From IMG/VR virus record IMGVR_UViG_3300030102_004963, positions 1 through 34,316 of that record: DNA of 34,316 nucleotides. One strand, given 5' to 3'. Below the pieces are notes generated by a model. It was given only the letters and a program-made list of their open reading frames with translations, did no database searches and was not told where the DNA came from. A program made the position numbers and the translations under genes. This document shows positions 1 to 34,316 of the stretch, one piece after another (positions within the stretch are counted from its first letter, which is position 1; every line of letters begins with the position of its first letter). The stretch is from a virus.

Positions 1-37
1 CACCGCCCCCGATAACACACCCCTGCGTGACGCTACC

Positions 38-173
38 GTTTGCGCTACACATGCACCAGCAACGCAGTACAGCGTTTGCGCTGCCGCGCCCGCCACAACC
101 ACCACCGCCGCAGTACCCCGTTTGCGCTGGGGCTTAGCCGGAGGATGTGCGTTTGCGCAGAGCGTTTGCGCTC
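38..173. repeat. GTTTGCGCT short direct repeats with hairpin potential
   Basis: The nonamer GTTTGCGCT occurs at 38-46, 74-82, 120-128 and 164-172, with a one-base variant (GTTTGCGCA) at 151-159. Two copies are flanked so that they form an imperfect palindrome: AGCG-TTTG-CGCT at 71-82, and GAGCG-TTTG-CGCTC at 160-173. Spacings are irregular (36, 46, 31 and 13 bases), which argues against CRISPR. The stretch has no convincing gene and lies just upstream of an AT-rich promoter. Iterons, operator sites or a packaging/origin region are all possible. The repeats are seen directly; the role is inferred. Confidence 0.6.
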
Positions 174-193
174 TTATGACCACACACGGCGCT

Positions 194-223
194 CGAATAA
201 AAAATAAAAAATTAGAAAACTTT
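194..223 (+). promoter_or_regulatory. AT-rich promoter upstream of the first gene
   Basis: A run of A/T (GAATAAAAAATAAAAAATTAG and following bases) stands out in an otherwise GC-rich region. It lies about 30-55 bases before the ATG at 252. That gene has no clear ribosome site, so an archaeal TATA-box promoter giving a leaderless or short-leader transcript fits. This is inferred from composition and distance only. Confidence 0.45.
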
Positions 224-251
224 CATACGCCAAGGCTTCATCCGACGAGCA

Positions 252-674
252 ATGTCGGCATTCGACGATGCGTGGATGCTGCTCAAACAGTCATTCCATC
301 CAGCAATTCACGGATTGATGAGGAGAAAGAGGATGGCAGACGCATACAATTACGAATCAGGTTTAGGTCCGGGTGAGGTAGGTCCGTCGGGGGCTCCGAT
401 TAAGTTGCCACCCAGCGACTTCGTGGAACAGGCTGCGGCAGGTGATATTTACGAGCCGAAAGGAGCAGCGGAGAGCGACCCGGATGACCCTTTCACGTTA
501 GACTCAATGGAGCGCTACGGCACAATAGTCAGGCAGAGCAATCCCGGTGCACAAGAACCAGCCAGCATGGAAGCCGTACTCGATAACATACGAAGGAGAA
601 ATCTATATGCGGAAGATGCCTTAAGGGATATGCGAAGAAGCGGCACGTTCCCCAAATTGCAAAGGGAGTCTTAA
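252..674 (+). CDS. Small FDxAWxLLK-tagged protein, function unknown
   Basis: A 140-residue protein that I do not recognise as a family. It begins MSAFDDAWMLLKQ, the amphipathic tag that recurs at the start of several other genes here. After the tag comes a basic stretch (HPAIHGLMRRKR) and then an acidic, Gly/Pro-rich, probably disordered body. It looks paralogous to the next gene: both have the tag, an HPAI-x-x-hydrophobic-x-RR element and a QAAAG[DE]I element. No membrane segment or catalytic motif is visible. The start is fixed by the tag; there is no strong ribosome site, and the AT-rich promoter lies just upstream. A virion-internal cargo protein is one hypothesis. Confidence 0.75.
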   Translation: MSAFDDAWMLLKQSFHPAIHGLMRRKRMADAYNYESGLGPGEVGPSGAPIKLPPSDFVEQAAAGDIYEPKGAAESDPDDPFTLDSMERYGTIVRQSNPGAQEPASMEAVLDNIRRRNLYAEDALRDMRRSGTFPKLQRES

Positions 675-675
675 C

Positions 676-1446
676 ATGAGTGTAGCGTTCGACGAGGCTT
701 GGGGCTTCATGAAGGCGCTGCCTGAGCAGCAGCAGTACCAAGAGATGCCCGGACTCGGCGAGGGCTTCGAGCAGATGACGCCCCAGAGGAGGATAGGCAC
801 CGTCCATCCCGCAATCATCAGCATGCTGCGGAGGTTGCAGTCCGGCAAGGGTCCGGGCCCTACGAGACCCGGAATTAGGAGCGTGGGATACGACCCGATG
901 TTCACTGACGACCGACCGATGCCTAACCTCAAGACCTTCCGTGCAGACCCTTTGCAGGACATGAAAGGGATAAACCTACCAAGCAGGAGTAAAATTAAGA
1001 GAAAATATCTCAGTGACGAGATAGTGGGTGATAGGGACATACCGAGAGCCATCCGTGAATCGAGACCATTCGGCCATCTTGTGGAGATGCCGAGCAGGAG
1101 AGCGTTTCCGGGATTCGAGACCTACGGCAATGAAACTGGCATGAGCCCTCAGTTCGTGGACCCCAGTATAGGAGAGCCATTCGTCGAAGGTTACAGCAAA
1201 ACAAACACCTCAGGTGGTAATGTGGCGGGCCGAATCGATGATAGCGCATTGTATCCAGATGTAGGCTCACCGCAAGAGGTCATAGATGAGATGGCGAGGC
1301 AGGCTCCGGAAGCCTCAGCGCAAGCGGCGGCTGGGGAGATAGACTACGGTGGCCCGACGTTGGATGAGTATGCAGCAAGCCTGACAGGACCCAACCCGAG
1401 AAATCGTTTAGCATCCAGACTAGATGAACTGACGCGCCGCAGATAG
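676..1446 (+). CDS. FDxAWxLLK-tagged protein, paralogue of the preceding gene
   Basis: A 256-residue protein of unknown function, starting one base after the previous stop with a GGGAG ribosome site at 664-668. It opens with the tag MSVAFDEAWGFMK, followed by a Gln-rich linker and a VHPAIISMLRR segment that matches the basic segment of the upstream neighbour. The rest is polar and Pro/Gly-rich with little predicted hydrophobic core. A QAAAGEIDYGG element near residue 220 again echoes the upstream gene. Duplication followed by divergence is the simplest explanation. No enzyme motif is visible. Confidence 0.75.
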   Translation: MSVAFDEAWGFMKALPEQQQYQEMPGLGEGFEQMTPQRRIGTVHPAIISMLRRLQSGKGPGPTRPGIRSVGYDPMFTDDRPMPNLKTFRADPLQDMKGINLPSRSKIKRKYLSDEIVGDRDIPRAIRESRPFGHLVEMPSRRAFPGFETYGNETGMSPQFVDPSIGEPFVEGYSKTNTSGGNVAGRIDDSALYPDVGSPQEVIDEMARQAPEASAQAAAGEIDYGGPTLDEYAASLTGPNPRNRLASRLDELTRRR

Positions 1447-1678
1447 CGAAACTTAGAAGTCTTGACCCCTATACCCACCACCGTGGCTGCTGCTTGGGAA
1501 TCGCTACCCGTTCTTTCTACTATCAGTGTTGTTATCACCCTAGCCTCACCGGGGAAACCCGCATTCAGCCCCTCGAGGCAAGCAGCAGTCACACCGGAGA
1601 TGGTGTGTTGAACACGACGTTCCCGATTGGCTTCGCCATGCTGTACAACCAAGGTGAGATGTATCGAGGGGAGTAGGG
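1447..1678. other. Gap of 232 bases without a convincing gene
   Basis: Short open frames exist on both strands, but none has a ribosome site, a coupled start or protein-like composition that I trust. A minus-strand frame across 1344-1709 reads smoothly in the middle, but it continues antisense into the well-supported gene at 676. The only signal I would keep is the GGGGAG ribosome site at about 1667-1672 for the downstream enzyme. Confidence 0.4.
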
Positions 1679-2527
1679 ATGGACTTCGAGATTTACGAGG
1701 TCGGTCCACGAGATGGTCTCCAGAGCCATGACACGATAACGCCCACAGCGGTCAAGGTCGAACTCATCGAGGAGATTGCCATGTCCGGCATTCGCAACAT
1801 CGAGGTCGGGTCGCTAGTGCACCCCGAGAAGGTGCCTAACATGGCTGACAGCGATATCCTGTTCAAACAACTACCGCATTTGCAGTATGACTGCGAATTG
1901 GCGATGCTTGTTCCCAACAAGCAGGGGGTGGAGAGGGCCAAAAAAATCGGGGTCGAGAACTTCAACGTGTTCTTCTCCCCGAGCGAGAGTTTCAACATGA
2001 ACAACCACGGCAGGATGAGCAGTCAGGTCTTCACCGAGTACTGCGCGGCCCTCGATGGCATTGACAAGAGCCGCATCAGGGTCTACCTGAGTTGCATGTT
2101 CGGATGCCCGTATGTCGGAAGTGTGCAGCAAGAGCAGATGGAGCGGTCGCTGCGATGGGCCGATTCGCTCGGGGGCACCATCGTCCTCTCCGACACGATA
2201 GGCTCTGCTGACCCGACGCTGATTCGCAGCGTCATCAACCTGACTAGGGGCATGGGCATAACCGCTGACCTAGCATTGCACCTGCACCATGGGCCGAGGA
2301 GGAACCGCATGTTCGACAACCTCAGCACGGCGTTCGACATGGGCGTGCGGCAGTTCGACAGCAGCATCGGCGGAATGGGCGGATGTCCATTCGTACCGGG
2401 AAGTGGTGGTAATCTGTCCACTGAGGACCTCGTGAAGTGGGCGAATGACGAGAGACTCGATTGTGGGGTCAAGCCTGAGGACCTAGGCACTGTGACCAAG
2501 TACGTGGAAAGAAGAATCGGGCATTAG
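1679..2527 (+). CDS. HMG-CoA lyase-like enzyme (HMGL/DRE-TIM superfamily)
   Basis: A 282-residue TIM-barrel enzyme, slightly shorter than cellular 3-hydroxy-3-methylglutaryl-CoA lyases (about 300). The hallmarks are intact. The N-terminal EVGPRDGLQ motif carries the catalytic Arg11 and Asp12. The metal-binding HxH is H201-L-H203. The signature GGMGGCPF carries the catalytic Cys236, followed by the Asn245 in GNLSTED. In the family the enzyme cleaves HMG-CoA to acetyl-CoA and acetoacetate, in leucine and ketone metabolism. One oddity is that the residue after HxH is His rather than the usual Asp. A GGGGAG ribosome site precedes the ATG. It sits among viral genes, so it is a candidate auxiliary metabolic gene. 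A related lyase of the superfamily is possible; substrate is not proven. Confidence 0.88.
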   Translation: MDFEIYEVGPRDGLQSHDTITPTAVKVELIEEIAMSGIRNIEVGSLVHPEKVPNMADSDILFKQLPHLQYDCELAMLVPNKQGVERAKKIGVENFNVFFSPSESFNMNNHGRMSSQVFTEYCAALDGIDKSRIRVYLSCMFGCPYVGSVQQEQMERSLRWADSLGGTIVLSDTIGSADPTLIRSVINLTRGMGITADLALHLHHGPRRNRMFDNLSTAFDMGVRQFDSSIGGMGGCPFVPGSGGNLSTEDLVKWANDERLDCGVKPEDLGTVTKYVERRIGH

Positions 2528-2652
2528 AGTGACCCGATTAGCGTCGCTATGCCCCAGACCGCAACTAGCCCCATCAGCATGACCTTGAGAACTGCTTCTA
2601 CCAGTGACCTGATGACTATTTGGCCTACTTCCTCGGCGCCGCCCCTTATCAT
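2524..2652 (-). CDS. Tiny membrane protein (42 residues)
   Basis: A minus-strand frame encoding a 42-residue protein that starts MIRGGAEEVGQIVI. It is hydrophobic from about residue 12 to the end, consistent with one membrane-spanning helix with a short charged N-terminus. Its ATG overlaps the stop of the upstream minus-strand gene (ATGA), the coupling used throughout this genome, which is the main reason to call it. Its stop overlaps the stop of the HMG-CoA-lyase-like gene convergently by four bases. Function is unknown; a holin-like or anchor role cannot be told from sequence. Confidence 0.6.
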   Translation of the reverse strand: MIRGGAEEVGQIVIRSLVEAVLKVMLMGLVAVWGIATLIGSL

Positions 2653-2960
2653 GAGCCCATCGTAGTCGAACCAGTACTTGCCTTTTGCCGTCCTTGCTCC
2701 ATGAGTTCGTTGGATTTCTGGCGTCTCTCCATCTCCTTCTGCTGCTGTCTCTCCTTGAGAGCGCCCATGGCCTCATCCATGCCCTCCTTGGAGGCGACCT
2801 TCTCGCTCACCTTTTTGGCTCCTTCCGTAGCCATGTCCTTCAGTCCCTCTTTCGTGGCCATCTCGCCGACCTTCTTCGCGCCTTGCGAGAGAGCGCCCTT
2901 GACGCCTTGTGATGCCATGGCTCTTCCAGCGGTAGCCAGCAGTGGTGCCAAGAATGGCAT
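2649..2960 (-). CDS. Ala/Lys/Glu-rich helical protein, minus strand
   Basis: A 103-residue protein starting MPFLAPLLATAGRAMASQG. A short hydrophobic N-terminus is followed by imperfect repeats of the type GAKKVGEMATKEGLKDMA / GAKKVSEKVASKEGMDEA, then a highly charged Gln/Glu/Arg helix. I chose this ATG because the repeats begin right after it; the frame stays open upstream to 3212 but with poor composition. The repeats resemble late-embryogenesis-abundant or apolipoprotein-like amphipathic helices, so membrane or particle-surface association is possible. With the downstream tiny membrane protein it forms the only minus-strand operon here. Function is unknown. Confidence 0.65.
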   Translation of the reverse strand: MPFLAPLLATAGRAMASQGVKGALSQGAKKVGEMATKEGLKDMATEGAKKVSEKVASKEGMDEAMGALKERQQQKEMERRQKSNELMEQGRQKASTGSTTMGS

Positions 2961-3103
2961 TTTGAGTATGTGTGGGGTCTGGGGTTGCTGATAGGGATGC
3001 TGACTGGAAGAGTTGGAAGAAGAGAGACCAGTCTCCCCAGAAGCCACCACGACCCGGCGAGGTAGAATAAAGGTAATCAACATGACGTTGTCTGGCCTTG
3101 GAC
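2961..3103. promoter_or_regulatory. Divergent intergenic region
   Basis: These 143 bases separate the minus-strand pair from the plus-strand genes, so they should hold two outward promoters. On the plus strand a TATA-like GTAGAATAAAGG lies at 3063-3074, about 30-40 bases before the ATG at 3104. I see no clear box for the minus-strand gene. Confidence 0.35.
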
Positions 3104-3313
3104 ATGGGGCAGTCCGGCTGGTATCCGGTGCTGAAGCGTTCGTACATCGAGAACCGCCCGAAGCGTCTGGCTCAGGCCAAGGTACAGAGACTTGCGCGTA
3201 AGACGAAAACAAGGAAAGCGAAGGCTAGATATGCCCGTGCCTTATCCCGTGGCACCATACGCCCTCGCATGCGAAGGCAGACAGGTCTAGTGAGAGTCAG
3301 TAGAACGAGGTGA
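3104..3313 (+). CDS. Small highly basic protein
   Basis: A 69-residue protein starting MGQSGWYPVLKRSYIENRP. It has a short aromatic N-terminus, then a strongly Arg/Lys-rich body with few acidic residues, and ends in a VSRTR tail. The composition suggests nucleic-acid binding, for example a DNA-condensing virion peptide; this is inference. A TTG at 3098 in the same frame is an alternative start, and neither has a good ribosome site. The stop lies four bases before the next ATG, within a GAGGTGA that serves that gene. Confidence 0.55.
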   Translation: MGQSGWYPVLKRSYIENRPKRLAQAKVQRLARKTKTRKAKARYARALSRGTIRPRMRRQTGLVRVSRTR

Positions 3314-3317
3314 CAGG

Positions 3318-3845
3318 ATGGCAGATGGGGATGTCAAGGACTACGCTGGTGAGAAGAAGAAGCCATCCATAGCACTGGTCATCTCCGTCGGCCCCAAGAT
3401 GCCGAAGAAGCCCGAAGACACATCGAAGCCTGATGGAGCGATGAAGAAGGCTTGGGGATTTATGAAAGCGACCTTGCCGATAAGACCCAAGACGATGGAA
3501 TATGAAACTGACCCTAAAAGAACACGTAGATACGAACAGACGGGCGGTATCGCTCGAAGGGGTAGGGAGAGGATGATGGACGATTTCGGCGCTCGTGAGT
3601 TCGATGCCAGCCCATACGGACCACTCGCTATGGGAGAGGAGGACATCATGGACCACGACCCCGGTGAGGGGATGTACGATGCTCTTGCTGATGAGCCAGA
3701 AGAGGAGGATGAGGAGTTCTTGGGCTGGGAGGACTTGATGGCTCTACTACCACCCATAGGAACCCCACTTTCGGATGCAGAGGAGCAGATACGAAGAGAG
3801 GCTTATCGGATGTATCAGGAGGAGAAAGGAGGACCACAGCCATGA
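3318..3845 (+). CDS. Acidic-tail protein with internal AWGFMK tag
   Basis: A 175-residue protein of unknown function. A Lys-rich N-terminal stretch of about 40 residues precedes AMKKAWGFMKATL (residues 41-53), which matches the tag found at the N-termini of neighbours (AWGFMK is identical to that in the gene at 676). The middle is basic and the C-terminal half is strongly acidic (EPEEEDEEF), ending in a helix. GAGGTGA ends just before the start. An ATG within the frame right at the tag (3441) would give a version with the tag at its start, so the true start deserves checking. Confidence 0.65.
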   Translation: MADGDVKDYAGEKKKPSIALVISVGPKMPKKPEDTSKPDGAMKKAWGFMKATLPIRPKTMEYETDPKRTRRYEQTGGIARRGRERMMDDFGAREFDASPYGPLAMGEEDIMDHDPGEGMYDALADEPEEEDEEFLGWEDLMALLPPIGTPLSDAEEQIRREAYRMYQEEKGGPQP

Positions 3846-4141
3846 GTTTCGATGACGCATGGGAGATACTCAAGATTCGCAGTGCCTCGCCACCGCGTAG
3901 GCCCAATCCAATGAAGAGGAGGCCGATGGCACCGAAGCCCGAGCCCGAACCAGAACCCGAGCCAGTGGAAGAGGAGCCAGACCCAGCAATGGCTAGGAGA
4001 GGGAAGCAAGTCACCGTAGACGCGGTGAACGCGATGAGGAGGAAGCGAGGGCTCCCCATGACTTCGGTGGAGGAGATGGAGGGCACCTTGGATGACATGG
4101 ACTACTCTGAGTTCCTCAAGCCACCGGAGGAGAGGCAATGA
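3842..4141 (+). CDS. FDxAWxLLK-tagged small protein with Pro-Glu repeat
   Basis: A 99-residue protein. Its ATG overlaps the previous stop (ATGA). It opens with MSFDDAWEILK, the recurrent tag, followed by a basic Pro-rich stretch and then an EPEPEPEP run at about residues 33-40. The second half is helical and basic, then acidic. There is no recognisable family. The tag plus disordered linker plus small helical region is the same architecture as its neighbours. Function is unknown. Confidence 0.75.
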   Translation: MSFDDAWEILKIRSASPPRRPNPMKRRPMAPKPEPEPEPEPVEEEPDPAMARRGKQVTVDAVNAMRRKRGLPMTSVEEMEGTLDDMDYSEFLKPPEERQ

Positions 4142-4539
4142 GCGGCAACTGGATTCAGAAGAGCCTAGCAGAGGACGAGTCATGGGCCGAGTTCGACGTT
4201 TGTGACTGCTGCACGCCAATGCAACAGGCATCGATGTCACTGGTCGAGGACTACTTCGAGAAGGCCAAGAAGAAGTCCAAGCCGTTCCACGGGTACAACA
4301 AGAACAGGCACAGCCGAAAGGGTGGTCTCAGTGCCAAGGGCAGAGCGCACTTCAAGAGGAAAGAGGGTGCCAACCTCAAGCCCCCAGTGACTACCAAGCC
4401 TTCCAAACTCAAGCCCGGAAGCAAGAGGGCAAAGAGGCGCAAGTCATTCTGCGCTCGCATGAGCGGCAGCAAGGGACCAACTAGCAAAGATGGAAAGTTG
4501 ACGCCAAAAGGTGCAGCATTGAAGAGGTGGAATTGTTGA
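4138..4539 (+). CDS. Small basic phage-type protein (DUF6321-like)
   Basis: A 133-residue, very basic protein whose start overlaps the previous stop (ATGA). The N-terminus has a CDCC cluster. The second half contains KGGLSAKGRAHFKRKEG, NLKPPV, KRRKSFCARMSG and KGPTSKDGKLTPKGAAL elements ending in RWNC. From memory this resembles the DUF6321 family seen in many phages and large viruses; I cannot confirm by search. The family has no established function. The position in a run of small cationic genes suggests nucleic-acid contact or virion packaging, which is inference. Confidence 0.75.
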   Translation: MSGNWIQKSLAEDESWAEFDVCDCCTPMQQASMSLVEDYFEKAKKKSKPFHGYNKNRHSRKGGLSAKGRAHFKRKEGANLKPPVTTKPSKLKPGSKRAKRRKSFCARMSGSKGPTSKDGKLTPKGAALKRWNC

Positions 4540-4691
4540 AGAAAGACAAGTGCTGCTGCGGCGCTACTAAGAATAACCCATGCAAATGCATGGAGATAGG
4601 ACGAGAGTGTTCTGTTTCAGCACCTAAATGCCCATGTTACAAACTGTTAGATGCGCAACAGAAAGTCAAGAAAATGGTGGGCGTGTTATGA
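4536..4691 (+). CDS. Tiny Cys-rich protein (51 residues)
   Basis: A short gene with a TTG start that overlaps the previous stop (TTGA), preceded by GAGGTGG at 4524-4530 at a good distance. The product begins MKKDKCCCGATKNNPCKCME and has nine cysteines in 51 residues, including CCC, CKC and CPC groups. This would suit a small zinc-binding or metallothionein-like fold. Its stop overlaps the next ATG (ATGA). Coupling at both ends plus a ribosome site makes it credible despite its size. Function is unknown. Confidence 0.65.
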   Translation: MKKDKCCCGATKNNPCKCMEIGRECSVSAPKCPCYKLLDAQQKVKKMVGVL

Positions 4692-4885
4692 TAGGTTCTT
4701 GTGATTGTGGCCACTGCGTCGGCATGAATGTGGCGTGGGACTCTCTCGAGAAGAAACTCTGCCCCGAAGGGAAAGCCGCTGCAAAGAGGAAATTCAAGGT
4801 CTATCCGTCTGCCTATGCTAACGGATGGGCTGTCCAGTATTGCAGGGGCAAGTTCCGAGGAAAGGGGAAAGGGAAGAAGAAATGA
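4688..4885 (+). CDS. Small basic protein with YPSAYAN motif
   Basis: A 65-residue protein. I chose the ATG at 4688, which overlaps the previous stop, over upstream in-frame starts that would run through the Cys-rich gene. It has an N-terminal CDCGHC cluster, a CPEGKAAAKRKFKVYPSAYAN core, a YCRGK element and a Lys-rich tail. Small proteins with a K-x-YPSAYAN core are common in aquatic viruses and of unknown function (recalled, not searched). The cationic tail suggests nucleic-acid binding. Confidence 0.7.
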   Translation: MIGSCDCGHCVGMNVAWDSLEKKLCPEGKAAAKRKFKVYPSAYANGWAVQYCRGKFRGKGKGKKK

Positions 4886-5442
4886 GTTCAAACTCCCGTT
4901 GCACCTGCCACAATACACTGGTAGTGAAGGACTTGAATCGATGGTTCAAGGAGAAGTGGGTGGACGTATCGAGGAAGGACAAGGATGGCAAGCACCCACC
5001 GTGTGGCAGAAGCAAGGCAAAGAAGTCGTCAAAGGGGTATCCAAAGTGCAGACCATCTGTCAAAGTCTCAGACAAGACACCCAAGACATCTGGAAGCATG
5101 TCGACTGGTCAGAAGAGAGCAGCGACTAAGAGGAAGAGGTCTAAGAAGCAAGGCGTCGGTGGGAAACCCACTATCGTCAAGGGCGTAGCAGTCCTGAAAG
5201 CAAGAGAACTCTCGCCCGAGGCCAAGCGCCACAAGAAGGAGTATGACACCAAGTACGAGTCGAGCCCTGACAGGGTAAAATACCGCGAGGACCTGAATAG
5301 GGAACGAAGGAGGCGAGGCATCTATGGTTCCCACGACCACAAGGATGTCAGTCACACGCAAGGTGGGAGGCTCACTCTTGAGAATGAGCACTCAAACAGG
5401 GCTCGGCACTTCAAGAACCGAGGAACCTTGCGGGTGGTCTGA
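4882..5442 (+). CDS. Cationic two-part protein (DUF5872-like N-terminus)
   Basis: A 186-residue protein starting at an ATG that overlaps the previous stop. The N-terminal half has a CTCH element, then WVDVSRKDKDGKHPPCGR and YPKCRPSVKVS, resembling from memory the DUF5872 family of viral proteins. The C-terminal half holds ELSPEAKRHKKEYDTKYESS, RVKYREDLNRERRRRGIYG and DVSHTQGG elements, a separate module also seen fused in phage proteins. It is strongly basic throughout. Together with 4138-4885 it forms a cassette of small Lys/Arg-rich proteins, probably virion or DNA associated. Biochemical role is unknown. Confidence 0.72.
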   Translation: MSSNSRCTCHNTLVVKDLNRWFKEKWVDVSRKDKDGKHPPCGRSKAKKSSKGYPKCRPSVKVSDKTPKTSGSMSTGQKRAATKRKRSKKQGVGGKPTIVKGVAVLKARELSPEAKRHKKEYDTKYESSPDRVKYREDLNRERRRRGIYGSHDHKDVSHTQGGRLTLENEHSNRARHFKNRGTLRVV

Positions 5443-5466
5443 TGAGGCCTTTCGACCAAGCGTGGG
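5437..5466 (+). repeat. 30-base repeat covering a gene start, copy 1
   Basis: These 30 bases are identical to 6117-6146. After one mismatch, six further bases also match. The repeat spans the TGATG stop-start junction and codes for MRPFDQAW, the N-terminal tag. The two genes that carry it share nothing obvious beyond the tag. Confidence 0.9.
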
Positions 5467-6122
5467 CTTTGCTGAAAATGGCTCGCTACCAAATCGGTCC
5501 TACGAACATGCTTGACATAGCAGATATTAGTCGGGCTCATGACAGTGGTGAGTATCAGGACATGATGAATCAATTCCGCACAGAGGAGTATCCCTTTCCT
5601 ATCATGGGTAGTGCGACTTACTTTGGGGATGAGCATGTCAAGACGATGATGACTCCTACGGAATACATGAAAATCGCTTACGACACGCCGCGTGAGGACT
5701 TGATGTATGACGACAACCCAGATGATGTGTATGAATTACAAGGGTATACTCCGAATGATAACTACCTAACAGCAATGGGTGAACAGATGAAGTTAGGTAG
5801 GCCATACGGTATGCCTAATTTTGACGTTAAACAAACAGAAGACGGCCACTGGATTGTTCGTGGACAAGAGGGGCGTCATAGAATGCAGAATCTGATTGAT
5901 ATGGGTCATGGTGATGTTGAAGTTCCAGTCACTTTGTCCGCTAGGTATCCCGGTAAGAGACGCTTTTATGGTGGAAGTCAACAATTACGAGATGCACTAC
6001 ATGGAAGGGACCTCATTCAGATAGACAGTTTTGGAGACACACACCCCGATGAACTACATAGAATCCCTATCAGGGTGATGGAAGACCAAGACTTTGGAGA
6101 GGGAACGAGGAGGATTGTCTGA
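5442..6122 (+). CDS. FDxAWxLLK-tagged protein with ParB-like EGRHR segment
   Basis: A 226-residue protein starting at a TGATG junction. It opens with MRPFDQAWALLKM. The middle is polar. At about residues 139-163 it reads RGQEGRHRMQN...VEVPVTL, which resembles the G-x-HR and hydrophobic strand of ParB/sulfiredoxin-like nuclease domains. The rest of that fold is not clear, so this is only a suggestion. Base use after the tag is more AT-rich than in neighbours (AAT, GAT, TTA common), which suggests the body was acquired separately from the tag. Confidence 0.75.
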   Translation: MRPFDQAWALLKMARYQIGPTNMLDIADISRAHDSGEYQDMMNQFRTEEYPFPIMGSATYFGDEHVKTMMTPTEYMKIAYDTPREDLMYDDNPDDVYELQGYTPNDNYLTAMGEQMKLGRPYGMPNFDVKQTEDGHWIVRGQEGRHRMQNLIDMGHGDVEVPVTLSARYPGKRRFYGGSQQLRDALHGRDLIQIDSFGDTHPDELHRIPIRVMEDQDFGEGTRRIV

Positions 6123-6146
6123 TGAGGCCTTTCGACCAAGCGTGGG
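6117..6146 (+). repeat. 30-base repeat covering a gene start, copy 2
   Basis: The second copy of the repeat at 5437-5466, offset by 680 bases. It again spans a TGATG junction and encodes the start of a tag, here MRPFDQAWDLLK. Confidence 0.9.
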
Positions 6147-6799
6147 ATTTGCTCAAGTTCCAGAACCTCCAGTCTGAACTCGCAATGGGGTACGATGACC
6201 CTAGGTATGACAAGGCAATCGGCCTGACGTATGCCCCGACAGCCGATTCACCGGCGAAGCCGAGCATGAACTTGGCTCAGAGGAACCCTGCGAGGACTGC
6301 CCCTAGGGATGCCTACTTCAACACTGAAGATGTCAACGAGTTGGCTCGCAGAATATCGCTGATAGACGCACATGAGGCCATGGGCCACGGGGAGGACCCG
6401 ATGCTGGGTCATCTGCTCAACATGCGAGAGCACATCAGACACGCAGTGCCTGATGACCATCCCAACCCTGACCTCATTGCCCAAAGGAACAGCATGCTAA
6501 GTCAGTTGTCAGCAGCGATAGAGGCCCCCGGCATCACCATGGAGGAACTCGTCAATGAGTCTTTGAATCCCAGAGCGAGTAGCAGGAGCCTATCAGAGAG
6601 GGTTCGTGACAACTTCGCAGAAAGAGCAGGGGAACCGGGAGCGATGTTCGGGGGCGGTCAGGAGACCATGAGCCCAGAGAATGCGAGAAGGGACATGAGC
6701 GTAGCAGAACTCGCTAGGGCGCAAATAGGTACAGATACGGACTTCCCCCTACCTGCCTACAGCACGTTTGGTAAAATGCTTGATTCCGATTATTCTTGA
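6122..6799 (+). CDS. FDxAWxLLK-tagged protein, function unknown
   Basis: A 225-residue protein and the last gene of the accessory block. The N-terminus MRPFDQAWDLLKF is nearly identical to the preceding gene in both protein and DNA, while the bodies differ. It is mostly helical and polar, with an IDAHEAMGHGEDPMLGHLLNMREHI segment at about residues 80-105 that is His-rich but lacks a complete metalloprotease motif. Pro/Gly linkers suggest disorder at both ends. It is followed by an AT-rich gap that probably contains the next promoter. Confidence 0.72.
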   Translation: MRPFDQAWDLLKFQNLQSELAMGYDDPRYDKAIGLTYAPTADSPAKPSMNLAQRNPARTAPRDAYFNTEDVNELARRISLIDAHEAMGHGEDPMLGHLLNMREHIRHAVPDDHPNPDLIAQRNSMLSQLSAAIEAPGITMEELVNESLNPRASSRSLSERVRDNFAERAGEPGAMFGGGQETMSPENARRDMSVAELARAQIGTDTDFPLPAYSTFGKMLDSDYS

Positions 6800-6893
6800 T
6801 AATCATCTATATGTATAAATAAATATAACTATATGTATAGACAATACATTAGAATTTCTAGAAAGGTGTGACCCTCTTTCTGACACAAGCCTT
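6800..6893 (+). promoter_or_regulatory. AT-rich promoter region with repeated TATA element
   Basis: The sequence CTATATGTATA occurs twice, at 6807-6817 and 6829-6839, 22 bases apart, with TATAAATAAATATAA between them. The whole 6800-6840 stretch is strikingly AT-rich against its surroundings and matches an archaeal TATA box. It probably drives the operon beginning at 6941. A small palindrome TTCTAGAA lies at about 6856-6863. The two-copy spacing, about two helical turns, could also suit a regulator binding site. Confidence 0.55.
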
Positions 6894-6944
6894 ATGATGG
6901 CACCCTATGTGCCAGATACGAGGTCAGGAGTGATTGAGAAATGA
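6894..6944 (+). CDS. Possible 16-residue leader peptide
   Basis: A short frame starting ATGATGGCACCC encodes MMAPYVPDTRSGVIEK. Its stop overlaps the next gene's ATG (ATGA). No ribosome site is obvious, and the downstream gene has its own AGGAG. A short ORF ending at an ATGA can arise by chance, so this is only a candidate. Confidence 0.2.
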   Translation: MMAPYVPDTRSGVIEK

Positions 6945-7486
6945 ATGAGGGTTCACAAGATATGAAGATGACAGGGCTGATATTAGCCCAATCCGCGTTG
7001 GTCGGAGTGGCTGTCGGCGTCTACGACGCTGGCATTTGGCTACCGAACGGCTCCTCTGGAGATTCTTGGGTGAATGGAATGACGTATGCCATGGGAGCAC
7101 TGGCTGTGCAGACAATTGCGTACTACTTCTTCAAGATGTTCTTCGAGCAGCAGATGCAGGAGAGGGTGCAGATGGCAGAGATGCAGAACCAGAGAACCAG
7201 AACCATGAGGCAGCAGCAGATGAACTTCGACTCACGAAGAGCCGATTTGGAGATGAGGATGCAGGAGGCGCAGTTGGAGAACGAACTACGGTGGTTGGCT
7301 GAGAACCCGGACAAGGTATCTCCTTCCTTCTCCGGCATGGGGAATGAGTTCAATCCCGGCATACCGACTCATCAGGCAGCAGAGACCCAACCCTTGGAGT
7401 TGGGGCTGAAGACCGATGATGACATTCCCAGAAAGAAGGATGGAACACCAGACTTAAGGTACAAGGCCAAGCGTGGCGATAACTGA
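6941..7486 (+). CDS. Two-helix membrane protein with coiled coil
   Basis: A 181-residue protein. Two hydrophobic helices are visible at about residues 11-29 and 47-67, then a long Gln/Met/Arg/Glu coiled coil at about 68-125, and a polar C-terminal tail. AGGAG at 6926-6930 precedes the ATG. It is the first gene of a block with two more membrane proteins and a GTPase. The architecture (membrane hairpin plus cytoplasmic coiled coil) suits a scaffold at a membrane, but I recognise no family. Confidence 0.75.
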   Translation: MNEGSQDMKMTGLILAQSALVGVAVGVYDAGIWLPNGSSGDSWVNGMTYAMGALAVQTIAYYFFKMFFEQQMQERVQMAEMQNQRTRTMRQQQMNFDSRRADLEMRMQEAQLENELRWLAENPDKVSPSFSGMGNEFNPGIPTHQAAETQPLELGLKTDDDIPRKKDGTPDLRYKAKRGDN

Positions 7487-7785
7487 TGCCACTACCCGGA
7501 ATTCTAGGCATACCCGGAATAAAGGGTCCTAGAATCTTCAGAAGCGTAGCAGACGACTCCGTGGAGGAGACGCTTCGAGCCATGCACATGGCAAACACGG
7601 TTGACAATACGTACGAATGGGGCATAGGATGGCTGAGAACCATCCTTTTCACTGCAATAGGCATGGTGGGCATATCAGCGGCTGAGTACTACGCAGGCGA
7701 CTTCAGCCTCTATGAGAACACGGTCAACTGGGGCTTGGTGCAGGTGCAGGATTTCAGCAATTGGTTAATCGGCCTAGTGTCATGA
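7486..7785 (+). CDS. Single-pass membrane protein
   Basis: A 99-residue protein starting at a TGATG junction. It has a Gly/Pro/Ile N-terminus (PGILGIPGIKGP), a helix rich in Ala/Met, then one membrane segment at about residues 46-67 (WLRTILFTAIGMVGI) and an amphipathic C-terminal part with several Trp. There is no recognised family. It lies between another membrane protein and the GTPase, and the three are probably translated together. Confidence 0.72.
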   Translation: MPLPGILGIPGIKGPRIFRSVADDSVEETLRAMHMANTVDNTYEWGIGWLRTILFTAIGMVGISAAEYYAGDFSLYENTVNWGLVQVQDFSNWLIGLVS

Positions 7786-7796
7786 GGTGAGCCTCG

Positions 7797-8513
7797 ATGG
7801 CGGCCATGGCTGGTAGTGCTCTTGTTGGCGCTGCCCTCTGGGGCCAGCAGATATACAACAACTGGAAATCCAGACGTGTGGGCATATACGGCGCTTCGAT
7901 GGTAGGCAAGACCACTCTCGACAGGTACATGACCACTCCCGGTGAGATGGAGGAGATACCCCTAGAAGAGAGAACGAACCACTTCAAACTGCTGACTAGG
8001 TACGTGCTTCCCAAGCCCACTAGGAAGAGACTGCGTTGGGAGGGCGAGAGGAGAGTCGTGCATTCCTCTGACATAGGTGGCGAGGACAGATTCTGGAACC
8101 TCTGGGTCGATGACATGGTAGCGAGGCAGTGCGAGTATGTCGTCTTCATGTTCGATGACAGGGCCTTCAAGGGAGGCGACGAGGCCTTGCAGCAGGTTGC
8201 TGGTTTCAAGTACCTAGTCGACGCCATACTCTACCGCAACTACAGGTACAGGAACCTCAAGAGCAGGTTGAAGGGCAAGAAGTACGCACCCAAGCAGTTG
8301 CTCCTCGTCGCCAACAAGGCAGACAGGTTCTTCGATGAGAAGGCTGCTGTACTATGGCAGCAGGGTAGAATAGGCGAGCACAAGATATTCGACCCCTTCA
8401 GGGATGATTTGATTCGCTTGCAGAAAGCAGGAGTCCCCACCAAACGGGCTTTCATGGCTACGAGGATAGGGTGGAACGTCGAGCAGACTCTCTTTGACAT
8501 GCTCAATTACTGA
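7797..8513 (+). CDS. Ras/Arf-like small GTPase with hydrophobic N-terminus
   Basis: A 238-residue P-loop protein. G1/Walker A is GASMVGKT at residues 32-39, G3 is DIGGE at 92-96, and G4 is NKAD at 173-176 after a hydrophobic strand (QLLLVA). This order and spacing fit TRAFAC-class GTPases such as Arf/Ras/Gtr-like proteins. The NKxD motif argues against a plain ATPase. Residues 3-16 are hydrophobic and could anchor it to a membrane. It sits next to three membrane proteins and far from replication genes. Small GTPases are rare in tailed viruses. Role is unknown; membrane attachment, entry or egress are guesses. Confidence 0.82.
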   Translation: MAAMAGSALVGAALWGQQIYNNWKSRRVGIYGASMVGKTTLDRYMTTPGEMEEIPLEERTNHFKLLTRYVLPKPTRKRLRWEGERRVVHSSDIGGEDRFWNLWVDDMVARQCEYVVFMFDDRAFKGGDEALQQVAGFKYLVDAILYRNYRYRNLKSRLKGKKYAPKQLLLVANKADRFFDEKAAVLWQQGRIGEHKIFDPFRDDLIRLQKAGVPTKRAFMATRIGWNVEQTLFDMLNY

Positions 8514-8523
8514 ACCTGACCTC

Positions 8524-8745
8524 ATGAGTGACCTTTTTGATGTGGTGCCTCTTCGCAGCACCATGGGCCGTAGCGTCACTAAGACTTCCTTAACCTCCAC
8601 AGGCACAGGCTCTCTACGCACTACCGTGCCCTCTTGGATTGTCAAGCAGTTCAATCTGATGTCCGGTGAAAAAATCGCTTGGGAATTAAAGGTGGAGAAC
8701 GAAAGCATGATAATTCAGGTATTTCCAGCCTCCAAGGGGGAGTAA
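8524..8745 (+). CDS. AbrB/SpoVT-type DNA-binding protein
   Basis: A 73-residue protein. The core SLRTTVPSWIVKQFNL-x-SGEKIAWEL followed by MIIQVFP matches the swapped-hairpin AbrB/SpoVT fold (T-V-P-x-x-I-V-x-x-x-x-L-x-x-G-x-K-hydrophobic-x-W). Such proteins are dimeric transcription regulators or antitoxin-like DNA binders, and they are very common in archaea. I chose the ATG at 8524, just after the GTPase stop; an in-frame upstream start would overlap that gene. No toxin partner is evident, so regulation of the structural operon is more likely. Confidence 0.78.
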   Translation: MSDLFDVVPLRSTMGRSVTKTSLTSTGTGSLRTTVPSWIVKQFNLMSGEKIAWELKVENESMIIQVFPASKGE

Positions 8746-8751
8746 ATCTTG

Positions 8752-9759
8752 ATGGATGCGATTCCATTCTATGGACAGCAGCAGAATCAGTCTATTGGGC
8801 AGATGAATGAAGCGGCTCTGATGGCTCTGGCCCAGCAGGGCAATCCCCAGTTTACTCATGCCGCACTACTGGAGCAGCAGGCTGCCCAGCAACAAATGGC
8901 CAAGGTCGCTGCTGAGAAAAACATAGAGGTGCCCAAGGTGAACTTCTACCCCTCTAGGCATCCTGACCCAAGGAAGGCCAGAAAGCAAGACATCAAGCAG
9001 GCCTACAAACTTCTCAAGCCGACCAAGAGGTCAATACTAGACCCAAGGAGGCTCTTCTTCTGGAGCAACTACCGATACAACAAGGACACTGGGACGTGCT
9101 GCATAGACGGTTGCAACGTCAAGGAACTGATACAGTATGACAACCTGTATGCTAGAATCTGCGACGAGGACACAGGTAAGTCCCTCTGGGAGATGTACTG
9201 GCAGAACCCAATCACAGGGGAAGCAGAGGCGTTCGTAGCAAGAGAGGGTGTGACCAGTGGCAGGAAGATGAGAGGAACCTATTGTCCAGAGCATCTCCAT
9301 CTGTATCATCTACTGAGAAAGTGGGAGGAGCAGGAGGAGGCAGAGGCAGAGATGAAACCAAGTCGCTTCAGAGACAAGATGAAGAAAGGCGTCAGCCTAG
9401 TCTCAGTGCCGGTGGCAACCCTCGCCGGTGCGGAAACCGGACCACAGCATCCGATGGTGGACAAGTACGAGCCCTTCTTCGCTGAGATTATGGCGGATTC
9501 CAGAAAGAGCAAAGGCATAACCGTGCAGTTCTACAGCAATCCCGAAACTGAGGAGAATGACCTCACAGTCATCACTTTCGACAATAGGATGTTCCAGAAG
9601 GAACTGCTTGAGATGAAGAGCCCCACCCAAGCCTTCCAAGAGGTTCTAGCACAGCAAGCGATGCAGATGCAGCAAGCGCAACCCCCTCCTCTCGTTGACC
9701 AACAGGCTCAAGTGAACAACCCCATTCCGAACCAGACACAGGAGGGCGTGCAGCAATGA
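8752..9759 (+). CDS. Zinc-finger protein with Gln-rich ends
   Basis: A 335-residue protein. The ATG at 8752 has GGGGGAG 9 bases upstream; a TTG one codon earlier is the alternative. Both ends are Gln-rich and low complexity. The centre has CCIDGC at about residues 116-121, then CDEDTG near 137 and CPEHLHLYH near 178, a probable zinc site. An AYKLLKP element at about 84-90 is loosely similar to the recurrent tag. The C-terminal part (about 230-295) looks like a folded alpha/beta domain. No family is recognised; a structural or virion-associated role is inferred from position. Confidence 0.72.
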   Translation: MDAIPFYGQQQNQSIGQMNEAALMALAQQGNPQFTHAALLEQQAAQQQMAKVAAEKNIEVPKVNFYPSRHPDPRKARKQDIKQAYKLLKPTKRSILDPRRLFFWSNYRYNKDTGTCCIDGCNVKELIQYDNLYARICDEDTGKSLWEMYWQNPITGEAEAFVAREGVTSGRKMRGTYCPEHLHLYHLLRKWEEQEEAEAEMKPSRFRDKMKKGVSLVSVPVATLAGAETGPQHPMVDKYEPFFAEIMADSRKSKGITVQFYSNPETEENDLTVITFDNRMFQKELLEMKSPTQAFQEVLAQQAMQMQQAQPPPLVDQQAQVNNPIPNQTQEGVQQ

Positions 9760-10424
9760 TGGGCTACGGTGGACAACAACCAGCAGCGACTGGCAATGCC
9801 CTCAACCTATCAATGACTGGTGCGCCGATGGGTGGCGGGATGTCTGCCATGTCAGGCAGCAATTACATGCCACCGCAGAACAACTGGTATGCACCACAGC
9901 CCCAGCAACCCAGCCTCATGAGTTCCTTCCTAGGCAGCGCTGCTGGCATGGACCCTCAGTATGCGCAGAACGGCATGATGCCCCCTACTGAAACCGAGAT
10001 TCTAGTCACCATGCTCAACACTCAGATACCAGTCGAGAGGTTCGTCCAGAGCAACACCTTCAATCTGGTTCTAGACATACTCGGGCAGATGATGACCTTC
10101 TCGCTCCTGAACGTCCTGAAAGAGGCATCCTTCAACTTCGATGACGAACTAGGCGTCTTCAAACTGGACCCGACATCTCTACCAACCCAACTCCAGACCA
10201 TGAGTCCCGAGAACATCATGGCCCAGATGAGCGGCCTACAGAATGATGTCAATGCTTCAGTCAGCAACGCTGACACTCTGAGGATGCAGACCATGCAGAG
10301 GGCTGAGTCGAGCATGCTGCATGGGGCGCTTCAAACTGCCATGGCTGACCCCGGTATGATGCAGGGTGCCGCTGAGGCGGGTGGCTCCTTCATGAGAAAC
10401 CTGATGTTCGGGGGTAGGGCCTGA
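9756..10424 (+). CDS. Met/Gln-rich helical protein
   Basis: A 222-residue protein starting at ATGATG overlapping the previous stop. The first 75 residues are Gly/Met/Gln/Pro-rich and probably disordered. From about 80 it becomes ordered: a helix (TETEILVTMLNTQIPVERFV) and a hydrophobic pair (LVLDILGQMMTFSLLNVL), then a helical tail ending GGRA. The hydrophobic segment could be a buried core or membrane-associated. It resembles no family I know. Tight coupling on both sides ties it to the zinc-finger and membrane genes. Confidence 0.7.
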   Translation: MMGYGGQQPAATGNALNLSMTGAPMGGGMSAMSGSNYMPPQNNWYAPQPQQPSLMSSFLGSAAGMDPQYAQNGMMPPTETEILVTMLNTQIPVERFVQSNTFNLVLDILGQMMTFSLLNVLKEASFNFDDELGVFKLDPTSLPTQLQTMSPENIMAQMSGLQNDVNASVSNADTLRMQTMQRAESSMLHGALQTAMADPGMMQGAAEAGGSFMRNLMFGGRA

Positions 10425-10675
10425 TGATGGGTGGCAATCAACTACCCATACCCACGCAGTTCGCTGACATCTCGATGCAGATGCTCGCTCCCAAGAGGAG
10501 CGTAATAGTCGATATGGTGATGGTTCAACTAATCAGCGCCATCGTAATCTTCGTCGGCATACTGCTGTTCAAGGCCAATGAAATCAACCAGTCGGAGATG
10601 ACCATGATGGTTGTCGGCGTGTTTCTATCTCTTTTTCTCTTGACGTCAGTATACCATAGGATAACGCGGTTCTAA
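10424..10675 (+). CDS. Small two-helix membrane protein
   Basis: An 83-residue protein starting at a TGATG junction. It has two membrane helices, at about residues 28-49 and 59-77, joined by a short polar loop (KANEINQSE), with a basic C-terminus (YHRITRF). This layout is shared with holins and with many virion membrane or pore proteins, but there is no specific signature. It is the last of the membrane-protein genes in this operon. Confidence 0.72.
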   Translation: MMGGNQLPIPTQFADISMQMLAPKRSVIVDMVMVQLISAIVIFVGILLFKANEINQSEMTMMVVGVFLSLFLLTSVYHRITRF

Positions 10676-10682
10676 TTAGGCA

Positions 10683-11402
10683 ATGTTAATTGCCGTCTCC
10701 CTACACGGCTTCACCGTGGTTGAGCGCAAGCCAGTTGTAAAACGGTCCTGTTCTTTCTGCACAAGCGAGCAGAGAGAGGAGTTAGAGGAGGCGTTGAAGA
10801 ACGGCGAAACCAGTTGCCAGAGACTGGACAAAGACATGGGTTGGAGGGCCAACACAGCAGACAGGCACTTCAGAAATCACATGGGCCAGTACCATCTCGC
10901 ATCGAACCCCTCCTGCGTTCTCTGCACCCACAGCAACAGGGCATCCTTCGAGCACAGGTTCTTCTCGAACGGAGCCGAGTCCGACCTCATAGCCGAGGAA
11001 CTCGGAATAAAGGAGGAGGCTGTATACCATCACATGAAGAACCACTTCCAGCCCCTCGTCCAGAAGTCCGCTGCCACTGAGGTGGCAATAACCGTGGGAC
11101 AGGAGGTCAATGTCATGAGGAACAACCTAGAGAGGCTGAATAGCAAGTTCGACGAACTCATGGACGAGTCCTCGGTTCATGAGGACGGTTTCATCCGGAA
11201 CGCAGTCTCCTTGCACAAGGAAGTGAGAGAGTCCCTCAAGGACCTAGTCAGGCTCCAGACCACATGGGGAGCAAACAGCGAGGGTGCCCAAGTCAACAAC
11301 ACAATCAACATCCTCAAGGTCGAACTCGCCAAGGAGAGCCCTGAGAGTTGGAAGAGAATCAAAGCCTCTCTACAGGAGCAGGTCGATGGGGTGGAGCAAT
11401 GA
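10683..11402 (+). CDS. Tandem zinc-linked DNA-binding protein, candidate small terminase
   Basis: A 239-residue protein with two units of identical spacing, C-x2-C-x35-H-x3-H. The first is C23, C26, H62, H66; the second is C78, C81, H117, H121. Each ends in a [RK]NH and contains a helix-turn-helix-like stretch between Cys and His pairs (unit 2: ESDLIAEELGIKEEAVYHHMKNH). This resembles phage zinc-plus-HTH DNA binders. The C-terminal half is helical (NNLERLNSKFDELM, EVRESLKDLVRLQ) and could oligomerise. Together with its place upstream of the large terminase, that makes a small-terminase role plausible. The repeat is seen; the role is inferred. Confidence 0.75.
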   Translation: MLIAVSLHGFTVVERKPVVKRSCSFCTSEQREELEEALKNGETSCQRLDKDMGWRANTADRHFRNHMGQYHLASNPSCVLCTHSNRASFEHRFFSNGAESDLIAEELGIKEEAVYHHMKNHFQPLVQKSAATEVAITVGQEVNVMRNNLERLNSKFDELMDESSVHEDGFIRNAVSLHKEVRESLKDLVRLQTTWGANSEGAQVNNTINILKVELAKESPESWKRIKASLQEQVDGVEQ

Positions 11403-11800
11403 TTGCGAGAACGATAGACCTGATGCAGGTGACGCATCCGGGCTTCTCGCTGTTCCAACTTCCCACCTTCGACCTAGAGGAGGAGATGCCTACGTACATG
11501 GAATACGTCATTCTGGTCTGCAAGCGATTCAAGTACTATGCCAACATGAATCACGAGAGAGTCACGATGCTCTGCCTCACTGATATGGTAGAAACGCTGG
11601 ATAAAATGTCCGAATCGGATGACCCTGCTGAAATATTCCCATTGAGGGAGGAACTCAAAGAGTCAGTGAACAAGTTCAATGACCTGTGCGAGGACATGGC
11701 CAGTTGCATAGTCAATGAATCCATGGCAACGGAATTCTACATCAAGTTAGGTGAGAAGACCAAGCAGCATTGCTTCGAGTACGCAGGGGTTGAGTACTGA
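11399..11800 (+). CDS. Helical acidic protein, unknown
   Basis: A 133-residue protein; the ATG at 11399 overlaps the previous stop (ATGA). It is mostly helical and acidic, with CKRFKYYANMNHERVTMLCL and several short amphipathic helices, and no motif that I recognise. The composition is that of a well-folded soluble protein rather than a disordered one. Its stop overlaps the next ATG (TGATG), so it is co-translated with the tandem zinc protein and the following large disordered protein. Confidence 0.7.
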   Translation: MIARTIDLMQVTHPGFSLFQLPTFDLEEEMPTYMEYVILVCKRFKYYANMNHERVTMLCLTDMVETLDKMSESDDPAEIFPLREELKESVNKFNDLCEDMASCIVNESMATEFYIKLGEKTKQHCFEYAGVEY

Positions 11801-13176
11801 TGCCACAGGGAACAGGCGGCATGGGCACTGGCTCTGACACTCGCATGTACAATCCACGGAGCGAGTCCTCCCACATGTACGTCAACAATCACGAGGAGGA
11901 CCGCCATGGTGCCGAGGATGGCAAGGAGAAGGATGCGAAGATGGACCGGAAGAGGGCCAAGGACAAGGCTCGCAGGGCTCTCATGAGCAAGGTCAAGCAC
12001 ATCAAGGTCAAACCCTCAGACTTGGAGGGGCTTAAGGACGAGGGGGAAGAGGAAGAGGATGACTCTGACAAGAGGGACCAAGAGCGTGAGATATCCGCTC
12101 AGACCGGCCCACCCGGTAACCTAGGCTTCCTGACTAGCCTAGCGAACCAAGCCAGAGGTCCCGGCGCTGCTGGAGGGCAGCAGTTCGCAATGGGAGAGCC
12201 AATGGACATAGCCTTCCAACTGCTCAAGGAGGAAGCGCAGGGTTTCGTGCCAGACAAGAACCCCGAACCGAAGAAGGACAAGAGGGATAAGGCCAAGGAG
12301 AAGAAGGCCAAGAAGGAGCGCAGCAAAAAATTCCGTCCCTCAACAGGCCAATTCAAGATGCCACCGGGTGGGGTCAACCCAGCATCAGCGACATCGAGGA
12401 GGGCCAAAGCCAGAAGCAGGGGAATCAAGAGCGACAAGAAGACAGGGCTGGGACGCTCGCACCTAGCGGTAGAGATGTCACATCGAGGGGTGCAGACCAA
12501 GCAACCCACATCCAAGAATCCGCAGAAGTACAGACAGTACATGGGTCAGCAGGAAGGCAGGAAGAGACTGGGTGGCGTTAGGACAGTGGCATCCACACCA
12601 GCGAGGTTCGGTGCACGCTCATACACAGCAGGTGCGACGGGCGGTGGTAGGCTTCAAGGCGTAGCGAGACCAAGGAGACCTGCCCTCAAGCCGCACAGAA
12701 TTCCACCGATAATGCCACCTGCCATGCCACCGAGACCCTCGATGCCAACACCACCGCCCATGCCGGGTGCCCCACCCGCCCCAATGCCAACAGCAGGTGT
12801 CGGTGTGCAGCAGATGGCAGCACCACCTATGATGAGACCCGGAAGGCTGCCATCGTCATCGGTCCAAGGAGTCATGACAGGACCCATCGGGGAAGGGAGC
12901 GAGATACAGAAGAAACTCACTCGATACGACATCATAGAACTCAGGCAACTCTTGGCTGATACCAAGAGAGCCATAAGGCAGAAGGAAGGAAAGAAGAAGG
13001 GGATGGGGACCAAGGACACAGGCGGCGCAGGCTCGAACCTACCGAAGCACCCAGAGAACGGTCCCAAGCAGACTACTCGACCAGAGGGTGCGACCGAGGA
13101 CGCGAACAATGAGCCTCGCACGTTCGGCATGGACCCCATTGGAGTTTACACCAGTAGGGGAGGAAGAACTCCGTGA
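11800..13176 (+). CDS. Large disordered Lys/Pro-rich protein with internal AFQLLK element
   Basis: A 458-residue protein of mostly low complexity. It has a charged N-terminus, an acidic run (EEEEDDSD) near residue 85, then MDIAFQLLKEEAQGF at 135-149, a relaxed form of the recurrent tag. After that come Lys-rich (KDKRDKAKEKKAKKERSKK), Arg-rich and Pro/Met-rich (PPIMPPAMPPRPSM) stretches. A short helical segment around RYDIIELRQLLADTKRAIRQ lies near the C-terminus. No enzymatic domain is visible. Such proteins are often virion-internal or DNA-condensing; this is inference. Confidence 0.72.
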   Translation: MPQGTGGMGTGSDTRMYNPRSESSHMYVNNHEEDRHGAEDGKEKDAKMDRKRAKDKARRALMSKVKHIKVKPSDLEGLKDEGEEEEDDSDKRDQEREISAQTGPPGNLGFLTSLANQARGPGAAGGQQFAMGEPMDIAFQLLKEEAQGFVPDKNPEPKKDKRDKAKEKKAKKERSKKFRPSTGQFKMPPGGVNPASATSRRAKARSRGIKSDKKTGLGRSHLAVEMSHRGVQTKQPTSKNPQKYRQYMGQQEGRKRLGGVRTVASTPARFGARSYTAGATGGGRLQGVARPRRPALKPHRIPPIMPPAMPPRPSMPTPPPMPGAPPAPMPTAGVGVQQMAAPPMMRPGRLPSSSVQGVMTGPIGEGSEIQKKLTRYDIIELRQLLADTKRAIRQKEGKKKGMGTKDTGGAGSNLPKHPENGPKQTTRPEGATEDANNEPRTFGMDPIGVYTSRGGRTP

Positions 13177-15488
13177 ACAGGGTCAGAGTGCTCCGCAAGT
13201 CATACCCGATTCTCAAGATGGGCGACCTGCTCATCAAGGGTGACGGTAACTTCGCCGTCTTCGGTGGCGGCTATCACGTCCAGAGGTACCCACCGGAGGA
13301 TGCGCACATCGACGACCCCGACCAACCTGACATCCCAGCGTTCGCTCACACTGGAGCCCATGGGGAGCAGGAGACCGGGATACCCGGTGTCGGAAAGGTC
13401 ATCCCCGGTAGTTTCACCAGAGGCAACCATGGTGAGATGGTCTACAAGGACGAGTCCGGCGGCGAGCACCTCCACGGTGTCGACGGCGTCATCAGGAGAA
13501 TCGGGGACGCGATGCAGCAGAGTGGAATCAGAGGCGACCCCAAGCAGATAGTCCAGAACGCAATTGACAGGTACAACGCCGCGCATCCCGATGAGAAGAA
13601 CCACCTGCCAGACGTTGACAGCATGATGTGGAGAAAACTCGTCGTCGGTCCCTACCAGAGGGACGTGATGAACAGGGGCAACTACGGTCCCGAGGGCAGG
13701 CTCATCACCACCACGACCAACAGCCACGGCCAGAAGCACAGGTACGGCACATTCCTCGAATCGTACTCGATACCCTTCCACAACCAGTTGGAGGAGGCGA
13801 TGAAGGAGGCTGGCTTCCCGAACCCGAGGCAGGACTTCTCGTTCGTGGGTAAGCCCTACATCAGACCCGAGAGCCTCCACTTCATCCTAAATCCCAGAAC
13901 TGGCGCGATGATGTCGGGCGCTCATCACATCCCCTCAGGTCACCTTGGGGGAGGAGACCAACTTCCCGGTCATCTCAGGGGCATGTTCGATGACTTGGGC
14001 ATCAACGAGCAGGCATTCTCAAAGATAACCCCTTGGGATATCATTCACCATCTGCCTGACACCTACTTCCTGCCTAGGAAGGGTTCTGCTGGTAGCGCTG
14101 GCATAGTGGACTCGGCGATGGAGCACATCAACCATGCACTCGGCTTCGATACCTCTAAGATTGGAACCGAGATAAAGCAGACGATACCCCTCAGCGAAAT
14201 CAAAGAGACTTGGAGGGGAACTCCCTTGCAAGCCATACTGGGCAACACCGCAGAGAAGGAGAAACTGTTCCGGGAACTCAGCAGGTACCCTGCCTTCATG
14301 TCCCTGTTCGGTAGGACCACCAAGGGGAACCTGCACAACAAACTCCACGACCACTACGCCGAGAGGTATGGGGCACAGGCAGACAAGAACATCGAGCACT
14401 TCCTGAACAACATAGCATACGACCCCGATGCATATGGCACGGTGCAGGAGGCCACCGGGAGGAGGAGGACCAACGCCCTCAACCAGAATGCTGCTCGCAT
14501 CAAGGCCAAGATGCTGATGTCAGGCACGAGGGACGTCGAGAAGCCCACGGATGCAAATTCCAACTTCAGGTACGATGCCCTCTCTCCTGAGGAGATAGAG
14601 GAGGCAGGACTGGGTATCAGGACCGATGAGGAGTCGATGGCCCAAGTCGAGCAAATAAGGAGAGTCATAGAGTATCTCGCTCACATGTACTCCATAGCCA
14701 GCGGTGGGCAGCCTAGGAGGCAGAATCCGTCTCAAGAAGAGATAAACGACCTAGCGCCCTATGTGAAAGACCGACTTGTCGGTGGCTTCATGGAGGACCG
14801 TAACCTCATGGGCATACCAGACCACGTTCGCTCCGTATCGAGGGCAGTCCCATCCACATCTGCCGAGCCCGTGGGAGGGGGAGGCACCGTAGCAGGCGCA
14901 CCTCAACCCGCTCCATCTCGTCCTCGCACCACTACGGCAGGTGCACCCCCGCCTGTACCTGAGCCTGCTCCTGTCCCCGCATCCGCTCCTGTCGGAGTCG
15001 TTCCCCAAGGCGACCCGAGGCTCACTCCCTTCCAGCAGAGGAGGCAGGCTTTCGCGCAGGCCAGCCCAGCACAGGTTGAGCAGACCATGAGGGACGTGGG
15101 CAGCGTCAGACCCGGAGCGCAAATCTCCCCAGAGCAGATGCAGCGGTTCCAGCAGGTAATCTCCGACCCCTACCAGACCTTCCTCACTGACTACATGAAG
15201 TCAGCAGACAGCCCCGAGGTCGCTCGGGACAGGCTGATGAAGGCTGTCGAGCAGATGCAGATTGAGGATGCCAAGAAGGACATGGACGTCCTCAAGTTCC
15301 TACCGAAGAGGAGGATGAGCCTAGACTCCAGCAACGACGTCTCATCCATGGCCAAGAAGATGGACATCGCTCCCATCGACGTGCACACCATCGTGTTCAC
15401 GAAGGGAGACTGGACCAGAATCAGCAAGAAGTACGGATACAGCGACAAGGTCGTCAAGGTCGTCAAGACTGCATTCGGGGGTGAGTGA
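13173..15488 (+). CDS. Large structural-type protein (771 residues), unknown
   Basis: The gene starts at a GTG that overlaps the previous stop (GTGA). The N-terminal 560 residues look folded, with many His/Gly/aromatic residues (FAVFGGGYHVQRYPPED, MSGAHHIPSGHLGGGDQLPGHL). A Pro/Ala/Val-rich linker at about 570-610 leads to a smaller helical C-terminal domain ending KGDWTRISKKYGYSDKVVK. No family is recognised. Size, position before the terminase and the absence of enzyme motifs suggest a virion protein, perhaps ejected or internal. Confidence 0.7.
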   Translation: MNRVRVLRKSYPILKMGDLLIKGDGNFAVFGGGYHVQRYPPEDAHIDDPDQPDIPAFAHTGAHGEQETGIPGVGKVIPGSFTRGNHGEMVYKDESGGEHLHGVDGVIRRIGDAMQQSGIRGDPKQIVQNAIDRYNAAHPDEKNHLPDVDSMMWRKLVVGPYQRDVMNRGNYGPEGRLITTTTNSHGQKHRYGTFLESYSIPFHNQLEEAMKEAGFPNPRQDFSFVGKPYIRPESLHFILNPRTGAMMSGAHHIPSGHLGGGDQLPGHLRGMFDDLGINEQAFSKITPWDIIHHLPDTYFLPRKGSAGSAGIVDSAMEHINHALGFDTSKIGTEIKQTIPLSEIKETWRGTPLQAILGNTAEKEKLFRELSRYPAFMSLFGRTTKGNLHNKLHDHYAERYGAQADKNIEHFLNNIAYDPDAYGTVQEATGRRRTNALNQNAARIKAKMLMSGTRDVEKPTDANSNFRYDALSPEEIEEAGLGIRTDEESMAQVEQIRRVIEYLAHMYSIASGGQPRRQNPSQEEINDLAPYVKDRLVGGFMEDRNLMGIPDHVRSVSRAVPSTSAEPVGGGGTVAGAPQPAPSRPRTTTAGAPPPVPEPAPVPASAPVGVVPQGDPRLTPFQQRRQAFAQASPAQVEQTMRDVGSVRPGAQISPEQMQRFQQVISDPYQTFLTDYMKSADSPEVARDRLMKAVEQMQIEDAKKDMDVLKFLPKRRMSLDSSNDVSSMAKKMDIAPIDVHTIVFTKGDWTRISKKYGYSDKVVKVVKTAFGGE

Positions 15489-16646
15489 ATGGGTACGGTT
15501 CTAGTCAGGAAAGCAGAAGCGGTACAAGCAGGCAACTCGGGATTGCAACCTCAACTAATGTTGGGCGGTCAAGGTGGTAGTGGTATGTTTCTCACTCCAG
15601 AAACCCCAATATCACCACATGAGGCTGGGATGCAAGCAGCCATGGATAGTATGGCTGGTGGGTCATACTCACCACAACAACAGCAACAAGTTGGTCAAAG
15701 CGCTAGTCGGGCTGCACAGATGGCTGGTAAGTACGGTGGCATCGCGGCCATGCTCGGTTCAGGTCTCAAGAATATCTATGACTCATCAATATCAGGTCAA
15801 GCGCCTAGTTTGTCAGGCATGGCAACTGGCGCATATGGTGCACAGCAGTTCATAAAACCATTAGCCACTAGAGCGGGAGCACAATATGGTGCTAAGGTCG
15901 GAGTGAGAGAGGCTGGTAGACCACAAGGTGACATTGATAGGGAAATCCAAGAGAGCATGGCTGATTATACTCAAGGTCAGCAAGGTGAGTTTGACACCTT
16001 TGTCAGAGACCCGATACTCCCCAGAACGGCAGAGGGCGTAGCAGAGCAAGCAGCGGAGCAATTGAGGGAAGGGTCAACTCCCGGCTCCATCGGGAGGGCA
16101 GGCTTGAACGTCACGCACTCGATGAGGCCAGAGTTCCAAGGCTTCGGTAACATGTTCGATGCAGTCGAGCAAGAGCAACTGGAGAGGGACAACAGAACCA
16201 GAGGTAACGTAGGTTATCTTGACCAGAGGGGAAGGAGAACATTCGGAGGCTCATCCGCAGGGTACAGAGACGCGCTGAATAGACCACAACCCAGCGAACT
16301 CGTATCCGTTACTCGAGCACCACCAACGCCCATGAGCACAGGAAGGGCACGAAACGTGCTCGCTGGAAGAACGAGGCCCCCGATTGACACTGGTGGTTTC
16401 GACGCTAGTGCTCCACCCACGGGCGAGGGAGAACAAACCAGCATGGCCGATTTCGGCGCCATAACCGGCGGCTTCGCTTCCAAGGTGAATGAGTCCCTCA
16501 AGCAGCAGCAAGAGGAGCAAATGAAGGAGCAGCAGGAGAAGCAGGAAGAGGAGCGGAAGAAGAAAGAGGAAATGAATCAGGAGCAGCAGGCTAAACTGAC
16601 TGAAGAGTTGAGAGACAAGACCAACATGCAGTCCACAGGAGCGTGA
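15489..16646 (+). CDS. Gly/Ala-rich protein with C-terminal coiled coil
   Basis: A 385-residue protein that starts directly after the previous stop. The N-terminal 150 residues are Gly/Ala/Gln-rich with hydrophobic small-residue helices (MAGKYGGIAAMLGSGLKNIYD, GAQYGAKVGVREAG), like membrane-active or injected virion proteins. The middle is polar, and the last 55 residues form a Glu/Lys/Gln coiled coil. Codon use over about 15540-16010 is more A/T-rich than on either side. No family is recognised. It precedes the terminase by about 20 bases. Confidence 0.68.
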   Translation: MGTVLVRKAEAVQAGNSGLQPQLMLGGQGGSGMFLTPETPISPHEAGMQAAMDSMAGGSYSPQQQQQVGQSASRAAQMAGKYGGIAAMLGSGLKNIYDSSISGQAPSLSGMATGAYGAQQFIKPLATRAGAQYGAKVGVREAGRPQGDIDREIQESMADYTQGQQGEFDTFVRDPILPRTAEGVAEQAAEQLREGSTPGSIGRAGLNVTHSMRPEFQGFGNMFDAVEQEQLERDNRTRGNVGYLDQRGRRTFGGSSAGYRDALNRPQPSELVSVTRAPPTPMSTGRARNVLAGRTRPPIDTGGFDASAPPTGEGEQTSMADFGAITGGFASKVNESLKQQQEEQMKEQQEKQEEERKKKEEMNQEQQAKLTEELRDKTNMQSTGA

Positions 16647-16668
16647 TACTATTTCCGGCAAGGAGAAC

Positions 16669-18129
16669 ATGGAGGAGTTCATCCTCAACATGGACAAGGA
16701 GATGGCGAAAAAATCGTTCGAGTACTTCTTCACCGAGATGCTCGAGTTCATGTACAACGAGCATCACAAGTCTTGGCACGACGGTCTGGCCAATCACCAG
16801 TACTACTGCGTCAAGGCGTCTCGTGACCACGGCAAGTCCGTGTTCTTCATGTCCTACGCATTGTGGATAGCGGCGTTCAAGCCCAACACCCACATCATGA
16901 TTTTCTCCCACTCGCTAGAGCAGACCCTCGAGCACATGCGGTTCATCAGGAACCTCGTGGAGGGCACGCCCATTCTGAGGCACCTCAAGGACGACGGTGA
17001 CAGATGGGCAAAGTCGTACTTCAACTTCACGAACGGCTCCCGCTTGATGGCCAAGTCGGTCGGTGGTGCCACCCGTGGTTTCCACCCGGACATCGTCGTG
17101 TGCGACGATATCCTCTGGGGGACCACATCCACCGAGTTGGCCAAGACCGCAGACTGGTTCTACGGTGTGCTTCTACCAGTGCTGCACCACAGCAGCAAAC
17201 TCATGATGGTCGGCACGCCATTCTCCTACAACGACCTGTACGCGGAGTTGGAGCAGAAGGAGACCTTCAGGGTCGAGACCTACCCTGCGATAAACGAGAA
17301 GGGCGAGGCCCTCTGGCCCGGCAGGTGGGACTTGGAGGCCCTCAACCAGAGGAGGCTGTCCATGCCTGCAATCCAGTTCAGCCGCGAGTACCTATGCGAG
17401 CCCATCCACGACGTGGCGAGCATGTTCCCAATGGACATGCTGGAGAAGGCCAAGGACACGAATCTAGTTCTCATGGACAGGGCCGAGACATTCTACAACG
17501 AGGAGGGGGAGGCAGATGGTGTCTTCGGTCACCATTTCATCGGGCATGACCCGGCCATCGCGTCTGACAAGAACGCAGACTTCACGGCCATGACCGTCAT
17601 GAGGATAAAGCCCGACGAGGAGAAGAAGGAGATTATCCACGTCGTCCATGAGAGGGGGATGTCCTCGATGGCCCAGAAGCGGATGATGGTCATGCTGAAC
17701 AATAAGTTCAAGCCTGACCTAATCGAACTCGAGGGCAACAACTTCCAGAGGATGCTGGAGCAGGAGATGAGGGAACTCGCATCTGACATGCCCATCAGGG
17801 TCTTCATGACCACACGCACTAAGAAGGAGTCGTTGTTCATGTCACTGTTACTGGCATTCGAGCAGGACAACATCAGGCTCCCATACGGTGACGAGAGAAG
17901 CAGGGAGTTCACGAACGAACTGATGCAGCAGTTGAATCGCTTCGGCATGCAGAAGAACGGCAAGTTGGAGAGCGTAGGCGTGCATGACGACTTGGCGATG
18001 AGCCTCGCTCTCGCCAACTGGGCCTCCAAGGAGTTCAGGGGCTCGGTGATGCTCCTCGATGATTATATGCCGGGTTTCGACGAGTGGTTCAGAGGAGAGC
18101 GTAAAACACCTTCATGGATGGTGCCTTGA
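16669..18129 (+). CDS. terL: Terminase large subunit
   Basis: A 486-residue ATP-driven packaging motor and nuclease. The ATPase domain has a terminase-style Walker A, SRDHGKS at residues 51-57 (K56), and Walker B IVVCDDI at 142-148 (D146, D147). The RNase-H-like nuclease has IGHDP with D294, an IELEG strand with E355, and VHDDLAMSLALA with D440/D441. All three acidic positions are thus present. AAGGAG at about 16660-16665 sets the ATG. Length is normal for the family. It pairs with the portal two genes downstream and possibly with the tandem zinc protein at 10683 as small subunit. Confidence 0.95.
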   Translation: MEEFILNMDKEMAKKSFEYFFTEMLEFMYNEHHKSWHDGLANHQYYCVKASRDHGKSVFFMSYALWIAAFKPNTHIMIFSHSLEQTLEHMRFIRNLVEGTPILRHLKDDGDRWAKSYFNFTNGSRLMAKSVGGATRGFHPDIVVCDDILWGTTSTELAKTADWFYGVLLPVLHHSSKLMMVGTPFSYNDLYAELEQKETFRVETYPAINEKGEALWPGRWDLEALNQRRLSMPAIQFSREYLCEPIHDVASMFPMDMLEKAKDTNLVLMDRAETFYNEEGEADGVFGHHFIGHDPAIASDKNADFTAMTVMRIKPDEEKKEIIHVVHERGMSSMAQKRMMVMLNNKFKPDLIELEGNNFQRMLEQEMRELASDMPIRVFMTTRTKKESLFMSLLLAFEQDNIRLPYGDERSREFTNELMQQLNRFGMQKNGKLESVGVHDDLAMSLALANWASKEFRGSVMLLDDYMPGFDEWFRGERKTPSWMVP

Positions 18130-18198
18130 ATGGAAGAGAGATACAACAATACAACACATGTTACGAAAGCAAATGAGAACAGGACGTCTTGGTCATGA
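18130..18198 (+). CDS. Possible 22-residue microprotein between terminase and LAGLIDADG gene
   Basis: An ATG follows the terminase stop with no gap, and the frame (MEERYNNTTHVTKANENRTS...) ends at a TGA that overlaps the next gene's ATG (ATGA). It would keep ribosomes coupled across an otherwise empty 65-base gap. It is more AT-rich than its neighbours. A chance arrangement cannot be excluded. Confidence 0.3.
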   Translation: MEERYNNTTHVTKANENRTSWS

Positions 18199-19331
18199 GC
18201 GCCTTCTCTAAGAGCGGAGAGGGCTGGTTCGAGGAGAACCTCGGAGTCAGTGCCACCGACATCGTATCCAGACTGAGAAAGGCCAGAAGACACAACAAGG
18301 ACGAGAAGCACGAAATCGATGCTCTCATCCAAGACGTCAGGATGCTGAAGTCGATGGAGGTCGAGATGACCCTCAAGAGCATAGACTGGGCCAACGACTA
18401 CATCAATGAGATTCGCAACTTCGACCTGTCAGACAAGAGCATGACGTCCCTGAGGAAGTTCTCGGACAGCCGCAAGGTGAGCCTAGTCAAGGCATGCATC
18501 ATGTGGAGGGATGCCGATAACGCCCTAGAACTCCTGAAAGAGCACGAGGAAGTCTGGGGAGACGATGAGAGGAAGGCATGGGTCGACGCCATGAACATGA
18601 AGAAGGATGCGAGGAAGATGTGGAAGAGCACCCTTTCACAGATGGACAGACTAAGTGACAAGGAACAAGAGACAATCACTAAGTGCGCGGCTCTGCTGAA
18701 GATGAACGGTCCAATGAGCGCTAGAGCGATGTTCGAGTCCGACACCATAGAGAAGATGCCGGGACTCACAGCCAACAAACTATCCAAACTCCTGTCACTG
18801 TACGGTGAGGAGGTGGACATAGTCAACGGTGCCCAGAGGGGCACGTTCGTCAAGATGGAGAATGACGGGCTCGTCCTCAAGGACCCGTATGCCTATGCCG
18901 CTGGGTTCCTAGATGCTGACGGTTACATATCGATAACCGGCAGGGGAGAGCCCAGAGCGGGGTTCATCGCTACCGGCACAAGAGGCAGGGTTCATTGCGA
19001 GCAGTTGCAGAAGACCCTAGGGTGTGGCGTGCTCCAACTCGACCAGAAGGTGTACAAGGACACCCAGAGAAGCCAGCACAGATTGCAGTTCTACTCCAAG
19101 GACGACATCGGCAAGTTGCTCAACCACCTGTTGCCTCATCTCAAGATGAAGTCCACACAGGCAAAAGCCGTCCTCGCATTCATCGACGAAAGCGACCCTT
19201 TGAGGAAGGAGGAACTCAAGAGGCTGGTCAAGTACTCCAATTGGAGCGACGATAAGGCAAAGAGTCAGACCCTGCTCGCAGAGTGGGGAGTGAGCGCTGA
19301 CGACGTTGCGAAATGGCAGGAGGAATTGTGA
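18195..19331 (+). CDS. Helical protein with C-terminal LAGLIDADG nuclease domain
   Basis: A 378-residue protein; a TTG two codons upstream is the alternative start. The first 160 residues are charged helices. A winged-helix-like stretch follows (ITKCAALLKMNGPMSARAMF, near 161-180). Then comes a LAGLIDADG motif, YAAGFLDADGYISI (core at 235-243), followed by a typical beta-rich single-motif homing endonuclease domain. A single motif implies that it works as a homodimer. It is not an intron or intein: the neighbours TerL and portal are both intact. Phages often keep an HNH nuclease beside the terminase to help packaging, so this may be a domesticated counterpart. Confidence 0.8.
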   Translation: MSAFSKSGEGWFEENLGVSATDIVSRLRKARRHNKDEKHEIDALIQDVRMLKSMEVEMTLKSIDWANDYINEIRNFDLSDKSMTSLRKFSDSRKVSLVKACIMWRDADNALELLKEHEEVWGDDERKAWVDAMNMKKDARKMWKSTLSQMDRLSDKEQETITKCAALLKMNGPMSARAMFESDTIEKMPGLTANKLSKLLSLYGEEVDIVNGAQRGTFVKMENDGLVLKDPYAYAAGFLDADGYISITGRGEPRAGFIATGTRGRVHCEQLQKTLGCGVLQLDQKVYKDTQRSQHRLQFYSKDDIGKLLNHLLPHLKMKSTQAKAVLAFIDESDPLRKEELKRLVKYSNWSDDKAKSQTLLAEWGVSADDVAKWQEEL

Positions 19332-21091
19332 TGGCTGAGGAGGACAGAGGACCAATAGGGCGCTTCATCGACCGAATACGAAGCCCGTTCAGGATACGCT
19401 CGACGCCGGAACCACAGATGCCCCTCTACACGACGGGCATACAGGAACCAGTGCTCGCACAGGGAATTACAATACCCGCTCTGTATGCGGTCAGCCATGA
19501 GAACCTCATACTCAGGACCGTCATCTCCAAATTACAGCAGGAGATATTCAGGAGGGGATACTACTGGGAGAAGAAGTTTCAGAAGAAGTGCGATGCTTGT
19601 GATGAGGAGTATCACTACGACTTGGACCAGTGTGACTTCTGCGGTGGTCCGGTCAGAGGGCCCGACCCCACCCAGACCACATATGCCAAGTGGCTGCTCA
19701 AGGGGCAGAACCAGATGGAGCAGAACTTCCTCCAAGTGCTGTTCGAGATAGAGAAGGACCTGAATGTCGTCGATGACGCCTTCCTCATCATCGTCAAGGA
19801 CTACTTCATCGACCCTGACACTGGCGAGATTCAGCACTACAGGGTCAAGGAGGTCATCAGAGGCGACCCCATATTCATGCGAATCATCTCTGACAAGCGT
19901 GGGGTTCGTGGTGGTAGGTACAAGGTCTGTCCCATACACAGGGACCAAATCGCCTACCCCGGACAGGAGGAGAAGTGCACCGTCTGCGGAAACCACATGC
20001 AGGACGCTCACTATGCCAACATGGCAGGCAGCGGAAAGACCCAGTACTATCTGGAGGGAGAGGTCATCCACATCAGCAAGTACGCCCCATCCAAACTCTA
20101 CGGTAGAAGCCCAGTCAACACCATGTGGCGTCAGGCGATGACCCTGACGGCGATGGACAACTACATGTACACTGCCTACCAGAAGAGGAGGACACCAAAG
20201 GGCATCATATCGGTAACCACTGACAATCTCGAATCGATGAAGTCATTCTGGAAGTCCGTTGACGAAAAGATGGAGAGGGACCCGCACTACGTTCCCAAGG
20301 TCGGCATAGAGAGCCAGACAGGCAGGGGCGGTGTGAACTGGGTCAAGTTCATGGATACTCTGGAGGAGATGCAGTACACCGCTGTCAGGGACGAGATAAG
20401 GAACAGGATAGCAGCGTTCTACGGCGTCAGCAGCATATTCATGGTCGACAGCGGAAAGAGCGGAGGGCTCGGCAATGAGGGGATGCAGATTCTAGTCACC
20501 AACAGGGCAGTTGAGTTCGGCCAGAAGGTCTACACCGATGTTCTCTTCCCGAGGTTGCTCGAGCAGATGGATGTCACGGATTGGAAGATAACCCTATACC
20601 CGAACGAGGAGGAGGACGAGATAACCAGACTCAGGAGGGATGAGATGGAGGTCAACCTCGCACAGAGGATGCAGATGCTCGGCTACAAGCCCGAACTCCT
20701 AGAGGAGGGAGACAGGGACATCAGGTTCTCCTACAGGAAACTACCACCTGAGGAAGCGATGCAGCAGGGCATGATGCCACCGGGCATGCCTCCCGGTATG
20801 CCACCGGGCATGCCTCCCGGTATGCCACCGGGTCAAGGAATCCCAATGGGAGCCGGTGTGATGAGTCAACAACCACCACCGGGGATGCTGAGGCAGATGA
20901 TGCCGCCATCCCAACCCGGAGGGGAGGGAGTTGGCATAAGAGCACCCAGAGGACCAGCCGCACCACAACGCCGAACGACAGGCGGTTCCGGCTCTCCGAT
21001 ATCATCGGTTCAACAGAGAGGAGCAATGCCCTCCCAGCAGGAGCAAAATAGCCGTGCATTAATGAATGCGAGAAGGTTTCGGGGTGCATAA
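19331..21091 (+). CDS. Portal protein with two zinc-ribbon insertions
   Basis: A 586-residue protein starting at the ATG that overlaps the previous stop, behind AGGAGG. The body reads as a tailed-virus portal: conserved HISKYAPSKLYGRSPV, an internal helical stem, DEIRNRIAAFYGVSSIFMVDSGKSGGLGNEG, and a C-terminal DEITRLRRDEMEVNLAQRM helix. Unusually, it has two probable zinc sites, C87-x2-C90...C101-x2-C104 and C200-x2-H203...C216-x2-C219. The last 120 residues are disordered, with a PPGM repeat. It forms the dodecameric DNA gate at the capsid vertex. The portal assignment rests on these motifs and position between terminase and capsid genes. Confidence 0.88.
   Translation: MAEEDRGPIGRFIDRIRSPFRIRSTPEPQMPLYTTGIQEPVLAQGITIPALYAVSHENLILRTVISKLQQEIFRRGYYWEKKFQKKCDACDEEYHYDLDQCDFCGGPVRGPDPTQTTYAKWLLKGQNQMEQNFLQVLFEIEKDLNVVDDAFLIIVKDYFIDPDTGEIQHYRVKEVIRGDPIFMRIISDKRGVRGGRYKVCPIHRDQIAYPGQEEKCTVCGNHMQDAHYANMAGSGKTQYYLEGEVIHISKYAPSKLYGRSPVNTMWRQAMTLTAMDNYMYTAYQKRRTPKGIISVTTDNLESMKSFWKSVDEKMERDPHYVPKVGIESQTGRGGVNWVKFMDTLEEMQYTAVRDEIRNRIAAFYGVSSIFMVDSGKSGGLGNEGMQILVTNRAVEFGQKVYTDVLFPRLLEQMDVTDWKITLYPNEEEDEITRLRRDEMEVNLAQRMQMLGYKPELLEEGDRDIRFSYRKLPPEEAMQQGMMPPGMPPGMPPGMPPGMPPGQGIPMGAGVMSQQPPPGMLRQMMPPSQPGGEGVGIRAPRGPAAPQRRTTGGSGSPISSVQQRGAMPSQQEQNSRALMNARRFRGA
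20774..20832 (+). repeat. 24-base tandem repeat encoding PPGM
   Basis: Two perfect 24-base units (starting ATGCCACCGGGCATGCCT) at 20774-20797 and 20798-20821 and a partial third to 20832. They encode a Met-Pro-Pro-Gly repeat in the portal tail. Such repeats vary by slippage. Confidence 0.85.
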
Positions 21092-21129
21092 TTAAAAGTC
21101 GTGACGCTTACGAGCAGGGCGAGATTACC
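21088..21129 (+). promoter_or_regulatory. Possible promoter after the portal
   Basis: CATAATTAAAAG at about 21086-21098 is a short AT-rich box 30-40 bases before the ATG at 21130. This fits a TATA element for a short-leader transcript into the portal-proximal genes. Evidence is weak. Confidence 0.3.
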
Positions 21130-21495
21130 ATGGACTTACTCAAGATGCACCCTATGGCGAGAAAGATGAACGTACATAATGAGGCCTTCGCAAAGGCCCT
21201 AGAGGCCAACGAGCCAGAGGCTGCTAGGATGCACCTATCCGAGATAAAGAAACTCAGTTCCTACTTGGAAGATGACCTAGTCTTCGAGATTAAGAAGGCA
21301 GAGGCAGCAGCGTCCGACCCCCTCACAGTATATGCCAATGGAGTTCCAACAGCATCATTCAACGAGACTGGCAACACCTTCGACCCAGCGAACAGGGACA
21401 TCCAACTGCCCGGAACCATATTCTCATCTAGCACCAATCCCAGAATGCAGAAGGCTAGGAGCACGTTCGGGAGAAGAGTCGGACCCGGTGAGTGA
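21130..21495 (+). CDS. Small portal-proximal protein, unknown
   Basis: A 121-residue protein. The N-terminal half is helical and charged (MDLLKMHPMARKMN, ALEANEPEAARMHLSEIKKLSSYLEDDL); the C-terminal half is polar and probably extended, ending RRVGPGE. The initial MDLLKM is only a faint echo of the recurrent tag. There is no recognisable family. Position just downstream of the portal suggests a head-assembly accessory role. The stop lies six bases before the next ATG. Confidence 0.65.
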   Translation: MDLLKMHPMARKMNVHNEAFAKALEANEPEAARMHLSEIKKLSSYLEDDLVFEIKKAEAAASDPLTVYANGVPTASFNETGNTFDPANRDIQLPGTIFSSSTNPRMQKARSTFGRRVGPGE

Positions 21496-21500
21496 GACTA

Positions 21501-21842
21501 ATGGGAGAGGACGGCGCCGAGAGACTGATGAGCACTCTCATCTCTAAGATGGAGAGCATAGACCAAGACGTGCAGATACTCAAGGCTGAGAACGCGGCTC
21601 TCAGGAAGATGGTAGACTCACCCGCTGCCCTGCTTAGGAAGGCGGGATACGTGTCAGTTCGCACTCCTCTCGCTGACGATGTCAGCACCGACCCGCTCAG
21701 AGGAGACTTCGGTGTCGATGCCCAGACCGTCGTGAAGTCAGACAACAGTGACTCTTTCAGCAACGAGGACATTCACAACATGTCATGGAGTGAGATACAC
21801 GAAATGGCAGAACAGACAAGAGAAGTCAAGGAGATGTACTAA
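21501..21842 (+). CDS. Coiled-coil protein sharing a C-terminal motif with the scaffold
   Basis: A 113-residue protein; the ATG at 21501 is preceded by GGTGAGTGAG, with a GTG three codons earlier as the alternative. Residues 8-40 form a leucine-rich coiled coil (LISKMESIDQDVQILKAENA). The C-terminus reads MSWSEIHEMAEQTR, which closely matches MSWSEVHNLATRAF at the very end of the protease-scaffold protein at 27817. A coiled coil plus shared terminal motif suggests a scaffold or assembly factor docking on the same partner. Confidence 0.7.
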   Translation: MGEDGAERLMSTLISKMESIDQDVQILKAENAALRKMVDSPAALLRKAGYVSVRTPLADDVSTDPLRGDFGVDAQTVVKSDNSDSFSNEDIHNMSWSEIHEMAEQTREVKEMY

Positions 21843-21843
21843 G

Positions 21844-22395
21844 ATGAGACCAATACCAAGCCCAGCCTCGTATGAGGCATTTCAACTGCTGAAGAAAGCC
21901 AATGCACTGCTCGAGAGGGCCGATGCTCTGGAGAAAGGCGACAAGTGCCCCGAATGTGGTGGTAAGATATCGAAGACTGGTTGCATGATGAAGGACGGCA
22001 CTATGAAAACAGGCTGTGCAGGCATGAAGAAGTACGGTACCATGCAGAAGGGCGACATGGACGAAAAAGACAAGTACTGCATGAAGAACTTCGGCAAGAA
22101 ATACTCAGAGTGTACAGCAGAGCAGAAGAAGCAATGCGACAAGAACGTCGATAAGGTAGAGAAGGGAGAACATCACAAGGCTCAGTCCTTCGACTTCAAC
22201 CCCGGACACGTGCAGTTCATGTCAGAGACAGGCGGTCAGACGTTCAACGCCTACTACACCACCAACCAGTCCCTGCTTGACTCGGAGGACGTTGCAAACA
22301 AGGGTGCGAGCCAGTCCAGCGTCAACATAGAAGCCCTGAACAGGAACCAGAATCCACATGACAACCCTGCCCCCGGTCACCAGACAGAGGGATGA
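21844..22395 (+). CDS. Cys-rich protein with AFQLLK tag
   Basis: A 183-residue protein whose ATG follows the previous stop by one base. It starts with a tag-like helix, SYEAFQLLKKANALLERADALEKG (residues 9-32). Next comes CPECGGKI and a Lys/Cys/Met-rich stretch with more cysteines (TGCMM, TGCAG, KYCMK, SECTAEQKKQC), a probable zinc or disulfide-stabilised domain. The last 80 residues are polar and disordered. The AFQLLK element is identical to that inside the protein at 11800. Function is unknown. Confidence 0.7.
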   Translation: MRPIPSPASYEAFQLLKKANALLERADALEKGDKCPECGGKISKTGCMMKDGTMKTGCAGMKKYGTMQKGDMDEKDKYCMKNFGKKYSECTAEQKKQCDKNVDKVEKGEHHKAQSFDFNPGHVQFMSETGGQTFNAYYTTNQSLLDSEDVANKGASQSSVNIEALNRNQNPHDNPAPGHQTEG

Positions 22396-22541
22396 ACTTG
22401 GGTCAAATAGCGGTTAGAAAAGCAGCAGCGGTAATGAGCCCCTGCGGTAGGTGCGGTGCTAATGCGTATGAGGGATGCAAACTTCCCGGTCATGAGGGTG
22501 AGACCCTCAGTGAGTGTCCACAGTACACGCCGATGAGGTGA
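22392..22541 (+). CDS. Tiny zinc-ribbon-like protein (49 residues)
   Basis: The ATG overlaps the previous stop (ATGA). The product begins MNLGQIAVRKAAAVMSPCGR and has four cysteines, CGRC...GC...C, with a nearby His, enough for one small zinc site. The N-terminal hydrophobic/basic stretch (IAVRKAAAV) faintly resembles the start of the protein at 15489 (VLVRKAEAV). The next gene starts 12 bases downstream. Coupling and composition support it as real; function is unknown. Confidence 0.6.
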   Translation: MNLGQIAVRKAAAVMSPCGRCGANAYEGCKLPGHEGETLSECPQYTPMR

Positions 22542-22553
22542 GAAGGTGGTCAA

Positions 22554-25500
22554 GTGCGAGAGGATGCTTTAGAAGTTCTTGCAAGGAACAGGACGGACCT
22601 CCTCAAATCAATCTCCCAGAACCTAGACATCGAGGAGGAAGCGGGTCACTACCTGCTCTCAGTCGAGAGCGTCATCCGTTCGGGAATAGACTACCAAGCA
22701 ACCATTGATGACCTACTCTGCCTCAAGGCCTCAACGGACATCCTCAAGAGGACGCTTTCCCCTGATGAACTCGTGGACTTTCTGGAGAGGACCGAAAGCG
22801 GTGTGGAACGCACAGTCCCAAGGAAGAAACCCGCTAGTAAGCCTGACGTCAACCTCAGCAGGGTGCTCTCGGGAATGATGTCCGACCACGTGTGGAAGGA
22901 CAGAATCAAGTCCCCCGATAACATTGGAATGGCCCATGGCTCTTGGCCGAGCATTGAGACTGGCGATGAGTACCACTACAGAGAGCATCATCCATTCCAT
23001 GAGCAGGTGCATCCCCTCAGAATACAAAACGGAATCACGGGGGCACCGACGTACGAATCGATGCTCTTCGAGAAGTACTTCGGTCATGACGATACGCCAT
23101 GGTGGGAGGACGACTTCCATGAGAGCATGGCAGAGGCACCAGAGGAGGAGACCTTCGCCAAGCAGGCTATGAAGGCCGAGGATGCCCATGAGAAGCACCA
23201 TAGGAAGTTGAACTCCCCCATCTACAAGGGCATAACGAAGTACAACAACGACACTGGTCAGGAGGAGACTATCTATCCCTTCTTCGGCGGCCCTGCATCC
23301 AAAGACGTCGACAACCCTTACAACCACATGGAGACGATGAGGCTGTATGACTATGAGAGATGGAAGGAGGAGGAGGGGACTGACATGGCTGCCCTCGAGG
23401 AAAAATTCTCCGGGCTTTCCGAGGAGAAGAAGGAGAGGGCCATGCAGATACAGCACTTCAAGGACAGGATGAAAGCCTTGAGAGGGAAGGACACCAGCAC
23501 TTCTGTGATTAACCCTATTGAAGGATTCACTGACGAGCAAATACAGGAGTTCATCGATGAATACGGTCCAGAGGCAGCCGAGCCCTACATGACTAGGCAT
23601 AGCCACTCAATGGGTTGGGACACCCTGATGAAGGGGATGTACTTCCTCAAGCCCGAGGACAGAACCAGAATCCTCCAGCACATCAGCGACCATGATACCG
23701 ATGATGGTAACAAGCAGTTTGTGACCCTATCGGATGGGAAGGAGTTCCCGATATCGAGACTCAAGAAAAACCTAGAGATGAACGCGGGGGCGGAGATGAA
23801 CTACATCACCAGAGGCCACAAGTCATTATCGCCCAACGTGCCCGCCACGATAGAAGACGCAGAGACCGACTCCAAGTACATAGGCGATGAGGGTGGGATT
23901 GCAACTGCCTTGAATGCAGTCGACATACCGATTACAGACAGCGATGGGAAGGTGACTGGTGTGAAGAGCGCCTATGACACGCTGCTAGAGCGGATATCCA
24001 AGGCAGTCAACGAGGGTCGAGAGACGGGAACCGAGATTCCCATCAGCAAACTGTTCCCCCACAACGAGTTCAACCAGAATAGAATCAATGCCTTCGCAGA
24101 GACCGAAGAGAGTCTAGCAGAGGCCGTCTCCAAGCATGCCAATGAGAGCAACGAAGCGGATTTGGACAGAGAGGGCCTACTCAGCCTGATTGGGTATAAT
24201 GACGATTTGAGCGAGATAGGCATAGAGGACCACCCTACTCTAGGCAATGCGTACCAAGGTCCGCTGCTGGAGAGGGAGCAAGTCGAAAGGGTGCTAGATG
24301 AGTATCAGAAGGGCGTATCATTAGGAAAGCAGTCTAAGGATATCAAGAACGCATACAAGTTCCTGAGGTCCGGGTTCAATCCCCCTACCTCCTCAGACAT
24401 GCCCGATGGCCATGAGGACCATCACATAGACATGGATGGAAAGAAGAGAGGGCTCGCTCACATGATGACCAAGTTCCTCACCGACAGAGGTGGGTTGGGG
24501 AGAGACCCGACCACGTACTTGGAGTTCCTCCATCACCACCACATGTATGGTGATGAGGAGTCCCTGCTCGGTCAGATGTCAGAGTCAATGCTGGAACCCA
24601 GAATCGGCACTACTGGTCTCTATGGGGGGCTTCACGCCACTAAATTACAACCCGGCTTCAGCACCCCCATGACCGCCTTGCAGATTCTGTCTAGGCATGG
24701 TGTCTCCAGAAGGGACATTGATGGTAGCGGGGTAGCAGGCAGCAGTCACAATAACTACACGGATGAACTATCCACCCTCTTCCCTGAGTTGATGGCAAAA
24801 CTGCATGCTGAGTTGCCTACTGACGAGACCCACTTCAGGGACCGCAAGTTCGACAGGGAGACCTCTGCTGACTTCCAGCAGTTCCATCCCTATGCCGCAG
24901 TGGGTTCGGTTGTGAGAAGGGACACCTCGCTCGCCAACAGAGCGGCTCATTCCAATCGCATGATGTTCGCTCTCGGAAGAATGAACAGCCCGCTCAATCC
25001 ACCCACTCAGATGACTTATTCATATTTGGATTTGCTCGATAACCCAAGTGCGACATCCTCTCTCCAAGGCCTAAGACCCCTATACGAATCGTCTGGAGTG
25101 GACTTCACTGACTTGCTCCTGCATTTAGGTGATGCGAAGAAGGAGATACCAGATGTCGAGCCCGGTGGCACGGACATAAAGAGACGCCTATCCAATCAGA
25201 TAAACGACTTGCAGGAGCAGTTGGACAGAGTAAAACAGATGTCGTACGGACGGCAGGAGGCTGACGTAGCGCTGTTGGAAGCCGACATCGATGAGGCGAA
25301 GACGCTGTTAGAACAGTACGAGATGAGGCAACTCAAGGACAGTCGTAACCTCTCATTGAGCCAAGACTTCTCTGAGAAGTTGGATGCTGACGCGATGGCG
25401 AGCGCCACATACGCCAGAGAAGTGCTGTTACCACTCATACTCGAAAAAGACCCGGATGCCTTCAACACCGGCAACCCCGTCCAAGCCTTGGCGAATGCGA

Positions 25501-27758
25501 TGAGGCTCGCTCATGATGCGAGCCGTGGTCTAGCGGTTGACCCGAACCATACCCTAGAGACGATAGGGTACCACGAGAAGGAGGAGACTAGGGAGAGCCT
25601 AGAGCAGAAGGTAGGGTCAAGAGGGCAGACATCACCGCACAGAAAACTTGCTACCGCTCTGAGGGACAAGGGCGTGGAGTTGCTTCCCCCGGATGCAGAG
25701 ACCCCCTCCGACGAGGAGATAGACAGGGCAAGGAATGCCCTAGGCCTGCCTGATGACGAGTTACACAACGCGCAAGTGGAGGACTTGTTGAGCAGCCTAG
25801 TCGGTCCCACCAAGGCCTCTACGTTTGGGCAAATCGCCACGATGGGGGAGGAAATCCATCCGAGCATCGGCAACATGTTCTCGGAGTTCAAGGACATAGG
25901 CGACTTCAGGGAGCACATCGATGGCTTCGAGGACATACCTACTAGAAGCAAGAGGGAGGCCAAGGCCTTCAACACAGGCAATACGGCATATCGCTCCCTC
26001 GGCTTCCTCCGTCAATTGGCTAGGATGGGTGACATGACTGCATACGGCCTTGGCCATCAGGAGCATCCAACGCCTGACAAGGACATCAATTCGACGAGTA
26101 GGGAGAGGGAGAGGCACAAGGCGCTCTCCAGTCACATCTTCACCTTCGATGAGGGGCAGTCGGGTCCGCTCGAGGAGGCAAGCGCAGGCAGCATCACCAA
26201 ACCAGTCCATGGCAAGATGAAAGTCCCCATCAGACCGAACCAAGAAATGTCAGGCAACGTAGCGGTTCCTGTGCACAACTCGGGGGAGATGGACCACGGG
26301 AGACTGATGTCTCCTTCCATAGGCACAGAGTACGGTAGCCGAGGCAGTCCCATGGTCGGTCAGAACCTACCAGACCAGCAACTGCTGAACACCGTGTCCA
26401 TACCTTGGTTGAACGAGGTGTTCAAGGAGAGTTGGACGAATGACCTCTACTCCAACCCTGACCTTGCCCTGATACCAGACTTGCAGAGCAACCAGACCAG
26501 AGTGGGTCTAGATGGAACCCTCTCCATGGACATGGGTCTGGATTACGTAGGCAAGATGCTGAAAGGCGAGTTGCCAAAGGAACTCCCCCTCATCGACCCG
26601 CTCCATCGCATATTCGAGTTGGAGGACATGGAGCAACTGAGGGGCTTCACAGGTGAATGGGTGGTATCTAAGTACCACGAGGGCACCAGAGTCAAGGTCA
26701 AGAGGAAGGGCAGCAGAGTCGACATCACGGACGAGGATGGTGAGAAAGTGGGAGTCGACGACTCCATGAGGAGCGCGTTGAGGAAGGTCTGCGAGAGAGA
26801 CTACGTCATAGACGGGACGATAGTGGACGACGAACTCCACATCAATGACATCATGCTCTACGAGGAGACTGACGTCACCGACCTCACAACCAGAGAGCGA
26901 GTCAAACTCATCAGGGGGCAGTTCGACAGCCACGAGCCAGTTCACGTCCCCAGCCCGGAGTCGATACGAGTCACGGATGAGGTGGGTTTCGAGGAGGCAG
27001 TCAAGGACCTAGGTGGAAAGGGCCAGAAACTCCTGCTGAGAGATGCGAAGTCCACTTACATGAAGGGAGAGGAGAGGCATCCCAAGTGGGTCCTCCTCGC
27101 CAAGTCCGAAGAGAGGGTGCACATACCATTCGCAATGGAGATGGACAGAGGGCACTTCGTCCTCCACCTTCCTGAGGACTTGGTCAAGTACGAGATAGTG
27201 GATAACGAGCCAGTGAATCCAATCGCAGCGATAGGCAGCATAACCAAATCGGACTACTCACTAAGACTCGCTGACAGCCTAGAACCCTATTGGCGTCAAG
27301 GTTTCAATGACATGCTGAAGGAGGAGTTGGAGACAAAGACCGTAGACGAGGCAGACTGGGACGAAGACAAGGCTGACGAGGGCATGACCGACGAACGAGC
27401 CAAGAGGATACAGCAGCAGAGCGCTGGCCTGCTGAAGCCCAAGAAGGACAAGAACCTCCTGCTCAAGCCTAAGGAGACCTTGAAGGCGCTTCTCACCATG
27501 GAGAGGATTCTGGACAAACTCGAGAAGGCTACAGGCAGCGGTCATTACCCGATGAGCGGTGGCAGGGCCCTTGGTATTGATGTAGGCTCAGACATAGCCA
27601 GCCCCCGAGGCCCCACTTCATTGACTTCAGAGCATGCCGTGCCCGATTGGGACATGAAGGAGCGTCCTGAGGAGGACCCAGAGAAACCATCCGACTATCC
27701 CAAGAAACCTCGACGCAAAGAGAAAAATGAAGAGCAGCATGACGATTTAGAGCCATGA
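22554..27758 (+). CDS. Giant 1734-residue protein with ligase-like nucleotidyltransferase domain
   Basis: A single open frame with a GTG start behind GAGGTGA. About 1340 residues of mainly helical, charged sequence of no known family come first, with a coiled coil near 880-930. Residues about 1350-1540 resemble the adenylation domain of ATP-dependent DNA ligases: motif-I-like SKYHEGTRV (K1373), motif-III-like YVIDGTIV (D1420) with a trailing DLTTRERVKLIR, then LLLRDAKSTYMKG and KWVLLAK (K1517) as motifs IV/V. The fit is imperfect: motif I has an extra residue, and the motif III and IV acidic residues are replaced. A degenerate or non-catalytic version is therefore possible. The tail is disordered and charged. 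Its place between portal and protease suggests a virion protein. Confidence 0.8.
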   Translation: MREDALEVLARNRTDLLKSISQNLDIEEEAGHYLLSVESVIRSGIDYQATIDDLLCLKASTDILKRTLSPDELVDFLERTESGVERTVPRKKPASKPDVNLSRVLSGMMSDHVWKDRIKSPDNIGMAHGSWPSIETGDEYHYREHHPFHEQVHPLRIQNGITGAPTYESMLFEKYFGHDDTPWWEDDFHESMAEAPEEETFAKQAMKAEDAHEKHHRKLNSPIYKGITKYNNDTGQEETIYPFFGGPASKDVDNPYNHMETMRLYDYERWKEEEGTDMAALEEKFSGLSEEKKERAMQIQHFKDRMKALRGKDTSTSVINPIEGFTDEQIQEFIDEYGPEAAEPYMTRHSHSMGWDTLMKGMYFLKPEDRTRILQHISDHDTDDGNKQFVTLSDGKEFPISRLKKNLEMNAGAEMNYITRGHKSLSPNVPATIEDAETDSKYIGDEGGIATALNAVDIPITDSDGKVTGVKSAYDTLLERISKAVNEGRETGTEIPISKLFPHNEFNQNRINAFAETEESLAEAVSKHANESNEADLDREGLLSLIGYNDDLSEIGIEDHPTLGNAYQGPLLEREQVERVLDEYQKGVSLGKQSKDIKNAYKFLRSGFNPPTSSDMPDGHEDHHIDMDGKKRGLAHMMTKFLTDRGGLGRDPTTYLEFLHHHHMYGDEESLLGQMSESMLEPRIGTTGLYGGLHATKLQPGFSTPMTALQILSRHGVSRRDIDGSGVAGSSHNNYTDELSTLFPELMAKLHAELPTDETHFRDRKFDRETSADFQQFHPYAAVGSVVRRDTSLANRAAHSNRMMFALGRMNSPLNPPTQMTYSYLDLLDNPSATSSLQGLRPLYESSGVDFTDLLLHLGDAKKEIPDVEPGGTDIKRRLSNQINDLQEQLDRVKQMSYGRQEADVALLEADIDEAKTLLEQYEMRQLKDSRNLSLSQDFSEKLDADAMASATYAREVLLPLILEKDPDAFNTGNPVQALANAMRLAHDASRGLAVDPNHTLETIGYHEKEETRESLEQKVGSRGQTSPHRKLATALRDKGVELLPPDAETPSDEEIDRARNALGLPDDELHNAQVEDLLSSLVGPTKASTFGQIATMGEEIHPSIGNMFSEFKDIGDFREHIDGFEDIPTRSKREAKAFNTGNTAYRSLGFLRQLARMGDMTAYGLGHQEHPTPDKDINSTSRERERHKALSSHIFTFDEGQSGPLEEASAGSITKPVHGKMKVPIRPNQEMSGNVAVPVHNSGEMDHGRLMSPSIGTEYGSRGSPMVGQNLPDQQLLNTVSIPWLNEVFKESWTNDLYSNPDLALIPDLQSNQTRVGLDGTLSMDMGLDYVGKMLKGELPKELPLIDPLHRIFELEDMEQLRGFTGEWVVSKYHEGTRVKVKRKGSRVDITDEDGEKVGVDDSMRSALRKVCERDYVIDGTIVDDELHINDIMLYEETDVTDLTTRERVKLIRGQFDSHEPVHVPSPESIRVTDEVGFEEAVKDLGGKGQKLLLRDAKSTYMKGEERHPKWVLLAKSEERVHIPFAMEMDRGHFVLHLPEDLVKYEIVDNEPVNPIAAIGSITKSDYSLRLADSLEPYWRQGFNDMLKEELETKTVDEADWDEDKADEGMTDERAKRIQQQSAGLLKPKKDKNLLLKPKETLKALLTMERILDKLEKATGSGHYPMSGGRALGIDVGSDIASPRGPTSLTSEHAVPDWDMKERPEEDPEKPSDYPKKPRRKEKNEEQHDDLEP

Positions 27759-27779
27759 AACCTTGCGACAAGACTTGCG

Positions 27780-27816
27780 AGCGGTATAAGTAGTATGACA
27801 AAGCAACACGAGGTTA
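27780..27816 (+). promoter_or_regulatory. TATA-like promoter for the capsid module
   Basis: GGTATAAGTAG lies at 27783-27793, about 30 bases before the GTG at 27817, the expected spacing for an archaeal promoter with a very short leader. It precedes the protease-scaffold and capsid genes, which would need high late expression. Inferred from motif and distance. Confidence 0.45.
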
Positions 27817-29220
27817 GTGGTCCTAAGTGAACAACTGCTTCGTAACAATGAGTCAATCAACCTCCTCAAGGGTGGCAACGACCTCATTGTCGCTGGTTAC
27901 GCCAGCGTCGAACTGGTTGACAAGCAGGGCGATATAATCACAAGGGGGGCATTGAAGGACGCATTCCAGAAATTCATGGAAGACCCGAAGTACAGGAACG
28001 TCCAACTAGCGCACTCAAATATACAAGTCGGAGATGTAATTCCTAATTATACAGATAGCGAAGGGAGGTTGTGGAAAAGCGAAGTCGACGATGTCGGGAT
28101 GTTTGTAGTGGTTCAATTACGAAACGACATCGAGAAGGCCAAGGAAGTCTCAGCGGAAATACGCAAAGGCGGACTCAGGGGATTCAGCATCGGCGGCCAA
28201 GCGTTCAAGCGAATGAGGAAATCTGACCCAAAGAGGGGGGACTACCAAGAAATCAGCAAACTTGAACTTCACGAAATCACAATCTGCGAAAAAGGAATAA
28301 ACCCAGAGGCAACATTTAGCATTCTCAAAGAAGACACAGGAGAAAAAAACATGACGGATGAAAACGACGATATGATGAAACAGATGAGCGATGTTCTCTC
28401 TCGTCTCGAAGGCAGGCTCGACTCCATGGAGAAGGGCATGCCCGAGGGTCTGAAGGAGCACATGGAAAGCAAGAAAGAAGGCAAGAAGGACGAGGACAAG
28501 GATGGCAAGGAGAAAGCCATGGAGGAGAAAATGGACGAGGACAAGGACAAGGACAAGAAGAAGAAGTCCGAGTCGGAGTACTCCGACGTCATCACCTCTG
28601 AGTACCTCAACTGGATGGAGGACACCCTGAAGAGCGGCGGAGTCGACATCGAAGGCGCAAGAGCACACTTCGATGACCTCGAGAAAGCAAACCTAGGTTC
28701 CACACCAGAGTCCATTGGGGACGGTGCTGACTACTTCGGTGGTCAGGTGAAGGGTAGAGCGCAGGAGAACGGCGCTCCTTCGACCAACGCCATCTCTCGC
28801 ACCACTGGAAAGGGAGGAAAGAAGGAAGTCAAGAAATCTGACTACTTGGACCCAGCACTGGTTAGTGATGCAGACGTCGAGGCCGCATACGAGGTCTACA
28901 AGGCTGCTGCAATGGAGCAGGACTACAGGAACATCCTCGAGCAGGAGTTCGCTCAGCGCTACACAAGCGAGCGAGAAGAGGAAATCGCAAAGGCCGAAGC
29001 AGCAGCATATGATGCTCGCGGACCACTAGCAGACATACAGAAATCGATTGAAGCGCTATCAGAGAGAATCGAGAGCGTGACCACCGCACCAGAAGTTGGT
29101 GAGGAACTCAGGAAGTCGGCAGAGGCACCTTCGGTGTCCGTCCCTTCCACCGAGGACCTAGCCAAGATGTCTTGGAGCGAGGTGCACAATCTGGCAACGA
29201 GGGCCTTCAATCCGGAGTGA
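27817..29220 (+). CDS. Prohead protease fused to scaffold
   Basis: A 467-residue protein. Residues about 20-178 match the HK97/XkdF-type serine prohead protease: AGYASVELVDKQGDIITRGAL, catalytic His in VQLAHSN (H66), catalytic Ser in GLRGFSIGG (S124), and LHEITICEKGINPEATF after it. From residue 179 the protein is highly charged and coiled (KKDEDKDGKEKAMEEKMDEDKDK), as expected for a scaffold, and it ends MSWSEVHNLATRAFNPE. The protease matures the capsid by cutting scaffold and coat. Base use changes near 28350, from AT-richer to GC-richer, at the domain boundary, where an internal start lies. It lies immediately before the capsid gene. Confidence 0.88.
   Translation: MVLSEQLLRNNESINLLKGGNDLIVAGYASVELVDKQGDIITRGALKDAFQKFMEDPKYRNVQLAHSNIQVGDVIPNYTDSEGRLWKSEVDDVGMFVVVQLRNDIEKAKEVSAEIRKGGLRGFSIGGQAFKRMRKSDPKRGDYQEISKLELHEITICEKGINPEATFSILKEDTGEKNMTDENDDMMKQMSDVLSRLEGRLDSMEKGMPEGLKEHMESKKEGKKDEDKDGKEKAMEEKMDEDKDKDKKKKSESEYSDVITSEYLNWMEDTLKSGGVDIEGARAHFDDLEKANLGSTPESIGDGADYFGGQVKGRAQENGAPSTNAISRTTGKGGKKEVKKSDYLDPALVSDADVEAAYEVYKAAAMEQDYRNILEQEFAQRYTSEREEEIAKAEAAAYDARGPLADIQKSIEALSERIESVTTAPEVGEELRKSAEAPSVSVPSTEDLAKMSWSEVHNLATRAFNPE
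28338..28353 (+). promoter_or_regulatory. Internal ribosome site for a separate scaffold product
   Basis: AGGAG at 28338-28342 lies eight bases before an in-frame ATG at 28351. Initiation there would give a 289-residue scaffold (MTDENDDMMKQMSDVL...) without the protease, ending at the same stop. Nested scaffold genes of this kind are known, such as lambda C/Nu3. Confidence 0.55.
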
Positions 29221-29231
29221 GGTGAAAAAAT

Positions 29232-30371
29232 ATGGCAAGAGATTACGTACGCACAATAACTGACATGGAGCGCTATTACTATGGCGCCGGGAACGCAATG
29301 GGCTACTCATACACTGGTAGCGAACTATTGAAGGCTGACAGCCCTATGCTGTCCACGACTGCTGGTACCTACCAAGCAATCTACGGACGCAAGGTCTGGT
29401 CGCAGTTGAACCAAGAGTTCAACGCATTCAGCATACTACCAAAGAGGCCTTGGGACAGGTCAGGATGGAGAGTCATCACGGACAAGCCTAACTCAGGCAA
29501 CATACATGGTGGAGTTGCAGAGAACGCAACCCTACCTGAGACTGTGAAGCCAACCTTCCAGCACATCGCTGCAAAGCCAAAGACTATCGCACACACGTTC
29601 GATATGTCCGAGACAGCAATCTTCCTAGCAGACAGGGACGATGGACTTGGAGACATCCGAGCAGTCCTCAAGGAGGAGATGGGCAAGCACCACGCTGAGA
29701 TGGTCAACAAGATGCTTCTTGACGATGTTAATGACTTAGCAGGCAACAACTTCGAGTCCTTGGACCGAATCACTGCAAGCCACGCAGCAATGGGTGGTGG
29801 CTCGACTCACGTCGACGCAGACTCAGACATGGACATCTACTCGATAGACAGGTCCGCTAACTCATGGTCCGACGCAGAAGTCAACTGTGACAGCGCTGGT
29901 ACTGACCGAACGCTATCCCTAGACCAACTGGACACTCTGTTCCAGCAAATCTGGGAGCGTGGTGGAAACCCCAAGGTCATGCTAACCGGATACGACACCC
30001 TGATGAGACTACAGCAACTGCTACAGTCCCAGCAGAGGTTCATGGAAGAGAAGAGAGTCACACCAACCTACAACGGCGTGAAGGGTGTACCCGGTATCGA
30101 GGCAGGGTTCATCGTAGCGACCTACAACGGTGTGCCAATCATCCCAACCAAGGACATGGATGACGATGGAAACCTATCCAAGATTTACTACCTAGACACA
30201 GACTACCTATACTTCAGCACTGCGATACCGACCCAATACTTCGAGTCGGGAATCGAGACTGGCGACCCATTCGCCATCAACAGGCTAGGTCAGGAAGGAC
30301 TCTACAGAACGATGGGAGAGGTATGGACCACCTTCTTCGGAGCACAAGGGAGCATTCGTGACCTAAAGTGA
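29232..30371 (+). CDS. Major capsid protein, HK97 fold
   Basis: A 379-residue protein directly after the protease-scaffold gene, with GAGGTGA ahead of the ATG. Features consistent with an HK97-fold coat: a short N-terminal arm, a strand-rich E-loop-like region (GWRVITDKPNSGNIHGGVAENATLPE), a spine helix (DIRAVLKEEMGKHHAEMVNKMLL), and an A-domain with LDQLDTLFQQIWERGGNPKVMLTGYDTLMRL. A late GVPIIPTKDM strand is also typical. There is no long delta domain, in keeping with the scaffold being fused to the protease. Assignment rests on gene order and these patterns. Confidence 0.88.
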   Translation: MARDYVRTITDMERYYYGAGNAMGYSYTGSELLKADSPMLSTTAGTYQAIYGRKVWSQLNQEFNAFSILPKRPWDRSGWRVITDKPNSGNIHGGVAENATLPETVKPTFQHIAAKPKTIAHTFDMSETAIFLADRDDGLGDIRAVLKEEMGKHHAEMVNKMLLDDVNDLAGNNFESLDRITASHAAMGGGSTHVDADSDMDIYSIDRSANSWSDAEVNCDSAGTDRTLSLDQLDTLFQQIWERGGNPKVMLTGYDTLMRLQQLLQSQQRFMEEKRVTPTYNGVKGVPGIEAGFIVATYNGVPIIPTKDMDDDGNLSKIYYLDTDYLYFSTAIPTQYFESGIETGDPFAINRLGQEGLYRTMGEVWTTFFGAQGSIRDLK

Positions 30372-30405
30372 GGTTGCATAGGAGAAAATAGAGGAGTGAA
30401 AAGAT

Positions 30406-30831
30406 ATGGCAGAAGAATTAGTACTAAGCGGAACAGCAACAGCAACCCTAGTAGGGGCATGGGAACTCAGAGCGGGTTCGCATGACACGACAGAATACCT
30501 AGACGGTGCAGCCGATGTATCTTACCCCGGTGGGGGTCCCGGTACGTTCAACGCATCCAACACAGACGGAGCAAACGGATACGACCCAGCACCGAAGATG
30601 GCATTGATTACCTTCACAGGTGGCGCAGATAACGAAACAATCATCCTCAGTGGTGGAATAAGCAGCATCTTGACTGTATTCATCCAAGAGAATGACGCAA
30701 CACCAGTGAACGATGCTCACGCAAGCAACAACATGGCTCTTGACATCTCAAGAAGCGGTCTGACCCTCACACTACACGTAGTGGGTGGAGCAAACGACGT
30801 TGTTGGCGACATCATGGTGATGTATAACTGA
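30406..30831 (+). CDS. Probable head decoration protein
   Basis: A 141-residue protein following the capsid gene. It is rich in Gly, Ala, Thr and short hydrophobic strands (SGTATATLVGAWEL, ALITFTGGADNETIILSGG, LTLTLHVVGGANDVV), with no long helices and few charges. Such all-beta proteins next to the coat gene are usually capsid decoration or fibre-like proteins. No specific family is identified. Confidence 0.65.
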   Translation: MAEELVLSGTATATLVGAWELRAGSHDTTEYLDGAADVSYPGGGPGTFNASNTDGANGYDPAPKMALITFTGGADNETIILSGGISSILTVFIQENDATPVNDAHASNNMALDISRSGLTLTLHVVGGANDVVGDIMVMYN

Positions 30832-30842
30832 GGTGACCTTTC

Positions 30843-31223
30843 GTGCCCTACTTAACCTACAAAGGTCCTTTCTACGAGAGGAGGAGCCCTGACCGAACGG
30901 TCAGAGCCTTCCGCCGTATGGAAAGGAGAGAAGTCAGTCAGGAATGGCTTAACGCACACCGTAGGAAAATCAGTGACACACATTATCTGATTGAGGGAGA
31001 CGAAGGAGTTCACTTCGACGAAGAAAACGACGGCATACCAGACATGAGTTGGACTAAGGCCAAAATCGTGGAATGGTTGGAAGACAACGGAAACAGCGTG
31101 GGTGGAGGATACAGGACCAAGACCAAACTATTGGAACTGGTTGACGGTGTCCTCAACCCACCTGCACCCGTAGTCGAGGAAGCAGTCGAAGAAACAGTCG
31201 AGGAGACAACACAGGAGGAATGA
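30843..31223 (+). CDS. Head protein with HeH/SAP-like helical domain
   Basis: A 126-residue protein with a GTG start behind GAGGTGA. A basic N-terminal part is followed by a helix-extended-loop-helix pattern at about residues 66-104 (SWTKAKIVEWLEDNG, then TKTKLLELVDGVL), the layout of HeH/LEM/SAP-type domains often found in phage capsid-module proteins. The C-terminus is acidic (VEEAVEETVEETTQEE). A DNA- or capsid-binding accessory role is inferred. Confidence 0.68.
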   Translation: MPYLTYKGPFYERRSPDRTVRAFRRMERREVSQEWLNAHRRKISDTHYLIEGDEGVHFDEENDGIPDMSWTKAKIVEWLEDNGNSVGGGYRTKTKLLELVDGVLNPPAPVVEEAVEETVEETTQEE

Positions 31224-31228
31224 AATAA

Positions 31229-31510
31229 ATGGCATTTGAAAGTACAATAGACACAAGACCACACGTAATGGGCAACCTACTGATGGTGACAGGAACATTC
31301 ACCAACGGCGGAAGCGATGCAGGAGGCAGCATAGACCTATCCGGTCTACTAGCCGACATAGTTGCATGCAACGCGGTTGCGGGAAGCGGTACCGCTGGAA
31401 CTGGAGCAGGAGTCGACGGAGTGTTCGCACTCATCAACGGCACTTCTCTGGTCATCCAGAACGTAAACGGGCAAGACGGCACATGGTTCGCTATGGGACA
31501 CCGCAGTTAA
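31229..31510 (+). CDS. Small beta-rich virion protein
   Basis: A 93-residue protein, Gly/Ala/Thr/Asp-rich, with strand patterns (HVMGNLLMVTGTFTNGG, GVFALINGTSLVIQNVNGQDGTWFAMG). It looks like a second small decoration-type protein; no family is recognised. It sits five bases after the previous gene. Confidence 0.6.
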   Translation: MAFESTIDTRPHVMGNLLMVTGTFTNGGSDAGGSIDLSGLLADIVACNAVAGSGTAGTGAGVDGVFALINGTSLVIQNVNGQDGTWFAMGHRS

Positions 31511-31523
31511 GGCGGTGACCTAG

Positions 31524-31718
31524 ATGGTTAACCTAACACCGAAGTACAAAGTCGTTGGACCCTTCTCACCGAAGGAGTTCAGTGACACGTCCGCGCTGTC
31601 ATCGACCATAGCGGGTGCTGTGGGCACGTTGACTGATGCGTCAAGCGCCACCAGCCTGATAGCATCGGACCCTTTTACGGTCTTAGGCAACGTCTACATA
31701 CTGGTTACATACGTTTGA
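31524..31718 (+). CDS. Small beta-rich virion protein
   Basis: A 64-residue protein with GGTGA ahead of the ATG. It has short strands and Ser/Thr/Ala-rich loops (VVGPFSPKEFSDTSALSS, TVLGNVYILVTYV). Unknown family; grouped with the adjacent decoration-like genes by size and composition. Confidence 0.58.
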   Translation: MVNLTPKYKVVGPFSPKEFSDTSALSSTIAGAVGTLTDASSATSLIASDPFTVLGNVYILVTYV

Positions 31719-31733
31719 TGGTGAGGGGTATGC

Positions 31734-32033
31734 ATGGGTTTCGAGTTAAGAGAACTTGACATCGAGGACATCTCCCGAGCACAGAAGAAAAACGTACGTT
31801 CAGACATAAAATACGACAGCGGTGTGGTTGAGGACAACCTCAATCCCCTGAAAGGCACTGTGCGTAAGCAGCACAAGAGAGTCAAGGACGTCGCTGACAT
31901 CCTCAACATAGGCGCAGGTACCCGGTGCAAGCATTGTGGTTTCCTTCATTTCATGTGGAGGGAGACCTGCGGCTCCTGTGACAGGCCGATGGAGTACAAC
32001 CTAGGAGTTAGGAACGAGGAGGCAAGGCTCTAA
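31734..32033 (+). CDS. Zinc-ribbon protein
   Basis: A 99-residue protein with GGTGAGGGG before the ATG. The N-terminal 60 residues are charged helices. The C-terminal part has CKHCGFLHFMWRETCGSC, a CxxC...CxxC zinc ribbon. Its stop overlaps the next start (TAATG). Zinc ribbons recur across this genome, including the portal. Function is unknown. Confidence 0.7.
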   Translation: MGFELRELDIEDISRAQKKNVRSDIKYDSGVVEDNLNPLKGTVRKQHKRVKDVADILNIGAGTRCKHCGFLHFMWRETCGSCDRPMEYNLGVRNEEARL

Positions 32034-33697
32034 TGCCACAAGTATTCAGCCCCGGTGAACCTGAGACAAGACCCCTCGACCCCACTGCTATCGTATACAC
32101 AACTGCGCAGAAGGTCGCAGACCTGCTGGACATAGGGCCGCAGGAAGCGGTGCTGATGTCCGCCAACGCGGAGGCCAACGCCGTGTTCGTAACGGGCTCT
32201 GACTACAGGAACATTGGATTCTCAGCGGAGGACACGATTCTCATCTACAGCGATGCCGACCCAATGGGCACCACGTGCACCATCACTGGCATCACATCCA
32301 CGGCTGGTGGTGTCAAACTGACGTTCTCAGAGACGATAAACCCCGGTCTATACGAGATATCGGATAACGGATACGTCCAGAACCAAGCGTCGTTCACTAA
32401 TGGCAGGACTCGTGGTATCACCAAGGACAAGGTCAATGCGATTATCACTAGGATGCAGGACAAGATAGACAACGTGACCCACAACTCATGGAGGCCCAAT
32501 CTGGTCTCTGCCGAGTACATCAACTTCGACACCTACAAGCCGTACAGGCGGAGGTACTACACCGATTACGTAGGCACCACGCCTCTTCTGTTTCGCAATA
32601 TTCAGCAGATGCTCCGTATAGAACTGTGGCAGGGTGACGACTACAGGGAGATAGGCGCTGCTGAGGCACGTGTCAATGTGGAGAACTACGCAGAACTTTC
32701 TGGTAACTCCCTGTACCTGTCTGCTGGTAATGGGAGCACTGCCACGTTGTCCGTGGGCACCGGCACCGGACAATGGAGAGCGGACTTCGACATGATAACC
32801 ACAGCGCAGAACCTAGCAGACCTCATCAACAAGGAAGACAGGGTCAATAAGGCAGCGGTTGAGTTTGCACCCGCATTTACATTAGAGGGAAGCACATCCA
32901 ACGTCGCTGTCCACAACGAGTTCCTAGCGACCGCTAATGCCGACTACGGCAGCGGTCAGGTAAAAATCACGAGCATGAGGTCCACCCAAGCGGGAGAGAC
33001 CTGTACCATAGCAACCAACGACACCACCAACCTACAGATATCTCAAACCCAGACTGCTAACGCTAATAGCGCGTCAGTCTCAGGTAGTTCCGGTACCGCT
33101 ACTGTGACCTTAGGTTACATCTATGAGGATGGCTTAGCCACTACCACTGCGTCTAACACGACTGGCTTCGCAGAGAAGGGCCTATTGCAGGTAGGGAACG
33201 ACGTAGTGTCCTACACTGGCAAGACCGCAACGACGTTCGATGAAGACACGGGTGCTGTGACGGCCTTCGGCACGTTCACTGGTTGTGCCAACGTCAGTGG
33301 CACTCCGCTCACCACCCTCAACACGACGGGAACTGGAATAGTCCAACATAGACTATCAGTCGATTTGCAAGGCGGTAGTTCCAGTGGTGACAGAGCAAGG
33401 CTCAGGGACTACTGGGTAGACCACGAGATGGGCATAGTCTACTTCAACAACTCATACCCGTTCTTCGAGTGGAACGCAGTCAAGGTGGCATACATCTACG
33501 GAGAGAGGTATCTGGAGCAAGCGATAGAGGACATATGCACGAAGATGGTGGCCATCGAGTTGCTCATGAGCGATGACAGGAGCGTCCTCATACCAGAGGG
33601 TACACAGAACGTGGACCTCGCTTCCAAGATTCAACTGTACAGGCAGGACATAGACAGGACGCTACCTCGATACATAGAGGTGATTACGTTTGAGTAA
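32033..33697 (+). CDS. Probable head-tail adaptor with beta-rich insertion
   Basis: A 554-residue protein. The N-terminal part (TAQKVADLLDIG...) and C-terminal part (VKVAYIYGERYLEQAIEDICTKMVAIELLMSDDRS...LASKIQLYRQDIDRTLPRY) together resemble gp6-like head-tail connectors, which are usually 100-200 residues. Between them lies a long Thr/Ser/Asn/Gly-rich beta region (about 200-430) that could be one or more Ig-like or receptor-facing domains. Gene position, after the capsid genes and before probable tail genes, supports an adaptor. Confidence 0.65.
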   Translation: MPQVFSPGEPETRPLDPTAIVYTTAQKVADLLDIGPQEAVLMSANAEANAVFVTGSDYRNIGFSAEDTILIYSDADPMGTTCTITGITSTAGGVKLTFSETINPGLYEISDNGYVQNQASFTNGRTRGITKDKVNAIITRMQDKIDNVTHNSWRPNLVSAEYINFDTYKPYRRRYYTDYVGTTPLLFRNIQQMLRIELWQGDDYREIGAAEARVNVENYAELSGNSLYLSAGNGSTATLSVGTGTGQWRADFDMITTAQNLADLINKEDRVNKAAVEFAPAFTLEGSTSNVAVHNEFLATANADYGSGQVKITSMRSTQAGETCTIATNDTTNLQISQTQTANANSASVSGSSGTATVTLGYIYEDGLATTTASNTTGFAEKGLLQVGNDVVSYTGKTATTFDEDTGAVTAFGTFTGCANVSGTPLTTLNTTGTGIVQHRLSVDLQGGSSSGDRARLRDYWVDHEMGIVYFNNSYPFFEWNAVKVAYIYGERYLEQAIEDICTKMVAIELLMSDDRSVLIPEGTQNVDLASKIQLYRQDIDRTLPRYIEVITFE

Positions 33698-34064
33698 TAG
33701 GGCGATTGACCGCAATGACCCATCCTACGTAGACTACATGGAGGCAGTTGCGAAGGAGTTCGAGAAGGGCGAGACGCAGGAGCAACTGAAGATGCTCATA
33801 ACGCAGACTCCTCCCGAGTTCAGAGAGGCCATAGAGAGGCAGGAAGCGGATTTGTCAGGCCTCAAGAAGACACCTGACGGATACGAGAGGATGAACGGGA
33901 CACAGGCATCAGCAGATGAAATCTTGTCGTTTAACAACAATGTGAATACCCGCATGTTAAATGAGTCCCCCGCTCTCCGAGAGCACAAGGTGGTCATGCG
34001 AGACGGCAAACTACAGCCTGACTTCATACTATACGAAAGGGAGATGGAGGTCAAGAAATGGTAG
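33690..34064 (+). CDS. Small protein between adaptor and tail genes
   Basis: A 124-residue protein with a TTG start inside the end of the previous gene, chosen because GAGGTGA at 33677-33683 is well placed. It is helical and acidic in the first half (SYVDYMEAVAKEFEKGETQEQ). No family is recognised. The position suits a head-closure protein. Confidence 0.65.
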   Translation: MSNRAIDRNDPSYVDYMEAVAKEFEKGETQEQLKMLITQTPPEFREAIERQEADLSGLKKTPDGYERMNGTQASADEILSFNNNVNTRMLNESPALREHKVVMRDGKLQPDFILYEREMEVKKW

Positions 34065-34316
34065 CCACGTTCAAGGAAGGCATCGACCTAGTGATTGACA
34101 CTCTCAGTGACAACTGGAACAGGGGCAACACAGGCAACTTCAAGCCCGTCATCATAGACATAGCAGAGGTCGGTGCAGAGAGAGGGAAGAGGCTCGACTT
34201 GGACAGGACCGACTACGTCCTCGTCTTCGAGACTGCACACAACGAGGAGACACCAGAACTGCTCTACGACTTCGTCACAACCAGAATCAACATCACAGTC
34301 GACATGAGAACCACAA
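34058..34316 (+). CDS. Head-tail or tail protein, cut by window edge
   Basis: The first 86 residues of a gene whose ATG overlaps the previous gene's end by seven bases. It starts MVATFKEGIDLVIDTLSDNW and shows alternating strands and helices (KPVIIDIAE, DYVLVFETAH, INITVDMRT). The size and order suggest a tail-terminator or neck protein, but the C-terminus is missing, so this is a guess. Confidence 0.55.
   Translation, partial: MVATFKEGIDLVIDTLSDNWNRGNTGNFKPVIIDIAEVGAERGKRLDLDRTDYVLVFETAHNEETPELLYDFVTTRINITVDMRTT

Follow-up and report, generated by a model that had tools for sequence, protein, structure and literature searches.

We found that many otherwise unrelated proteins of marine archaeal viruses carry one short peptide, the tag, whose N-terminal form reads Met-[TNS]-[AP]-F-[DE]-x-A-W-x-[LIV]-[LV]-K. 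The data strongly support that the tag is a transferable, modular peptide independent of the body to which it is joined, and its tie to the viral head and packaging module is also strongly supported. By analogy with the capsid-targeting sequence (CTS) of T4, to which it is unrelated in sequence, the tag probably acts in docking, bringing the proteins that carry it into the procapsid.

The window, which is the whole 34,316-nt stretch of DNA analyzed here, is a piece of a Magrovirales genome, the tailed viruses of Poseidoniales. The major capsid protein (MCP; 29232..30371, + strand, phrog_24667, E=3e-58) was used to define the virus group. It is 33% identical to that of HVTV-1, HCTV-1, and HCTV-5 (haloarchaeal Druskaviridae), and its family has 496 confirmed relatives in IMG/VR, which reach 115 kb; one relative sits on a 106-kb contig from a Poseidoniales single cell. 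Also on the + strand are the genes for the terminase large subunit (16669..18129, phrog_38, E=2.6e-67), the portal protein (19313..21091, phrog_18178, E=6e-66), and a head maturation (prohead) protease with a C-terminal scaffold-like region (27817..29220, phrog_23555, E=4.5e-13). A Druskaviridae-related MCP, terminase, portal, and protease module, genomes of about 90 to 110 kb, and a Poseidoniales host are the features that place these viruses in Magrovirales. Poseidoniales are abundant ocean archaea. What is known of magroviruses comes entirely from metagenomes (PMC12999244).

The first-pass annotation listed eight copies of the tag in the window, five of them at the very N terminus, and these five were borne out, each in a complete ORF on the + strand. 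The 140-aa protein encoded at 252..674 begins with MSA-FDDAWMLLK (252-287), and its homologues in genomes G009 and G018 have the tags MTAFETAWNILK and MTAFEAAWDILK, respectively. The 256-aa product of 676..1446 begins with MSVA-FDEAWGFMK (676-714), and this tag plus “ALPEQ” is also present in G019 (MTAFEESWKFLKALPEQT) and G004. Three further genes, 3842..4141 (99 aa), 5442..6122 (226 aa), and 6122..6799 (225 aa), start with MS-FDDAWEILK (3842-3874), MRP-FDQAWALLK (5442-5477), and MRP-FDQAWDLLK (6122-6157), respectively. Positions such as 252 and 676, given originally for the tags themselves, are correct as gene starts, but the phenylalanine lies 6 to 12 bases further on. The listed copies at 3441-3467 and 12202-12228 also stand, making seven in all, whereas YEAFQLLKK (21871..21897, + strand) was rejected; it is not conserved in homologues, which begin with a variable coiled-coil-like stretch lacking A-W. 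Within the 175-aa product of 3318..3845 (+ strand), MKKAWGFMK (3441-3467) occupies residues 42 to 50 and is probably internal, since L248 and L267 share the upstream sequence TSKPDxxAMKKAWxFLK, although translation might instead begin at the ATG at 3441. MNVAWDSLEKK (4724-4756), in the gene for a basic DUF5872-like protein (4628..4885, + strand, weak Pfam DUF5872 match), is a probable degenerate tag; homologues in G022 and G023 read MTAFDNAWDYLEKK and MDAAWSLLQKK.

A second, internal form of the tag, [GS]EPMDxA[FWM]xLLK, is repeated inside single proteins. The copy at 12202-12228 is of this form (GEPMDIAFQLLK) and belongs to a 458-aa basic, low-complexity protein (11800..13176, + strand) as GEP-MDIAFQLLK (12193-12228). 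It is present in the homologues from G011, G012, G020, G021, and G022 and not in others, and the G021 homologue has four internal-form copies. GEPMDxAFQLLK copies are spaced through long proteins, with up to five per protein including one N-terminal copy, and C-terminal tag copies occur as well. The multi-tag proteins reach 960 aa and appear to be multi-domain, while the majority of tagged proteins are small. Internal and C-terminal copies favor a motif that docks over a signal that is always N-terminal and cleaved.

Using the strict motif [FML]xx[AS]Wxhh[KR], we found 61 matches in the 1374 ORFs of 17 related genomes, whereas 200 per-protein shuffles gave 1.0 on average and never more than 3. 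Reversing the motif left a single match in the same genomes, and matches lacking W numbered 25 (0.6 expected), nearly all of the internal form. The motif search of related genomes that the first-pass annotation proposed did reveal N-terminal enrichment: 44 of the 61 copies begin 2 to 4 residues after a Met, compared to 0.04 in shuffles. Its view that the bodies are unrelated was confirmed by 374 distinct N-terminally tagged proteins in IMG/VR, whose bodies fall into 198 clusters (144 of them singletons) with the tag as the sole part in common. An alignment of 148 representatives had near-invariant columns at M1, F4, A7, W8, and K12, plus one stray proline, and no conserved residue followed the terminal K. 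A given body can occur tagged or untagged, or bear the tag at its opposite end.

At least 118 stretches in IMG/VR have tagged genes, with up to eight per locus. The MCP family defined above is encoded by 26 of 30 tested tag-bearing records, and the other four are 28- to 44-kb records. GTDB genomes gave 21 scattered single matches, of which one lies on a magrovirus contig from a Poseidoniales single cell; apart from these, the tag is restricted to this virus group and absent from the host. The single-cell Poseidoniales virus has just two strict copies, and haloarchaeal HVTV-1 has no tag, its one match being a chance match in the portal. A degenerate DNA pattern with fixed TTT GAY, which was too specific, found no match in the window's own record. 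Across unrelated bodies, the tag varies together with virus clade (position 7 being L in 93% in one case and V in 62% in the other), which fits one shared partner. Such concerted shifts could also come from tag-to-tag recombination, as the leucine codons of the tag differ from those of bulk LLK peptides.

Genes for tagged proteins share the strand of the terminase-portal-protease-capsid module and are located inside or adjoining it. Among the 17 genomes, the block preceding terminase has the tag in 55 of its 146 same-strand ORFs, compared to 9 of 1141 ORFs outside this block. In other records the tags are found beside portal, terminase, or MCP, always on the structural strand. A rule that tags lie 22 to 33 kb upstream of MCP is true for the window's clade but too narrow overall, as the tags of other records adjoin portal or terminase or lie just downstream of MCP. 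A same-strand place in a late-type module is context and no proof of packaging.

The tagged bodies include an ADP-ribosyltransferase-like (ART-like) fold and GNAT-like, ParB/Srx-like, Nudix, zinc-ribbon, and DUF6321 proteins. In the AF2 model of the ART-like protein, tag residues 5 to 11 have pLDDT below 50 and lie outside the well-predicted body. The GNAT-like body rests on a single-sequence Pfam match under the curated cutoff, and its profile had no match among solved structures. We tentatively assign the 5442..6122 body, with its GxEGRHRM motif, as ParB/sulfiredoxin-like; its model matched ParB-N, KorB, sulfiredoxin, and Osa, weakly yet concordantly, and the assignment is tentative because that AF2 model is of low confidence (58.7). 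No related solved structure was found with the 5442..6122 sequence profile, and no homologue was detected for the 6122..6799 body. The DUF6321 protein is untagged in the window (4138..4539, + strand, Pfam DUF6321 E=2.5e-17), is tagged in G015 (MNAFEESWEFLK) and L181, L220, and L233, and has a variant tag in G022 (MTAFETAWDVIEK). In four pelagi-/cyanophages, which are marine T7-like and unrelated phages, the DUF6321 gene lies between the scaffold and MCP genes. The kinds of cargo resemble injected phage proteins. Among the tagged proteins are also small zinc-ribbon or uncharacterized ones that could work in the producing cell.

The closest comparison is the T4 CTS (IPI-IPIII), which, like the tag, is an N-terminal peptide of about 10 residues on proteins with divergent mature parts. 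Aromatics at CTS positions 4 and 7 are reported as specificity determinants (PMC9026906), and the spacing is similar (Y/F4 and F7 in T4, F4 and W8 in the magrovirus tag). ART-like cargo is also common to the two, as T4 heads carry Alt (PMC9026906), and both viruses encode a prohead protease. Beyond the aromatic spacing, the N termini of IPI, IPII, and IPIII had no sequence match to the tag pattern. The tag further differs in having internal, repeated, and C-terminal copies, which are not known for T4, and in its roughly 200 cargo clusters across the group and its archaeal viruses. A convincing signature of T4-like cleavage by the prohead protease was not found: no gp21-type site follows the tag, and [LI]xE occurred in the 12-residue windows just past it in 16 to 17% of tagged proteins versus about 8 to 11% further downstream, which is not the T4 cleavage signature.

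In our model, the tag would dock as a short linear motif. It probably folds into an amphipathic helix, capped and some 10 residues long, that presents F4, A7/W8, and L10-L11 on one face. Magroviruses would attach it to many of the small proteins that turn over quickly in their late morphogenesis module, in most cases at the N terminus and at times between domains or at the C terminus. The tag would bind one viral assembly component, which may be the scaffold/protease region, the portal, or the inner capsid surface; the protease/scaffold-like protein (27817..29220), whose long C-terminal extension may have a scaffold role, is a candidate partner. Tagged cargo would enter the procapsid ahead of DNA packaging and then be delivered with the genome to the next Poseidoniales cell. 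Helix docking, receptor identity, packaging, delivery, and any cleavage are what we infer from the patterns above. Of the originally proposed transferable signal docking cargo to scaffold, portal, or membrane, transferability and the tie to the head module held up, while a membrane role gained no particular support.

Other explanations account for parts of these data. It is unlikely that the tag docks a partner in the infected cell, such as a host factor or a focus of replication or assembly, concentrating viral proteins late in infection. Protein-level constraint and helix docking agree with this, and many of the bodies are associated with DNA or RNA or bind zinc. However, tags are nearly confined to the structural module and its strand, head-module bodies such as DUF6321 carry them, and the clear auxiliary metabolic gene of the block (HMGL-like, 1679-2527) is untagged. 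A role as the site that the prohead protease recognizes or cuts, with internal copies splitting polyprotein-like domains and N-terminal copies removed at maturation, is improbable. The spacing of internal copies along long proteins, the encoded head maturation protease, and the T4 targeting peptide also being a cleaved propeptide (PMC9026906) would suit it, but the residues past the terminal K are not conserved, [LI]xE is not characteristic, and copies mostly start at residues 2 to 4, so that a cut ahead of the motif would remove nothing. Cleavage directly after K12 would be compatible with docking.

We disfavor, as very improbable, the idea that the conserved object is a DNA recombination cassette for gene exchange with the peptide as a by-product. 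Body turnover is very fast, as the singleton clusters attest, and tag leucine codons are biased relative to other LLK peptides (TTG, 60% versus 27%; CTC, 58% versus 34%). Against a cassette, the choice among synonymous codons varies at F, A, and K, where residues are 94 to 98% fixed, and internal copies vary as peptides (W/F/M) yet keep the pattern. Conservation stops at a Shine-Dalgarno signal upstream and at the tag end downstream. Avoidance of GCC codons in the tag was ruled out as a DNA-level signal because CCWGG is absent genome-wide. Finally, the idea that an amphipathic peptide merely recurs by chance or through composition is refuted by the shuffled, reversed, and non-W counts, even if the listed copy at 21871 is chance-like.

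Procapsid docking also invites comparison with the polyvalent proteins of phages and conjugative elements, which carry ART, GNAT, kinase, and ParB-like domains, are encoded by late genes, and are predicted to be injected, according to the parts of PMC5512222 consulted. The tagged set has ART-, GNAT-, and ParB-like bodies, and its large multi-tag proteins look multi-domain; polyvalent proteins hold at least two disparate domains, whereas tagged proteins are mostly small. In those parts of Iyer et al. 2017 (PMC5512222), there was no mention of a universal short tag. As far as we found, the proposed docking code of magroviruses is undescribed. In encapsulins, which are cellular systems, a short cargo-loading peptide, usually C-terminal, is enough to load unrelated cargo into a shell of the HK97 fold. 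The proposed role of the tag is alike in peptide length, unrelated cargo, and shell fold, and we claim no homology.

It is quite possible, although we hold this only tentatively, that a single docking code across an order of abundant marine archaeal viruses loads particles with a large, fast-changing arsenal of ART-like, GNAT-like, ParB-like, Nudix, zinc, and basic DNA-associated proteins, with the internal form making multi-site clients of polyprotein-like cargo and the tags co-evolving in concert with a clade-specific receptor. The majority of magrovirus genes have no assigned function, and M-x-[AP]-F-[DE]-x-A-W-x-h-h-K provides an annotation rule for metagenomes. If the tag marks virion cargo, a large set of infection-delivered proteins could be named from sequence alone, among them enzyme-like folds with possible targets in host or defense molecules. 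The tag would then be an archaeal, sequence-unrelated counterpart of T4 capsid targeting and would offer a small, testable peptide for loading cargo into HK97-fold shells.

The window is a linear virus record of 34,316 bp with clear genes for terminase (16669–18129), portal (19313–21091), a head-maturation protease (protease/scaffold gene, 27817–29220) that the first-pass annotation had already proposed, and capsid protein (29232–30371), all on the plus strand. The capsid protein has 496 confirmed IMG/VR relatives on contigs of up to 115 kb. Its nearest named relatives are from the haloarchaeal Druskaviridae HVTV-1, HCTV-1, and HCTV-5 (~33% identity), and one IMG/VR-type relative without such a name sits on a 106-kb contig from a Poseidoniales single-cell genome (the single-cell virus). 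These relationships fit Magrovirales, an order of tailed Poseidoniales viruses that is related to Druskaviridae and has been seen only in metagenomes (PMC12999244).

Eight copies of a short peptide, the tag, had been claimed for the window. A six-frame scan bore out seven, five of them at the very N terminus. YEAFQLLKK at 21871 was ruled out, as homologues do not keep the tag there, and the copy at 12202 is real but represents a distinct internal form, GEPMDIAFQLLK, not the N-terminal type. We searched 1374 crude ORFs, called greedily without a gene finder in the window and 16 fetched relatives, for a strict motif, [FML]xx[AS]Wxhh[KR]; it matched 61 times, whereas 200 per-protein shuffles averaged 1.0 match and never gave more than 3, and the reversed motif matched once. 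Tag counts vary with the regular expressions chosen. An N-terminal excess over composition was evident, with 44 copies starting two to four residues past Met (shuffles, 0.04).

Across 353 N-terminal copies, the consensus was M-[T/N/S]-[A/P]-F(94%)-[D72/E14/N7]-x-A(94%)-W-x-[L/I/V]-[L/V/M]-K(98%). Since the scan demanded W, its conservation is not independent evidence; the remaining fixed positions were favored by the scan pattern, which permitted several residues there. The flanks of these copies held only an upstream Shine-Dalgarno signal, with no fixed position downstream. A second form, [GS]EPM[D/N/E]xA[F/W/M]xLLK, sits within larger proteins, with up to five copies in one 960-amino-acid protein (N-terminal copy included); matches lacking W, nearly all of this internal form, numbered 25 versus 0.6 expected. 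Tags also occur at the extreme C terminus, as a SVAFSLAWNLLKSE end in the related records G011 and G012 and behind a basic GKPTIVK domain in G020. The bodies do differ, as first proposed: 374 tagged proteins formed 198 body clusters, 144 of them singletons. The DUF6321 body is tagged in four relatives (G015, L181, L220, and L233) and untagged in the window, and in a YPSAYANG protein the window's tag is degenerate, with better versions in G022 and G023. AlphaFold2 placed the tag of an ADP-ribosyltransferase (ART)-like cargo as a low-confidence helix (residues 5 to 11 below pLDDT 50) ahead of a well-predicted body. Given the varied positions, the tagged and untagged bodies, and this placement, the tag is modular and lies outside the fold that follows.

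An exact DNA pattern encoding Met-x-x-F-D-x-A-W-x-L-L-K, whose loci are skewed toward FD and ATG starts, was run on IMG/VR and GTDB. It matched at least 118 IMG/VR stretches, many of those listed with 2 to 8 copies, and 21 stretches in 257 Gb of GTDB genomes, one copy apiece (chance estimate, ~15); one of the 21 is the contig of the single-cell virus. The same capsid protein (63 to 84% identical) was found in 26 of 30 tag-bearing records tested, the other four being 28- to 44-kb records. In the window's clade, tagged genes lie mainly 22 to 33 kb upstream of the capsid gene (10 to 20 kb upstream of the terminase) on the structural strand, and genomes without tags in this block are those with contigs ending short of it. 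Tagged same-strand ORFs made up 55 of 146 in the block versus 9 of 1141 elsewhere, although the block boundaries were picked after inspection of the data, so a P value would be no fair test. In other records, tags lie immediately behind the portal gene, in the interval from terminase to portal, or 2 to 3 kb past the capsid gene; there, too, they are on the structural strand. In the single-cell virus, the two strict copies both adjoin the portal gene, and the reversed motif has no match.

Searches of the tagged bodies with Pfam, PHROGs, and NCBIfam returned Nudix, DUF6321, DUF5872, zinc ribbons, HTH, and a ParB C-terminal family. The largest cluster has a predicted ART-like fold, with archaeal KptA/Tpt1 as best Foldseek matches (E ~1e-4, TM 0.44), and its profile reaches Tpt1 from position 16, just behind the tag (E = 0.0024). 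A GNAT-like cluster combines a below-cutoff Pfam match with a conserved RRRGYA stretch, the window protein at 5442–6122 (+) is tentatively ParB/sulfiredoxin-like, and visual inspection alone picked out an HEWGH zincin motif and kinase-like bodies. Domains of the ART, GNAT, kinase, and ParB kinds are characteristic of phage proteins predicted to be packaged and injected (PMC5512222). In HTVC131P, HTVC031P, P-SCSP2, and S-TIP37, the DUF6321 gene sits between those for scaffold and capsid; in S-TIP28, it immediately precedes the terminase. Inside the tagged block, the window also has an untagged HMGL-like (HMG-CoA lyase family) gene (1679–2527; PF00682, E = 3.6e-20), probably an auxiliary metabolic gene. 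Encoded one after another at 4138–5442, three small basic proteins (DUF6321 and two DUF5872-like) start Cys-rich (CDCC, CDCGHC, and CTC), possibly another shared short element; some tagged DUF6321 homologues retain a CDCxxC stretch behind the tag.

Other features of these genomes were recorded. CCWGG is absent from 1.36 Mb (17 magrovirus genomes; ~1500 expected), from the window, where shuffles predict 106, and from the single-cell contig. GATC is missing from 16 of the 17 genomes, with 68 copies in the single-cell contig, and AGCT is at 8% of expectation. Such extreme avoidance suggests very strong restriction pressure. Between terminase and portal, the protein encoded at 18189–19331 has an AAGFLDADG stretch and an endonuclease-type domain that matches phrog_5046 (HNH endonuclease, E = 3.8e-9). 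The small protein after the portal (21492–21842) and the protease/scaffold protein share near-identical ends, MSW[SDE][ED][IV]Hx[LM]A, on both proteins in most of the 17 genomes; this is a second shared peptide and a candidate capsid- or portal-binding motif. In HVTV-1, of the sister family, gp115 and gp116 (28623–33018) bear their own repeated short elements, YVDSPxxAPEGVQVQQG and VSDPTEQAPNRWT, on a zeta-toxin-annotated protein and its neighbor in the corresponding head-module place.

The arrangement of a helix-capping residue, F, A-W, two aliphatics, and K suggests an amphipathic helix that would dock into one groove. Because the tag distribution is virus-only, the partner would be a viral protein, most plausibly located in the procapsid, into which tagged cargo may be packaged for delivery. 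Two capsid clades carry different versions of the tag on unrelated bodies: position 7 is L (93%) in one and V (62%) in the other, and the residue preceding F is P or A versus mostly A, in a comparison that ignores phylogeny within clades. Such a concerted difference would be expected if every tag tracked a single partner, but recombination between tags could yield the same. Targeting of this kind is known from T4, where residues 4 and 7 of a 10-residue N-terminal sequence set it (PMC9026906). T4's own sequences have aromatics at 4 and 7, whereas the magrovirus tag has them at 4 and 8. The tag lacks two of the features that define the T4 capsid-targeting family and is therefore not counted as a member; we still lean toward its working like T4 capsid targeting. 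What the data show is the tag itself, its modularity, its restriction to these viruses, where it lies, and which kinds of cargo bear it; helix docking, the partner, packaging, and delivery are inferred. Taken together, the tag is a real, widespread modular peptide system of Magrovirales, and one that, provisionally, appears to be undescribed in the open-access literature.
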